Shown one piece after another: positions 1 to 53,223 of a DNA stretch of 53,223 bases (positions within the stretch are counted from its first letter, which is position 1; every line of letters begins with the position of its first letter). The stretch is from contig JANQKV010000012.1 in assembly GCA_028280945.1 (NCBI GenBank), positions 1-53,223 of the forward strand, given 5' to 3'. The stretch is from Opitutaceae bacterium. Its GTDB lineage: Bacteria; Verrucomicrobiota; Verrucomicrobiia; Opitutales; Opitutaceae. Below the pieces are notes generated by a model that did no database searches, had not been told where the DNA came from, and saw nothing but the letters and a program-made list of their open reading frames with translations. A program made the position numbers and the translations under genes.

Positions 1-757
1 CGATGCCCCTGACCAACTCGAGGAAGTGGTGGTAGACCAGGCGCACCACGTGGAAGCGATCGGCCACGATCTTGGCCCGGGGGAAGTAGCGTTTGATCAA
101 GGCTCGATAGGGACTGCTCAGATCGATGCATACCACCTTAACGCGTTCGCGGCCTTTGAGTTGGCGCACGTAAGACTCCAATGCTCCCACGCTACGTCCT
201 GGCACCACATCGAAAACACGGTGATTGCACAGATCGCAGAAGGTGGTGGCGAAGCGATGTTGCTTTTGCACGGAGTGCTCATCGATGCCCAGCCACAGGG
301 GACACTGCCGGGAGATGCGCTCATGGGCCTTGCGTTGAGTGAACTGGGCGTAGCAGCGCTCCACGGTGGCAGGGCCGATCCGTTCGAGTCGGGCCAGATT
401 GGTCGCATCAATCCCGGCGTGGTGTAGGGTATAGATCGACTCGCGCAGGGGCTCGGAGAGGCGTCGCCATGGGCGGATGGCGGGCAACTATGGCACGAAG
501 GCGCGGGTGCATTGGGTGCAGGTATACCGGCGGGTATGCACCTGCCAGACACAGGGTTGGCCCAAGTAAGAGAGGTGGCGCACCTGGCGCATGTAGTGCC
601 CCTTGCTGTGGAGCCGATCGGCTCCACAGCAAGGGCAGCGGGCAGGACGCTGATTATGGGTCACCTCAAGCACCACCACACGCTTGCCGTGAACCCGGCG
701 CAGCGTGTAGGACTGAGGCATCGGCACATTGCTGATATCTATCATCATCGGGGACAT
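1..757 (-). pseudogene. ISL3 family transposase, amber-interrupted and truncated at edge
   Basis: The reading frame starts at 757 (MSPMMIDISNVPMP) and shows the N-terminal zinc-binding segment of ISL3 transposases, with CPCCG at about residues 42-46 and a later CTQC pair. At 488-490 a TAG codon follows FVP. In the same frame, reading continues without another stop to the window edge and gives typical ISL3 DDE-region sequence (PLWLGIDEHSVQKQHRFA, then KVVCIDLSSPYRALIKRYF and KIVADRFHVVRLVYHHF). The simplest explanation is a CAG-to-TAG change, so the copy is probably inactive unless the amber codon is suppressed. The C-terminus lies beyond the edge. The start codon sits inside an inverted repeat. 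Confidence 0.8.
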
Positions 758-782
758 GTTGGCCTAATAACCGCATGTCCCC
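750..782. repeat. Inverted repeat at the ISL3-like element end
   Basis: GGGGACATG at 750-758 is the exact complement of CATGTCCCC at 774-782, with a 15-base spacer. The transposase start codon (755-757) lies in the left arm. The copy at about 20510-20542 keeps the right arm and spacer, with one changed base in the left arm. It could be a transposase binding site or a hairpin limiting translation; this is inference. Confidence 0.6.
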
Positions 783-827
783 ATCTTTTGATGATGAGCC
801 GGTTTATGGATGACGAATTCCTGAAAT

Positions 828-848
828 TCCTGACGCCGCCGGTCAGGA
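828..848 (-). terminator. Weak hairpin at the end of the transporter operon
   Basis: TCCTGAC and GTCAGGA form a 7-bp stem around a 7-base loop and overlap the stop codon of the last gene of the leftward operon. No T-run follows on the minus strand, so intrinsic termination is doubtful. Confidence 0.25.
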
Positions 849-3593
849 GTGGTGTTCCGTCTGTTGGCGGCGGGCGAGTTCGGTGAAGATTCCGTTGCGG
901 GCGAGCAGGGAATGGTAGTCTCCCGATTCGACCAATTCGCCTTTCACGATCACGAAAATCTTGTCCGCGTTCATGATCGTGCTCAGGCGATGGGCAATGA
1001 CCACCCGGGTGACCTGCATGCGCCCGAGGCTTTCGGTGACAATCGCCTGGGATCGGTTGTCCAACGCGCTGGTGGCTTCATCGAGAAGGAAGATTCTTGG
1101 CTTGGACGCGATGGCCCGCGCGATCAACAGACGCTGAATCTGGCCGCCGGAAAGCGTGGTAGCGCCTGGGTTGATCACGGTGTGCATCCCCATCGGCATG
1201 GCGGCGATGTCCTGGTCGAGTCCGGCGAGTTTGGCGGCGTCCCAGGCCTGTTGCTCCGAAAGCGGTAGGGCGCCGATGATGTTCGAATAGATATCCCCGG
1301 GCAGAAGCTGACCGTTCTGCAGCACGGTTCCCGTTTGCTGCCGCACTCCGGTGATATCGAGCGTGGCCAGGTCAAGGTTGTCCAGCAGGATGCTGCCTTT
1401 TTCCGGTTGGTTGAAGCCCAGCAGGAGACGCATCAAGGTGGATTTGCCGGATCCCGATGGTCCGACGAAGGCCGCGAATTGACCGGGTTCGATGGTCAGG
1501 CTGACATCCTTGAGGACCAGGGGATCCTCGGGGTTGTAGCGAAATTGAATGCGACTGAGTTCGATCCGCCCTTCCAGCTCCGGGGGATCCATCGCTTCGG
1601 TCGTCGCTTCCGGCACTTCCGTAATGATCGGTTTGATGCGATCGAGCATGGGCTGGATGTTGATCACCTGCACAAAGGACTGGGCGATGCCAAGGACGCC
1701 GGCGATGAAGACCCCGAAGGCGGCATTGAAGGCGAGAAACTTACCGGTGGAGAGCAGCGCGGATGGATCTGTCTTTGCGAACTGAAACAGCATGAAGAAG
1801 ATCACCATGCTGCACAGCAGCGTGTAGTTGTCGGCGATCAGGGTGACGATGTTGTCGTAACCACGCGCCTTGTAATCCAGCTGCTTTTGTCGGCTGAAGG
1901 AGCGAGTCCAGGAAGCAAACGCATGCACCTCGGCCCCGGCATTGCGGAGCTTGGCGATGCCGGTGAGCAGTTGCAGCACCAGTCCCTGGGTCTTGCCGGA
2001 CACCGCCAGAATCTGACGCTCGTAGTGCAGCTTCAGGTAGGTGATCGCGAAGGTCAGAAGCGCGGCGACTAATCCCAGGGCGATACCCAGCAGTCCGAGC
2101 TTCGCATTGTAATGGATCATCAGTCCGATCGCGAGGATGCCGCTGAGCCCGCCCATGATGGAGTTTACCAAACTTCCGGACAGGACCTCGCGGATCATGT
2201 TGATCGTCTGGGCACGGTCAGCGAGGTCACCGGCAGTATAGTGGCGGAAAAAATCAACGGGCAGACGCAGGATGCGATCGAACAAGGCGGGTTGCAGTTT
2301 GCCGTCAAAGATACCCTCGGTGCGTAGGACAAGGATGTTGCGAATGAAGTTGAATGCCCCGGAACCGGCGGCGGTCAAGAGCATGCCCAGGGTAAGGTAG
2401 AGCAGCTGACGGTATTCCGCGGCTGGAATGATGGTGTCAAAGATCACCCCGGTGGCCCAGGGTGCGACCAGTCCCAGACTGCCGCCGGCCAGAGCCAGCA
2501 CGAAGACCCAGGCCAGTTCCCAGATCGTGTCGCGGGAGACGAAGGACAGCAGGTCGCGGTTCCTTAAGGGGCGATCGGGCAGGGAACAATAGAACGTCGT
2601 GGCAAACGGCGCGAGCGAGGCCGCGATCTCGGCCGTGACGGGGGTCGAGGTTTCCGCCACGGGATCCTGGAGACGATAGCGGTCGGGACCATGCGGGATG
2701 AGGGCCACGGGCTGGTCGCCGTCTTCCAGGCGCGCCAACAGGGGACCTTGGGAGGCGTTCCACCACTCACCGCGCAGGGCGACCTTGCGGGCCTTGATGC
2801 GGGCGGTCCGCACGATGCGATCGATCGGGCTGCCGGTTGCATCCGCCTTGTCCAGACCCTTGGGCGCCTTCAACTGGATTCCTTGGTGATGGGCCACCAA
2901 GGCAGCAGCCAGGAACACGGGGTGACTGGATTGGGCCTTGAACTTCGCGAGAATGGCCTGGTCACTGCGTCCGAGGGCCGAAGCAAGGTGTTCGTAGGCT
3001 GCTTTTCCGGTCTCTTGCGTCCAAGCTTGCTGGCGATTCAAGCGCTCAAGCTCGTTGCGGGCCTCGGTCGTGCGAACATCGGCGATGTCCTTGAAAAGCT
3101 GCTCGGCCAGGCGTTGCAGACTGTCCCAACTTGATGAACCACTTTCGCCGACGAGGTTTTCATCCAACAAGTTGCCGGGGTTGTTTTGGTTGAGACGTTC
3201 GATCCACGTCTGGATCCGTGCATCCAGGGCAGCCTGGAGTTTGGGATCCTCTGAAACCGTATCGAGCTGGCGTTGCATGACTTGGCAGACCCGGATCCCC
3301 GGTCCGCCCACGGCCAACAGGCTCTCCCCGTGGGCCTCTCCCATGCCAAATATGGTCTCTCCCGATTCGATGGTGGCGAAATGGGACCGGGCCCCCGTGG
3401 GTTTGCCGTCCTCGACTTGCACGGAAAAAATCTCAACCCGACCCGATTCAACCAGGAAGGCCGACTGGGTGTTGAGCAGTTGAGGTGCATTACCCGGCAC
3501 GGCAAACGAATCGCCCTGGGATCGCATCCAGTCGACCCAAACATCACCCTGGGTTTCCGGCGTATCACTGGAGTTGGTCTTCGCGGAGCTCAT
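843..3593 (-). CDS. NHLM-type bacteriocin export ABC transporter, permease/ATPase (no peptidase)
   Basis: This 916-residue protein is the second half of the paired NHLP/NHLM bacteriocin exporter. An N-terminal soluble region of about 330 residues has no C39 peptidase signature. It is followed by a six-helix exporter domain (about 350-640) and an ATPase domain with Walker A GPSGSGKST, signature LSGGQIQR and Walker B IFLLDEATSALD. It should sit in the inner membrane and pump the modified peptide, probably as a heterodimer with the C39-bearing transporter encoded just upstream (3590-5797). The two genes overlap by four bases (ATGA), so translation is probably coupled. It is the last gene of the leftward operon starting at 11474. 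Confidence 0.93.
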   Translation of the reverse strand: MSSAKTNSSDTPETQGDVWVDWMRSQGDSFAVPGNAPQLLNTQSAFLVESGRVEIFSVQVEDGKPTGARSHFATIESGETIFGMGEAHGESLLAVGGPGIRVCQVMQRQLDTVSEDPKLQAALDARIQTWIERLNQNNPGNLLDENLVGESGSSSWDSLQRLAEQLFKDIADVRTTEARNELERLNRQQAWTQETGKAAYEHLASALGRSDQAILAKFKAQSSHPVFLAAALVAHHQGIQLKAPKGLDKADATGSPIDRIVRTARIKARKVALRGEWWNASQGPLLARLEDGDQPVALIPHGPDRYRLQDPVAETSTPVTAEIAASLAPFATTFYCSLPDRPLRNRDLLSFVSRDTIWELAWVFVLALAGGSLGLVAPWATGVIFDTIIPAAEYRQLLYLTLGMLLTAAGSGAFNFIRNILVLRTEGIFDGKLQPALFDRILRLPVDFFRHYTAGDLADRAQTINMIREVLSGSLVNSIMGGLSGILAIGLMIHYNAKLGLLGIALGLVAALLTFAITYLKLHYERQILAVSGKTQGLVLQLLTGIAKLRNAGAEVHAFASWTRSFSRQKQLDYKARGYDNIVTLIADNYTLLCSMVIFFMLFQFAKTDPSALLSTGKFLAFNAAFGVFIAGVLGIAQSFVQVINIQPMLDRIKPIITEVPEATTEAMDPPELEGRIELSRIQFRYNPEDPLVLKDVSLTIEPGQFAAFVGPSGSGKSTLMRLLLGFNQPEKGSILLDNLDLATLDITGVRQQTGTVLQNGQLLPGDIYSNIIGALPLSEQQAWDAAKLAGLDQDIAAMPMGMHTVINPGATTLSGGQIQRLLIARAIASKPRIFLLDEATSALDNRSQAIVTESLGRMQVTRVVIAHRLSTIMNADKIFVIVKGELVESGDYHSLLARNGIFTELARRQQTEHHS

Positions 3594-5797
3594 GCGTTCA
3601 CGAGTTTGGCGAAGAATCCCTCACGGTCCCGCATCAGGCTTTCCGGATCTCCTTGCTGGACGACTTTGCCTTTGTTGAGGACGACAATTTGGTCGCAGTC
3701 CCGGATGGTGCTGAGGCGGTGGGCAATGATGAGGCAAGAGCAGCCCCGACGTCTGAGATTAAGATCAATCTCATGTTCGGTCGTCGGGTCGAGTGCGCTG
3801 GTCGCCTCGTCGAGGATCAACACGCGGGGATTGCGGACGAGTGCGCGGGCGATTTCCAGGCGCTGCCTTTGTCCGCCACTGAAGTTGCGGCCGCCCTCGG
3901 CCACCCGCGATTCATAACCGCCGCTGCGTTCCGAAATGATATCGTGAATGCAGGCGTCCTTGCAGGCGCGAACGAGGTTTTCGTTGGGGACGGTTTTATC
4001 CCAGAGCGTCAGGTTTTCCTTGATCGTTCCCTCGAAGAGGAAGATGTCCTGATCCACGGCCGCGAAGGAGTTGACGAAGTAGTGACGGGGATACTGCTCC
4101 CGCGAAAACCCATCGAAAAGGATGTCACCGCGCCAAGGTTCGTAGAGGCCACTGAGGACCTTCGCCAAGGTGGATTTACCACAACCGGAAGGGCCGACAA
4201 AGGCCACGCGCTCGCCGGGCTGGACCGTGAGGTTGAACCCATCAATAAATGCCGGCTCGAGGGGGGAATAACCAAAGGCCAGGTCCCGCACCTCGACGAA
4301 CCCGGTCATCTTGACGGGGATTCCGGTAGGCTCCCCGGAGTTATCCGTGGTCGACGGAATAAAATCCACCGCAGGCTCATTTTGCAGAACGTCGTCGAGG
4401 CGCTTCAGGTTGCCATCGATTTCCTGCACTGAGCCACCGAGCCTGACGAACTCGTTCACCGGTCGGATGAAGTTCCCCATGAGCACCTGAAAGGCGACGA
4501 GGTCTCCCATGCTGAGCACGCCTTCCATGACGCGGTAACCACCGAAGCCGAGAATGATGGCGGTGTTCAGGGCCTGGAGCGTGGTCGGCAGCACGGCGAG
4601 AAATTGATTCGTGACGCCAAGCCGCTGCATGCCGTTGAGGAACTTGGCCTGATAGCCGGCCCATTGGGCGAAGAAGTGGCCCTCGGTGCCGCTGGCCTTC
4701 AGGCTCTCGATGATCTGCAATCCCGACATGGTGGAACCGGCCAGCTTGCCCTGGTCCTGCAGGAGACGGGCATTGATGTCTTTGCGCTTTTGGGAGACCG
4801 CTTGGAGCACCAGGAGGTTCACGCCGGCGATGCCCATGCCGATCAGCGCCAGCACCCAGTCGTAGAGCAGCATGACCCCGCCGTAGAAAATGAGCAGTCC
4901 GAGCCCGACGAAGTTGGTGGCCAGGTCGCCGGAGAGCAGTTGGGCGATGCGATCGTTGAGGGCCACCCGATTGGCGATTTCCCCGGCAAACCGCTGTTGG
5001 AAAAATTGCACCGGCAGACTGAGCACGCGTCGGAAAAACTCACTCGACATCTTGATGGCCAGCTTCACCTCCAGTCGTCGCAGCGACTGTTTCTGCAGGA
5101 TGGTCAGCGTGGACTGCAGCGCGAGGGCAAGGGCCATGGCGAGGAGCAGCGGGCGCAGCCATTCCTGCCGGCTTTCGATCAACACCTGGTCGACAAAGAT
5201 TTTGCTGAACGCCGGCACCACCAGCCCCGGGATGACCAGAAAGAGGGTGGCCAGCACGAGGAATCCCAGGCCGGATTCCGACCCTTTGAGGCGACGTTTC
5301 AGGGAGCCAACGAGGCTGGGCTTTTCCCCGCCGGCCTTGAAGTCCTCGCCGGGTTCGAACGACAACGCTACCCCGGTGAAACTGTCGTCAAATTCCTCGT
5401 AGCTGACCTTCCTTGGTCCCGTGGCCGGATCGTTGAGGTATACCCATTTCGGGCCGAATCCTTCCAGCACCACGAAGTGGTTGAAGTTCCAGAATACAAT
5501 CAGGGGCAGCGGCATCTCCGCCAGCTGGTGGGGCTCCTTGCGAAAACCGCGGGCCTTGAGGCCATAGCGCCGGGCCGCCCGGAGGAGGTTGCTTGCCTTG
5601 CTGCCGTCGCGGGTAACGCCGCATTCCACCCGCAACGTTTCGAGAGACTCGCGGTAGTTGAAATATCCCAGCACCATCGAAAGTGATGCCGCGCCACACT
5701 CGACCGCCTCCATCTGCAACACGGTGGGCGTGCGCACACGGCGCTTTTGCTTCACCATCGAAGGCCCGAAATCTTGCTGCGCGGTGGCGGAATCCAT
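3590..5797 (-). CDS. NHLM-type ABC transporter with C39 leader peptidase
   Basis: This 735-residue protein combines an N-terminal C39 cysteine peptidase, an exporter membrane domain and an ATPase. The peptidase shows LQMEAVECGAAS with Cys34 as nucleophile and Gln28 nearby, the histidine in NHFVVLEGF, and the aspartate in LNDPATGPR. The ATPase has VGPSGCGKST, FSGGQRQR and LILDEATSALD. The family cleaves leaders after a Gly-Gly motif during export, which matches the VAGG junction in both precursors at 11618-12343. It lies seven bases after the HlyD adaptor gene and overlaps the next transporter gene by ATGA. Confidence 0.95.
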   Translation of the reverse strand: MDSATAQQDFGPSMVKQKRRVRTPTVLQMEAVECGAASLSMVLGYFNYRESLETLRVECGVTRDGSKASNLLRAARRYGLKARGFRKEPHQLAEMPLPLIVFWNFNHFVVLEGFGPKWVYLNDPATGPRKVSYEEFDDSFTGVALSFEPGEDFKAGGEKPSLVGSLKRRLKGSESGLGFLVLATLFLVIPGLVVPAFSKIFVDQVLIESRQEWLRPLLLAMALALALQSTLTILQKQSLRRLEVKLAIKMSSEFFRRVLSLPVQFFQQRFAGEIANRVALNDRIAQLLSGDLATNFVGLGLLIFYGGVMLLYDWVLALIGMGIAGVNLLVLQAVSQKRKDINARLLQDQGKLAGSTMSGLQIIESLKASGTEGHFFAQWAGYQAKFLNGMQRLGVTNQFLAVLPTTLQALNTAIILGFGGYRVMEGVLSMGDLVAFQVLMGNFIRPVNEFVRLGGSVQEIDGNLKRLDDVLQNEPAVDFIPSTTDNSGEPTGIPVKMTGFVEVRDLAFGYSPLEPAFIDGFNLTVQPGERVAFVGPSGCGKSTLAKVLSGLYEPWRGDILFDGFSREQYPRHYFVNSFAAVDQDIFLFEGTIKENLTLWDKTVPNENLVRACKDACIHDIISERSGGYESRVAEGGRNFSGGQRQRLEIARALVRNPRVLILDEATSALDPTTEHEIDLNLRRRGCSCLIIAHRLSTIRDCDQIVVLNKGKVVQQGDPESLMRDREGFFAKLVNA

Positions 5798-5803
5798 GCG
5801 GGG

Positions 5804-7060
5804 TCAGATGCCGAAGAATTTGCGCAGAAACGGAATCACGAGCGTGATGGGGGCGTTTTCGCTGGTAATGATACTGACCTCACAGATGGTGCCCGTGAAC
5901 AGATTTTCCTCGGGGCCCGCCGCGGAGGACCAGGCGAAACCACTGTAGGTGGCCGGGTCTTTTTGCAGGAGCGCAACCCCCGCGAATTGCGCTCCGGAGG
6001 ACGACATTTGCTGCACCAGTTCCTCGTTTTGGAGGACACTCATCATCGAAAGGGGAGTCGCCGGGAAATCCGACACGGATTCCACTTCGCCCAGCAAAAC
6101 TCCATAACGCTCCTTTTTCACCGTTGACGGGGAAATCTGGATTTCCATGCCTGCTTCGACGCGTGTGCTTTCGGTATCCGGAACAAAAAACTGGGTCGTG
6201 AGTTCGGCTCCCTTGAGTTCGAGGCTGAGAATGGTGGCCCCAGACGAAATGAGCTCATGTTGATCGATCAATATCTCGAGCACGCGACCGGGGTAGGGAG
6301 AAGTTATCTGGGATGTGCGATCATAGGTCTGACGTAGGTCCACGAGCCGGGTGCGTTCCGCATCCAATTCGACTTGAGACTGGGCAATTTTTTGGTCGGC
6401 TTCGTTAAGCGCTTCGGTGCGTGAAAGCTCCAGGCCTTGGAGCTGGACCTGTGCTTCTTCCGTTTGCAGCTCCACCTGGGCCAGATCCAATTGATTCTGC
6501 TGCAACTCCTGTGAGGTCAACAGCCCCCGTTCCAAGAGTTCCTCGTTTATTTCGATCTGTTTCTTTACGAAGCCTGCTTTGCGCTCGAGCGAGGCAACCG
6601 AATTGTTCAAACGCTCGGCTTGGCGGTCGAGCGACTCAAGTCGCAGCATGCGGTCTTTGTTCACGAATCGAACGAGTTTGTCGTGGTTTTCGCTCATGCG
6701 TTGCACTTTCTGCTCGGTTTCCCCGATTACCCGTTCCCGATCCGGGGAAACAAGTCGGGCGATGGTTTGCCCGGCCTCGATGTTATCGCCGGGCTCAACC
6801 AAGATCGTGCTCACCCGACCGGAGCCTTCGCTGGTCATGGTGAAGAGACCGGCGGAACGCAGCAGGATGCCTTGCCCGTGAACCTTCATGGGAATTCGGC
6901 CAAAGATCCCCCACACTAGGGCGAACCCGAGAAGCATGCCGACCGTGACCAATCCGATCCACAGGCGGGGACTGGTGACCTGCATTAATTCGTCCAGACG
7001 CTCGGGCGAGGAGATCTTGTCGAGCGACTTTTGCCGAAACAGCTTTTTGGTGGGATCCAT
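5804..7060 (-). CDS. NHLP bacteriocin system HlyD-type membrane-fusion protein
   Basis: The frame stays open further upstream, but that part overlaps the TolC-like gene in an unnatural Arg/Pro-rich composition, so I place the start at MDPTKKLFRQKS, about 27 bases after that gene ends. The 418-residue protein has a single membrane helix at about residues 32-55 (WIGLVTVGMLLGFALVWGIF), a split lipoyl-like domain, a long Glu/Gln/Leu-rich coiled coil (about 95-250) and a C-terminal beta domain. It would bridge the inner-membrane ABC pair to the TolC-type channel. Homology to the bacteriocin-system secretion protein family is recognised from the sequence pattern; the start is certain to within a base or two. 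Confidence 0.9.
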   Translation of the reverse strand: MDPTKKLFRQKSLDKISSPERLDELMQVTSPRLWIGLVTVGMLLGFALVWGIFGRIPMKVHGQGILLRSAGLFTMTSEGSGRVSTILVEPGDNIEAGQTIARLVSPDRERVIGETEQKVQRMSENHDKLVRFVNKDRMLRLESLDRQAERLNNSVASLERKAGFVKKQIEINEELLERGLLTSQELQQNQLDLAQVELQTEEAQVQLQGLELSRTEALNEADQKIAQSQVELDAERTRLVDLRQTYDRTSQITSPYPGRVLEILIDQHELISSGATILSLELKGAELTTQFFVPDTESTRVEAGMEIQISPSTVKKERYGVLLGEVESVSDFPATPLSMMSVLQNEELVQQMSSSGAQFAGVALLQKDPATYSGFAWSSAAGPEENLFTGTICEVSIITSENAPITLVIPFLRKFFGI

Positions 7061-7086
7061 GGGATTTCTTTCGCTTGGGGGGGCGG

Positions 7087-8676
7087 TCAGGGCAGGGTCG
7101 TAAGCGCGCTCGCGTCGAGTTGAAAGCCCCCCTCCTGCAGGATGAGGAGCGTGCCGGTTTGGAAGCGGAGGTTGATCACGGCGCTGGCATACTGGAGCTG
7201 ATTTTGCACCAACTGAAGATTCGTTCGAGTCATGATTTCCTCGAGATTGATGTAATCGAGCAGGGTGCTCTGGCCCAGCTTGAGTTTTTCCTCTTCGAGT
7301 TGGAGGGCCGTTTGGTAAAGCGCGGAGGCTTGATCCGTATCCAGCAGGCTGCTGCGGGCGGTGCGCACGTCCTGCAGGGCCTGGAGCACGGCCGTGTAAA
7401 TGGTGTGTTCCAACTGCTCCTCGCGCAATCGCGCCTGCCTTTCGCCGGCGCGGCGTTCCAGCACGACTCCGCGTTCTAGGTTGCGCCTCCATCCCCAATC
7501 CATCGAGACCGATGCTGTAAAACTCGGACCCTCGATATTGCGGTAATAGGAATCGAAATGGTTGCTCCAGGAGGTGCCGCCCACGTAGCCCGCGTAGCCG
7601 GCGCTGAGGTTCAGATCGAGATCGATTTTATCGAGGGCCTCGGCTTGTTTGCGCAACACTTCCGCCGCGCGAACCTCACCTTCGGCGGACTGGAGGTCGC
7701 GGCGGTTGTCGAGGGCCAGTTGCAGCAGTCGCGAGGACTGAGGTTGGATCTCGGCTTCGGCAATCCCTGTTACCGGCACAAAGTCGGTTGAGGGAGGGGG
7801 CAATGCCGCGATGTCCTCGCCGGATATGCCCATCAACAGACCGAGTTCGCGTTGCGCACTGATCAGCGTGAACTCCGCCCGCACCCGGGTGGCGCGACTG
7901 GAGGCCAGGTCCGCCTGGGACTTGTTGATTTCGGAGGCCGGGAGTCGGTTCGCCTGGATGAGCGCCTCGGTTTGTTCGACGAGATCCTCACTCCAGGATT
8001 CGGATTGACGGAAGATCTCCAAATTGCGGGTGGCGGAGAGATACTGCCAGTAGGCGGAGATGACGAGCGACAGCTGCTGCGACAGCGTATGTTCGTAGGC
8101 GGCCTGCAGCGCGTCGACATTCTCTTTTGCCGCCATCTCTTCGCCAGCGGTCGCCAGCTCCCCCAGACCCTTCATCAGCGGCACCGTGATCGACATTTGC
8201 CAGCTGCCATAATTCGAGGGATCCAACCCACTCGTATTGCTGTTGCTCGCAGCGTAGCTGACGTTCGGCGTCACCGAAATGCCGGAGCGGAGCTGCTGGG
8301 TGACGGAAAGAGAGTAGTTTGTTTCCTGATCGGTGCTAACGAACAGGTCGTCCGGGGTGCTGGAAAGCGCGGCGTTTACCCGCGTTTCCGACGAGTCGAG
8401 TGAAACGGAAAACTGGGGATCGAAAACCGATGAAACCTGCTGCAACTGCGCCTCGCCGGCGACCACGCTCTGCTCGCTGATCAAAACATCGACATTGGAC
8501 TGCAACATCATGCGCACGGCGTCGTGAACAAAGAACGTGTTCGCCGGGACGGTTTCTTCGTTGGAATCCTCTTCGGCGTTCAGGTTGAATGCCATCAGGA
8601 GCGTAACCATGGCGCTGACAAGGACCGGATGCTTCCGGCCCCGGAACGGGTCGCAGGATGAACGAAAGCTAATCAT
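7087..8676 (-). CDS. TolC family outer-membrane efflux protein
   Basis: I chose MISFRSSCDPFRG at 8676 because its ATG overlaps the stop of the upstream JmjC gene; a start at 8715 is possible but less likely. The protein (about 529 residues) begins with a signal peptide (HPVLVSAMVTLLMAFNLNA) and then has two repeats of the outer-membrane efflux fold, rich in long amphipathic helices with Gln/Ala/Leu (for example ELATAGEEMAAKENVDAL, then DVRTARSSLLDTDQASALY). It would form the trimeric outer-membrane exit of a type I style exporter with the adaptor and ABC proteins, giving the cluster a complete trans-envelope route in a Gram-negative cell. Confidence 0.9.
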   Translation of the reverse strand: MISFRSSCDPFRGRKHPVLVSAMVTLLMAFNLNAEEDSNEETVPANTFFVHDAVRMMLQSNVDVLISEQSVVAGEAQLQQVSSVFDPQFSVSLDSSETRVNAALSSTPDDLFVSTDQETNYSLSVTQQLRSGISVTPNVSYAASNSNTSGLDPSNYGSWQMSITVPLMKGLGELATAGEEMAAKENVDALQAAYEHTLSQQLSLVISAYWQYLSATRNLEIFRQSESWSEDLVEQTEALIQANRLPASEINKSQADLASSRATRVRAEFTLISAQRELGLLMGISGEDIAALPPPSTDFVPVTGIAEAEIQPQSSRLLQLALDNRRDLQSAEGEVRAAEVLRKQAEALDKIDLDLNLSAGYAGYVGGTSWSNHFDSYYRNIEGPSFTASVSMDWGWRRNLERGVVLERRAGERQARLREEQLEHTIYTAVLQALQDVRTARSSLLDTDQASALYQTALQLEEEKLKLGQSTLLDYINLEEIMTRTNLQLVQNQLQYASAVINLRFQTGTLLILQEGGFQLDASALTTLP

Positions 8677-9592
8677 GGTCCGGTTGCGGGGACGACGGCG
8701 TGGTGAAGGAAGCATCCGTCCAGTAGACGCGGTTTTGTGCCCTGAACGCTTCCTGATCGGTCTTGTTCACCCAATTCGGCAGGTCGCGCGTTATCGCCAG
8801 CACGTGGTCCACCATGTTGCTCTCGTCGACAAAGTTAAAGGTCAGGGAAATTGAGGGAGAAAGTGAAACGACATGGTGTGCCCAGCCTTCCGGAATGAAA
8901 ATGACCTCTCCGGGCTGCAGCTCGGCCAGCACGGGACAGGTCTCGGCCAGTCGGGGATACTGTTCCAGATCTGGATTGATGAAATCCGGAGCGCCATCGT
9001 AGACATGGGGGAAGTCATTCCGGGGAAAAAGCAGGAAGCGTTTTCGTCCGGAGAACTGCGCCAACCAGGCGTGGGTGCCAAAGAGGTCGAGGTGCAGGGG
9101 CGACAGCGTGCCGGTGGGTCCGATGAAAATCCAACCAAACCCGGAATTATACCAATCGGCATTGGCCCCCTCCAACCGGCGGTAGGCGTTGCGAATGAAA
9201 TACGGGTCGGTGAAGTCCTCGAGGAGCTCCGGATGGGAAACGAAGGGCGAAAACGAAGTGAGGTAAAACGGGGTCTCGGTATCGATACGGGCGAGCGAAC
9301 TGGCGCCGGGGAACTGGCAGTAGGCCAGGTAGTTCGCCATCTTGATTTTGCGTGCCTCGGTGGCTCCGGACAGGCGATTGGTGACGATCACTTTCTCCTC
9401 TCCGAAGCCTTTGGCGAAGAAGTCGAAACTCCACTTTCCCCAGGCCGGCCAGGATCGCATGGCATCGGTCACGATAACCGGCTTGCGGTCGCCCGTCTGG
9501 TAGGTCTCCGCGAATGCCCTTTGATCCACGGCGGAAATTCGCTCCACCTCTTCGTGCGGCAGGGGATAGTCCGGAATGGCGGGTGAAGTCAT
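8669..9592 (-). CDS. JmjC/cupin-8 family Fe(II)/2-oxoglutarate oxygenase-like protein
   Basis: This 307-residue protein matches the cupin-8 (JmjC-like) fold. SPLHLDLFGTHAWL gives the metal ligands His167 and Asp169, and GWAHHVVSLSPSISLTFNFV gives the distal histidine (239 or 240) and the usual Asn-rich end. SGRKRFLLFP supplies the basic residue that binds 2-oxoglutarate in this family. Known relatives hydroxylate proteins or peptides, often at Asp, Asn, Arg or Lys. Inside this operon the natural guess is hydroxylation of a core residue of the RiPP; core 1 offers Asp and Asn close to its arginine. The substrate is inference. The stop overlaps the TolC-like start. Confidence 0.8.
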   Translation of the reverse strand: MTSPAIPDYPLPHEEVERISAVDQRAFAETYQTGDRKPVIVTDAMRSWPAWGKWSFDFFAKGFGEEKVIVTNRLSGATEARKIKMANYLAYCQFPGASSLARIDTETPFYLTSFSPFVSHPELLEDFTDPYFIRNAYRRLEGANADWYNSGFGWIFIGPTGTLSPLHLDLFGTHAWLAQFSGRKRFLLFPRNDFPHVYDGAPDFINPDLEQYPRLAETCPVLAELQPGEVIFIPEGWAHHVVSLSPSISLTFNFVDESNMVDHVLAITRDLPNWVNKTDQEAFRAQNRVYWTDASFTTPSSPQPDHD

Positions 9593-9615
9593 GGGGAGTC
9601 GGGAGTCGATAAGCG

Positions 9616-10548
9616 TTACCGGGGCATTTCACGCGCGGGAAACTTCAGGTTCGAAGTAATGGCAGCGGGGAGATGTTCGGACAACACTGAGATATCCAAC
9701 GCGTAGAGACTGGCGAGGCGGTCAACAATCGTGTTTTCGATTTTGGCGAACAGCGCGGGGGGCAGGTAGCCGCTGTGCAGGGAACGGCACAGGACTATCA
9801 GCGACGGAGGACGTCCGATCGCGCGAAGCATTCCCGCCAGGACATTGATTCGCTCCTCGATCTCCCCGGCAGTGGGAATCGGTTCATCCGTTTCGGGCAG
9901 GGTATTGAAATGAAGGAAATACCGCCCGTTTTCCTCCGATACTCCCGGCTTACTCCCGGGGGAAATTCTGAGGAAATGGTAGGGATTGCCCTTGAATTCT
10001 TCGTAGCTGGCGCGGGTGATTTCGATTTGTTGCCGGCTGATCCGGGGATAAGCGTGAGCAGCAAAATAGTCCTCATCGATGCTCAGCACCCACGGGCGAT
10101 CCGGTGCAAATGCTTCCCCGGGTGAAAGATGAGCGTAGTCGACATTCTGGATGTCTGATCGGTCGGCGAACCGGGTGCGCCCGAGATCGCCTGCCGTGAT
10201 AAATTGGGTCCGGCTATCGTCGATCGCACAAATCTGCATGCGCCGCGGCACCGGGGTGCGCTTGTGTTGGCGGCGCAGCCACGTAACGGCGTCGACCACT
10301 CCCAGGTAGACCAGGGGCCAGATGAAATTTCCAATATCCAACTCGTCGTAAACAAATCGCGCCCAGGCGGTTTCCTCCTCGGTCAGTGAAGGCAGTGGCA
10401 CCCGGAGCCGCGGCAGGGACATGTCCGCATGCTCGTCGACGTGGAGAAAGTGATACGGCGGACCATCGAGATCACCGGCTTGGACGGCGCGGACCAATGC
10501 CAAACAGGCCTCGTGATGTTCCTCGATGATGTAGAGCGGAGTCTTCAT
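9616..10548 (-). CDS. UPF0489 family protein, probable peptide arginase
   Basis: The start at 10548 (MKTPLYIIEEHHEA) overlaps the stop of the GNAT gene by ATGA. The 310-residue protein carries arginase/deacetylase-like metal motifs: HFLHVDEHADMS (Asp38, His40, Asp42) and WVLSIDEDYF (Asp158, Asp160), with His11 or His12 near the N-terminus. UPF0489 members in RiPP clusters, such as the enzyme of the landornamide pathway, convert peptidyl arginine to ornithine; I state this from memory of the family. Each precursor core in this cluster contains exactly one arginine, directly before its first cysteine. Activity on it is inference, but the fit is good. Confidence 0.8.
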   Translation of the reverse strand: MKTPLYIIEEHHEACLALVRAVQAGDLDGPPYHFLHVDEHADMSLPRLRVPLPSLTEEETAWARFVYDELDIGNFIWPLVYLGVVDAVTWLRRQHKRTPVPRRMQICAIDDSRTQFITAGDLGRTRFADRSDIQNVDYAHLSPGEAFAPDRPWVLSIDEDYFAAHAYPRISRQQIEITRASYEEFKGNPYHFLRISPGSKPGVSEENGRYFLHFNTLPETDEPIPTAGEIEERINVLAGMLRAIGRPPSLIVLCRSLHSGYLPPALFAKIENTIVDRLASLYALDISVLSEHLPAAITSNLKFPAREMPR

Positions 10549-11474
10549 ATTTCGATGGAGAAGGGCTTGATTGCCCCCATCGACCACTTGTGAGAAGTGC
10601 AGTAGGGTAGCAGGCCTCGTTCGAAGAATGCCAGCATCGCCTCGCTGCCGGGAATCACATCCCACACCGCTTCGGTGACTCCAGAGGGGGGGAGTCCGGC
10701 TATGGAGTGGGCGAGGAGCCGGATCGCCATGCCTCGTCTTTGAAACTCCGCCCGGACGAACAGTTTTTGGTAACGAATCTTATGGGGAGCCAATCTGAAG
10801 GCGACGATCCAGCCGACCAGTCTGCCGCGATGCCGCAGTCCTCGGCTGTTCTCCCCATCGATATCCGTCTCCTCGTGCAGCGGATTCAGCAACTCAGGAT
10901 ACCAATTGGCATCACCTTCGTTCTGTTGTAGCATCTTCCGCTCGGACGGCTGCAAATCACCTGGCCAGGCAAATACCTCAAAATCCGGCGGAAAGGTGCA
11001 AAAACGCATCCAGGGGGCCTTGTTGATTTCCGCGAAGTTGGACTCGCCAAACAGTTGCCTCCGAACCGGAGGCTGCCAGCCGGCCGACTGCAGCATGGCG
11101 GTGACGGCCGGGGTGCTTTTCTGGCCGGTCATATACCGAAGGCAGGCGAATCGGGCTCCCGCCGCTTCCAGGCGCGTTTCCAACCCGCGCAACAAACTCG
11201 CTCCGATTCCCTGACGTCTATGCTCCGGAGCGACTCCCAAGGATAAAATATCGCCGGCAAACCGCTCCGACCGCCCGGCTTGGGCGAGTCCCAGACCCAC
11301 GGGAACCCCGTCCTTTTCGACCCCGAGCGCGATCCAACCCTCCGTGCCGGACCGAGTAAGATGTGACTGATACGATGGGAACGTCAGGGTGCGGAAGGGT
11401 AACGCTGCCAGCCCCACTAATTCCATTTCCCGGTAGCCGTCGGGTAAGCCGCTTTGCAGTGCGCTCAAGGCCAT
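10545..11474 (-). CDS. Two-domain GNAT acyltransferase, RiPP-associated (paralogue 1)
   Basis: This 309-residue protein has an N-terminal GNAT domain with the acyl-CoA loop RRQGIGASLLRGL (about residues 85-97) and a C-terminal GNAT-like half with the weaker loop RRGMAIRLLAHSI. A second protein of the same length and layout lies at 16552-17481; both share TFP-Y--HL near the N-terminus and the APW segment in the middle. Two-domain GNAT proteins in NHLP clusters with peptide arginases attach fatty acyl groups to ornithine or lysine side chains (selidamide type, from memory), so peptide N-acylation is the leading idea. It is the first gene of the leftward transporter operon, divergent from the precursors. 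Confidence 0.8.
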   Translation of the reverse strand: MALSALQSGLPDGYREMELVGLAALPFRTLTFPSYQSHLTRSGTEGWIALGVEKDGVPVGLGLAQAGRSERFAGDILSLGVAPEHRRQGIGASLLRGLETRLEAAGARFACLRYMTGQKSTPAVTAMLQSAGWQPPVRRQLFGESNFAEINKAPWMRFCTFPPDFEVFAWPGDLQPSERKMLQQNEGDANWYPELLNPLHEETDIDGENSRGLRHRGRLVGWIVAFRLAPHKIRYQKLFVRAEFQRRGMAIRLLAHSIAGLPPSGVTEAVWDVIPGSEAMLAFFERGLLPYCTSHKWSMGAIKPFSIEI

Positions 11475-11617
11475 CGATATTAAGGCAACGTTAAAAAACT
11501 GAAAACTCCCGAAGTTGGTGGGTTTCGCGCTTTACAACTGATTTGCACCGGCGACCCTCGGGAAATCTTTGTTGGAACAGTTTTCCTACAATCATCAACC
11601 CTCAAAACTTATAGAAA
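11475..11617. promoter_or_regulatory. Divergent promoter region of the RiPP cluster
   Basis: This 143-base gap separates the leftward operon (start 11474) from the rightward precursor genes (start 11618), so it should hold promoters for both. A TACAAT at about 11587-11592 could be a -10 box for the precursors, but I see no convincing -35 at the usual spacing. No Shine-Dalgarno is visible before the first precursor; the leader is A/T-rich (ACTTATAGAAA), as is common in this phylum and in Bacteroidota. Confidence 0.4.
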
Positions 11618-11950
11618 ATGGCCATTGATCCCGGACCCTGGAATGAAGAATCCGTCTCTGAAGTAGCTTCCGAGCTGCTCGCAAAATCAGCCACCGACCC
11701 CGAGCTGCGCGCTCTTGCCCTGAGCGATCCGCATGCCGCCATCGCCAAATTCACCGACAAGCCTATACCCGCCGGTGTGAGCATCCGCTTCGTCGACAAC
11801 GCCGGAGCCACCTTCACTTTCGTGTTGCCGGATCCGGTATCCGAAGAGCTGAGCGACAGCGAACTCGAGCAGGTTGCCGGTGGCGTCGGCGACGGCAACC
11901 GTTGCGGCGGAAGCTGTGCAGCGAGCTGCGTGGTCAGCCAAGCCTTTTAA
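11618..11950 (+). CDS. NHLP-leader lanthipeptide precursor 1
   Basis: This 110-residue precursor has an 89-residue leader related to the nitrile hydratase alpha subunit (NHLP family; LRALALSDPHAAIAKF and the IPAGVSIRF strand are typical) ending in SDSELEQVAGG. Cleavage after Gly89 leaves a 21-residue core starting VGDGNR and followed by three C-x-x-S tetrads (CGGS, CAAS, CVVS), then QAF. The core has three Cys, three Ser, no Thr and one Arg. Ser and Cys supply lanthionine rings through the LanM at 13323-16562, and the C39 transporter would remove the leader. The next precursor starts 12 bases after the stop. Confidence 0.93.
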   Translation: MAIDPGPWNEESVSEVASELLAKSATDPELRALALSDPHAAIAKFTDKPIPAGVSIRFVDNAGATFTFVLPDPVSEELSDSELEQVAGGVGDGNRCGGSCAASCVVSQAF

Positions 11951-11962
11951 GCTTCTCCGGCA

Positions 11963-12343
11963 ATGACTGATGCAACCCCATCCGACGGCGACACCTGGCA
12001 GCCCGAGGAAATTGAGGCGACCCTCAAAAAGGTCCTGGAGCGGGCCCGCACCGATGGTGCTTTCCGTGCCAAGGCTCTGGAGGATCCCCTTGCCGCCCTG
12101 CAGGAAGTCTCCGACAAGCCGGTTCCAGCAAGTTTCCCCATCAAGTTTCATGATGGCTCGGGTGCAGCCGTGAACATCATCCTCGACGAAGCTGTCGATG
12201 AGGAGGATGAGCTGTCTGACTCCGAGTTGGAACAAGTGGCGGGAGGTGCCCGCTGTGCGGCCTCCTGCGCAGCCTCCTGCGCGGTGACTTCGACGGTCAG
12301 TATCGGCTACCCCGGTGTCGGGGCAGTCGGTGGTTGTGTGTGA
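11963..12343 (+). CDS. NHLP-leader lanthipeptide precursor 2
   Basis: This 126-residue paralogue of precursor 1 has a 95-residue leader with the same ELSDSELEQVAGG junction and the same DKPVPASFPIKF block. The 31-residue core begins AR, continues with tetrads CAAS, CAAS and CAVT, and ends in a longer Gly/Val-rich tail with a last Cys two residues from the end. It contains four Cys, four Ser, two Thr and one Arg, again directly before the first Cys. The two genes were probably made by duplication and then diverged mostly in the core tail. They are presumably co-transcribed and end at the terminator at 12378-12404. Confidence 0.93.
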   Translation: MTDATPSDGDTWQPEEIEATLKKVLERARTDGAFRAKALEDPLAALQEVSDKPVPASFPIKFHDGSGAAVNIILDEAVDEEDELSDSELEQVAGGARCAASCAASCAVTSTVSIGYPGVGAVGGCV

Positions 12344-12377
12344 GAATCAGCTGACTCTCCACTTGCAGTGTTTTTTG

Positions 12378-12404
12378 AAAGGGGTCTTCGGACCCCTTTT
12401 TTTT
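12378..12404 (+). terminator. Rho-independent terminator of the precursor transcript
   Basis: AAAGGGGTC pairs with GACCCCTTT around a TTCG loop, followed by a run of eight T. This is a near-ideal intrinsic terminator with a UUCG tetraloop. It lies 35 bases after precursor 2, and its T-run touches the stop codon of the convergent oxidoreductase gene. Confidence 0.92.
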
Positions 12405-13326
12405 ATGCCATTTCGGCGGCGAGCAATTCCATGCCGGCAACGCTATCGCGTGGCTTTGCCGACATGGGGATCAGCACAACCTCATCACTACGAAAACGCT
12501 CAGCCATTTCCCTGAGTTTATCCGCACAACGTGCCGGTTCACCGATCACAATCGTATTTACGTAGGGTTTGGTTACGCGGAGCGCGGTGAGTCGCTCCAC
12601 CGCTTCCCGATTGGTGCGCGCGCACACAATCGAAACTGCAATGCTAAGGTGAGGGTGGGTTCGCTCCACGGACGGCTCGAACGCGTTGCGATACTCCTGG
12701 CAAATCTCCGGCCCGGCATTGTGGGGGCCGTGGACGAGCGAGTAGCAAAAGGCGGTGCCGTGGCGTGAGGCGAGGATCTGGTTGCCGCGACCGCTTGCGG
12801 CACCCAGCAGGGTGATGGGTGGGCTCCGCTGTCCCTCCGGACTTACCCCGGTGTAGTGAGGGTGGGCGTAACGCGTCGTGTTACGGGAGAGCGCGATGAG
12901 TCGCTCTACCCGGTCGGCGTATTGTCGTGATTTGATCGCCGCCTCCAGGTCAAATCCGGCCTGCAGGTCCTCGCGAACTTCCGGACTGGCCGTCACCCCC
13001 GAGGCCACCCCACAGTCGATCCGCCCGGGGAACTGCGCTTCGAGCATGCGGAACGACTCGGCGATCCGCAGGGGACTGTGGAACTGCATGAGCACGCCGG
13101 CGGTGCCGACGCGCATCCGGTTCGTTCGCATGGCAATCGAAGGGATCAGAAGCTCCGGCACAGCGAAGGCGAAACGGCTTTCATGGTGCTCGGCCAGCCA
13201 TAGCCGGTGGAATCCCATTGCTTCGAACCGGGGAGCGTTGTCGCAGATGGCGCGCAGGACCTGCGAAGGGGTTTGACCGGGCCCGACGAGGCCGAATTCC
13301 AGGAGACTGAGTCGAAAGCTTTTCAT
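12403..13326 (-). CDS. LLM-class (luciferase-like) flavin/F420 oxidoreductase, putative LanJ-type reductase
   Basis: The start at 13326 (MKSFRLSLLEFGLV) overlaps the LanM stop by ATGA; the frame is open further upstream only because of the overlap. The 307-residue protein is a bacterial-luciferase-like TIM barrel, with FHRLWLAEHHESRFAFAVPE and RIDCGVASGVTASPEVRED typical of the MsnO8-like branch. Family members use FMN or F420. In lanthipeptide clusters, members of this superfamily (LanJC, as in lexapeptide, from memory) reduce dehydroalanine or dehydrobutyrine to D-amino acids. Its overlap with lanM supports a tailoring role. Which cofactor it uses cannot be told from the sequence. It is the last gene of the right block. 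Confidence 0.82.
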   Translation of the reverse strand: MKSFRLSLLEFGLVGPGQTPSQVLRAICDNAPRFEAMGFHRLWLAEHHESRFAFAVPELLIPSIAMRTNRMRVGTAGVLMQFHSPLRIAESFRMLEAQFPGRIDCGVASGVTASPEVREDLQAGFDLEAAIKSRQYADRVERLIALSRNTTRYAHPHYTGVSPEGQRSPPITLLGAASGRGNQILASRHGTAFCYSLVHGPHNAGPEICQEYRNAFEPSVERTHPHLSIAVSIVCARTNREAVERLTALRVTKPYVNTIVIGEPARCADKLREMAERFRSDEVVLIPMSAKPRDSVAGMELLAAEMA

Positions 13327-16300
13327 TCCCACGCCAGGATACACGGCAGGCCGTGTTTGGGATTCATCCAGAGATAATGATAACCAATGCCGCCCAATCC
13401 TTGGTGGAATGCGTAGATGGGCAATCCCGGTGCGAGACCGAGTTGGTAACGGCCCTTTTGGGAGGCCGTGTCCAACACCTGTTGCGTCAGGTTTTGGGCA
13501 GCAGTTTCCCAGTCTGGGTTTCGGGTGGATCTTGCCGCAAACTGCAGGATTTGGGCGCGGCCCAGATTTCCGCAGCACAGGTGATCCAAGGGGGAGAAGG
13601 GTGCGCGTTGGGTCGTTTCGAGGGCCGGAGCCAGATCGTTGCCGGCCTGGGGAATCCCCTTCGTGAAGGCCCGGGCCAAGGCGATGCCGGGAGCACCGTG
13701 ACACCATCGGGTTTCGAAGTGATAACCTTGCTTGGACTTCGCCCATCTTAGATCAGGCCAATTGCCCAAATCGGCGTCGAACAACGTGTTTTCGTAATCG
13801 AGTGCCTCGATCGCAGCGTCCCGGAATTCTGTTTCTCCCGACGCAGTCGCGAGGCGATCCAACGCCATGGCGATTCCCGCTGCACCGTGGGAGATGCCAA
13901 GCAGGGGTTTGCCCTCCAACGTGAGCCAAGCGCGGTGACCACTCGCCGTTTCCACCCGACTGGCCAAGAGTTGCCGGCCCACCGCCACGGCTTGCTCCAG
14001 CCACCTTCCTTCAGAGCGCAGCGAGTGCAATTTCAACAGCGAAAGCACCGCCCCGGCATTGCCTCCGAGCAGGTCCTGGCGGTCGTCGGACTCGCAGCGC
14101 TCAAGGGTGATCCAGGATCCGGCTTTTTCCGCCAGGTCGAGATAGGACGAGTCCTCGAGGAGGGAGCCACAGACGGCCAAACCATAAACCAGACTGGATG
14201 CGCCCAAACCGGCTCCCGTGCCGGCTTCGAAAAGGAATCGGGCGGACTGACCATCTTGCACGAAGGTGGTGATGGACCGGGTGGCTCCGGCGATCGTATC
14301 GCCAAGCGGGATGGTGTCACCGGCACACCGTTCGACCGCAGCGAGAAACAACAACGTGCCGCAGAGACCGTCGTAGAGCCGGGCGGCCATCGGTTGAATT
14401 TGCCAGCGTTGCGCTTCGGCAAAGTAGGACAGGGTCAACCAGGTCACCGCACCGCTTTGCGTGCGGATGGCATCGCGCACGGTATTCTCGGCCAAACGCA
14501 GAGCTTCCTGTTCCCAGCTATCCGGATCCGGTGAGGCGGGCGACGGGGAGTGGGTTTGTCCGTCCGAACGCTCGATGTCCGGTTTCATGTCCACCAGGGA
14601 CGTGCGGATGAACGTCTTCTGGAGAGCGAGGTCCTCATCCCCAAGGGTCGCAAATCGCCGTTTGATCTGCGCCCATGCCGGTTCGGCGAAGAAGCCAGGA
14701 AACGTCTGTCCTTCGCCGTAAATCAATTCGTTGCCTTCCGGCTGAACGGTGAATCGAGGGATGTCCAACTGCAGCAGGTCGCCGCCTTCCTTTTGGAGAA
14801 TTTGCCAGTAGCGGTGGCGCTCGGGAGTATAGAGGAACGGGCGCAACAGGGTTTCTGTTACAATTGATGCGTCCGGCCCCAACGTCAGGTTGCGGGGCAA
14901 AAGCAGTTTGCGCAGCAGCGTCACGTAGATGCGGGTGTTGCGCAGGATGAATCGCACGGGCAAGGCGGCGATTTTTGCCAGGGGGCTTCCCGCTTGCAGG
15001 AGATGGTCCCGATTGTCGGCCAGGATCCGATAGCATTCGGTGAAGCCGGCGAGAATCTCCTCACGGTGTTCGGAAGGAAACTGCGTTTTGCCCGCCAGGC
15101 GCACGACATTCTGATCTGGCGCCGTGGAAACAAACTGCCGGGCGAGCGACATGGCGTCGGTGTTGATGTGCCTCCAGCCCTTCTGCCGGAAGCTGGTGCG
15201 TTGGCCCTCCACTCCGCCCAAGCCACTGATATCAAAACTCTCGCCATTGGCGCCCATTTCCCAGCGCGGCAGCATGGCCGTGCGGAAAACGGAGTCCCAG
15301 TAGAACAGAAGATTGGCCTGGGTCAGCGCGTCGCCGTCGTTCTCGCTGCTTTCTTGTCGGGGTCGGGGTTGGAAGATGGTCTCCAAGTCCACGATCATCG
15401 GGTGGGGGCCGGCTGCGATCAGGTTCTCGTTGTGAACATCGCTACCTTCGATGGCGTAAAACAGTGCCAGCAAAATCCCGGCGCGATGGTAGTAGGCGGC
15501 GACTTCCGCTGCGGACTGGCAGGGGCCGGGGAATACGACCTCCACCCAGCCGTGGTCGTCCCGCGAGAGCACCTGGTAGCCGCGCAAGGCGTGGCGAGGG
15601 TTATGGTCATTCAACCACTTGAGGAGTTCGTGGTAGGCGATCTCGGTCGAAAGATCTTTGGGTTTGTAGATGGTTTCCAGGCCTTCGGAAAACCGGACCC
15701 TTATGGAGGTCTTGCCTCCCTCATGGGCGTCGGAGATTCCGGCCTCCAAGGAACGGATTTTTCCCAACGGTTTCCCGTCATTCAACGAAGACGAAATAGC
15801 CTCCTCGTCCTGTTCGAGGTGACTGAGAAAACGCTTGGTATTCTCCACCAGGAAACTCCCGGCCGTGATCCAGTAGCGCAAGACAAGGGGATAACGCTTC
15901 AGCGTCGAAGCGAGCGCGCCGCGCCGCTGGCGGTCGACGAACTCGCGATAAACTTCAGTTGAGTCCGGTGAGGCCGGGGCGGTTGGGGAGGACATGCCCC
16001 GTTTGACGGCGCGGAAGATATTGAACTCCACCCCCAGGGTCTCGGCGCCGATCATGGCCAGCGACGACAACAAACGATGTTGCAGTTGATTCTGAGCGGA
16101 AGGTTCGAGCCATCTGGCGTAGAGCGGGGTCTCGGCTTCGAGCTTGGCGGCGAAATAAGTCACGACCGGTCCCAACAGGTGTTCGAACGCGATGGGCGAC
16201 CCGGGCTGGAGAAACGAAAACGAGGTGGTCAGTTGATCAAAATCCTGATCGGCGCACGCCGTGTAGGCTTCCAACAGGGCCGGAACTTCGCCGAGCCACC

Positions 16301-16562
16301 CGGGCGTGTGACCTTCCGGCAATTGCCACGACTCGTGCAGCAACGGCGAGACTTCTTCGGTGGTCAACGAATCGTAGGCGAGGCGTCGTTCGAATGTCGG
16401 CTCATCTCCGGCGGCGCAGGCATCCTTCCAGGATTTTATCCGTTGTTGGATTGCTGCGACCACTTCCGCGGCATCGGGTCCGCTGCCGTGCAAGGCAGCT
16501 CGCTCTGAAAAGAAAGCGGCGCGGGAAGCGATTAGTCGAAGGTCTGACGGGTCAAGCTGCAT
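13323..16562 (-). CDS. lanM: Class II lanthipeptide synthetase LanM, CCG type
   Basis: I start at MQLDPSDLRL (16562), which overlaps the upstream GNAT gene by 11 bases; 16616 is the alternative. The 1079-residue bifunctional enzyme has an N-terminal dehydratase with kinase-like active-site pieces TIYKPKDL (about 298), EGSDVHNENL (about 374) and MIVDLETIF (about 390). The C-terminal LanC-like cyclase has ISHGAAGIAMAL, WCHGAPGIAL (Cys about 953) and LCCGNLGRAQ (about 995-996). The CCG pattern suggests three cysteine zinc ligands, as in ProcM-like enzymes known for broad substrate tolerance. It should phosphorylate and eliminate Ser/Thr and then form (methyl)lanthionine in both cores. Confidence 0.95.
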   Translation of the reverse strand: MQLDPSDLRLIASRAAFFSERAALHGSGPDAAEVVAAIQQRIKSWKDACAAGDEPTFERRLAYDSLTTEEVSPLLHESWQLPEGHTPGWLGEVPALLEAYTACADQDFDQLTTSFSFLQPGSPIAFEHLLGPVVTYFAAKLEAETPLYARWLEPSAQNQLQHRLLSSLAMIGAETLGVEFNIFRAVKRGMSSPTAPASPDSTEVYREFVDRQRRGALASTLKRYPLVLRYWITAGSFLVENTKRFLSHLEQDEEAISSSLNDGKPLGKIRSLEAGISDAHEGGKTSIRVRFSEGLETIYKPKDLSTEIAYHELLKWLNDHNPRHALRGYQVLSRDDHGWVEVVFPGPCQSAAEVAAYYHRAGILLALFYAIEGSDVHNENLIAAGPHPMIVDLETIFQPRPRQESSENDGDALTQANLLFYWDSVFRTAMLPRWEMGANGESFDISGLGGVEGQRTSFRQKGWRHINTDAMSLARQFVSTAPDQNVVRLAGKTQFPSEHREEILAGFTECYRILADNRDHLLQAGSPLAKIAALPVRFILRNTRIYVTLLRKLLLPRNLTLGPDASIVTETLLRPFLYTPERHRYWQILQKEGGDLLQLDIPRFTVQPEGNELIYGEGQTFPGFFAEPAWAQIKRRFATLGDEDLALQKTFIRTSLVDMKPDIERSDGQTHSPSPASPDPDSWEQEALRLAENTVRDAIRTQSGAVTWLTLSYFAEAQRWQIQPMAARLYDGLCGTLLFLAAVERCAGDTIPLGDTIAGATRSITTFVQDGQSARFLFEAGTGAGLGASSLVYGLAVCGSLLEDSSYLDLAEKAGSWITLERCESDDRQDLLGGNAGAVLSLLKLHSLRSEGRWLEQAVAVGRQLLASRVETASGHRAWLTLEGKPLLGISHGAAGIAMALDRLATASGETEFRDAAIEALDYENTLFDADLGNWPDLRWAKSKQGYHFETRWCHGAPGIALARAFTKGIPQAGNDLAPALETTQRAPFSPLDHLCCGNLGRAQILQFAARSTRNPDWETAAQNLTQQVLDTASQKGRYQLGLAPGLPIYAFHQGLGGIGYHYLWMNPKHGLPCILAWE

Positions 16563-17481
16563 GGTCGGACGGGCGGTAGGTTTTCTCGCACTCGAACGTG
16601 GGTTGAATCGAGTCAAGATAACGGCGCAGATGGCGATTCAGAAAGTTCCACATGCGCCGATTGTTGGCGCGGAAATTACAGGAGGCGCGCGTCAGGGGGT
16701 GGAGTGCTTCCGCATGGCAATAAAGCCAGATGGAATGGGCGACCAGCAACAGTCCGCTCATGCCTCGCGGCGGGTTTTTCGATCGAAACCACAGATGGGA
16801 GAATCGCAGCGTGTCGGCGTCGATCTTATGGTTGATCATCCAACCGGCCGGTTGCTCTTGGTCAAAATAGATAAGACTCGAGTATGGCTCGATGTCAGGA
16901 TCCGATTCCGCAGGCGTCAGCTCAGCCGGAGCCTCTGATTCCTGCAGCTTGCGCCGATCCGATACACTCATCTCCGCCCAGCTTATGAGTCTTCCGGTAT
17001 CCGGAAGGCGGGTCGGGGGCTGCTTGAGCCAAGGTGCCTTGCCCAGGCTCTCCTTGCTCGAAAAACACGTGATCATCCGGATAGTCGGTTCGCTCCAGTC
17101 GCATGTTTGCAAAAGCGGACGGATCGGATGCAGTTCATCGGCCCGATCCATGAACACCGCCTGCAGTCGATTCACGTTTGTGGCTGAAAGCACGCCATCC
17201 AATTCCTTGAGTAGTTTTGTGCCGACGCCCTGCCGTCGCCATTTCGCGGATACAAAAACGGAGAGGAGTTGAGCTCGATCGGTCGACTTCGAGACTTCCA
17301 CCAAAGCCAGGCCAACGGGTTCTCCGGCGGAGAAAGCCCCGAGACGAATCACGTTGCCCGAAGCATTGTGGGCCAGGTGTGCCCGGTAGCGGGGAAATGT
17401 CATCCCGCGAAATGATGGAGATTCCATCGGGGTGAGCGGGCGGACGACCAAGGCGTCGGATGGAGATGTAAGGCTTTCCAT
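16552..17481 (-). CDS. Two-domain GNAT acyltransferase, RiPP-associated (paralogue 2)
   Basis: This 309-residue protein is the same length as the GNAT protein at 10545-11474 and has a matching layout: TFPRYRAHL near the start, the acyl-CoA loop RRQGVGTKLLKEL, an APWLK segment near the middle and a degenerate second GNAT half (RGMSGLLLVAHSIW). Identity outside the motifs is low, so the duplication is old or the two act on different donors or substrates. Being directly coupled to lanM (11-base overlap) and one base from the HTTM gene, it is very probably a peptide-modifying acyltransferase. Acylation of ornithine or of the N-terminus are both possible. Confidence 0.78.
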   Translation of the reverse strand: MESLTSPSDALVVRPLTPMESPSFRGMTFPRYRAHLAHNASGNVIRLGAFSAGEPVGLALVEVSKSTDRAQLLSVFVSAKWRRQGVGTKLLKELDGVLSATNVNRLQAVFMDRADELHPIRPLLQTCDWSEPTIRMITCFSSKESLGKAPWLKQPPTRLPDTGRLISWAEMSVSDRRKLQESEAPAELTPAESDPDIEPYSSLIYFDQEQPAGWMINHKIDADTLRFSHLWFRSKNPPRGMSGLLLVAHSIWLYCHAEALHPLTRASCNFRANNRRMWNFLNRHLRRYLDSIQPTFECEKTYRPSDHAA

Positions 17482-17482
17482 A

Positions 17483-18286
17483 CTACCGGGGCAGGAACGG
17501 GATCAGTCGGTGAAAAACGTCCCAAGCCACCCATAAACTCGGGTAAAGGGCGAAGGTCGACCACCAGAAGCTCGTGATTCGCAGGAGGACTCCGTTGAAG
17601 AGATGGAAGAGCAGACCCAGGCCGGCGAAGATGAAGAACCCTATCTCCGGCAAAAGCAGGCTCAGGGGAATACCCCATTCGATGGCCACCAACAGACGTC
17701 CCCCCATTATCCTGCGCGCGGGGACAGCGAACCGGCGGCGAAGCAGGGCGTGTCCGTAAATTTCGTTTTTGCTCAGCAGGTCGAGGAAAGATCCGTCGCG
17801 CCAACTCGGATGGCTGGCTTTGATCCACCCGGACTTGAGGTAGGAGAGCACCAATTGACCGGCGAGGAACAGGCAGGTTGCGGTTGCAACACCGGGATCC
17901 TGGGGAGCCAGGGATTGAAGCAGCAAAGCGACCAGCGTGATCAGCGCGAGTTGGTCGCCCCCTTCAAATCCATAGGGTTGCCGCAGCGCCGGATACCAAG
18001 TGGTTGCCACCAGGAGCAGCAGCAGCCCCGGGCGGATTAGCGAATCCAGCGGCACGATGAGCAGCGCAACCCCACCCAGGACACGCACAGCGAGCAGACC
18101 GGCCAGGAGCGGAAAAAACGACGCCCGGGTTTCATCCGACTGAGCCCGTGTCGTGGTGCCGGTCATCGCGCCCAGAAGAAAGCTCGGGCGGTAGTAGAGC
18201 CGCAACGAGAGCAACTCCAACGCACTGACGGTTGCGCCGGCGATGACCACGGTCTGCACCCATGACACTGTTTCGAACACGGTCAT
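17483..18286 (-). CDS. HTTM-like integral membrane protein
   Basis: The start at 18286 (MTVFETVSWVQT) overlaps the upstream stop by ATGA. The 267-residue protein has about six hydrophobic segments and the look of the HTTM domain shared by vitamin K-dependent carboxylases and SdpB-type proteins: LRLYYRPSFLLG, a conserved YLKSGWIKASHPSWRDGSF loop, then ALLRRRFAVP and FHLFNGVLLRITSFWW. Such proteins come with a small single-helix partner, which here is the preceding gene. In Bacillus the SdpA/SdpB pair is needed to mature a peptide toxin. The chemical role here is unknown; a membrane-bound maturation or immunity step is inference. Confidence 0.7.
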   Translation of the reverse strand: MTVFETVSWVQTVVIAGATVSALELLSLRLYYRPSFLLGAMTGTTTRAQSDETRASFFPLLAGLLAVRVLGGVALLIVPLDSLIRPGLLLLLVATTWYPALRQPYGFEGGDQLALITLVALLLQSLAPQDPGVATATCLFLAGQLVLSYLKSGWIKASHPSWRDGSFLDLLSKNEIYGHALLRRRFAVPARRIMGGRLLVAIEWGIPLSLLLPEIGFFIFAGLGLLFHLFNGVLLRITSFWWSTFALYPSLWVAWDVFHRLIPFLPR

Positions 18287-18789
18287 TGCGAGATCGGATG
18301 GGAGTTCGAAAGAAACAACAGACGTCGATCCCGTGACTGGTTGTTGGCGAACAGGAAGTAACCGAACTGAATGGCCGATGCGCCGTCCGGAATGGATTGT
18401 TCGCGGGCTAGGCGGAGGCAAATCCGATAGGGCAGTGAAGCCTCTACATCCGGCGTTTTCTGCAATCGTAGCTGGATGATCTTGAGTGCGACATCCAGAT
18501 ACGCCTTTTCGACGCGCCGGACGGGAACCCAAAGCAGCGGAATTTCCCGGCCCCGTCGGGCTACCTTCATCGAACGCCAGGAGGACAGTTTCCCATTTTC
18601 GTCGTGGTAGCGCACGCGCAGGTCATAGTTCAAGACGGCGTAGTTTGACGAAAACAAGGCCCAGTTTGGCAGCAGGCCAAACATCGGAAAGTCCCGCAAA
18701 AGTCGCGGTTGCCATCCAGGTGGACACTGCTTCCACGCTGACAGGATGAACCACCCGCCGAGCAGCCCGGTAAGCAACTCCGAAACCAT
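18283..18789 (-). CDS. Small membrane-anchored partner of the HTTM protein (DUF5819/SdpA-like)
   Basis: I start at MVSELLTGLLGGWFILSAWK (18789), which opens with a probable membrane segment. The 168-residue protein then has FPMFGLLPNWALFSSNY followed by LRVRYHDENGKLSSW, resembling the W-x-F-F and VRY-x-D-x-x-G pattern of the small proteins that accompany HTTM genes. Strong identification is not possible by eye. ATGA overlap with the HTTM gene and a 13-base gap to the S41 gene put it in the right block of the RiPP cluster. It probably forms a complex with the HTTM protein. Confidence 0.55.
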   Translation of the reverse strand: MVSELLTGLLGGWFILSAWKQCPPGWQPRLLRDFPMFGLLPNWALFSSNYAVLNYDLRVRYHDENGKLSSWRSMKVARRGREIPLLWVPVRRVEKAYLDVALKIIQLRLQKTPDVEASLPYRICLRLAREQSIPDGASAIQFGYFLFANNQSRDRRLLFLSNSHPISQ

Positions 18790-18802
18790 GGCGCTCGACG
18801 CT

Positions 18803-20113
18803 CTACGGTCGCTTGGTGGTGGCAAGATCGAAAAGTGCTCGCAGGTCGCCGTCCTCAACCGGTCCGTCGATCAGAATGTCGGGCACCAAGCCTGCGCCCA
18901 CTCCACAACTCCATGCCGGGATTCCTTCCAGTACCCCCGTGGCGAGACGAAAGAGGACGCCTGTGCGGGGCAGGAGAACGGCACCGGGCTGGACCAAACG
19001 GGTTGCTCCGGCCGTAACCGCCCCGGCCAACATCGCTCCGAACTGCCGTTTTAACGTCCAGGCTAAAAGCTCGGCGTCGCTCGCCGTGCGCCCGTCGATC
19101 AAAACGATCACCGGAAAAGGCAGTCGTTTGGCCGAGTCGGGAAACGGCGAAGCTGGTTTGGGTGGAGTGGTCGGGAAGCTCTGCCGCAGAAGCTGGTTGG
19201 CCAGGCCGATGCGAAGATTCATTTCATACGGTGGGCGATGACGAGCGATTTGACTCAGCGTGTGTCCCACGCGCAGTGCGATATGAATGGGTTGCGCCTG
19301 CGAAACTGAGAATGAAGCGCGCACGGCGGCCCAGAATTCCACGCCTGGAAACAGGCGATTGAGGACCTCAATGGTGCTCATCAAGTCTCCCCCGGGGTTG
19401 CCGCGAAGATCGAGGACGAATCTGTTGCACTGATCCAGGTCCATTGGATTGAGAAACCGGCGCAGACCGGCGAGCGCCGAGCGTTCCATGGTCGGAAGTG
19501 CGCAAATACCGAGGTTACCTGCAGAGATGCGGAAGCTGGGCGTTGGCTTGATGTCACGGGCGGCTGGATTGACCAACTCCAGGCTTATCTGGACGCCCAT
19601 GGTTATGTCCCGAAGACGTTGCTCGCTGCGGTCGTAACCAGGTCGAACTACGCGATTCTTTCCGTTGGGGTGATCCCAAACGGTATCAGTCCATTGGGCA
19701 AAAAGGAGTTGGGTGAAGACCGGGCCGGTGTGGACATCCGGCCACTTTGCTTGCCAAGTTTGGTATCCGCGAAATGCCTTCGGTGAAGTCAACTCTACTG
19801 CCTGTTTCCTGAGGTCCCGACGCCACTCGGCCCAGTGTGTCGCCGGATCCAATCCAACTTCCTCGGCCATGCGCCAACCCGGATATGCCGTAGTCAGCAA
19901 CTCCTCGAGAAATTCCAAATCTGCCAAGAAGTCATCCCGCTTCACCTGGCTTATCTCTCGAGCTTGGCGATAATCGGCCAGCGGGCGGTTAAACGATTTT
20001 TCGGTCCACGGTTTGCGGTAGGGCTCCGCACTTAGAAAATCGTCCGCCATCGAAGGAGCAAGGAGCCGGAGTTCGGCCAAGCCTTCCCGGAGATGATCAG
20101 CCGGCAATTTCAT
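18803..20113 (-). CDS. S41 family peptidase-like protein, apparently cytoplasmic
   Basis: I start at MKLPADHLREGLAELR (20113); no signal peptide or PDZ domain is evident. The 436-residue protein has the S41 core: FVLDLRGNPGGDL (about residue 239) and VIVLIDGRTASDAELLAW (about 335), where the serine in TAS would be the nucleophile. The usual TxGK lysine is replaced (VTAGATRLVQ), as in some tricorn/S41B-like members, so it either uses another base or is not a classical Ser-Lys protease. It is the first gene of the right block. It may trim or proofread the modified peptide; this is inference. Confidence 0.72.
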   Translation of the reverse strand: MKLPADHLREGLAELRLLAPSMADDFLSAEPYRKPWTEKSFNRPLADYRQAREISQVKRDDFLADLEFLEELLTTAYPGWRMAEEVGLDPATHWAEWRRDLRKQAVELTSPKAFRGYQTWQAKWPDVHTGPVFTQLLFAQWTDTVWDHPNGKNRVVRPGYDRSEQRLRDITMGVQISLELVNPAARDIKPTPSFRISAGNLGICALPTMERSALAGLRRFLNPMDLDQCNRFVLDLRGNPGGDLMSTIEVLNRLFPGVEFWAAVRASFSVSQAQPIHIALRVGHTLSQIARHRPPYEMNLRIGLANQLLRQSFPTTPPKPASPFPDSAKRLPFPVIVLIDGRTASDAELLAWTLKRQFGAMLAGAVTAGATRLVQPGAVLLPRTGVLFRLATGVLEGIPAWSCGVGAGLVPDILIDGPVEDGDLRALFDLATTKRP

Positions 20114-20187
20114 CGTCGGCCCATACCACGGACGACTGGAGAGTTTCGTCGAGGCTTTTTCCAAACCCTGTGGTTTTGCCTATCTTT

Positions 20188-20275
20188 GTTTCGAAATGAG
20201 TCCGGATCTGGCGCCCTTTCTTCATGAATCGGTTCGAGGACGGTCCGGCTAGGAGCCCCAACTCTTGAATTTTGG
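20188..20275 (+). repeat. Dispersed intergenic repeat, copy A (module 1)
   Basis: The segment reads GTTTCGAAATGAGTCCGG, a short variable part, then TGAATCGGTTCGAGGACGGT and a run ending in GAGCCCCAACT. The same order of blocks occurs at 23151-23225, at 43447-43525 and, in decayed form, at 23435-23500. The gap 20114-20399 holds nothing else that I can recognise except a likely promoter region for the S41 gene. Confidence 0.65.
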
Positions 20276-20399
20276 ATTTTCGATTCTCGAATTTCGATTG
20301 TTGGCCGAAGAGGGGGGCTACAGGGTCTACACCAAAAAGTGGGGGATTGATGCGGAGAGGCATTTTTAGGGAGGGAGGTTAACCGCAGTGAGCGATGAC

Positions 20400-20551
20400 G
20401 CGCAGGTCGTTGGTTATGGGTTACCTCAACGATAACCGAACGCTTGCCGTGGACGCAGCGAAGCGTGTTACTCTGAGGCATCGGCACATTGCTGATATCT
20501 ATCATCATCGGGGGCATGCTGGCCTAATAACCGCATGTCCCCATCTTTTGA
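20400..20551 (-). mobile_element. Remnant of the ISL3-like element end
   Basis: About 150 bases match the element end at 640-791, in the same orientation. The near-identical part includes ATTGCTGATATCTATCATCA and CTAATAACCGCATGTCCCCA. It still encodes the transposase N-terminus (MPPMMIDISNVPMPQS, then VEVTHNQRPAR) before homology stops. Copies at both ends of the lanthipeptide cluster suggest past mobility. Confidence 0.8.
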
Positions 20552-20985
20552 GGCACAGCCATAAGCTGGAGCGGGCGCTGCGCAGCAGTGATCCTGCATA
20601 GCGGGACGAGCCGTAGGCGAAGCCAATCCCGTTGGTCGCCCCATCTCTGACATTTTCGATTTTCGAATTCAGATTTTGGATTGGGAAGCAGGGCGTGGGA
20701 ATTGAGGGATGAGTTCCGAGCATGCAGTGCGACATCAGACACCCGCGACGGAGTCCGCCGAAGCTTTGGTGGAGGATCTGGAAGTCGGGACCAAGCTGAT
20801 ACCGTTCGACAATGCGCCGGGGGATGACATGCTGGTCATGGAGACCTCGCTTCGCCCTCGTCAGCTCGAGATTCAAGACCAGCGAAGAAGGGAGCATACT
20901 AAATGCTGGTGCGACGTAACTAAGGTGGCATATCGTAAACCTGCTGTCATCGTATGATTTAAGAGAAAAGAGAGCGGAGCACTTT
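20552..20985. other. Gene-free stretch with repeat modules
   Basis: No gene is evident. Modules that recur near 43535-43680 are present: one around 20575-20650 (GCCAATCCCGTTGGTCGCCC) and one around 20709-20745 (TTCCGAGCATGCAGTGCGAC). Short A/T-rich tracts (TTTTCGATTTTCGAATTC) lie between them. The last 50 bases should hold the promoter and a purine-rich leader of the gene at 20986. Confidence 0.5.
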
Positions 20986-23151
20986 ATGAAAAGAATCGCG
21001 CACCTCACTGCAGGCGGACTGCTGACTCTTTTTGTGGCGTCTGCCATTGCTGAAACCCCGAATCTCGTGCCGGAAAAACCGGTGGCCTCACCTCATTACT
21101 GGTGCACGTGGTATGCCCAGAATTATTGGATTGAACGTGGTGGTGAGATCTCGGATCTCGCGGAGATCACCAATCCGGCGGCCCGGGAGGAAATGACCTA
21201 CCACAACCTCTTCAACCCAGAGGATGGCTGGGCGAGCACCTATTTACCACGTGGACGCGAAGACTACATTTTTCTCATCGACCATGGATGGCAGTCGAAG
21301 GCGGAGGACGAGTTCGTGGGTGGGGGGATAATGTTCTTCAACTCTGTTGCTGATGAACGGGACTTTCCGCCTTACAAGGAATTGAGTCCGCCGAAGCGGT
21401 TGAAAAAATTCAATGAAGAGATCCAAGCCAAGGGCTGGGGTTCGTTGGGGCTCTGGTTCCGCGGGAATGTTGAAGAGCAAGATGTTCGCAAGTTTGTCGA
21501 ATGGTCCAAATACGCCGGGATCACCTATTGGAAAGTTGATGGGGGTGACATAAGCAAGTTTTTCACCTTCAACGCAAAAGAAGAAATTTATCCGGAGTTG
21601 ATCGTCGAATACGCGACTCCTGCGGGGAACCTCAATCCAAACTGGAGCTTGGATTTGCCTTCTTATCCGTCGCCATATGTGCCGGGCGGCAGGCTGAATT
21701 TGAGTGTGCTCCGGGTTTTGCAAAACTCGGATGTGTTCAGAACCTATGATTCTCCTCCGCTTTTGATGACGTCGGTAAGCGTGCGTCGCTTGCATGATAT
21801 CCTACGTCAGACGCAGCAACAGCCCGGATATCGTTCGCTGATCAACATCCAAGACGATTGCAACGCCGCGATCGGACTCGGTGTTTTGGTGGCCTCGAAA
21901 CGCCATCCGAACATGGGAGAGCGCCTTTTGGATGGCAAAGACCTGCACCACCAGCTTTCAGGCCCGCGCATGATGCAGAAACGTATCAATGAAGCGGAAC
22001 GTCTAGGCCGTTGGTCGCGGATTGCGCCTGCCTTCTCGGCAGGTGAGGGCACCTACCTTTCTTCGGATGATGAATTAGTGGATCGTTGCGTGTTCACGAA
22101 GTGGGATACCTGGAACCAGGCAACCTACGGAAAGACGGTAAGTCAAAGTGCCCCGGCCATCATGGCACGCAACATGCCGCTGCCTGAGGTGGAGTGTTCG
22201 GGCATTCGCCCATTCGTGTTTGCATCCACGTATCCAAACGGTCCAACGGGCATCGCCACAGAGGGGCGCGTTACTCCAGAAAACAAGTGGGTGGAGCCGC
22301 GTGCCAAAGTTTCCGTAAGGATAAAAGATGCGTCGCAGCCCATCGGCATCGCCGGGCGCTACGAACAACTGACACTGGAGTTTGCCGGTTCGCTGGAAAG
22401 CGTTCGACACATTTGGGCGCAGGATCTTCTGGCGGATCGCTCTGTCGATATTAGAGAAAAGGTCACCATCCTGGGCAACACCCTTACGCTTTCTGGGAGC
22501 CTGATCGATCAGATCGGAACCTCCGCGGGTGACGAAGGCGACATTTCCGTTCCGGGCATGGTCCTGCAGCTGGAGGGCAAAAACCTGCCGCTTGCAGGGG
22601 CTGATTTTACCCCGGTTACAGCACCGATTACCCAGGTCGAGAATATTGAACTCGACGTCGCCACATATGCCGACGGCTTTTTCGGAGAGGCTCAGCTCGA
22701 AAAAGATCCCTTCGGCTATCGTGTCACCGCCGGTGAGCAGCAAGTGGTGCTGAAAAAGTTGGATGAAGTCATCAACTCCGGAACGTTTTCAGTTTCCTGG
22801 AAGATGAAGCCTGCAGACGCAAGTGCTACGAATAATGGTTTCCTGGTTCTCAGTAGCGACGCCTATGCTGATGCCGCACTTTTTTCCGGTAGCTGGTCCG
22901 AAGATAAAGAAAAAATACACATCTTCGAAAGCCGCCCGCGGTGGACGAGTTGGAGTGCAAAAGCGATTGCTGGCCGTCAGAAGGAGCTACACTTCCAGCT
23001 CGACGTCGACATCGATTTGCGCACCGCGGTTCTAACGGTAAATGGAGAGAGATTTGAGCACGCGTTCACGGAAAGCTTCGTAAGCATCGCCTACATTGGT
23101 TTTGGCGTGACGGAGGCTTCGAGCGTGTTCTCCAAACCCGTGATTAAGTAG
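20986..23151 (+). CDS. Secreted glycoside hydrolase-like protein (alpha-galactosidase superfamily look)
   Basis: This 721-residue protein has a clear Sec signal (HLTAGGLLTLFVASAIAETP). The N-terminal half looks like a TIM-barrel glycosidase of the GH27/GH36-type superfamily: LGLWFRGN, then YAGITYWKVDGGD, where the K-x-D in WKVDGG sits where the nucleophile lies in that superfamily. A beta-sandwich follows, and a C-terminal LamG/jelly-roll-like part (SVSWKMKPAD, VLTVNGERF). I cannot assign a GH family with certainty. The neighbouring sigma/FecR/TonB receptor genes support a polysaccharide-degrading role outside the cytoplasm. Base composition is more A/T-rich than in the lanthipeptide cluster. 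Confidence 0.6.
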   Translation: MKRIAHLTAGGLLTLFVASAIAETPNLVPEKPVASPHYWCTWYAQNYWIERGGEISDLAEITNPAAREEMTYHNLFNPEDGWASTYLPRGREDYIFLIDHGWQSKAEDEFVGGGIMFFNSVADERDFPPYKELSPPKRLKKFNEEIQAKGWGSLGLWFRGNVEEQDVRKFVEWSKYAGITYWKVDGGDISKFFTFNAKEEIYPELIVEYATPAGNLNPNWSLDLPSYPSPYVPGGRLNLSVLRVLQNSDVFRTYDSPPLLMTSVSVRRLHDILRQTQQQPGYRSLINIQDDCNAAIGLGVLVASKRHPNMGERLLDGKDLHHQLSGPRMMQKRINEAERLGRWSRIAPAFSAGEGTYLSSDDELVDRCVFTKWDTWNQATYGKTVSQSAPAIMARNMPLPEVECSGIRPFVFASTYPNGPTGIATEGRVTPENKWVEPRAKVSVRIKDASQPIGIAGRYEQLTLEFAGSLESVRHIWAQDLLADRSVDIREKVTILGNTLTLSGSLIDQIGTSAGDEGDISVPGMVLQLEGKNLPLAGADFTPVTAPITQVENIELDVATYADGFFGEAQLEKDPFGYRVTAGEQQVVLKKLDEVINSGTFSVSWKMKPADASATNNGFLVLSSDAYADAALFSGSWSEDKEKIHIFESRPRWTSWSAKAIAGRQKELHFQLDVDIDLRTAVLTVNGERFEHAFTESFVSIAYIGFGVTEASSVFSKPVIK

Positions 23152-23225
23152 TTCGAAATCAGTCCGGTGAGGGGCCCGTTCTGCGTGAATTCGTTCGAGG
23201 ACGGTCCGACTTGGTGCCCCATCTC
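23151..23225 (+). repeat. Dispersed intergenic repeat, copy B (module 1)
   Basis: GTTCGAAATCAGTCCGGT opens the copy, followed by CCGTTCTGCGTGAAT, TCGTTCGAGGACGGTCCGAC and a final GTGCCCCAT. It begins at the stop codon of the preceding glycosidase-like gene. The first 18 bases are identical to copy D at 43447. Confidence 0.7.
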
Positions 23226-23434
23226 TGATCCAGACCGATTTCGAACTTTCTGGAGCGAGAATCACGATCGGAAGTAACATCGATCATTCAGTACCCCACA
23301 CTTAGTTGGGAAATTGTGCGAGATTTGGTTTTAACAGTCTGTCCGAGCTGAGAGTAATTTACTATCACTCCATTGGTAATCCTCTTCTAATTGGGGCAGC
23401 TCATCTTTGCGATCACAAAGCCAAACACATTCTT

Positions 23435-23500
23435 GAAGTTGGTGCCCAAAGGGGACCGATTCGCATGAATTGGCTCGAAAATAGTCCGAAAGAGATCCCA
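23435..23500 (+). repeat. Dispersed intergenic repeat, copy C (decayed)
   Basis: TGGTGCCCAAAGGGGACC, TTCGCATGAATTGGCTCGAA and ATAGTCCGAAAGAGATCCCA follow the block order of module 1 with many changes. The rest of 23226-23670 has no gene; its last 100 bases are A-rich and should carry the sigma-factor promoter. Confidence 0.45.
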
Positions 23501-23670
23501 GGGTCTGGGCTGTCAGGTTCGAGCTGTAGTTATCTTACAGTTCGGGTTGGGCTGGTTCCGTTCCCGCGGTAGCCGAAAAAAAATTTCCAAAAAAATCCCC
23601 AAAGTCTTAGTCAGTTTTATCCTCGGCAGGCACTAATGGAGATTAAGGTGTTATAGATTCAGATGCGTTG

Positions 23671-24219
23671 ATGTCCTCGGAAGATCCCAAGCAAAGTGAA
23701 TGGTTTGCGGAGGAGCTGCAGCCCCACGAAGCATCGTTACGGGCGTGGCTGCGCTATCGCTTTTCCTCGTCCTTGGATGTGGATGACATTGTACAAGAAG
23801 CATTTATGGTGACACTTAAAGCCCGGACTGATGACAAACTCAGGTCTCCGAAGGCGTTTCTCTACGGAACAGCACGGAATCTGGCTTTGCGCTCGATGCA
23901 GACCCGCCGGGCTCGCGGGCTGGATAACTCATTACAAATCGACGACTGTGAACTTACGGACGAACAAGCCGACGTACACGATGCGGTTGTCCGTAACCAG
24001 GAGCTTCAGATCCTGACGAAAGCGATTCAAACCCTGCCTGATCGTTGCCGCCAGATCTTCACCTTGCGAAAAGTCTACGGCATGACGCAGCGAGAGATCG
24101 CCCAAAAGCTCGATATTTCGCCTCGCACCGTGAACGCGCAAATTACCATCGGCTTGCGCAAATGTATGGCATTTGTGGAGGATTATTGCCGAGAAAGCTC
24201 TTTTGATGAAACGAGATAA
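23671..24219 (+). CDS. ECF-type RNA polymerase sigma factor
   Basis: This 182-residue sigma-70 family protein has region 2 (WLRYRFSSSLDVDDIVQEAF and AFLYGTARNLALR) and region 4 with a helix-turn-helix (LRKVYGMTQREIAQKLDISP). A TTG lies one codon earlier, but the ATG is the likelier start. The FecR gene starts inside its last codons, so the two are translationally coupled. It resembles FecI-like factors that transcribe TonB receptor operons; here the obvious target is the receptor at 25575 and perhaps the glycosidases around it. Confidence 0.93.
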   Translation: MSSEDPKQSEWFAEELQPHEASLRAWLRYRFSSSLDVDDIVQEAFMVTLKARTDDKLRSPKAFLYGTARNLALRSMQTRRARGLDNSLQIDDCELTDEQADVHDAVVRNQELQILTKAIQTLPDRCRQIFTLRKVYGMTQREIAQKLDISPRTVNAQITIGLRKCMAFVEDYCRESSFDETR

Positions 24220-25270
24220 GTTTGATTCCAGCCGATCCCAGGAGGAACGAGTTCGCGACGCGGCCGCCGAATGGTTGGCGAAACGTGACCGTGGTTTCGC
24301 TTCCTCGGAACAGGATGCATTTTTCGAGTGGCTCGCCGAGGACCCAGCACACCGAAAAGCCTACGACAAGTGTCTGGCGTTTTGGGAAGAAATGAATGTG
24401 CTTGAGGATTGGCGACCACAGCACAGCGAGGAGCCAAATCCCGATTTGCTGGCAGTGGACGATCGCCCGAGTTTTGGGCGGAGCTTTGCGAAGGTCCTCG
24501 CGGTTGCCGCGGTCCTGACCATCGGCGCAATCCTCGCGCCCACGTGGATTCTTGATAGCGGAAACGATGCTCGCATGCTCGCCTACGGAGGCGCTGAAGG
24601 TTACGAGAACCACTTGTTGGACGACGGCTCAGTCGTTGAGCTCAATGTGGGGGCGGAGGCCTCCGTTCAATACAGCCGGAACGAACGCCTGATTTTCCTG
24701 CATGCGGGCGAAGTTCATTTCATGGTAGCGAAGGATAACAAGCGGCCGTTTGTGGTCAGGGCGGGAGATGCGTTGGTCCGAGCCACGGGAACGGCATTCA
24801 GCGTTTCGATGGAGGACGATGGTGTCGAAGTAATGGTCACAGAGGGGAAGGTCATGGTCGAAGCTTCCGGACTGGAAAACCCGGAGGAAGCGGTGAAACC
24901 GATGACGCTCTCGCGGGAATTGGTAGCGGGTGAGCTTTCCGTTATACCTGCGATCGCTAAAGTAGAAACCCTGTTGGTCGAAACGGTAACTTATGAGGAA
25001 ATTGATCGACGCCTCGGGTGGAAAAGCGAGGTGTTGGACTTCACCGATACTCCGCTCTACGAGGTCGCAGACCAACTCAATCGCCGCAACCGTACCAAGA
25101 TCAACATTCCGGGATCGGAATTGCGCGATCTGAAAATCACGGCGAAACTCCGTTCGGATAATCTGGATGGTTTTGTCGAGTTGCTGGACGTCACAATGAA
25201 CGTTCGAGCTGAACGCGACGGCCTGTTTCAGATCACGTTACGAGAGGGAGAGGGATACTCTCTCCGTTGA
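24206..25270 (+). CDS. FecR family anti-sigma/signal-transducing membrane protein
   Basis: This 354-residue protein starts at MKRDKFDSSRSQEE, overlapping the sigma gene by 14 bases. It has an N-terminal DUF4880 helical part (AAAEWLAKRDRGFASSEQ, then FFEWLAEDPAHRKAYDKC) that should hold the sigma factor in the cytoplasm. One membrane helix (VLAVAAVLTIGAILAPTW), a periplasmic FecR domain (LLDDGSVVELNVGAEASVQY to FVVRAGDALVRATGTAFSV) and a C-terminal STN-like DUF4974 part (LDFTDTPLYEVADQLNRR) follow. It relays occupancy of the TonB receptor to the sigma factor. Confidence 0.93.
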   Translation: MKRDKFDSSRSQEERVRDAAAEWLAKRDRGFASSEQDAFFEWLAEDPAHRKAYDKCLAFWEEMNVLEDWRPQHSEEPNPDLLAVDDRPSFGRSFAKVLAVAAVLTIGAILAPTWILDSGNDARMLAYGGAEGYENHLLDDGSVVELNVGAEASVQYSRNERLIFLHAGEVHFMVAKDNKRPFVVRAGDALVRATGTAFSVSMEDDGVEVMVTEGKVMVEASGLENPEEAVKPMTLSRELVAGELSVIPAIAKVETLLVETVTYEEIDRRLGWKSEVLDFTDTPLYEVADQLNRRNRTKINIPGSELRDLKITAKLRSDNLDGFVELLDVTMNVRAERDGLFQITLREGEGYSLR

Positions 25271-25502
25271 TAGGATGTGGGCGGTGGCGACATCCGGAAG
25301 AACTCGGCAATCGAGGATTTGAGTCGTTGTGGACGGCGCATCGACCGGACCATCGTCGAATCACCTGTTTAACGAGACACGGCGGGGGTTCCCTGCTCGT
25401 CGTAGAAATTGATTTACGATTTGGTTGGCCTATTCTTTCGGAAGTTTGCCCCAAAATTCCTCAGCCCCAATCAGATTAATCCTGTCATAGTTAGTTAAAA
25501 AA

Positions 25503-25549
25503 ACGGAGCGAAGTAACCAAGAGAGCAACACGTCGCTCTCATGCTCCGT
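25503..25549 (+). promoter_or_regulatory. Nested hairpin in the leader of the TonB receptor gene
   Basis: ACGGAGC at 25503-25509 pairs with GCTCCGT at 25543-25549. Inside it GAGAGC (25521-25526) pairs with GCTCTC (25535-25540) around AACACGTC. The element ends 25 bases before the receptor start. It may be an operator, a 5' UTR structure or an RNA stabiliser. The rest of the 304-base gap 25271-25574 shows nothing I recognise. Confidence 0.45.
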
Positions 25550-25574
25550 AAATCCCCACCAGATGTAACCAGAG

Positions 25575-28500
25575 ATGCGCTCCCTTGGACGCGGCACATT
25601 CTTCTATTTACTCGCGATCACGCTTGCTTTGTCGACGGTAGGGGAGGAGGTCGACCCGAACGCCGTGCGTTACGATTTCGATGTGAAGGCGGGCAATGCG
25701 GTGAATCGACTCAAAGCCGTTTCCTATCAGGCGGATATAGAAATCATGTTTGCGCGGGGAATCACGTCGCGGGTGCGCACGAACGCGATCAAAGGGCATT
25801 TCACCATCGACGAAGCGTTGGATTTGATGCTGCAGGGCACCCCGCTCGAGGCCGTCCCGGTTAGCAAGGGCAACACCTACGGAATCAAGCTCAGAGCGGG
25901 AAATCGTGACCAGAGTCACGCGACAAAAAGCCCTGAAAACACCCCCAACCCTAACACTTTTGATAGAATGCAACCTCAACCCCAATCGACCGAAAAAAGC
26001 AGAAGAACAGCCAAAGTGCTGAGAGGGATAATTGCTCTTTTTGTCGCTGCCAACAGCGGCACCGCAAGCGGTCAGGAAACAGAAGAAGGAACCGTCGATA
26101 TGTCTCCCTTTGTAGTTACGGCTCAGGAGGATGAAGGTTGGACAGCCGGAACGACGTTGACTGCAACCCGGACCCGTCAGTCAATCCGTGACTTGCCGCT
26201 GAGCATCGACGCGGTGACTGAAGAGTTTCTCGACGATGTAGGCGCCTTTGATTTGGGCGAAGCCGGAGAATGGATCGCGGGGATTGATTCGCAATCATCG
26301 ACTGATTTTAATTTGGATTCCGACCGGTCTTCGTTTCGCGGGATGCAACTCGGTGACCGCGACAACGCTCAATCGTCCCGGAACCTCTTCACGTGGTTTC
26401 CCCGCACGGACAGCTATAACGTGGAGCGAATCGACTTCAACAAGGGCTCCAATTCGTTGATGTTTGGCGACAGCTCTCCCGGGGGACTGGCCGCCGTTTA
26501 CACCAAACGCGCGCAAGATCGAGATTTTGGGAAAGTCCAAGCTTTGGTTAACGGTTGGGGGGGGTATCGAACGACCCTTGATCTCAACCGAAAGCTTACC
26601 GATAATTTTTACGCGCGTCTGAATGTGGTGCACCGCGACCAAGGGCATTATGAAGACATCGCCGATGACAAGCTGAGCGCCTACAGTATTGCGGCCACTT
26701 ACCGACCCTTTGAAAACACCGTGATTCGGGCCGAGTTCGAGGACATGAGTTTCGAGCGGAATCGATCGACCGGAGGATTGGGGGTCAACCAACGGGCCGC
26801 CCTTGCTCGCGGATTCAGCAGTTCTTCGCGGCAGTATTTCACCAGTGATGGCGAATACTACGATCCTCGGACCCGACTGTTTTATCCGCCGGACGGGCAG
26901 GGGGGATTCCTCGATCCGTTTCCGATCGACAACGACGATCGCCGCAACGGAGCCACGGGAGATGACCTTTCGCTGGCCAAAGGTTTGGTTCAGCAGGTGA
27001 GAAACCGCGACACCGACGAACTGCAGTATACCATCGGGCCCATTCCGATTGAGGTCGGTCCCAATGATCGCAACACCAACCGACCGGTCGAAAACATTTC
27101 GCTGTGGATTGAACAAGCGATCGGGGATTTGACCATGGAGTTGGCTTTGAACCGCCAACAACAGGAGCAGACTTGGATCGGCAACGACTACGATCCCTTA
27201 AGCTTCGATGGCTCGGGCCGCATTTTCCTCGAGGAGGACTACGGTTCGAGCCAGTTTGGTAACGAGGTGCACAATGCCCGTTTCACCGTGGCCTACCCCG
27301 TCTGGACGAAATGGTTTAGTCAGTATCTGGTTGGCACCTTGTCCTACATGGACGACACGGCCACCAGTTTCCGCCAGCGTTTGGTCAATCGGGCCAAGGC
27401 TTTTGATCCGGACACCGGGGAGTATGACGTCACTGAGGACCTAAACGAACGCCATCGCATTCGATACCGCACCTATTTCGATTCGAACAACCTCATCGAC
27501 GAATTGCGCGATACGAGCTGGATTGCGAACGGTCGGGCAGCCAACTTGCCCACCATTCCGGGCATTTTTGAGCCGATTTGGGTGGAACGCACCACCGCGA
27601 ACCGGCCGTTTGTGGACAAACGCTATACCCGGACGGCCTCGTTCACCACCTCCGGCAACCTGTTCACCGATAAGCTGACCACGTTGCTTGGCGTCCGATA
27701 TGACTCGTTCAATCTGAAGCGCTACATCCTGCCGGAGGGCTCCGCGCAGGAACTCGTTGACGCCTATGGTGAATTAGCCTGGTGGGGACAGGATGTCTAT
27801 CTGGGCGACCCCGACGAAGCGCCCGACCAGTATCGCTACCTGCCCGAGTTCGACGTGAGCGATGTGACCTATTCCACCGGGCTTTCTTACCAACTGACCG
27901 AGAATCTCAACCTTTACGGCAATTACTCCACCTCCTTCCGCTGGCAGGGGACCCAGAATTTCCTGGGCGAGCTCCTGGGACCACAGGAAGGCGAAACGAT
28001 TGAGTTTGGCTTCAAGACCGACTTGCTGGATCGCAACCTGTCGCTCTCCGCCGCCGTCTTCCAGGTGGATCGGGCGAATGTCAGATTCAACTTCAATTCC
28101 GGCAACAACGCCAACGAACTTGAACTGCTGTTCAACGACGGGACGATCAATATCGATCCCGACGGCACGATGACCTTCATTCCCGCCGTCCAAGGTGATC
28201 CTGGGTTTGTCGAAATTGCCCGGGGATTCAACAACGAGCATCGGACGATAACTGCCGGCGAAATCTCAGAGGGAATGGAAGTGAGCGTCAGCACCCGACG
28301 CTTGGGTGGCTTCCGTACCCGCCTGGCGCTGACTTACATCGACATCGAGAGTAACCGTGATTTGTCCGACTACATCCCGTTGGTGGAACTGGCGGAGCAA
28401 CGGGCCGCCGAGCGGGCTCCGATCATCGACGCGAATTGGCCGAATGATCCGTTATATGATCCGGACGGGCTTCCCGAGTTCGAAGAGGACCTGCGTGAGT

Positions 28501-28928
28501 ATCTCGCGGATGCCCAGGATGTAATCGCGTTCAACTCGGGCACGGGCATCATCTCCGGTTCTCGAGCCCGTCCCTGGCGGTTCAGCTATGTCATCGACTA
28601 TGAGGTTCCGGGTGACACTCCGCTGGAAGGTCTTCGCATCCTGCTGGCCGGCAAGTGGAGTGATGACTACTTGTTGGGTATCAACGACGGGGTCCTATGG
28701 TATGGTGGCGGAACTCACCCGCTCGACATTTCGTTGTTCTACGAAACAAAGATTTTTGGACAGGATACCACGTTCTCGTTGCGCGTCCGGGATGTTGTAG
28801 ACTTCTCGAATCGGGATGGGATTCGGGCTCGGCGTGGATTCGTCGACCAGTTCACCGGAGAAGAGACCTTCCGGTATCGGAACATTGCACCTCCAAATTG
28901 GGAGTTCGGGGTTAAGTTCGAATTCTAA
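25575..28928 (+). CDS. TonB-dependent receptor with N-terminal STN signalling domain
   Basis: This 1117-residue protein has a signal peptide (GTFFYLLAITLALSTVGEE), an STN domain (YDFDVKAGNAVNRLKAVSYQ to LDLMLQGTPLEAVPV, residues about 32-108), a linker, a plug opening with MSPFVVTAQEDEGW and a 22-strand-type barrel ending in NWEFGVKFEF. The STN domain and the upstream sigma/FecR genes make it a self-reporting receptor. No SusD partner is present, as is usual in Opitutae. Between STN and plug, MQPQPQS and RGIIALFVAANSGTASGQE (from residue 132, base 25968) resemble a second, internal signal peptide. The ligand is probably an oligosaccharide, judged from the neighbours. Confidence 0.92.
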   Translation: MRSLGRGTFFYLLAITLALSTVGEEVDPNAVRYDFDVKAGNAVNRLKAVSYQADIEIMFARGITSRVRTNAIKGHFTIDEALDLMLQGTPLEAVPVSKGNTYGIKLRAGNRDQSHATKSPENTPNPNTFDRMQPQPQSTEKSRRTAKVLRGIIALFVAANSGTASGQETEEGTVDMSPFVVTAQEDEGWTAGTTLTATRTRQSIRDLPLSIDAVTEEFLDDVGAFDLGEAGEWIAGIDSQSSTDFNLDSDRSSFRGMQLGDRDNAQSSRNLFTWFPRTDSYNVERIDFNKGSNSLMFGDSSPGGLAAVYTKRAQDRDFGKVQALVNGWGGYRTTLDLNRKLTDNFYARLNVVHRDQGHYEDIADDKLSAYSIAATYRPFENTVIRAEFEDMSFERNRSTGGLGVNQRAALARGFSSSSRQYFTSDGEYYDPRTRLFYPPDGQGGFLDPFPIDNDDRRNGATGDDLSLAKGLVQQVRNRDTDELQYTIGPIPIEVGPNDRNTNRPVENISLWIEQAIGDLTMELALNRQQQEQTWIGNDYDPLSFDGSGRIFLEEDYGSSQFGNEVHNARFTVAYPVWTKWFSQYLVGTLSYMDDTATSFRQRLVNRAKAFDPDTGEYDVTEDLNERHRIRYRTYFDSNNLIDELRDTSWIANGRAANLPTIPGIFEPIWVERTTANRPFVDKRYTRTASFTTSGNLFTDKLTTLLGVRYDSFNLKRYILPEGSAQELVDAYGELAWWGQDVYLGDPDEAPDQYRYLPEFDVSDVTYSTGLSYQLTENLNLYGNYSTSFRWQGTQNFLGELLGPQEGETIEFGFKTDLLDRNLSLSAAVFQVDRANVRFNFNSGNNANELELLFNDGTINIDPDGTMTFIPAVQGDPGFVEIARGFNNEHRTITAGEISEGMEVSVSTRRLGGFRTRLALTYIDIESNRDLSDYIPLVELAEQRAAERAPIIDANWPNDPLYDPDGLPEFEEDLREYLADAQDVIAFNSGTGIISGSRARPWRFSYVIDYEVPGDTPLEGLRILLAGKWSDDYLLGINDGVLWYGGGTHPLDISLFYETKIFGQDTTFSLRVRDVVDFSNRDGIRARRGFVDQFTGEETFRYRNIAPPNWEFGVKFEF

Positions 28929-29139
28929 AACGCTTCTGACGTCACAAACTGGGGCGGGGAAGACCGCCAGGTTCATCCCTGTCCCTCTTCACTTGTTTTC
29001 CTAAGTTCTCTCGCCGCAGGCCGTGCGGGAGTCGCACTCAAGCTGCGCGTGAAACCTCCGGTTAGCTGGTGTCATCCTTCATGGGCGCTCATGCCATCGG
29101 CACTTTTAGACAGTTCAGTAAGTGCCCAGGCCTACCAAC

Positions 29140-29309
29140 TCACTTTGCAGCGAAGTCTCCTGATTCATCATCAGTCTGAGAAGGGTCCGGAAGCTTACGA
29201 GCCATATGACCACCGCAGTTTTGATGGTGAGATGTTAAACCGAGCCGGGAGTTGTCCCGAAATCGTGCAGCAGCTCAGCGACATGATCGACGAAAGGCTG
29301 AGCCCATAA
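29140..29309 (+). pseudogene. Possible sulfatase C-terminal remnant
   Basis: The open frame ends in YDHRSFDGEMLNRAGSCPEI and VQQLSDMIDERLSP, which resembles the tail of type I sulfatases (a D-x-x-E-x-x-N block followed by a final amphipathic helix). No upstream sulfatase core is present. The rest of 28929-29334 has no recognisable gene. This is a weak call from one motif. Confidence 0.3.
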
Positions 29310-29334
29310 ATTTGAACCCTCAAAGAAAAGAAGA

Positions 29335-32025
29335 ATGAAAACGAAATTCACCCGGCACTTGTTCCTATTGGCCGCCATTCCGGCTCTATTATTTGCGGAG
29401 AGGACAAAATTTACGATAAACTCGGGGTGGCTTTTCCAGCGGGGCGATGTGGATATAGCCCAGACCGATTTGGGATCTGATGCGTGGACGCGGGTTGATC
29501 TGCCTCATACTTGGAACCGGGACGATGCTTCCGATGAGGAGGCCGGTTTTTATCAAGGCCCTGGGTGGTATGCCAAAGCCGTGAGTGTTCCAGAGGCGTG
29601 GCAAGACAAGCAGGTGTATTTGGATTTCGAGGGCGCCAACCAAGAGACCGAGGTGCATCTGAACGGGGAAAAAATTGGAGAACATGTCGGTGGGTATACG
29701 GCGTTCCGCTTCAATCTGTCGCCCCATCTCCAATATGGTCGTCCCAACCTCCTCACGGTGCGGGTCACCAACGAGATCAACGAGGATATTCCTCCGCTGC
29801 GCATGGACTTCACTTTTTACGGGGGCATCTACCGGGACGTGAGTCTGATCGTCACCGAGCCGATCCATTTCGACCTCGATAATCATGCCTCTGACGGGGT
29901 GTTTACCCGCATTGACTCGCTCTCCCATGAGCAGGCGGATATCGCTCTCTTCGGAAAAATATTTAACGCGGCATTGCAGCGCGAAGAGGTCCGCGTGGAA
30001 ACCCGCATCGTCAACCAAGATAACCGGGTGGTGGCATCGGAAAGCCGCAAGCTATCGCTTCGGGCCGGACAAGCGACAGCGTTCGAGTCTGGCCAGATGG
30101 TGATCAACGACCCGTCGCTTTGGTCTCCAGATGATCCTTATCTTTATCGCGTGATCACCCAAATCCATCGCGGGGGCGATGATGGACCGTTGCTCGATGA
30201 GATGGTGCTTCCGTTGGGGCTGCGTTGGTTTGAGTTTGATGAACAAAATCGCTTCGTCCTGAACGGCGAGCCCCTGAAATTGGTGGGCGCCAACCGGCAC
30301 CAAGACAGGCAAAGGCTCGGGAGTGCTTTGGCCGATGATTACCACCGGAGTGATTATCAGCACATCAAGGATCTGGGAATGAATTTTATCCGGACCGCGC
30401 ACTATCCCCAGGACCGCGCGGTTTATGAGGCCTGTGATCGGTTGGGCCTATTGGTCTGGACCGAGATGCCGGGGACGGTGCGCATCACCCAGTCCGAAGC
30501 TTTTACCGCTAACAGCCTGAATATGCAGCGGGAGCATATTCGGCAAACCCGCAACCACCCCAGTGTGGTGTTCTATGGTTACATGAACGAGGTGATGATT
30601 CAGTTGTTCGGCAGCCGTAATCGGAATATGCCCGAGACCGAAAGACAGCAAATTGCGGATGCCACGGTGGAGCTGGCGGAAAAGCTGGAAGCTTTAACCA
30701 AGGAGGAAGCTCCGGATCGACACACCGTAATGGCCGTCCACTACACCAGTTGGATCGAAGATGGGTATAATCGCTATGGGCTTGCCGAGGTCCCGGACGT
30801 GCTCGGGTGGAATCTCTACTTCGGATGGTATTATGGGGACATGGAGGACCTTACGCCCTACCTGGCGGATCAGCATGCCCGATTCCCGGATCGGCCGCTA
30901 ATCATGTCCGAATACGGTCCGGGGGCGGATGTGCGAAATCATTCCCTCACGCCGAAGCCGTGGGATTTCACGGAGGATTATCAACTGATCATGCATGAAT
31001 CCTATCTGGACCAGATGATGGGCATGCCGTGGTTGGCCGGCTTTGCCGCCTGGAATTTTGCCGACTTTGGATCGGAACGAAGGGGTGACGCCCTTCCGCA
31101 TGTGAATCAAAAGGGGCTGGTAAACTTTGATCGGTCGGAGAAAGCCGTGGCTCACCTTTATCGGGCGTATTTTTCAGACAACCCCGTGCTCCACATCGCC
31201 CTGCGCAACTACACCGAACAGGCGGGAATTGAAGACCGGGAAGGAAGTGGGGCCAGCACCCAGCCGGTCACCATTTTGACCAACGCTGACACGGTGGAGT
31301 TATTCCTCAATGACCTGTCCCTCGGAGAGAAAAGCGTCACGGGGCACCGGGTGGTTTTCTCCGTGCCGTTTGCCGACGCCCATAATCTGCTCGTCGCTCG
31401 GGACAACCGGGGCCTGAAAGACGAAATCAGCGTTGATTTTGTTCTCCACCCGCAGCCCTTGGCGACTGGTCCCGCGAAAAGCATCGCCGTCAACGTGGGT
31501 GCCCACTGGACCTATCAGGACCCGGCGACCGGCAAACTGTGGCTAACCGATCGTGAATATACACCCGGCCTATGGGGATATGAAGGGGGGGCACCGCTTA
31601 TCAGGATCGGCGGTCGTCAGGATAAAACCGGCCTTTCCAATGACATCATGGGTACCGGTAACGATCCGCTCTTTCAGACCTTCGTGGAAGGAATCGAAAG
31701 TTACCGGTTTGATGTGGGACCGGCGCTCTACGAGGTGGAGGTTTGTTTCATCGAACCCAACCGCGGCACCCGCGATGAACCTTTGATCTACAACTTCGAG
31801 GTGGATGCGAGCAACGGTCCCGAGGCCGGAGAGCGGGTCTTCAGTATCGATATCAATGGTGAGCGTGTTTTGCATCACCTCAACCTGGCGCAGGAAGTAG
31901 GGCCGCTGCGGGCCGCCATCTATCGCTTCCGCATCCATGTGGAAGGTGACGAAGGTATCCGTGTCACCTTCGTCCCGGAGGAAGGCGAGCCGGTGTTGAG
32001 CGGCATATCCGTAACCCCCCTGTAA
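29335..32025 (+). CDS. Secreted GH2 family glycosidase (beta-galactosidase/beta-glucuronidase type)
   Basis: This 896-residue enzyme has a signal peptide (HLFLLAAIPALLFAE). It has the GH2 layout: sugar-binding jelly roll (VDLPHTWNRDDASDEEAGFY, GANQETEVHLNGEKIGEH), an immunoglobulin-like domain, and a TIM barrel with RHQDRQRLGSAL, IRTAHYP, acid/base Glu419 in GYMNEVMIQ and nucleophile Glu526 in IMSEYGPGAD. The C-terminal 200 residues add a malectin-like domain (YRFDVGPALYEVEVCFIEP). Substrate could be a beta-galactoside, beta-glucuronide or another beta-linked sugar. Export is to the periplasm or beyond. Confidence 0.92.
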   Translation: MKTKFTRHLFLLAAIPALLFAERTKFTINSGWLFQRGDVDIAQTDLGSDAWTRVDLPHTWNRDDASDEEAGFYQGPGWYAKAVSVPEAWQDKQVYLDFEGANQETEVHLNGEKIGEHVGGYTAFRFNLSPHLQYGRPNLLTVRVTNEINEDIPPLRMDFTFYGGIYRDVSLIVTEPIHFDLDNHASDGVFTRIDSLSHEQADIALFGKIFNAALQREEVRVETRIVNQDNRVVASESRKLSLRAGQATAFESGQMVINDPSLWSPDDPYLYRVITQIHRGGDDGPLLDEMVLPLGLRWFEFDEQNRFVLNGEPLKLVGANRHQDRQRLGSALADDYHRSDYQHIKDLGMNFIRTAHYPQDRAVYEACDRLGLLVWTEMPGTVRITQSEAFTANSLNMQREHIRQTRNHPSVVFYGYMNEVMIQLFGSRNRNMPETERQQIADATVELAEKLEALTKEEAPDRHTVMAVHYTSWIEDGYNRYGLAEVPDVLGWNLYFGWYYGDMEDLTPYLADQHARFPDRPLIMSEYGPGADVRNHSLTPKPWDFTEDYQLIMHESYLDQMMGMPWLAGFAAWNFADFGSERRGDALPHVNQKGLVNFDRSEKAVAHLYRAYFSDNPVLHIALRNYTEQAGIEDREGSGASTQPVTILTNADTVELFLNDLSLGEKSVTGHRVVFSVPFADAHNLLVARDNRGLKDEISVDFVLHPQPLATGPAKSIAVNVGAHWTYQDPATGKLWLTDREYTPGLWGYEGGAPLIRIGGRQDKTGLSNDIMGTGNDPLFQTFVEGIESYRFDVGPALYEVEVCFIEPNRGTRDEPLIYNFEVDASNGPEAGERVFSIDINGERVLHHLNLAQEVGPLRAAIYRFRIHVEGDEGIRVTFVPEEGEPVLSGISVTPL

Positions 32026-32185
32026 GCCTCATGACTTCCCGCTGTTCGCCGGTTTCTCAGTATCTTGGGGTTTTTACTGACAGGCCGAGTCATCGAGATC
32101 GGTTCGAAGCCGGCGAGCAGCTCCATCCTGCATAAAATCCAATCTGGTCGGGAACTTACGTTCGTCGGGGAAGAGATACTAGTCC

Positions 32186-32728
32186 ATGAATACGACAGAG
32201 ATAAATCGCAGTTTCCGGCGAAGACTTGCCCTTTTGGCACTCGTGCTGGGAGGCATTCAAACCTCTGGGGCCAGCGTTGAGCAGTATACGATCAGCGGGA
32301 GCCGTGACGTTGCTGATGTGGCGCTACGCGGCAACGGTTTTGGAGACTGGAATTACGGTCGCGGTATTCCATTGGAAGCGGGCTACTTCATCGGGTTTTA
32401 TGACACTCACCCCGGCGCCAGTTTGCTTCGCTTCAGTGTATCAGGATTGGAGGTTGGCCGGGTAAAATCTGCGACCGTCGGGCTGTTTAAGCCGCGTTCC
32501 GTGAGTCAACAGGGCCCGGTTGATGTGAGCGTCTCCCGGGTGAGCAAGGCCAACGGGGACTGGGTGGAAGGCGGCTCGGCCAGCCAACGAGAGCCGGGAA
32601 GGCAACGACTACGTGTATTAAGCTGCTCAAGCAGACCAGTCCAATACTGTTTTGTTGGTATCAGGCCAGCGAGCCGAGACAATTATGTAATCCTCGCCTT
32701 CTTTAATATCCCAGACCGTTTCCTCTAG
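32186..32728 (+). pseudogene. Frameshifted secreted DNRLRE/CBM-like protein remnant
   Basis: The start MNTTEINRSFRRRLALLALV is a good signal peptide, and the next 110 residues (YTISGSRDVADVALRGNGF to GPVDVSVSRVSKANGDWVEG) look like a secreted beta-sandwich domain. After GGSA the frame loses sense (SQREPGRQRLRVLSCSSR). Another frame continues with NESREGNDYVY and then a TAA, and a third resumes with LLKQTS. At least two frameshifts therefore seem present, and the gene stops far short of a full enzyme. Confidence 0.65.
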
Positions 32729-32757
32729 TCCGTTAATCCCGAAATACTATAAATATT

Positions 32758-33348
32758 ATGAGATCACTATTCTATGTAGTCCTTTCCATTCTGCCCACAG
32801 CTTTATTTGCCGGTAGCTGGCAGGACCTAATCCAAGGGGACTCCCTTGCTCAATGGGCAAGCGATCCAGACCACGGGCACTGGTCTGTCGAAGCAGGTGT
32901 GATTACGGGGAAAAGTGATCCGGAGCAAAGAGGCAGCATGCTTTGGACGCGGGGTGAGTTTGGTGATTTCGTTTTTGAAACCGAATTCAAGTTTGTCGAT
33001 TTCGTCGACTCTGGCATCAAATTGAAGGGTGGGAATGGGATTCAGGTTAATCTTGGTAATTCCATCTCGCAACGCGTGAACCGCACCGCCTCCATTTTCG
33101 CTCCTCAAGAGGGCAAGGGGCGGTTCCCGGCGATAGCGGAAAATGCTCATGAAATCATGGTCCCGAATGGTTGGAATATCATCCGCATCCATTGCGAAGG
33201 TAAACGAATCATGATCATGCTGAATGGACGAGAAGTGGTGGATTATACCTCGACGACTCTACCCGAAAAGGGCCCGATTGGCCTCCAAGTGCATGGCAAT
33301 CTGGATATGGAAATTCACTTCCGGAATACTCGTATTCTCGAGAAATGA
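32758..33348 (+). CDS. DUF1080 (3-keto-disaccharide hydrolase fold) secreted protein
   Basis: This 196-residue protein has a signal peptide (LFYVVLSILPTALFAGS) and a jelly-roll DUF1080 domain: WASDPDHGHWSVEAGVITGK, FGDFVFETEFKFVDFVDSGI, and LPEKGPIGLQVHGNLDMEIH with FRNTRIL at the end. Members of this family act on 3-keto glycosides produced by Gfo/Idh/MocA oxidoreductases, and such an oxidoreductase follows 31 bases later. Together they suggest oxidative glycoside cleavage in the periplasm. Confidence 0.88.
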   Translation: MRSLFYVVLSILPTALFAGSWQDLIQGDSLAQWASDPDHGHWSVEAGVITGKSDPEQRGSMLWTRGEFGDFVFETEFKFVDFVDSGIKLKGGNGIQVNLGNSISQRVNRTASIFAPQEGKGRFPAIAENAHEIMVPNGWNIIRIHCEGKRIMIMLNGREVVDYTSTTLPEKGPIGLQVHGNLDMEIHFRNTRILEK

Positions 33349-33379
33349 CCTCCCTGGCAGGTAACGGAGCGTTCTCGTC

Positions 33380-34747
33380 ATGAAAGCAGTTCAACGCCGA
33401 ACCTTCATCAAGAATTCCGCCATCACGGCCGGGGCATTTGCGGCGGCGCCCGCCTATATCCCGGCCATGATATCGAACAGTCCAAATAGTCGGATCAACG
33501 TGGCAGTGGTTGGTATCGCGGGTGAACGGAAGCGCACCCGGGGCATCATCCGGGGTAGGGGTATGGTTCATATCCGCAACTTCTCTGAAATCCCCAACGT
33601 CTCCGTCGGGACCCTCTGTGACATCGATGAGCGGTTGTTCCCGCAAAACGAAGCGATGGTCGAGATTTTGTTTGGATCCAAGCCAAAGACGGAAGTGGAT
33701 TTTCGCAATGTACTGGAAGATCCGGGTATCGACGTGGTCTCACTGGCCAGTCCCGATCACTGGCATGCCTTGCAAACGGTCTGGGCGTGCCAAGCCGGCA
33801 AGGATGTTTACGTTGAAAAACCCGTCAGCCACAATTTGGCGGAAGGCCGCAAAATGGTGGAAGCTGCGGCGAAATATGACCGGATTGTCCAAGCGGGGAT
33901 TTGCTACCGCAGCAGCAGCGCCGTTAAGGAGGGTATCGGACTTATCCGAGAGGGGATTCTGGGGAAGCCCTATATGGCCAGAGGCATCACCTACCGTTAC
34001 CGCGTCCCGATCGGGGTCTTTCCCGATGGCCCGGTGCCGGACGGCGTCAACTGGGATATGTTCCTCGGGCCCGCTCCCTACCGCCCCTTCAATATAAACC
34101 GGTTTTTATACCACTGGCACTGGTTCTGGGACACCGGAACCGCTGAAATTGGGAACAATGGTATTTACCGGATGGATACCGCTCGATGGGCCCTGGGCAA
34201 AGACACCCACCCGGTGAAAGTCCAAAGCACAGGTGGGCTTTTTGGGCGGGACCCCCGCGAGCAAGAGGTGCCGAATATCATGAATGTGACCTATGAATAT
34301 GAGGACGGCACCATTATCCAAAATGAAATGCGCGGTCTTCCGAGCAATTCCGAGGGATCGCCTGAGGACTCTGGGGTTCGCAGTTTTATTTATGGCGACG
34401 AAGGTTATATGGCCATTAGTTCAAACGGCTACCGGACTTATTTGGGCCGACGGGGTAAACCGGGCCCCGCTAAAACCGATGATGACTTTCCGCAAAGCGA
34501 AAGGAGCAATGGCTGGAAGAACCTGATTGAATGCGTCAAAAATGGGCGCAAGCAGGATCTGGATAATCCCATAATCGAAGGTCATTTGTCTGCTTCCTTA
34601 TGCCACCTTGGCATTGCTTCCTACCGTGCGGGCCAACAGCAGTCGGCCTTCAATCCCAAAACAGAGCGATTTATCAATAACGCGGAAGCCGACCGTTTTC
34701 TCCACCGAGAAAACCGACATCCTTATATCATGCCGGAAACGGTGTAG
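33380..34747 (+). CDS. Tat-exported Gfo/Idh/MocA family oxidoreductase
   Basis: This 455-residue protein opens with a twin-arginine signal (QRRTFIKNSAITAGAFAAAP) and a Rossmann NAD(P) domain (INVAVVGIAG, VSLASPDHWHALQTVWACQA, then DVYVEKPVSHNLAEGRKM with the catalytic EKP lysine). The C-terminal sugar-binding half includes NWDMFLGPAPYRPFNINRFL and HWFWDTGTAEIGNNG. Such exported members oxidise C3 of glycosides with tightly bound NAD. The DUF1080 gene directly upstream is the usual partner. A longer leader gap (129 bases) separates it from the GH3 gene. Confidence 0.92.
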   Translation: MKAVQRRTFIKNSAITAGAFAAAPAYIPAMISNSPNSRINVAVVGIAGERKRTRGIIRGRGMVHIRNFSEIPNVSVGTLCDIDERLFPQNEAMVEILFGSKPKTEVDFRNVLEDPGIDVVSLASPDHWHALQTVWACQAGKDVYVEKPVSHNLAEGRKMVEAAAKYDRIVQAGICYRSSSAVKEGIGLIREGILGKPYMARGITYRYRVPIGVFPDGPVPDGVNWDMFLGPAPYRPFNINRFLYHWHWFWDTGTAEIGNNGIYRMDTARWALGKDTHPVKVQSTGGLFGRDPREQEVPNIMNVTYEYEDGTIIQNEMRGLPSNSEGSPEDSGVRSFIYGDEGYMAISSNGYRTYLGRRGKPGPAKTDDDFPQSERSNGWKNLIECVKNGRKQDLDNPIIEGHLSASLCHLGIASYRAGQQQSAFNPKTERFINNAEADRFLHRENRHPYIMPETV

Positions 34748-34876
34748 GTCCATTATAGTTGGTGCGACTCATTCTTAATTAAGCCAAGCCATTTTGATTT
34801 TCTGGAGGGGGTGGGAGGAAAGCCCTGCCGTAAACCCCGCCATAATAATTTTAAGTCGATAGAAAGAACGGTAAAT

Positions 34877-37273
34877 ATGAACACAAAAAGGATGCTGTTG
34901 GTTTGGGTTCTGACCTTTGGAGCGACCCTCGGTGCTTCCATCTATAACGACGATTGGGTCGACCGTAACAAAAATGCTGAAATGGACCCCTATGAGAATC
35001 CTGAGCTGTCGGTCGAAGTGCGGGTGAACGATTTGCTGAGTCGCATGACAATTGAGGAAAAGACCTGCCAGATGGGCACGATTTACGGTTACAAGCGGGT
35101 TTTGCAGCACCCGCTTCCGGATGAAACGTGGAAGAGCAGGGTATGGAAGGACGGTGTGGGCAACATCGATGAACACGGGAATGGGGTTCGTCTTCGAGGC
35201 ATCGAGTTTATCGATTTCGACAAGCATGCCGAATTGGTGAACATCGTGCAGCGGTGGTTTACGGAAGAGACCCGATTGGGGATACCTGCTGACTTTACCA
35301 ACGAAGGCATCCGTGGACTTTGCCATGCCCGGGCCAGCAATTTCCCCAGCCAGTTGGGCATCGGGGCGACGTTTGACCGGGATCTGGTTCGCCGTATTGG
35401 GGAGATAACGGGTCGTGAAGGTAAAGCCTTGGGATATTCCAACATCTATTCTCCCATTTTAGATACCGTGAGAGACCCGCGCTGGGGGCGGACCATCGAA
35501 TGCTATGGAGAATCCCCCTACCTGGTGGGGGAATTGGGAAAGCAGCAGGTGCTGGGTTTGCAGTCTCAAGGGGTCGGATCGACGCCAAAGCATTTTGCGG
35601 CCTACAGCAATCCCAACGGTGGCCGTGATGCCCGCGGCCGAACAGACCCCCAAATCCCGTTTCGAGATATGCAGGAAATTCTCCTGCATCCGTTCCAGAA
35701 GGTCTTCACCGAGGCTTTTCCCAAGGGAACGATGAGCTCATACAACACGGTGGATGGAATCCCTGTGCAGGCGAACCCCTACTTTTTGACTGAACTGCTG
35801 CGCAACCAGTATGGCTTCAGGGGCTATGTGGTTTCTGACAGTGGATCGGTGCAGCGTCTCTACAGCCAACATGGCGTGGTGGAGGACTTCGAAGATGCCA
35901 TCGTGCAGGCGGTGAATGCCGGCCTGAATGTGCGGACCAACTTTCGGGATATGGAGCAGTTCATCGAACCGCTGAGAAAGGTGATCCGGGAGGGGCGCAT
36001 CAGCATGGAAACCATCAACTCCCGTGTTGCTGATGTCCTGCGCGTCAAATTTCAACTAGGCTTGTTCGACGAGCCGTTTGTCGATGGTCGCAAAGCATTG
36101 GAGGTTGTTCATCAGCCTGAGCACGAAGCGGTGACTCTGGAGGCGGCCCGCAAGGCCATGGTGCTGGTCAAAAACGACGGCATTCTCCCGCTCGATGTTG
36201 ATCGCTTGTCCACGGTATTGGTGACCGGACCGGGTGCTGATGATATTGACCCAATGATCAGTCGTTATGGCCCGTCCATCTCGGAGGTGATCAGTCCCTA
36301 CGCCGGGATCAAAGCGTTTTTAGGGGACCGGGTGGAGGTGTTGCACGCCCGGGGCGTCAGGTTCAAGGACCGGCGGTTTCCGGAGTCCGACCTGTTTCCC
36401 GAGCCCCCCGATGCGAGAGAGCAGGCGGAACTCGACGAGGCGCTGGCTCTGGCCGAGCAGGCCGATGCCATCATCGTGGTATTGGGCGATGACCATGAAA
36501 CAGTGGGTGAATCCCGTTCGCGCACTTCGCTGGACCTTCCCGGTCATCAGCGGTTGCTGGCCCAGGAAATGGTCAAAACCGGAAAGCCCGTGGTTGTGGT
36601 GCTGATGCCTGGAAGGGCTGTATCCATCAACTGGATCGAACGACACGTCCCGGGAATATTGGTTTCCTGGCACGGCGGCGAGAAGGTGGGGCAGGCGGTG
36701 GCGGAGACGCTTTTCGGCGCCTACAATCCAGGGGGCAAATTGCCGATTACGTTTCCCCAGACCGTTGGTCAGATTCCATTGAGCATCCCGCACCGGAATG
36801 GGGCCTGGGGAGGCCAGAACCGGCAGGCAAATGAGAACGGATGGGGCGCAACCCGGGCCGTTGACCCGCTCTACTACTTCGGCCACGGATTGAGCTACAC
36901 GACGTTCCGCTACAGCAATTTGAAGATTTCGCCCGACCAACCATCGGCCGACGATGTGATTACCGTTTCCTGCGATGTGACCAACACCGGTGATCGCGTC
37001 GGTGACGAGGTGGTGCAGCTTTACGTCAAGGATCTGGTGGCATCGGTGGCTCCCTTTGACCAACTCCTGCGGGGCTTTGCACGGGTGTCATTGCAACCCA
37101 ATGAGACCCGCAACGTCCGGTTTACCCTCAAGCCGCGTCGTGATCTCAAGATGCTCAACCGGGAAAACCACTGGGTGGTCGAACCGGGCTGGTTCGAGGT
37201 CCGGGTGGGGGGCTCATCGTCGCCCGATGGAATCAGGGAGCAAGGCCGCTTTCAGATACGCTCCGGCAAATAG
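34877..37273 (+). CDS. Secreted GH3 family beta-glycosidase
   Basis: I start at MNTKRMLLVWVLTFGATLGA, which gives a proper signal peptide; the longer frame from 34811 has no sensible N-terminus. The 798-residue enzyme has the GH3 barrel (RMTIEEKTCQMGTIYG, GKQQVLGLQSQGVGSTPKHF), nucleophile Asp321 in YVVSDSGSVQ, the second alpha/beta domain (AIIVVLGDDHETVGESRSR) and a C-terminal fibronectin III-like domain (VTNTGDRVGDEVVQLYVKD). Likely activity is beta-glucosidase or beta-xylosidase. It lies downstream of the Gfo/Idh/MocA gene and 37 bases before the phosphatase gene. Confidence 0.93.
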   Translation: MNTKRMLLVWVLTFGATLGASIYNDDWVDRNKNAEMDPYENPELSVEVRVNDLLSRMTIEEKTCQMGTIYGYKRVLQHPLPDETWKSRVWKDGVGNIDEHGNGVRLRGIEFIDFDKHAELVNIVQRWFTEETRLGIPADFTNEGIRGLCHARASNFPSQLGIGATFDRDLVRRIGEITGREGKALGYSNIYSPILDTVRDPRWGRTIECYGESPYLVGELGKQQVLGLQSQGVGSTPKHFAAYSNPNGGRDARGRTDPQIPFRDMQEILLHPFQKVFTEAFPKGTMSSYNTVDGIPVQANPYFLTELLRNQYGFRGYVVSDSGSVQRLYSQHGVVEDFEDAIVQAVNAGLNVRTNFRDMEQFIEPLRKVIREGRISMETINSRVADVLRVKFQLGLFDEPFVDGRKALEVVHQPEHEAVTLEAARKAMVLVKNDGILPLDVDRLSTVLVTGPGADDIDPMISRYGPSISEVISPYAGIKAFLGDRVEVLHARGVRFKDRRFPESDLFPEPPDAREQAELDEALALAEQADAIIVVLGDDHETVGESRSRTSLDLPGHQRLLAQEMVKTGKPVVVVLMPGRAVSINWIERHVPGILVSWHGGEKVGQAVAETLFGAYNPGGKLPITFPQTVGQIPLSIPHRNGAWGGQNRQANENGWGATRAVDPLYYFGHGLSYTTFRYSNLKISPDQPSADDVITVSCDVTNTGDRVGDEVVQLYVKDLVASVAPFDQLLRGFARVSLQPNETRNVRFTLKPRRDLKMLNRENHWVVEPGWFEVRVGGSSSPDGIREQGRFQIRSGK

Positions 37274-37310
37274 GTCGCCAAAACGCTTAGCCGATGAAAG
37301 GTAAATTGAT

Positions 37311-38726
37311 ATGAACATTCGCATACTCGGTGGGCTTGTGGCCTTCATCGCGGGGGCCACTTTGGTGCACGCGGAAGGTCCCTATCTGGCCAACGGGGTC
37401 AGGGTGGGCGAGGTGGATCAGGACTCAGCCATCATGTGGATCAGAACCACAGCACTTCCCCAGGCCGACTTCCGCATGCTGCCGATTTTTACGGAAGGGT
37501 TGAGGGGGGGAGAAAAGGATGAAGGCAGAATGCCCGTCGATGTCCTGCCGGGAATGGCCGGCGCGGTCCAGATTCAATACCTGGCCGTCACCGATGAAGC
37601 TCCCCGATTGCTGGAAACGGATTGGATCAAGGTAAACGATGAGGGCGACTTTATCGCCCAGATTGTGCTGACTGCACTCCAGCCCGGAACCACCTACACT
37701 TACGTGGTGCGGGCTCGTTCGCCGCAGAGCGGTGAGGTTACGGCCCGCGTCGCCGGTCAATTCCAAACGGCACCAGAGGCCACTGACGATCGACCGATTC
37801 GCTTCATTGTCACCACCTGTCAGGCGGTTCGGAGTATCGATTCGGGAGCGGCGGGCCATCACACCTATCGGCAGATGCTGGCCTTCGCCCCCCATTTCTT
37901 TGTGCACACGGGGGACATCGTTTACTATGACAAGGCCCCGTTGGCGAAGACAGTGCCGGAAGCGCGGGCCAAGTGGAATCTGATGTTTGCCTACCGACAC
38001 AATCGGGATTTCCATCTGAACGTGTCCTCCTATTTTATGAAGGATGATCACGATACCTTGGTCAACGACTGCTGGCCGGGGCAGACCTACGGCGACCTGG
38101 GATGGGATGAAGGACTGGCGCTCTTTCGTGAGCAGGTGCCCATGGGCGAAAAGACCTACCGCTCGATCCGGTGGGGGCGCGATGTGCAGGTCTGGATGAC
38201 GGAGAACCGCGATTTTCGGTCGGCCAACACAGACCCGGACGGACCTGAGAAGACCATCCTCGGGGAGGAGCAAAAAGCCTGGTTGAAACGGACAATTGAA
38301 GCTTCGGACGCCAAGTATAAGTTCATCATTACACCGGGGCCGATTGTCGGACCGGACAAGCCTCGCAAGAATGACAATCACTCCAACGAAGGGTTCTTTC
38401 ATGAGGGACAGGAGTTGCGCGATTTCATCGCGAGCCAGCCGAACACCTTCGTCATCACCGGGGACCGCCACTGGCAGTATTGTTCGGAGGATCCGACGAC
38501 CGGCGTGATCGAGCTGGGGTGTGGCCCCATTAATGATGAACACGACTTTGGCGGCGACCCTGGCTACCAGCCGGAATGGCACCGGTTCTTCAGCGAAAAG
38601 GGCGGGTTTTTGGGCATCACGGTTGAGAATGGCGAGGCGCGGGCCGAGTGGTTTGGCCGTGATCCCGATTTTGCCAGATCCCCGATTCCGATAGTCAGGC
38701 ATCGGGAACTGTTGGGAGCGAATTAG
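37311..38726 (+). CDS. PhoD-like metallophosphatase, secreted
   Basis: This 471-residue protein has a Sec-type signal (ILGGLVAFIAGATLVHAEG), an N-terminal fibronectin-like domain (TALQPGTTYTYVVRARSPQ) and a PhoD-type metallophosphatase domain. Metal-binding stretches are FFVHTGDIVYYDKA, YFMKDDHDTLVNDCW and FVITGDRHWQY. The family covers alkaline phosphatase D and phosphodiesterases. In a sugar locus it may act on phosphorylated or sulfated substrates or simply free phosphate; the substrate is unknown. No lipobox is visible. Confidence 0.88.
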   Translation: MNIRILGGLVAFIAGATLVHAEGPYLANGVRVGEVDQDSAIMWIRTTALPQADFRMLPIFTEGLRGGEKDEGRMPVDVLPGMAGAVQIQYLAVTDEAPRLLETDWIKVNDEGDFIAQIVLTALQPGTTYTYVVRARSPQSGEVTARVAGQFQTAPEATDDRPIRFIVTTCQAVRSIDSGAAGHHTYRQMLAFAPHFFVHTGDIVYYDKAPLAKTVPEARAKWNLMFAYRHNRDFHLNVSSYFMKDDHDTLVNDCWPGQTYGDLGWDEGLALFREQVPMGEKTYRSIRWGRDVQVWMTENRDFRSANTDPDGPEKTILGEEQKAWLKRTIEASDAKYKFIITPGPIVGPDKPRKNDNHSNEGFFHEGQELRDFIASQPNTFVITGDRHWQYCSEDPTTGVIELGCGPINDEHDFGGDPGYQPEWHRFFSEKGGFLGITVENGEARAEWFGRDPDFARSPIPIVRHRELLGAN

Positions 38727-38903
38727 AAAAAAGAAGATGCAGCGAGACAGGCGTATTCTGTTTGGAAAATCTAGCCGAGAGATTGTCCTGACCTTTCCAG
38801 GATCGAGATCGAACGACCGAGTCGGACGACGGATCCTGCTCAACTCTAATTCTGGCTAGTTGGCATGATATCCTCTAAAGACTGCGTCTCCGACGACAGA
38901 ATC

Positions 38904-38919
38904 ACCTCGGACTCGAGGT
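38904..38919 (+). promoter_or_regulatory. Small hairpin covering the dctP ribosome binding site
   Basis: ACCTCG and CGAGGT form a perfect 6-bp stem with a GACT loop. The right arm contains GAGGT, the best Shine-Dalgarno match before the ATG at 38930 (spacing about 10). If folded, the mRNA would hide its own ribosome binding site. A regulatory role is inference. Confidence 0.4.
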
Positions 38920-38929
38920 AGTTATTCGC

Positions 38930-39958
38930 ATGAACAAATCAACCTCCTATTTCTCCTTCGGACTGCTCGTGGGACTGGTGGTGGCTTCATTGCTGTTCAC
39001 CCTACTGGGATCAAGGGGGTCTGACTCCGACCGTGCGATTCGTCAGCTGAAGGTCGCGCATGCCTTGCCACCGTCCCATCCGGTGCATGCGGGGATGGAG
39101 CATATGGCTACCCGCCTGGCGGAGATTTCCGGCGGGGCCATCCGGGTGGATATTTTCCCCAATGGCCAGCTCGGCACCGAGACACAGACCATCGAACAGC
39201 TGCAGAGTGGCACTCTCGATATCGCCAAGAGCAGCGCGGCCCCGTTCGGGAACTTCATCTCTGTTTTCAAGGTATTCAGCCTGCCTTACCTCTTTCGGAA
39301 CGAGGATCACTTTTGGCAGGTTTTGGAGGGGGAGATCGGGCAGTCCCTTCTGCAGGAGGTGGAGCTCAATGACAACGGCGAGCCGAGCGGGTTGCGTGGC
39401 CTTACTTACTACGATTCGGGGAGTCGGAATTTCTACGGCAAACAGCCCTTCTTGTCCCCGGCTGACCTGGAAGGGGTGAAGATACGGGTGATGAACGACC
39501 CCGTAGCGATGGACATGGTATCGGCGCTGGGCGGCGCGCCCACTCCGGTTTCGTGGGGGGAACTCTACACCGCCCTGCAGCAAGGAGTGGTGGACGGCGC
39601 GGAAAACAACCCGCCGAGCTTTGTGGCTTCGCGACATTTTGAGGTGTGCAAGTATTTCGTGTTTGATCACCATTCCCGCATCCCGGACATGCTTGTGATC
39701 AGCAGCCAAACCTGGTCTGAACTCAGCGCCCAGGAACGCGAATGGCTGATGCAGGCGGCGCAGGAATCGAGCGTGTTTCAGCGGGATGCGTGGGCCGCCG
39801 CGGTGGAAGAGTCATTGGCCGTCATGCGGGCCGAAGGCGTCGAGATCCACGAGGTCGACATGGCCCCCTTCATGGCGGCAACCGAACCGGTGCGCGAGAA
39901 ATACGCCGAAGGTAAGATCAAGGATTTGATGAACCGTATTCAGGCGGTGGGAAGGTAG
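38930..39958 (+). CDS. dctP: TRAP transporter substrate-binding protein
   Basis: This 342-residue protein has an N-terminal signal or anchor (YFSFGLLVGLVVASLLFTLL) and a DctP-type binding fold: LKVAHALPPSHPVHAGMEHM, GVKIRVMNDPVAMDMV with the conserved carboxylate-binding arginine, and PVSWGELYTALQQGVVDGAE. It delivers an acidic substrate to the DctQM membrane part encoded next. Given the glycosidases upstream, a uronic or aldonic acid is likely. Confidence 0.93.
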   Translation: MNKSTSYFSFGLLVGLVVASLLFTLLGSRGSDSDRAIRQLKVAHALPPSHPVHAGMEHMATRLAEISGGAIRVDIFPNGQLGTETQTIEQLQSGTLDIAKSSAAPFGNFISVFKVFSLPYLFRNEDHFWQVLEGEIGQSLLQEVELNDNGEPSGLRGLTYYDSGSRNFYGKQPFLSPADLEGVKIRVMNDPVAMDMVSALGGAPTPVSWGELYTALQQGVVDGAENNPPSFVASRHFEVCKYFVFDHHSRIPDMLVISSQTWSELSAQEREWLMQAAQESSVFQRDAWAAAVEESLAVMRAEGVEIHEVDMAPFMAATEPVREKYAEGKIKDLMNRIQAVGR

Positions 39959-39968
39959 GGACCGTCCC

Positions 39969-40466
39969 ATGATCAAGACCCTCAACGACAAATTGGGCAC
40001 CGTCCTGCAGGTATTGATGGTGGTGCTGTTTACGGTTCTGGTCGTGGACGTCTTGTGGGGCGTGTTGACCCGTTACGTGCTCGGCGGGCAGGCGCGGTGG
40101 ACGGAAGAACTGGCACGCTTGGTAATGGTCTGGCTGGGAATGTTGGGGGCCGCCTTGGTGTGCCGGGAGGAAAAGCATCTTGGGCTGGACATCCTCATGC
40201 GACAGTGGGTGGTCGAAGTGCAGCATTGGGCGCGCCTTTTGGTGCACCTGTGCATCGGGGCGTTTGGCCTGTTCATCATGGCGATGGGTGGCGGACAATT
40301 GGTGGTGCAGCGACTGGAAGCCGGGCAGATCCTGCCCGCCCTGGGTATCTCCAAAGCGTGGTTCTACCTGTCCATCCCCGTGAGCGGTGCCTTGATCTTT
40401 CTCTTCAGCCTTGAGCTGATGGGACGGGTGGTTGCGGAAATGAAGCAGAGGAGGAAGGACACATGA
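39969..40466 (+). CDS. dctQ: TRAP transporter small permease
   Basis: This 165-residue protein has four membrane helices. The DctQ signature lies around the second: YVLGGQARWTEELARLVMVW and LGAALVCREEKHLGLDIL. It lies 10 bases after dctP and overlaps dctM by four bases (ATGA), so the three are one transcript. Confidence 0.92.
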   Translation: MIKTLNDKLGTVLQVLMVVLFTVLVVDVLWGVLTRYVLGGQARWTEELARLVMVWLGMLGAALVCREEKHLGLDILMRQWVVEVQHWARLLVHLCIGAFGLFIMAMGGGQLVVQRLEAGQILPALGISKAWFYLSIPVSGALIFLFSLELMGRVVAEMKQRRKDT

Positions 40467-41758
40467 CGCCGGAAATGGCCCTGCTGCTGGTCCTCTTTGT
40501 CTCGCTGCTGTTCCTGCGGGTGCCCATTGCGTTTGTGCTGGGCATCGCCACGGTGCTGACGGCGATTTCCCTCGGCTACTCGCGCGTGCCCCTGACCATT
40601 GCCAGCGATCTGGGCAACGGGATCGACAGCTTCGCGCTGCTGGCGATTCCGTTCTTCATCCTCGCTGGCGAATTAATGGGCAGTGGTGGCCTGGCCCGGC
40701 GGCTAATCGATTTGGCTGCGGCCCTGGTGGGGCGATTGCCGGGAGGGCTGGCGATGGTAAACACCCTGACCTGCATGTTTTTCGGAGCCATCAGCGGTTC
40801 CTCGGTCGCCGCCGTTTCAAGTATCGGCGGCACGCTGATCCCGGAGATGAACCGCAAGGGCTACGACCGCGACTTCAACATTGCGGTGACGGCATCCGCA
40901 GCGACCACCGGATTGCTGATCCCGCCCAGCAACATTATGATCGTTTACGCGCTGGTGGCGGGCAACGTGTCCGTAGCGGCTCTCTTCATGGCTGGGATCC
41001 TGCCCGGCGTTGCGGTGGGCCTGGGAATCATGGCGGTGGCCCTGGTGATCTCGTTGCGCCGCGGCTACGGCCAAGGAGGTGTTGAAGCCACTGCCCGGCC
41101 TGTTTTGGGTGTCTCGGCAGTCAAAGCGCTGCCCAGTCTGCTGTTGGTGATCATGGTGCTCGGTGGCATCCTCGGTGGGGTGTTCACCGCCACGGAGGCT
41201 TCGGCGATCGCCGTCCTTTGGGCGTTTTTATTGGGAGTGGTCTTCTATCGAGAGATCAAAGTGAGCGACTTGCCGCGGATCGTCCTCAATGCGGCGCGGA
41301 CGACGGGCATCGTGCTCTTTCTGGTGGCGTGCAGCTATGCCATGAGCCGGCTGCTTACCCATGAGCAAGTTCCTCAGCAGGTGAGTGCGGCCTTGTTGGG
41401 GCTGTCGGAAAACCCGCTGACCATTCTACTCATCATCAATCTCATCCTGCTGATGGTGGGCGTGTTCATGGACATGACCCCGGCGGTGCTGATCTTCACC
41501 CCCATCTTCCTGCCGGTCGCCATCTCCCTGGGGTTGGATCCGGTTCACTTCGGCATCATCATGATCGCCAACCTTTGCATTGGACTGCTGACACCGCCGG
41601 TGGGCACGTGTCTGTTTGTCGGTGCCGGAGTGGGAAAGAGCGACATCGTGCGGGTCTCTAAGGCCATGGTGCCCTTCTTCCTGATCATGGTGGCGGTGCT
41701 GCTGCTGATCACCTACTGGGCGCCCCTGAGCATGACCTTACCGAATATGGTGAGGTAA
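40463..41758 (+). CDS. dctM: TRAP transporter large permease
   Basis: This 431-residue protein has about twelve membrane helices and DctM motifs: LLAIPFFILAGELMGSGGLA, ISGSSVAAVSSIGGTLIPEM, ASAATTGLLIPPSNIMIVYA and LCIGLLTPPVGTCLFVGAGV. It forms the sodium-driven channel of the transporter. It is the last gene of the rightward sugar locus. No strong terminator is visible after it. Confidence 0.94.
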   Translation: MTPEMALLLVLFVSLLFLRVPIAFVLGIATVLTAISLGYSRVPLTIASDLGNGIDSFALLAIPFFILAGELMGSGGLARRLIDLAAALVGRLPGGLAMVNTLTCMFFGAISGSSVAAVSSIGGTLIPEMNRKGYDRDFNIAVTASAATTGLLIPPSNIMIVYALVAGNVSVAALFMAGILPGVAVGLGIMAVALVISLRRGYGQGGVEATARPVLGVSAVKALPSLLLVIMVLGGILGGVFTATEASAIAVLWAFLLGVVFYREIKVSDLPRIVLNAARTTGIVLFLVACSYAMSRLLTHEQVPQQVSAALLGLSENPLTILLIINLILLMVGVFMDMTPAVLIFTPIFLPVAISLGLDPVHFGIIMIANLCIGLLTPPVGTCLFVGAGVGKSDIVRVSKAMVPFFLIMVAVLLLITYWAPLSMTLPNMVR

Positions 41759-41839
41759 CGAATTTACAAGTTATCACGCTAAAGGGATCCCCCCTTGGGA
41801 TGGTGGTATCCTGATCGAGCCTGAGTGAAAGCGTCCGGC

Positions 41840-42345
41840 CTATTGCGTTTCGGATGAAGTTGACTCGGTGGGCTGAGGTTTCCGATCGAGCGGGGCCAGT
41901 TTTGCTTTTTCGACTTCGTGATTGGTCATGCCGGGCAGGCGGCGCAGCACGTCGTTAAGGTTGGCCAAGGGCTCGGCCTTGTGGCGATGGCAACACTCCA
42001 GGATCGTGTAGATGATCGCTGCTCGGTGGTCTGCTTCAGGGTGGCCGATGAACAGCCAGTTCTTGGCTCTGAGTTTGGTTGGTTAGATGGCTTGTTCGGT
42101 CAAGTTGTTGTCGATGTGTGCCTGGCCGTGCCCCACCTAGGCGATCAACTTCTGCCACTGGCTCAGCGGTATCCAATCGCTTCTGCCATGGCGGCCTTGG
42201 GCAGATGTTGCGAGGTATCCTCCTGCAACGAGGCTTTGATCTGATCGAGCAGCGGTTGGCTGCGTTGTCTACGCCGTTGCACAACTTCCTCGGCCTTGGC
42301 CCTTTCATCCATCTGCGCTTCCACCGCATACGGGTCGCAGATCGC
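41840..42345 (-). pseudogene. IS66 family transposase C-terminal remnant
   Basis: Read leftwards, the sequence gives QPLLDQIKASLQEDTSQHLP, then after a one-base frame change YPLSQWQKLIA, a stop, GQAHIDNNLTEQAI, a second stop, and AKNWLFIGHPEADHRAAIIY with LRRLPGMTNHEVEKAKL near the end. These are classic IS66 (TnpC) blocks. One frameshift and two in-frame stops show it is dead. No flanking terminal repeats were found. The rest of 41759-42609 has no gene; an A/T-rich stretch precedes 42610. Confidence 0.8.
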
Positions 42346-42609
42346 CGATGGCCCTTGATTTGCAGCGAGAGTATTTAGGCATGGCTTTGGACTTGTGCGA
42401 CTAAACGCGTAGTTGGGTTAGATGGGGCGGGAGGTAGATTGATACCGTCTTGGTATTTACATGAATATTCATGAGTGTGCATCGACCGAATTGATTCATA
42501 CGTTCGAGTAGCGATTTCCCGGGAGGGTTTTCGGAGATTTAGCAGAATCGATTTAGATAGTTTATAGCCTGGGAGTAACTACGATTGGAGAAGGCAAAAT
42601 CATAGGCTT

Positions 42610-43011
42610 ATGCCGGACAGGAAAACAGATCAGGGTTCAACCAGCACGAGGCGCTTTAAATCGTATTTCAGCGGGGTGAAATCCATCTGGCGCGACCGGA
42701 CTGACTTGGCGGCCTCCGAGTGGGTGGCGAAGCATGATCGAGGACTGGATGGGGCGGAACAGGATGAGTTTTGCGATTGGCTCTTGGAACGCCCCCGTCG
42801 CCGCCGGGTGTATTTGAAGCTGCTCAACCTCTGGCGGGAACTGGATGTCTTGGCCGACTGGCGTAGTCAGCATGGCCCTAATCCCAATCCCGACCTCCTG
42901 GCGAATGGCTCAAATAAACGAAGCCACGGCACATCCATTCTGATCGGGATTGCGATGGGGTTGATAGTAATGACGGCAGCCTTGGTCTACGCCCTCAGTG
43001 GGCCAGAGTGA
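42610..43011 (+). CDS. Truncated FecR-like protein: DUF4880 domain plus membrane helix only
   Basis: This 133-residue protein aligns by eye with the first 110 residues of the FecR at 24206 (ASEWVAKHDRGLDGAEQDEF, RRRRVYLKLLNLWRELDVLA, then PNPDLLA shared exactly). It ends just after the membrane helix (SILIGIAMGLIVMTAALVYA), so the periplasmic FecR and STN-like parts are missing. No sigma factor or receptor gene adjoins it. It could be a fragment left by a deletion or a free anti-sigma protein that cannot receive a periplasmic signal. Confidence 0.6.
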   Translation: MPDRKTDQGSTSTRRFKSYFSGVKSIWRDRTDLAASEWVAKHDRGLDGAEQDEFCDWLLERPRRRRVYLKLLNLWRELDVLADWRSQHGPNPNPDLLANGSNKRSHGTSILIGIAMGLIVMTAALVYALSGPE

Positions 43012-43446
43012 TCTATTGAATCACTCTGAGCATCCGCCGAACAGATTGTGAGGAGTGAACCTACAGGCCAACCAATGCATGTTGGTTGCCCGCATGCCAA
43101 AAGGGTAGAGTAATGCGCGTTGAGGCAGCTTTTGGTTCGCTGCGCTTAGGGCTTACGCCCCAAATCCATTGGATTTGCCCATCTCCGCTTCGCTTCGTCG
43201 GCTACGAAACCTCCATATTTTAGGAGCTAAGATTACCTACATCTGACTTAACATCCCAATGCCTAGCCCATCCTCCTTCGCCAGAGGCTTCGGTGGACAG
43301 GCCTCGTGGCATTTCCTTGGTCAACTGTGGGAAACCCGCAGCCGCTTCAATCTGCGATGGATCCGTCCGAACTGAAGTAGGGATGCGGCTACTCATGCTA
43401 TGTCATTGGATATTCTACCTGCCATGAGCTGTCCGGCCAATCGGGT
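43012..43446. other. Gene-free stretch with small inverted repeats
   Basis: No gene is supported. Several short palindromes occur: CAACCAA/TTGGTTG near 43070-43090, GGGC-TTAC-GCCC near 43147-43158, and AAATCC/GGATTT just after. They may be remnants of repetitive extragenic elements. Confidence 0.4.
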
Positions 43447-43680
43447 GTTCGAAATCAGTCCGGTTTGGGCACCCGTTCTGCGTGAATCGGTTCGAAGCTG
43501 GTCCGATACGGGACCCCACTTTTGGGAATTCAGATTTATTCCGAGCACGAAGTGTGACGTCGAACATCCGCGCAGGTTTGCGGGGGCTGTTTGAGTCGGA
43601 GCGGGCGGAGCAAAGCAAAGACCCTACGTTAGTGGGACGAATGGATTGAGCCAATCCGGTTAGTCGCCCCACTCTCGAAG
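43447..43680 (+). repeat. Dispersed intergenic repeat, copy D with modules 1, 2 and 3
   Basis: Module 1 (43447-43525) starts GTTCGAAATCAGTCCGGT and includes CTGCGTGAATCGGTTCGAAG. Module 2 follows (TTCCGAGCACGAAGTGTGAC), then module 3 (GAGCCAATCCGGTTAGTCGC). All three modules also occur in the gap 20188-20770, where the order differs and the element remnant splits them. The stretch to 43835 has no gene. Confidence 0.6.
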
Positions 43681-43835
43681 ATCGAATTGAATGGTAAACG
43701 GAGACTTGCTGACCGATTGATAAAGGTGCGATGACCTTGGATGTCCCCCTCAGCATGTCGCGGAAAGAGTTATCAGTCATGGCGAAACGCTGGGAGACCT
43801 ACAGCGATTCGCATTTCAGGTGAAAACTTTCACAG

Positions 43836-43979
43836 TCAACCGGCGGCGACCGATTACCAGAAGAGGGATGGGCCCTTCAGCAGCACGCCGATCTTGGCAT
43901 CTGACGACTAGGAATTTGGGGCCACCTGGCCTACGCTTGCGAGGGTGACGACAAGAAGCAGGAGGTGTCGGATTCTCAT
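43836..43979 (-). pseudogene. Broken start of a periplasmic sugar-binding-protein gene
   Basis: From the ATG at 43979 the frame reads MRIRHLLLLVVTLASVG (a signal peptide), then a TAG, then SSDAKIGVLLKGPSLFW, a TAA, SVAAG and a TGA. The KIGVLL-K-x-x-S-x-F-W block is the usual first strand of sugar-type periplasmic binding proteins. Nothing recognisable follows. It sits 27 bases after the hybrid kinase gene on the same strand, so a sensor-associated binding protein may once have followed the kinase. Confidence 0.55.
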
Positions 43980-44005
43980 GATGACGTAGGGTTTCAAAAG
44001 CATGA

Positions 44006-46981
44006 TCAGGGCTGTTCCACCGCGGCAATCTTGGCTCGAATTTCCGCCATCAGTCCTTCCGGGGCCACGGCGCTTTTCTGGATCACGTTTTCAACCCCGG
44101 TGCGCAGGCTTTCGCGTTCCTCCGGTGAAAGATCTTTCGCGGTTATCACGATGACCGGCACGTCCTTGCCGTCAGGTCTTTGGCGGAGGATGCGGATGAA
44201 TTCGAAGCCGTCCATCTCCGGCATCATCAGATCCAGCAGGATCAGTTGGGGTTGGTGCTCGGCAAAGGCTTCGAGTCCGGCCAGTCCGTCCTCAGCCTCG
44301 ACCGAAGTCCATCCGACCTGGGTCAGGGCGTGGTTGAGCATGGTCCGGTTGTCAGCGAGGTCGTCGATGATGAGCGCGACGCGGCGCTTGTGGACCGTGA
44401 CGTGACGATTGAGGGCGGCGACGAGGCGCGAGCGATCGACGGGTTTGGTGAGATAATCGGCGGCTCCGAGCGTGTAGCCGAGTTGAAGGTCATCGACCAT
44501 CGAAACCATGACCACCGGGATGTCCTGCGTGTGAGGATCGTTCTTGAGGACGGAGAGCACCGACCAGCCGTCCATGCTCGGCATCATCACGTCCAAGGTG
44601 ATGAGTCGAGGCGCGCGGGCACGCGCCAAGGCCAGGGCTTCGGTTCCGTTGTCGGCCGAAATCACGGCGTAGCCTTCCTTGATCAGATTGCGACTGAGCA
44701 GTTCGACGGTGGAGGGGTCGTCATCGACGACCAGGATCAACGGCGCGTCGGGATGAGCCGGAGTCGCGGTGGGTGGCGAGGTCTGGTCCTGAGCCGGAAA
44801 AGGGGCGCGGGTGATGGCTGGCTGCTCGCCCTGCACGCGAAGGGGAATGGTCGCGGTGAAGGTGGTGCCTTCGCCCGGCTCACTGGTGACCGTGATGTCT
44901 CCACCCATGAGTTGGCAAAAACGTCGGCTGATCACGAGTCCAAGCCCGGTTCCACCGAATTTCCGGGTGGTGGATTCGTCGCCCTGGCTGAAGGCCTGGA
45001 ACAGTCGACCCAATTGCTCCTCGGTCATCCCGATGCCGGTGTCCGCCACTTCGAATGTCACCAGGGGATCCGTATCTTCGTTTTGAATACCAACGCGCAG
45101 CCGGACCATGCCTTCCTCGGTGAATTTTGCCGCGTTACTGAGCAGGTTGAACAACGTTTGCCGGACCTTTGTCACGTCGGCATGCAGCACGGGAGCGTCG
45201 GGCGGGCATTCGACGATCAATTCGTTGGCGTTGCGCGCAATGAGTGGCTGGATGGTGGCGGCCACCTCATCGATCATTTGCGGGATGGGGGTGTCCTCCA
45301 GATAGAGGGTCATTTTCCCGGATTCGATTTTGGAGAGATCGAGCACGTCATTGATGAGGCCGAGGAGGTGATTACCGGCCGCTTCGACCTTGTTGAGGTC
45401 CGGCAGACTGTCGCCTTGGCCGGTGAACTCAGCGCGCTCGATGAGCATTTCGGTGTAACCGATGATGGCGTTCAGCGGGGTGCGCAATTCGTGGCTCATG
45501 TTGGCGAGGAACGAGCTTTTGGCCTGGTTGGCCTGATCGGCCGCTTCCTGGGCCCGGCGAAGTTCGACCTCCTCTTCCTTGCGTTTGGTGATGTCAGTCT
45601 TGACCACGACATAGCCGGTAATGGTTCCGTCCCGATCCTTCATGGGCTGCCCATCCAGCAGGACCCACAAGTGCCGGCCGTCCTTGTGGTCAATACGCAA
45701 CTCCTGTTGAAAACCACGGCCTTCGGCCCGGGCCCGGTTCTTGGCTTCCAGGCTTTCTGGGGTGGTAGCCTCGCCGGCCAGGACATCGTCGGGGTGGCGG
45801 CCGACAATTTCGCTGGCGTCGTATCCGGTCATGCGGGTGAACCCTTCGTTGGCCCATTGCACGATACCCTTGGCGTCGGTGATAACCACGCTGTTGTGGG
45901 TGCGGCTGGCCACGACAGACAGCCGGTCGGCTTTCTCTTTCAGGCGTTCGCTTTGCTCCAGCGTGAGCTTCAGCTTGCGGGTGCCAACGAACGTAACGAG
46001 CAGCGCGATGGCGAGCAAGGGCACCATGAGACCGAACACCGACACCGCACTGCGCAGGGAACGTGAATGCACTTCCTGCAGGTTCACCGCAGCCAGCAGG
46101 GTCAGGTTCCAGCGGGGGAAGCCTTCCTGTCGCCATTGCCAGCCATCGGCTTCCCATCTATCGGTGAGTGTGGCGCGATCAAGCGTGCGTTGGGCGGCAT
46201 CGGCGAGCACGTCCGGATCGATCAAGTCACCCCCGAACAAGGGGCGGGCCCGTTCGTCGAGCAGGACAAAGGACCCTTTTTCGAGCAGACGGGTGCTGGT
46301 GATTTCCTCCCCGATCACCTCGAGGGTTTCCACCGGGTAACCCACGTAATAGATCCCGATCACGCGCCCGGTGCGATCGTGGATGGGTTCATAGGCCGTG
46401 ATGTAGGACCGGCCGAGAATATCGACGACTCCGTAAAACGGCTGGTTGGTCACGAGGGAGCGGTAGGCGGGACCCGTGGGGTCCAGTATGGTGCCAATGG
46501 CCCGGGAGCCGTCGTCCTTTTGCACGTTGGTGCTGATGCGCACGAAGTCACCGCCTGATCGGGAAAAGAGGGTGGCGGTGCCGCCCATCAAGGCGACGGT
46601 TTGGTCGACGATTTCAAAATTGAGCCCGACGTGGTGCCGGCCGAATGCCAAGTCCCGAGCTTCGCGCCCGGCCACGGTAAGAGCACTTCCGTGGACGGGC
46701 TCCCCCCTTTCCTGGGTGAGATGGCGGAGCACGCTCATTGCGTCGGTCACCCGCTCCATATACAGTTGATGTGTCGTATGCAGCGACGTGCGGATGGAGC
46801 CAATGCTGGCGGTCACGCTCTCGTCGAGGCGTTCCTCCACCATGGTGCGCAGCTTCCGGTAGCCGCCAAATATGGCGAAGATCACCAGCAGGATGGCAGC
46901 GGTGGTCCAGCCGAAGAATCGGAGATTCCGACCCGGTTTGCCCCGGCCGGTCGCAGTGGAATCGTAGATACTAGAGGTCAA
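44006..46981 (-). CDS. Hybrid sensor histidine kinase with two receiver domains
   Basis: This 991-residue membrane kinase has a helix at about 25-45, a periplasmic Cache-like sensor (VGLNFEIVDQTVALMGGTAT, GVVDILGRSYITAYEPIHD), a second helix at about 320-338 and a PAS domain (VVITDAKGIVQWANEGFTRM). HisKA (FLANMSHELRTPLNAIIGY), HATPase (LRVGIQNEDTDPLVTFEVAD, GGTGLGLVISRR) and two receiver domains (LITLDVMMPSMDGW and LILLDLMMPEMDGF) follow. It starts 11 bases inside the upstream phosphatase gene and should act with it. The double receiver suggests a relay or tuning role. Confidence 0.94.
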   Translation of the reverse strand: MTSSIYDSTATGRGKPGRNLRFFGWTTAAILLVIFAIFGGYRKLRTMVEERLDESVTASIGSIRTSLHTTHQLYMERVTDAMSVLRHLTQERGEPVHGSALTVAGREARDLAFGRHHVGLNFEIVDQTVALMGGTATLFSRSGGDFVRISTNVQKDDGSRAIGTILDPTGPAYRSLVTNQPFYGVVDILGRSYITAYEPIHDRTGRVIGIYYVGYPVETLEVIGEEITSTRLLEKGSFVLLDERARPLFGGDLIDPDVLADAAQRTLDRATLTDRWEADGWQWRQEGFPRWNLTLLAAVNLQEVHSRSLRSAVSVFGLMVPLLAIALLVTFVGTRKLKLTLEQSERLKEKADRLSVVASRTHNSVVITDAKGIVQWANEGFTRMTGYDASEIVGRHPDDVLAGEATTPESLEAKNRARAEGRGFQQELRIDHKDGRHLWVLLDGQPMKDRDGTITGYVVVKTDITKRKEEEVELRRAQEAADQANQAKSSFLANMSHELRTPLNAIIGYTEMLIERAEFTGQGDSLPDLNKVEAAGNHLLGLINDVLDLSKIESGKMTLYLEDTPIPQMIDEVAATIQPLIARNANELIVECPPDAPVLHADVTKVRQTLFNLLSNAAKFTEEGMVRLRVGIQNEDTDPLVTFEVADTGIGMTEEQLGRLFQAFSQGDESTTRKFGGTGLGLVISRRFCQLMGGDITVTSEPGEGTTFTATIPLRVQGEQPAITRAPFPAQDQTSPPTATPAHPDAPLILVVDDDPSTVELLSRNLIKEGYAVISADNGTEALALARARAPRLITLDVMMPSMDGWSVLSVLKNDPHTQDIPVVMVSMVDDLQLGYTLGAADYLTKPVDRSRLVAALNRHVTVHKRRVALIIDDLADNRTMLNHALTQVGWTSVEAEDGLAGLEAFAEHQPQLILLDLMMPEMDGFEFIRILRQRPDGKDVPVIVITAKDLSPEERESLRTGVENVIQKSAVAPEGLMAEIRAKIAAVEQP

Positions 46982-48974
46982 TCCGAAGAACAGAGAAATC
47001 GTCGTCGAGGGGCCCGGCGCCGTTCAGGGACCGGACGTGGGCAAGGAGGGCGACCAGGTCGCTGTCGGACTCATCGACCGGTTGGGTGGCGATGAATTCC
47101 TGCAGCCCTGCTTGATCCCACATGCTACCGTCCGACTGTTCGATTTCGAACACGCCGTCGCTGATCAGGTAAAGCCGGGCCGGTCCGGCGATCATCTTTT
47201 CGAACGTGCGGTATTGGGTGCCCGCCATGCCGCCAAGAATGAGTCCGGCCCCACGCAACGGTTCGACGGAACCCGGCGTGGGACCAATCGGCAGGTTGCG
47301 TAAAATGCCTGGCGGATGTCCGGCGCTGGCGAATTTGAGCGTTCGGGTCGCGGGTTCCCAGACACCATACCAAACGGTGAAATACATGTCTCCCTGATCT
47401 TCCATGAGGAAGGCAGTGTTGAGAGCGGTGAGCGTCGCGCCGGGATCCCGGAAGTCCACTTCCGGCAGGCTCATTGAGCGCAGCACGTTGGTCGCGGTTA
47501 CGGATACGAGCGCGGCGGCCACACCGTGCCCCACCACGTCGAGCAGATAAACCGCCAGATGATCATCGTCGATCCAGTGATGGCCAAACGAGTCCCCGCC
47601 GAGTTCGGTGGACGGTTGAAACAACCATGCGGTGTTGATATCGCGCGTTTTGCCGGGGGCCGGCAGGATGGAGCGCACGTAGTTTTCCGCCTCGGTAAGT
47701 TCCGCGTTGAGGCGGCTCTGCGTTTCTTCGATCTGACGAATGTAGCTCTGTTCCTGATCGCGGAATCGTTTGCGCTCCAATCCGGCGTTGATGCGCGCGC
47801 GCAGCAGGGTGGGGTTTACCGGCTTGGTGAGATAGTCCTCCGCGCCGCTCTCAATGCAACGCACGACGCTGGCGAGTTCGCCGAGTGCGGAGACCATGAT
47901 TACCGGCAGATGCGCGATTTCCTTGGTCGCCTTGATTTCCGCCAGAGTGCCGTGGCCGTCCAATCCCGGCATGAGCATGTCCAGCAACACCAGGTCGAAT
48001 GTGCCCGTCTGCAGTTGCTCAATCGCGGCACGACCGTCGTGCACGGCGGTAACCGTGTGTCCTCGTTGTTCGAGCTGCCGCCGCAGGACTTCGCAATTTT
48101 CCGGACTATCATCGACCACAAGAATGGATCCGCGTCGCTCTTCCGGTTCCGGGTTCACGGTTTCGCCGGCAGCGCCCACGGCGGATTCGTCGAGAGGAGA
48201 CGGGTCGGCATGAACCGTATCGACGGGTCCGCCGGTGGCGTTGGCGGCGGCTTTTGTGATGCCGTCAATTTCTCCGACCACGGCCACCCGTCCGTCAACG
48301 ATGTTGCTCGTGATCAGGGCCAGCTGGGTTTCCGCGGCGCGAAGAATCTTGGTGAGGTCCTGTTGATACTGGGCCTGCCCGGCCCGGCGCATGTGATCTC
48401 CGAGCAATTCGCCGTAGCCGATGATTTGATTGATCGGCGTGCACAGGTCATGGCGCAGCGTCGAGAGCGCCTCGGAATAATGCGGGGCCGGGGGAGCACT
48501 GGAGGCAGCAGGGGGTGCAGCAGTGGCTGCAGCTAGGGGGGGCGGTGGCTCTGGTTCGGACTGTGCGGGGGAGGCGGGCAAAGGGGTGGCGAAGTCGGGC
48601 TCCCTCGCTTTCACGCCAGTGAGTTTCTCAATCTTCGGCAACAGACTGCCCAGGCGCACGGGCTTGGTCTCGAATTCATCGCAGCCCGCCGCCAGTGCTT
48701 TTTCCCGGTTGCCGGTAAGGGCGTGGGCGGTGAGGGCAATTACAGGAATGCTGCTGGTTGGCTCGTCGCCTTTGATGCGGCGGGTGGCCTCCCAGCCGTC
48801 GATGACCGGAAGGCTCATGTCCATCAGAATGAGGCCGGGAGCTTCGGCGGTTGCTTTGGCCACTCCCTCTTGGCCGTCGATTGCGACAACCACTTCGAAT
48901 CCACGATCCTGCAGGCGCCGCGACAGCATGTCGCGGTTCATTTCGTTGTCCTCGACGAGCAGTATTTTGAGCAT
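46971..48974 (-). CDS. REC-HisKA-REC-PP2C (SpoIIE/RsbU-type) response regulator phosphatase
   Basis: This 667-residue protein has an N-terminal receiver (LILMDMSLPVIDGWEATRR) and an Ala/Pro linker (about 130-165). A lone HisKA-like helix pair (LSTLRHDLCTPINQIIGYGE, about 170-225) lacks any ATPase domain. A second receiver (LVLLDMLMPGLDGHGTLAEI), a coiled coil and a C-terminal PP2C domain (LGGDSFGHHWIDDDHLAVYL, DVVGHGVAAALVSVTATNVL, YLISDGVFEIEQSDG) follow. The phosphatase should dephosphorylate the STAS anti-sigma-antagonists encoded upstream (49822-50541). The receivers are likely controlled by the following hybrid kinase. Confidence 0.92.
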   Translation of the reverse strand: MLKILLVEDNEMNRDMLSRRLQDRGFEVVVAIDGQEGVAKATAEAPGLILMDMSLPVIDGWEATRRIKGDEPTSSIPVIALTAHALTGNREKALAAGCDEFETKPVRLGSLLPKIEKLTGVKAREPDFATPLPASPAQSEPEPPPPLAAATAAPPAASSAPPAPHYSEALSTLRHDLCTPINQIIGYGELLGDHMRRAGQAQYQQDLTKILRAAETQLALITSNIVDGRVAVVGEIDGITKAAANATGGPVDTVHADPSPLDESAVGAAGETVNPEPEERRGSILVVDDSPENCEVLRRQLEQRGHTVTAVHDGRAAIEQLQTGTFDLVLLDMLMPGLDGHGTLAEIKATKEIAHLPVIMVSALGELASVVRCIESGAEDYLTKPVNPTLLRARINAGLERKRFRDQEQSYIRQIEETQSRLNAELTEAENYVRSILPAPGKTRDINTAWLFQPSTELGGDSFGHHWIDDDHLAVYLLDVVGHGVAAALVSVTATNVLRSMSLPEVDFRDPGATLTALNTAFLMEDQGDMYFTVWYGVWEPATRTLKFASAGHPPGILRNLPIGPTPGSVEPLRGAGLILGGMAGTQYRTFEKMIAGPARLYLISDGVFEIEQSDGSMWDQAGLQEFIATQPVDESDSDLVALLAHVRSLNGAGPLDDDFSVLRIDL

Positions 48975-49150
48975 GAGGCAGGAATGATTGGCTAAACGTT
49001 GCAGGCGTCGAGTGTGGTTCGCTCGGGATGCGGGGTAAAAATCGAATCGGACCTGGCGCCGGAAGAGGAGGGCGTAATCTGCATCGGAATTTTAAGGGAG
49101 GACGATGGAGAATCGGGATGACCTCGCCATGGCGGGCCGTTTGGTGTCTC

Positions 49151-49825
49151 CTACATACCAACCGGCATGGCGCGGTTCATGGCTTCGATGATGGAGTTTA
49201 CCGTGGCGCCGACTTCGCGCCCGACAAGGTCCATCTGGGCGAGGGTCTGGATGCGTTCCGTGCGTGCTCCATAGGTGGGCCCGGCAAAGATGCGCAGCGC
49301 GAGGTGACTGCCGGTCAACAGGCTGATCAAAATCGCATCGCGCGGATCCGGCAGGTCTTCGCTCAAAATCAGCTGTCCCAGCCGGGTCAGCACCTCGACA
49401 CGTTCGTGGTCGTCAATGGTGGGGTAGCGCCGGCGACCGATGACCCAGAGTAGTTTGCGTTCCTCTCGTTTGAGGACACCGCGTTCGACGAGGCGATCGA
49501 TGGCAGTGTCTTCGATCTGACGCGTGTCTTGGGAAAGCTTGGTCAGCCAGTAGGCCGTGGTCTTGCCGGTAGGGCCATCGACCAGGGTTTTCAAAACATC
49601 GTCGAGGAGGGGGTCGCCGGTCGGCTCGGGATTCAGCACCATGAGCTGGCTGGGGTCGGTGTCGATGCGGCCGGCGAGGGCGAGGTCACTGAGCGCAGCA
49701 CCAGCCAGCACGTAGCTGAACGCGAGCACGGGCATCGGTCGGAGGCGTCCGCTGTGGTCATCAAGGGCCAGCAGCACGACCTCCTCAACCAAGGTGATGG
49801 ATTTGGCCGAACTCATGGGGGTCAA
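49151..49825 (-). CDS. GPP34/GOLPH3 family protein
   Basis: This 224-residue protein has the GOLPH3-like pattern: ITLVEEVVLLALDDHSGRL, AGAALSDLALAGRIDTD, DRLVERGVLKREERKLLWVI and PTIDDHERVEVLTRLGQL. Eukaryotic members bind phosphoinositides at the Golgi; bacterial ones, best known in actinomycetes, are poorly understood. It overlaps the upstream STAS gene by ATGA, so it belongs to the partner-switch operon, perhaps as a membrane-linked output. That role is inference. Confidence 0.82.
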   Translation of the reverse strand: MTPMSSAKSITLVEEVVLLALDDHSGRLRPMPVLAFSYVLAGAALSDLALAGRIDTDPSQLMVLNPEPTGDPLLDDVLKTLVDGPTGKTTAYWLTKLSQDTRQIEDTAIDRLVERGVLKREERKLLWVIGRRRYPTIDDHERVEVLTRLGQLILSEDLPDPRDAILISLLTGSHLALRIFAGPTYGARTERIQTLAQMDLVGREVGATVNSIIEAMNRAMPVGM

Positions 49826-50157
49826 TTCACCGCGGCCACTGCGGCGGCCACGTCGGATTTGAGGGTGAAGATGTTGGAAAATCCCGATAGCTCGAATATC
49901 TCGACCACGTTGGGCTGCAGAGAGGCGAATGCGACTTTGCCGCCCGCAGACTGGACTTTCTTGGCGGAGGAGAGGAATGCCCGCAGACCGGCGCTGCTGA
50001 CGTAGTTCAGCTTTGCACAGTCAAACACGAGTTTGGTGGCGCCATCGTCGATGCGGGCCTCGACGACTTTTTCCAGTTCGGGGCTGGCGATGCCGTCGAG
50101 GCGACCCCCGAGATCGAGAACGGTGGCGTGGTTTTGGTTGGATACGGAGATTTCCAT
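49822..50157 (-). CDS. STAS domain anti-anti-sigma factor-like protein (2)
   Basis: This 111-residue single STAS domain has TVLDLGGRLDGIASPELEKV, LVFDCAKLNYVSSAGLRAFL and VVEIFELSGFSNIFTLKSD. The serine pair in YVSSAGL holds the usual phosphorylation site. It would be phosphorylated by the RsbW-like protein at 50534 and reset by the PP2C phosphatase. It lies 36 bases after the first STAS gene. Confidence 0.93.
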   Translation of the reverse strand: MEISVSNQNHATVLDLGGRLDGIASPELEKVVEARIDDGATKLVFDCAKLNYVSSAGLRAFLSSAKKVQSAGGKVAFASLQPNVVEIFELSGFSNIFTLKSDVAAAVAAVN

Positions 50158-50193
50158 GATGGTAATTGGCGAACGGGCGGGCAGGCGGGTGAA

Positions 50194-50541
50194 TCAGTCG
50201 AATGAAGCGACGGCGGTGGCAGTGTCGGGATACGTGGTGAAGAGTTTCTCGAAGCCGGCAATGGTGAATATCTGCGCGACGTTGGCGGGAGCTGCGCAGA
50301 ATACGATACGGCCACCCGATTTTCCCGAGTTATTGACGGCAGCGAGCAAGGAACGCAGGCCCAGGCTGGCGATGTGAGTGAGCCCGGCGCAGTCGAAGAC
50401 GATCCGATCGTCCTTGCGCTCGAGCATGGCTTTGATTTGGCGGTCGAATTCGCGGCTGCCGTCGAGATCGAGTCGGCCGGTAAGGGCAAGCACGGTTACG
50501 GAGCCCTGGCGCGAGGCGGAGAGGGAAAAAGAATCAGGCAT
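50194..50541 (-). CDS. STAS domain anti-anti-sigma factor-like protein (1)
   Basis: This 115-residue STAS domain has VTVLALTGRLDLDGSREFDR, IVFDCAGLTHIASLGLRSLL and VAQIFTIAGFEKLFTTY. The phosphosite is the serine in HIASLGL. It overlaps the RsbW-like gene by eight bases. Two STAS proteins with one kinase suggest either two outputs or a competing decoy. Confidence 0.93.
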   Translation of the reverse strand: MPDSFSLSASRQGSVTVLALTGRLDLDGSREFDRQIKAMLERKDDRIVFDCAGLTHIASLGLRSLLAAVNNSGKSGGRIVFCAAPANVAQIFTIAGFEKLFTTYPDTATAVASFD

Positions 50542-50959
50542 GGGAGGAAAGATGGCGGGTGAGGGTGAGCACGTTTTGGTCTCCGCGGCGTTCGTAGGAG
50601 GATTCCTGCATGAGATTTTTCAGCAAGTGTACACCCAGGCCTCCGATTTCGCGGTCTTCGATCGGAGCGTTGGTGTCCACTTCGGGGGTGGCGAGCGGGT
50701 CGAATGCGGGGGCGTTGTCCGTGGCCACCAGGGTCAGGCCGTGCGCGTCGGTGCTGAGATCGATGGAAAAGGTGTGGTCGTGGTTATCCTGGTAGCCGTG
50801 GTTGATGATGTTGGTGGCGACTTCCTCAAGGGCGACCTGCACGGCAAAGCGGTCCGGATCAGGCACTTGGTTCGCATCGCAAAACGCATCCGCCGCATCG
50901 GCGAGTTTTGCGAGTTCAGTCAAATCGGATTTGAGCTCGATGTGCTGGGTGACTGACAT
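50534..50959 (-). CDS. RsbW/SpoIIAB-like anti-sigma serine kinase
   Basis: I start at MSVTQHIELKSDLTELAK. The 141-residue HATPase-c protein has the N box VALEEVATNIINHGYQD, the G1 box ATDNAPAFDPLATPE and the G2 block IGGLGVHLLKNLM. It should phosphorylate the STAS proteins encoded next and hold a sigma factor or other target when they are phosphorylated. No sigma gene lies in this operon, so the target is encoded elsewhere or is not a sigma factor. The 155-base gap to 51115 has no gene and probably carries this operon's promoter. Confidence 0.92.
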   Translation of the reverse strand: MSVTQHIELKSDLTELAKLADAADAFCDANQVPDPDRFAVQVALEEVATNIINHGYQDNHDHTFSIDLSTDAHGLTLVATDNAPAFDPLATPEVDTNAPIEDREIGGLGVHLLKNLMQESSYERRGDQNVLTLTRHLSSHA

Positions 50960-51114
50960 GGCGGAAGGCGAAAATCCGGGGAGCAAAACTACAGAACAAA
51001 GCGGGAACCGAATCGTCCAGCCGCGGTGCGGGTAATCCGCCGACCGAACTGATCGGATTCAATCAATGTGATAAAGACCGGTCCATGCGGCAAAAGGAAG
51101 CGATTTTGGACCGC

Positions 51115-51927
51115 TCATACGTAGAGGGCATCCAGCATGCCGGCGGCACTTTCGTCCAATTGCTCGCGACGGCGGATTTCCTCGAAGCAATCGAGCAGGT
51201 CCTCCGGACGCAGCCGTTGCTTCTCCGCTCCGCGGAAATCATGCAGGACGCGGCCGCGGTGCATCATGATGATGCGATCGCCCAGATTGACCGCTTGTTG
51301 CATGGAGTGGGTCACCATCAGCGTGGTAAGGTTGTCCTGTTGGATGACCTCGTCACTCAAAGCGATGACTTGGTCGGCGCTCTTGGGATCCAACGCGGCG
51401 GTGTGCTCGTCGAGCAGAAGCAGCGAGGGTTTGAGCCATGAAGCCATCAGGAGGGTCAGTGCTTGGCGTTGTCCGCCGGAGAGTGAACCGATGGCGTTGT
51501 CCAGGCGGTCTTCGAGACCCATGCGCAACGTGGCGACCCGGTCACGAAGGGACGTGATCAGGTTTTGATTGAGCGCCCAACCCAGCCCGCGCGACCGGCC
51601 ACGACGGGCTGCCATGGCGAAGTTTTCAGCGATGGACATGTTCGGCGCGGTGCCGCTGAACGGGTTTTGAAAGACGCGGCCGATGAGGGCGGCGCGTTTG
51701 TGCTCGGGCCACTTTGTGATGTCGTGGCCGGCCAGATGCAGCGAGCCGGAGTCGACCAGGAAAGTCCCGGCGACGGCGTTGAGCAGGGTGGACTTGCCGG
51801 AGCCGTTCATGCCCAGCACGACCACGAATGAACTTTCTTCGACCTCGAGGTCGACGCCCTGCAATGCCCGGACCTCGTTGACGGTGCCGGGGTTGAAGGT
51901 CTTGCGGATGCCAGTGATGCTAAGCAT
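51115..51927 (-). CDS. ABC transporter ATP-binding protein
   Basis: This 270-residue ATPase has Walker A VVLGMNGSGKSTLLNAV, signature GSLSGGQRQALTLLMA, Walker B LLLLDEHTAALDP and switch VTHSMQQAVNLGDR. The DEHTAALDP form is typical of the uncharacterised importer family sometimes called the putative tryptophan/tyrosine system. Its permease is encoded 51 bases upstream. Substrate is unknown. Confidence 0.9.
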   Translation of the reverse strand: MLSITGIRKTFNPGTVNEVRALQGVDLEVEESSFVVVLGMNGSGKSTLLNAVAGTFLVDSGSLHLAGHDITKWPEHKRAALIGRVFQNPFSGTAPNMSIAENFAMAARRGRSRGLGWALNQNLITSLRDRVATLRMGLEDRLDNAIGSLSGGQRQALTLLMASWLKPSLLLLDEHTAALDPKSADQVIALSDEVIQQDNLTTLMVTHSMQQAVNLGDRIIMMHRGRVLHDFRGAEKQRLRPEDLLDCFEEIRRREQLDESAAGMLDALYV

Positions 51928-51978
51928 GGGAGGAGGAGCGGGAGGTGCTGTCGGTGGGGTGTTGCGGGTGGTGGGAAG

Positions 51979-52908
51979 CTATGCAGTGGAGGCTTTGGTT
52001 TTGCGCAGATTGCCGAGCACGCGAGGGAGCACGAGGGCGGCGAAGACAAACAGTGCCGTGACCAGCTTGAGGTCGTTGGGATTCAGGCCCCAGCGGAGCG
52101 CCACCGCTACCAGCAGGCGGAAGAGCACCGATCCCATGATCGCGCCAATGATGGTCAGTCCGAGTCCCCTGGAGCCGACGAGCGCTTCGCCAATGATTAC
52201 GCTGGCCAACCCCCAGACAACCATGCCGATGCCCATTTGGGCGTCGGCAAAACCCTGGTATTGGGCGAGCAGGGCGCCGGAAAGGGCCACCAGGCCGTTG
52301 GCCAGGGCAAGGCCGAAAATGAGGTTGAGCTCAACATTGGCGCCGAGAGCGCGGATCATTTGGGGATTGTCGCCCGTGGCCCGCATGGCGGTGCCGACGT
52401 TGGTCCGGAAAAACCAGAAAAGACCCCATCCGATCAGCGCGGCGAAGCTGAGAGAGAACAGGAGAACGGCGGCATCGGCTGCGCCCACCCGCCAGCCCAG
52501 CACATGAAAGTTATCGGCACCGATGACGGCCGCGCCCACTGCCGCACTCTCCGAAGCCAGGGTTTCAGCCTGCAACAAGGGCACGTTGCTGCGACCCATC
52601 ACGTGCAGGTTGACCGAATAGAGCGCGGTCATCACGAGGATGCCGGCCAAGAGCGAATTGATCTTGAATTTCGTGTGGAGGATTCCGGTTATCGTGCCGG
52701 CAATGGCACCACCCAACGCTCCGGCGGCGGTGGCGACCAGCGGGTTGATTCCATTTACCAACATCACAGCGGCAATGGCCGCACCCAGCGTGATGGAGCC
52801 ATCCGTGGTGATATCCGGCATGTCAAAGATGCGAAACGACACAAAGACGCCAAGGGCGAGCAGGGCGAGGATCAGACCGATCGTGAAGGCACCAAGCAGG
52901 AGAGTCAT
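51979..52908 (-). CDS. ABC transporter permease (BPD_transp_2 family)
   Basis: This 309-residue protein has about eight to nine membrane helices and the fold of branched-chain-type permeases. Typical segments are FDMPDITTDGSITLGAAIAA, GILHTKFKINSLLAGILVMT and AQYQGFADAQMGIGMVVWGL. It pairs with the ATPase encoded downstream. No substrate-binding protein gene is visible in the window, unless it lies past the right edge. Confidence 0.9.
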   Translation of the reverse strand: MTLLLGAFTIGLILALLALGVFVSFRIFDMPDITTDGSITLGAAIAAVMLVNGINPLVATAAGALGGAIAGTITGILHTKFKINSLLAGILVMTALYSVNLHVMGRSNVPLLQAETLASESAAVGAAVIGADNFHVLGWRVGAADAAVLLFSLSFAALIGWGLFWFFRTNVGTAMRATGDNPQMIRALGANVELNLIFGLALANGLVALSGALLAQYQGFADAQMGIGMVVWGLASVIIGEALVGSRGLGLTIIGAIMGSVLFRLLVAVALRWGLNPNDLKLVTALFVFAALVLPRVLGNLRKTKASTA

Positions 52909-52934
52909 CGGATTTTCGAATTACGATTTTTGAA

Positions 52935-53223
52935 TTAAAACTCAGCGGGGCCGAACCAAAGGGCGCCACGGTAGAACTCGCTCTCGCCGACGCCGTTGAT
53001 TTCGCGGGAATCGGCCAGAAGGTGCAGCACGGATTGCAGGGCGAAACCGTCGAACAAGTCGGCGACGGACTCCGTCAGATCGATCACGCCTTTGCGCAAC
53101 GGGCGGTAGGGGAAGGCGGCGGCGTGAAAGTGTCCAAGCAGCTCGGAGCCGGGAGCGAGCGGGCGCATAAACGAATCCATCCTGGAGCCGGGGCGGACGG
53201 CGACTCCGACGATCAGGGTGGTT
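52935..53223 (-). CDS. Unidentified protein, C-terminal part only
   Basis: The frame runs in from the right edge without a stop (TTLIVGVAVRPGSRMDSFMR) and ends at 52935 with EFYRGALWFGPAEF, giving 95 visible residues. I do not recognise the family. It is 26 bases before the permease gene on the same strand, so it probably belongs to the same transcript. It does not resemble the tail of a binding protein of this importer type. Confidence 0.6.
   Translation of the reverse strand, partial: TTLIVGVAVRPGSRMDSFMRPLAPGSELLGHFHAAAFPYRPLRKGVIDLTESVADLFDGFALQSVLHLLADSREINGVGESEFYRGALWFGPAEF

Follow-up and report, generated by a model that had tools for sequence, protein, structure and literature searches.

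Results

Gene content and conservation of the cluster

The window analysed here, a stretch of 53,223 nucleotides, carries between positions 843 and 20113 a genuine gene set, arranged as two compact gene runs, with overlaps of 4–11 bases at several gene borders, and two divergent precursor genes, A1 and A2, on the strand opposite to the other cluster genes (Table 1). LanM and the arginase are encoded in separate runs. The identical set of 15 genes, with order and relative orientation kept, occurs in L002, an Opitutales MAG from another family whose RpoB is identical to that of the window's genome at 990 of 1261 positions. This shared arrangement is more than chance. All 15 genes are open in both genomes (pN/pS 0.09 to 0.58), the lowest identities, about 40–44%, belonging to the S41-family protein, GNATb and the proteins encoded at 17483–18286 and 18283–18789. 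These values come from a single comparison between the only two known copies of the cluster. The terminator-like stem-loop was found once against a shuffle mean of 1.4, which alone is not significant.

Table 1. Features of the cluster, with profile evidence and protein identity to the L002 counterpart.
Feature	Position	Strand	Evidence	Identity to L002
NHLP-system ABC permease/ATPase without peptidase	843..3593	-	TIGR03797, 851.9 bits (cut-off 709.4)	67%
NHLP-system exporter with C39 peptidase	3590..5797	-	TIGR03796, 1072.9 bits (cut-off 853.3)	80%
HlyD-type adaptor	5804..7060	-	TIGR03794, 308.4 bits (cut-off 156.2)	56%
TolC/OEP outer-membrane channel	7087..8676	-	PF02321, 139.3 bits	53%
JmjC/Cupin_8 Fe(II)/2-oxoglutarate oxygenase	8669..9592	-	PF13621, 101 bits	70%
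UPF0489 peptide arginase (Arg to Orn, predicted)	9616..10548	-	PF12640, 51.7 bits (cut-off 27); OspR 8brp, E 3.4e-33	
Tandem GNAT "a" (GNATa)	10545..11474	-	PF00583, 63.2 bits, two stretches	57%
Precursor A1	11618..11950	+	Leader 1-89; core 21 aa with 1 Arg (core position 6), 3 Cys, 3 Ser	
Precursor A2	11963..12343	+	Leader 1-95; core 31 aa with 1 Arg (core position 2), 4 Cys, 6 Ser/Thr	
Terminator-like stem-loop	12377..12400	+	Between convergent A2 and LLM genes	
LLM flavin oxidoreductase	12403..13326	-	TIGR03558, 187.5 bits (cut-off 166.95)	58%
LanM class II lanthionine synthetase, CCG-type cyclase	13323..16562	-	TIGR03897, 779.7 bits (cut-off 304)	54%
GNAT "b" (GNATb)	16552..17481	-	PF00583, 34.1 bits, one stretch only	40%
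Multi-helix protein, probably membrane	17483..18286	-	No profile match	42%
168-aa protein	18283..18789	-	No profile match over threshold	43%
S41-family protein	18803..20113	-	PF03572, 57.9 bits	41%

The original prediction had listed a full exporter, a CCG-type LanM, two NHLP precursors, a UPF0489 peptide-arginase-like protein, an LLM oxidoreductase, a JmjC protein and an S41 peptidase, and the profile matches bear out all of these families; of two further entries, the pair of two-domain GNATs held in part and the HTTM pair was not confirmed. The exporter is complete, with three NHLP-system profiles above their cut-offs and an outer-membrane channel, and its C39 peptidase domain (PF03412, 120.6 bits) is expected to cleave after Gly-Gly.

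Two precursors with near-invariant cores

The NHLP leader model matches A1 (E 1.2e-11, 44.3 bits) and A2 (E 3.5e-10, 39.6 bits) significantly, both scores lying below the cut-off of 50.9, and in each precursor the leader ends in Gly-Gly and is followed by a Cys-rich core. Both cores share the layout R-(CxxS/T)3 and diverge beyond it. Each contains a single Arg, immediately before the first Cys, and no Lys, so that ornithine formed from this Arg would be the sole side-chain amine.

The cores have hardly changed between the two genomes, with 31 of 31 residues identical in A2 and 20 of 21 in A1, while LanM is only 54% identical. Of 52 core codons, 37 differ, 36 of them only synonymously, and one amino acid is changed; the Nei-Gojobori method puts changes at 37.0 of 41.2 synonymous sites and at 1.0 of 114.8 non-synonymous ones. 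The whole A1 leader is also well kept (80 of 89 residues), and 27 of the 5236 stretches of 31 residues in the 13 other proteins are fully identical as well, so the full identity of A2 is not unique. Neither the near-invariance of the cores nor their common layout featured in the original prediction.

Modifying enzymes

LanM comprises dehydratase and LanC-like cyclase domains (PF13575, PF05147). Aligned to LicM2 and CylM, it has CCG where LicM2 has CHG, the WCHG motif being common. A zinc site of three Cys, in place of Cys-Cys-His, is described as the mark of ProcM-type LanMs, whose clade cyclises in both directions (PMC13060382, accessible text), and we place the enzyme in this type by motif alignment. 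The cores fit such an enzyme: if rings may form only with Ser/Thr first and at least 2 residues apart, one of three Cys in A1 and two of four in A2 can be bridged, whereas rings in either direction would accommodate three of three and four of four. Given the R-(CxxS/T)3 layout, most rings would have to be Cys-first, with Dha/Dhb C-terminal to Cys, and three small i,i+3 rings per core represent the simplest predicted pattern.

The LLM protein, a luciferase-like protein within a lanthipeptide cluster, also exceeds the PF00296 cut-off (86.2 versus 27.9 bits), and we propose it as a LanJC-type reductase of Dha/Dhb. Since A2 has six Ser/Thr for four Cys and A1 three for three, such reduction would be possible only in A2.

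All six Mn ligands of OspR (EEH, DXHXD and DxD motifs), together with Glu11, are matched in the arginase alignment to 8brp, the ligand list being that given in the accessible part of PMC10028609. The protein falls short of the curated cut-off of NF052474, the FlmR/OhkR model (190.3 versus 350 bits), and Ser replaces the first Asp of its LDIDLDYF motif, a position that is not a ligand. The JmjC protein matches JMJD6 structures by profile over positions 22–268 of 320, and both HLD and the subsequent His region line up. We propose it as a candidate ornithine hydroxylase; the JmjC enzyme BipG is described as hydroxylating ornithine at the gamma position once a UPF0489 arginase has acted (PMC12707348, accessible text).

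Concerning the GNATs, the two-domain claim is sound for GNATa, which has a P-loop motif in each half (residues 86 and 245). In GNATb the motif occurs only in the N-half (residue 82), and a second domain is indicated by length and alignment, without profile support. Both are proposed as candidate ornithine N-acyltransferases. The two genes lie beside the two NHLP-type precursors, and linkage of a GNAT gene to an NHLP or Nif11 precursor is a selidamide trait. Two GNATs face a single predicted ornithine per peptide, however, a surplus that speaks against this reading.

What lies at the far end of the cluster? The S41 family assignment holds, although catalysis itself may be absent. The serine motif reads TASDAEL in the window and TSSDAEL in L002, with His128 common to both, and nisin-resistance protein is described with a TASSAEM-like Ser motif and His98 (PMC4698656, accessible text). 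The Ser-Lys dyad of the S41 C-terminal processing proteases was not found, the residues aligned to the FGKG stretch of 7rpq containing no Lys; the best profile match is retinol-binding protein 3 (E 5.7e-9), followed by CTPs and nisin-resistance protein (1.4e-5). We propose a self-protection or trimming peptidase, possibly non-catalytic. The neighbouring ORFs at 17483–18286 and 18283–18789 have no Pfam or NCBIfam match over threshold, the latter showing one sub-threshold match (MNHE, E 0.13). The HTTM profile PF05090 finds neither gene: it has no match at E<=0.001 in this genome and none in any of the 19 genomes searched, while matching in 3 of 14 control genomes. A structural model of the former protein is helical and too poor to use (pLDDT 47); that of the latter is weak (pLDDT 60), with one N-terminal helix followed by mixed alpha/beta structure and no fold match at E<=0.001.

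Discussion

Genes and core sequences are observed here, and from them and the protein families we infer every chemical step of the following model. The cluster probably directs the joint production of two class II lanthipeptides that belong to the selidamides, an assignment that draws on gene set and core sequences. Both leaders would recruit their peptides to the modifying enzymes. LanM would dehydrate Ser/Thr and close rings, mostly from Cys to Dha/Dhb lying C-terminal, to give the predicted (methyl)lanthionines, with the fourth Cys of A2, at position 30, available for one large ring. The peptide arginase would convert the single Arg directly before the first Cys to ornithine, which the JmjC oxygenase probably hydroxylates, and one or both GNATs would attach an acyl chain to the ornithine side chain. 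The LLM enzyme would reduce any dehydro residue that no Cys has captured. After cleavage behind Gly-Gly by the C39 exporter, the products would leave via the HlyD adaptor and TolC channel, and the S41-like protein and its two neighbours probably serve self-protection or trimming.

The acyl-ornithine product of the original prediction is strengthened as an expectation by one Arg and no Lys per core, the kept arginase ligands and the linkage of the genes, and a class II lanthipeptide with lipidated ornithine is a well-supported reading and the best supported we have.

What is the relevance of two cores that have remained so nearly fixed? To us the pair hints at a particular target that is itself conserved, and perhaps at peptides acting together. 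A refinement of the model, which we hold tentatively, is that A1 and A2 form a two-component lanthipeptide and do not work as independent products. The adjacent precursors share one start, differ after it and are nearly fixed together, and birimositide is a described two-component case in which LanM occurs with an LLM enzyme (PMC7268733, accessible text); multiple NHLP precursors also occur, however, in G594, whose five matches have cores unlike one another, and in G291, G292, G302 and G531 (three each).

A second refinement concerns use. Near-invariant cores are unexpected for competitive toxins, and among the cluster genes identified with Pfam profiles there is no LanFEG-type immunity exporter. 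The products might thus be a conserved signal, or an agent of the producer's own cell surface or membrane, and not weapons. We regard this as rather unlikely, given that the relatives of the S41 protein include the nisin-resistance protein, which fits self-protection, and that core conservation is known from one pair of copies.

Combining these elements, we speculate about a doubly lipidated, two-component lanthipeptide with acyl-(hydroxy)Orn on both A1 and A2, perhaps each with its own GNAT, before three tandem Cys-first rings, D-residues from the LLM enzyme in A2 alone and one unchanging target. Such a target would explain why both cores are fixed across bacterial families; the full combination is unlikely.

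Alternatively, the products could contain ornithine that is not fatty-acylated, with the GNATs using acetyl-CoA, acting on the N-terminus or providing self-protection. In NCBIfam the GNATs are related to a wide variety of acetyltransferases, and most of their PDB relatives, matched over the N-half, are acetyltransferases too; landornamide A carries two unmodified ornithines (PMC12703449, accessible text), and the acyl group of nostolysamide is described as bringing no gain in activity (PMC13060382, accessible text). Against this, the tandem GNAT NpuN attaches a lipid to the side chain of Lys in a class II lanthipeptide, and NpuN-related proteins occur with NHLP or Nif11 precursors (PMC13060382, accessible text). 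The cores contain no Lys, and the core alpha-amine is an unlikely target since cytoplasmic GNAT action would precede leader removal by the exporter. We consider this alternative improbable. Decay of the cluster, or passenger status of the LLM, S41, 17483–18286 and 18283–18789 genes, might be read into the comparatively low conservation of the S41, GNATb and two profile-less proteins, but 15 open genes, several of them overlapping, in one shared order under the pN/pS given above make it very improbable.

If the lipidated-ornithine reading is correct, such lanthipeptides extend to Verrucomicrobiota, and the route gains dehydro-residue reduction and a second acyltransferase. The locus would offer two naturally fixed sequences, as against the unlike cores of G594. 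A pair held constant while synonymous sites have nearly all changed points to a target that is defined, conserved and open to direct search, and the R-(CxxS/T)3 layout would make a compact example on which to test how Cys-first rings form.

Comparison with known systems

The gene combination had been thought to be without a described counterpart, with arginase plus GNAT a route separate from lanthipeptides. Both views are largely overturned by phaeornamide, whose cluster, as outlined in the accessible part of a review, combines an NHLP precursor, an OspR-like arginase, a type II lanthionine synthetase, an Fe(II)/alpha-ketoglutarate hydroxylase, a GNAT and transporters, including a cleaving exporter, and proceeds from Orn through 4-hydroxy-Orn to the acylated, acyl-(hydroxy)Orn product (PMC9505594). 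Judged by this described gene set, the present cluster adds a second precursor, a second GNAT, the LLM and S41-like proteins and the proteins of 17483–18286 and 18283–18789. It is a richer version of a recipe already described, and LLM reductases and JmjC ornithine hydroxylases are known too.

Landornamide differs in that the radical-SAM epimerase OspD installs its D-residues and its ornithines remain unmodified. It shares with the predicted products lanthionine together with ornithines, and its arginase OspR belongs to the family of the enzyme encoded here (PMC12703449, PMC10028609, accessible text). The nostolysamide (npu) system likewise has a LanM with three Cys ligands and a tandem GNAT; its peptide is acylated on the side chain of core position 1, and three of four rings are closed Cys-first. 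It differs in its Nif11 leader, acylated Lys and single precursor, and the accessible text mentions no arginase (PMC13060382). In biphenomycin (bip/pbs), too, an ornithine hydroxylase of JmjC or cupin-like type acts after a UPF0489 arginase, but MNIO and radical SAM enzymes make its biaryl ring, and lanthionine and an acyl step go unmentioned in the accessible text (PMC12707348, PMC12257519). The pairing of LanM with LLM, by contrast, had rightly been called a known route: the two-precursor, class II birimositide (brt) system includes the LLM enzyme LanJC, considered to form D-Ala by reduction of dehydro residues, and its accessible description mentions no arginase, GNAT or hydroxylase (PMC7268733).

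Conservation of the Precursor Cores

Across two families of one order, the cores of both precursors of the cluster, A1 and A2, are nearly invariant between the window and L002, a second copy of the cluster in the Opitutales MAG G576. We regard these fixed cores, which the original prediction did not contain, as the most interesting trait of the cluster. In this single genome pair, on which the invariance rests, the A2 core is identical at 31 of 31 residues with 23 of 31 codons differing, and the A1 core at 20 of 21 residues with 14 of 21 codons differing; pooled over both cores, 37.0 of 41.2 synonymous sites have changed, and 1.0 of 114.8 non-synonymous sites. Between the same genomes, identity amounts to 78.5% for RpoB (990/1261), 54% for LanM, 51% for the arginase and 40% for GNATb, the GNAT gene next to lanM. 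Conserved stretches exist in the enzymes too, where 27 of 5236 segments of 31 residues are fully identical and 219 of 5452 segments of 21 residues reach 20/21. The A2 leader retains 59 of 95 residues and the A1 leader, also well conserved, 80 of 89, so that the strongest part of the observation is the A2 core set against its own leader.

Gene Content and Layout

Profile scans bear out the proposed gene set, namely an exporter, a JmjC/Cupin_8 protein, a UPF0489 arginase, two GNATs, an LLM oxidoreductase, a LanM and an S41-family protein, with the exporter made up of two ABC proteins (one carrying a C39 peptidase), an HlyD protein and an outer-membrane channel. The window is the entire contig C13 (53223 bases, from a genome of 5.44 Mb), and the left edge of the cluster lies 842 bases from the contig end.

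Coordinates of the features discussed
Feature	Sequence	Position	Remark
Cluster	window	843-20113	end of last exporter gene to start of S41 gene
Arginase	window	9616-10548	UPF0489
GNATa	window	10545-11474	309 aa
Precursor region	window	11618-12343	A1 and A2
Precursor region	L002	8182-8897	A1 and A2
LLM	window	12403-13326	oxidoreductase
LanM	window	13323-16562	CCG kind
GNATb	window	16552-17481	309 aa
267-aa protein	window	17483-18286	
168-aa protein	window	18283-18789	
S41 protein	window	18803-20113	
721-aa ORF	window	20986-23151	signal-like start (by eye); unmatched in Pfam and NCBIfam
Sugar use and transport region	window	23668-41758	separate from the cluster
NHLP cluster of G594	L016	7009-7986, 12665-14516	five precursors

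One run of genes comprises S41, the 168-aa gene, the 267-aa gene, GNATb, LanM and LLM, neighbours being no more than 13 bases apart or overlapping by 4-11; the other comprises GNATa, arginase, JmjC, TolC, HlyD, ABC1 and ABC2, spaced by no more than 26 bases or overlapping by 4-8. The two runs look like two operons, a prediction from the gene arrangement; GNATb lies in the run of lanM and GNATa in that of the arginase gene. The precursor genes lie between the runs on the opposite strand, divergent from the GNATa end; their matches to the NHLP leader model are significant, yet below its cut-off. A terminator-like stem sits between A2 and LLM, though shuffled sequences yield as many, and a promoter scan of 11400-12450 found none. 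All 15 of 15 cluster genes recur in L002 in unchanged order and relative orientation, bounded there by an ATP-grasp gene at one end and a glycosyltransferase at the other, which supports the cluster borders.

The label of an HTTM pair, previously given to the 267-aa and 168-aa proteins, is without profile support, PF05090 being unmatched over 19 genomes and matched in 3 of 14 control genomes. Neither protein matches Pfam or NCBIfam above threshold (an MNHE match of the 168-aa protein is sub-threshold), and their fold models, with pLDDT values of 60 for the 168-aa and 47 for the 267-aa protein, are too weak to aid assignment; the 168-aa model has no match at E<=0.001 in a PDB fold search. Over 177 genomes of the order, the 267-aa protein is matched in four at E<=0.01, these being its own genome, G576 and two short, weak matches.

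The profile of the S41 protein matches retinol-binding protein 3 best, followed by C-terminal processing proteases (CTPs) and a nisin-resistance protein, and a fragment searched against the PDB reaches a best E of 0.026, to CTPs. Its Ser motif, TASDAEL in the window and TSSDAEL in L002, resembles TASSAEM, the motif of nisin-resistance proteins, for which a mechanism based on Ser and His, with no Lys, is described (PMC4698656). The CTP lysine is absent, no signal peptide is evident by eye at the N-terminus, and the protein is retained in L002. As a candidate role, the protein may serve in producer protection or trimming, or may be non-catalytic.

Elsewhere in the window, the sugar use and transport region encodes a sigma factor, FecR, a TonB receptor, GH2, a 3-keto-disaccharide hydrolase, GFO/IDH/MocA, GH3, PhoD and a TRAP transporter. 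GC is about 0.53-0.57 over 20 to 36 kb, below the 0.58-0.61 of the peptide cluster.

Distribution

Scanning genome contigs with the arginase, a search that detects close relatives only, returned one locus, L002, at 51% identity. The following counts refer to samples from larger groups. The arginase profile matches 1 of 286 genomes of the class and 3 of 387 of the phylum, two of the latter as weak partial matches. A2 is matched in 5 of 372 genomes of the order (two of the five, the window's own genome and G576, being this cluster), in 6 of 200 of the family, with full length in its own genome only, and in one of two genomes in the family of G576; seven other genomes of its own genus listed in the family search gave no match. 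For A1, 7 of 387 genomes of the phylum are matched, full length in its own genome only among the matches listed, from which G576 is absent. The LanM profile matches two of six genomes tried, again these two. The arginase search found no match in plasmids, and the LanM search of viral contigs found the pattern in two stretches and a relative in none.

Could NHLP clusters elsewhere in the phylum be the same system? We reject this, since tblastn at 1e-3 found LanM or arginase relatives in none of the stretches from nine genomes, with queries from the window and L002 for G594, G547, G708, G454 and G435 and from the window only for G291, G292, G302 and G531; the stretches of G454 and G531 are short (5.2 and 6 kb). 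Weak partial arginase profile matches occur in G454 and G435 (E 8e-8 and 9e-4), and leader-like matches in G521, G907, G920, G972 and G984.

The NHLP cluster of G594 has five precursors whose cores are unlike one another, with exporter genes and, some 5 kb off, a GNAT-like gene, and a LanM or arginase relative is absent in the stretches examined. Three NHLP-type precursor matches per genome mark L042 (G292), L043 (G291), L044 (G302) and L045 (G531). The three longer of these loci also hold exporter genes, and GNAT is matched weakly in L042 and L045; the stretches examined contain no relative of LanM or the arginase.

Discussion

What product might such fixed cores yield? The A1 core reads VGDGNR-CGGS-CAAS-CVVS-QAF and the A2 core AR-CAAS-CAAS-CAVT-STVSIGYPGVGAVGGCV; each has a single Arg, immediately N-terminal to the first Cys, and no Lys. 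Were rings limited to a Ser/Thr and a later Cys at least two residues apart, one of three Cys in A1 and two of four in A2 could be bridged, while rings in either direction make every Cys bridgeable. The LanM is of the CCG kind, and ring closure in both directions is reported for LanMs that have three Cys ligands (PMC13060382). Because Ser and Cys are equal in number in A1 (three each) and Ser/Thr exceed Cys in A2 (six to four), the LLM enzyme should, by this prediction, act on A2 only.

The arginase aligns with OspR, the landornamide arginase (8brp, E 3.4e-33), and conserves all six ligands described for it (His12, Asp39, His41, Asp43, Asp165 and Asp167; PMC10028609), while in the third motif Ser replaces an Asp that is not a ligand. 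Most of the JmjC protein can be aligned with JMJD6 and JMJD5, its HLD motif and later His region being in register with JMJD6. In biphenomycin a JmjC protein is described as hydroxylating Orn from a UPF0489 arginase (PMC12707348), and in phaeornamide an Fe(II)/alpha-ketoglutarate enzyme as hydroxylating Orn, acylation following (PMC9505594). Since the A2 core holds neither Asn nor Asp, the candidates for a putative hydroxylase substrate common to A1 and A2 narrow to Arg/Orn and to neutral residues that are not Asn.

The two-domain assignment of the GNATs has Pfam support in GNATa, with two stretches matched, but in GNATb Pfam matches one. Both carry a P-loop motif in the N-terminal half; in the C-terminal half GNATa has a second one in both genomes, and GNATb has none in the window and a loose match in L002. 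In NpuN, the tandem GNAT of nostolysamide, a clear P-loop is described as confined to the N-terminal domain (PMC13060382).

Among the literature matches listed, which include few subscription papers, there is no report of this cluster, of a selidamide whose genes include an LLM enzyme, or of any selidamide in Opitutae; the accessible part of a coral-microbiome paper (PMC13083261) contains lanthipeptide clusters and does not mention this one. The LLM-type enzyme described in lanthipeptide clusters is LanJC (PMC7268733). That no described cluster unites these families fails as a central claim, and uniqueness in kind is rejected with it: according to the published description, the phaeornamide cluster, a selidamide counterpart, unites the central set, sharing the arginase, GNAT, LanM, hydroxylase and NHLP precursor (PMC9505594).
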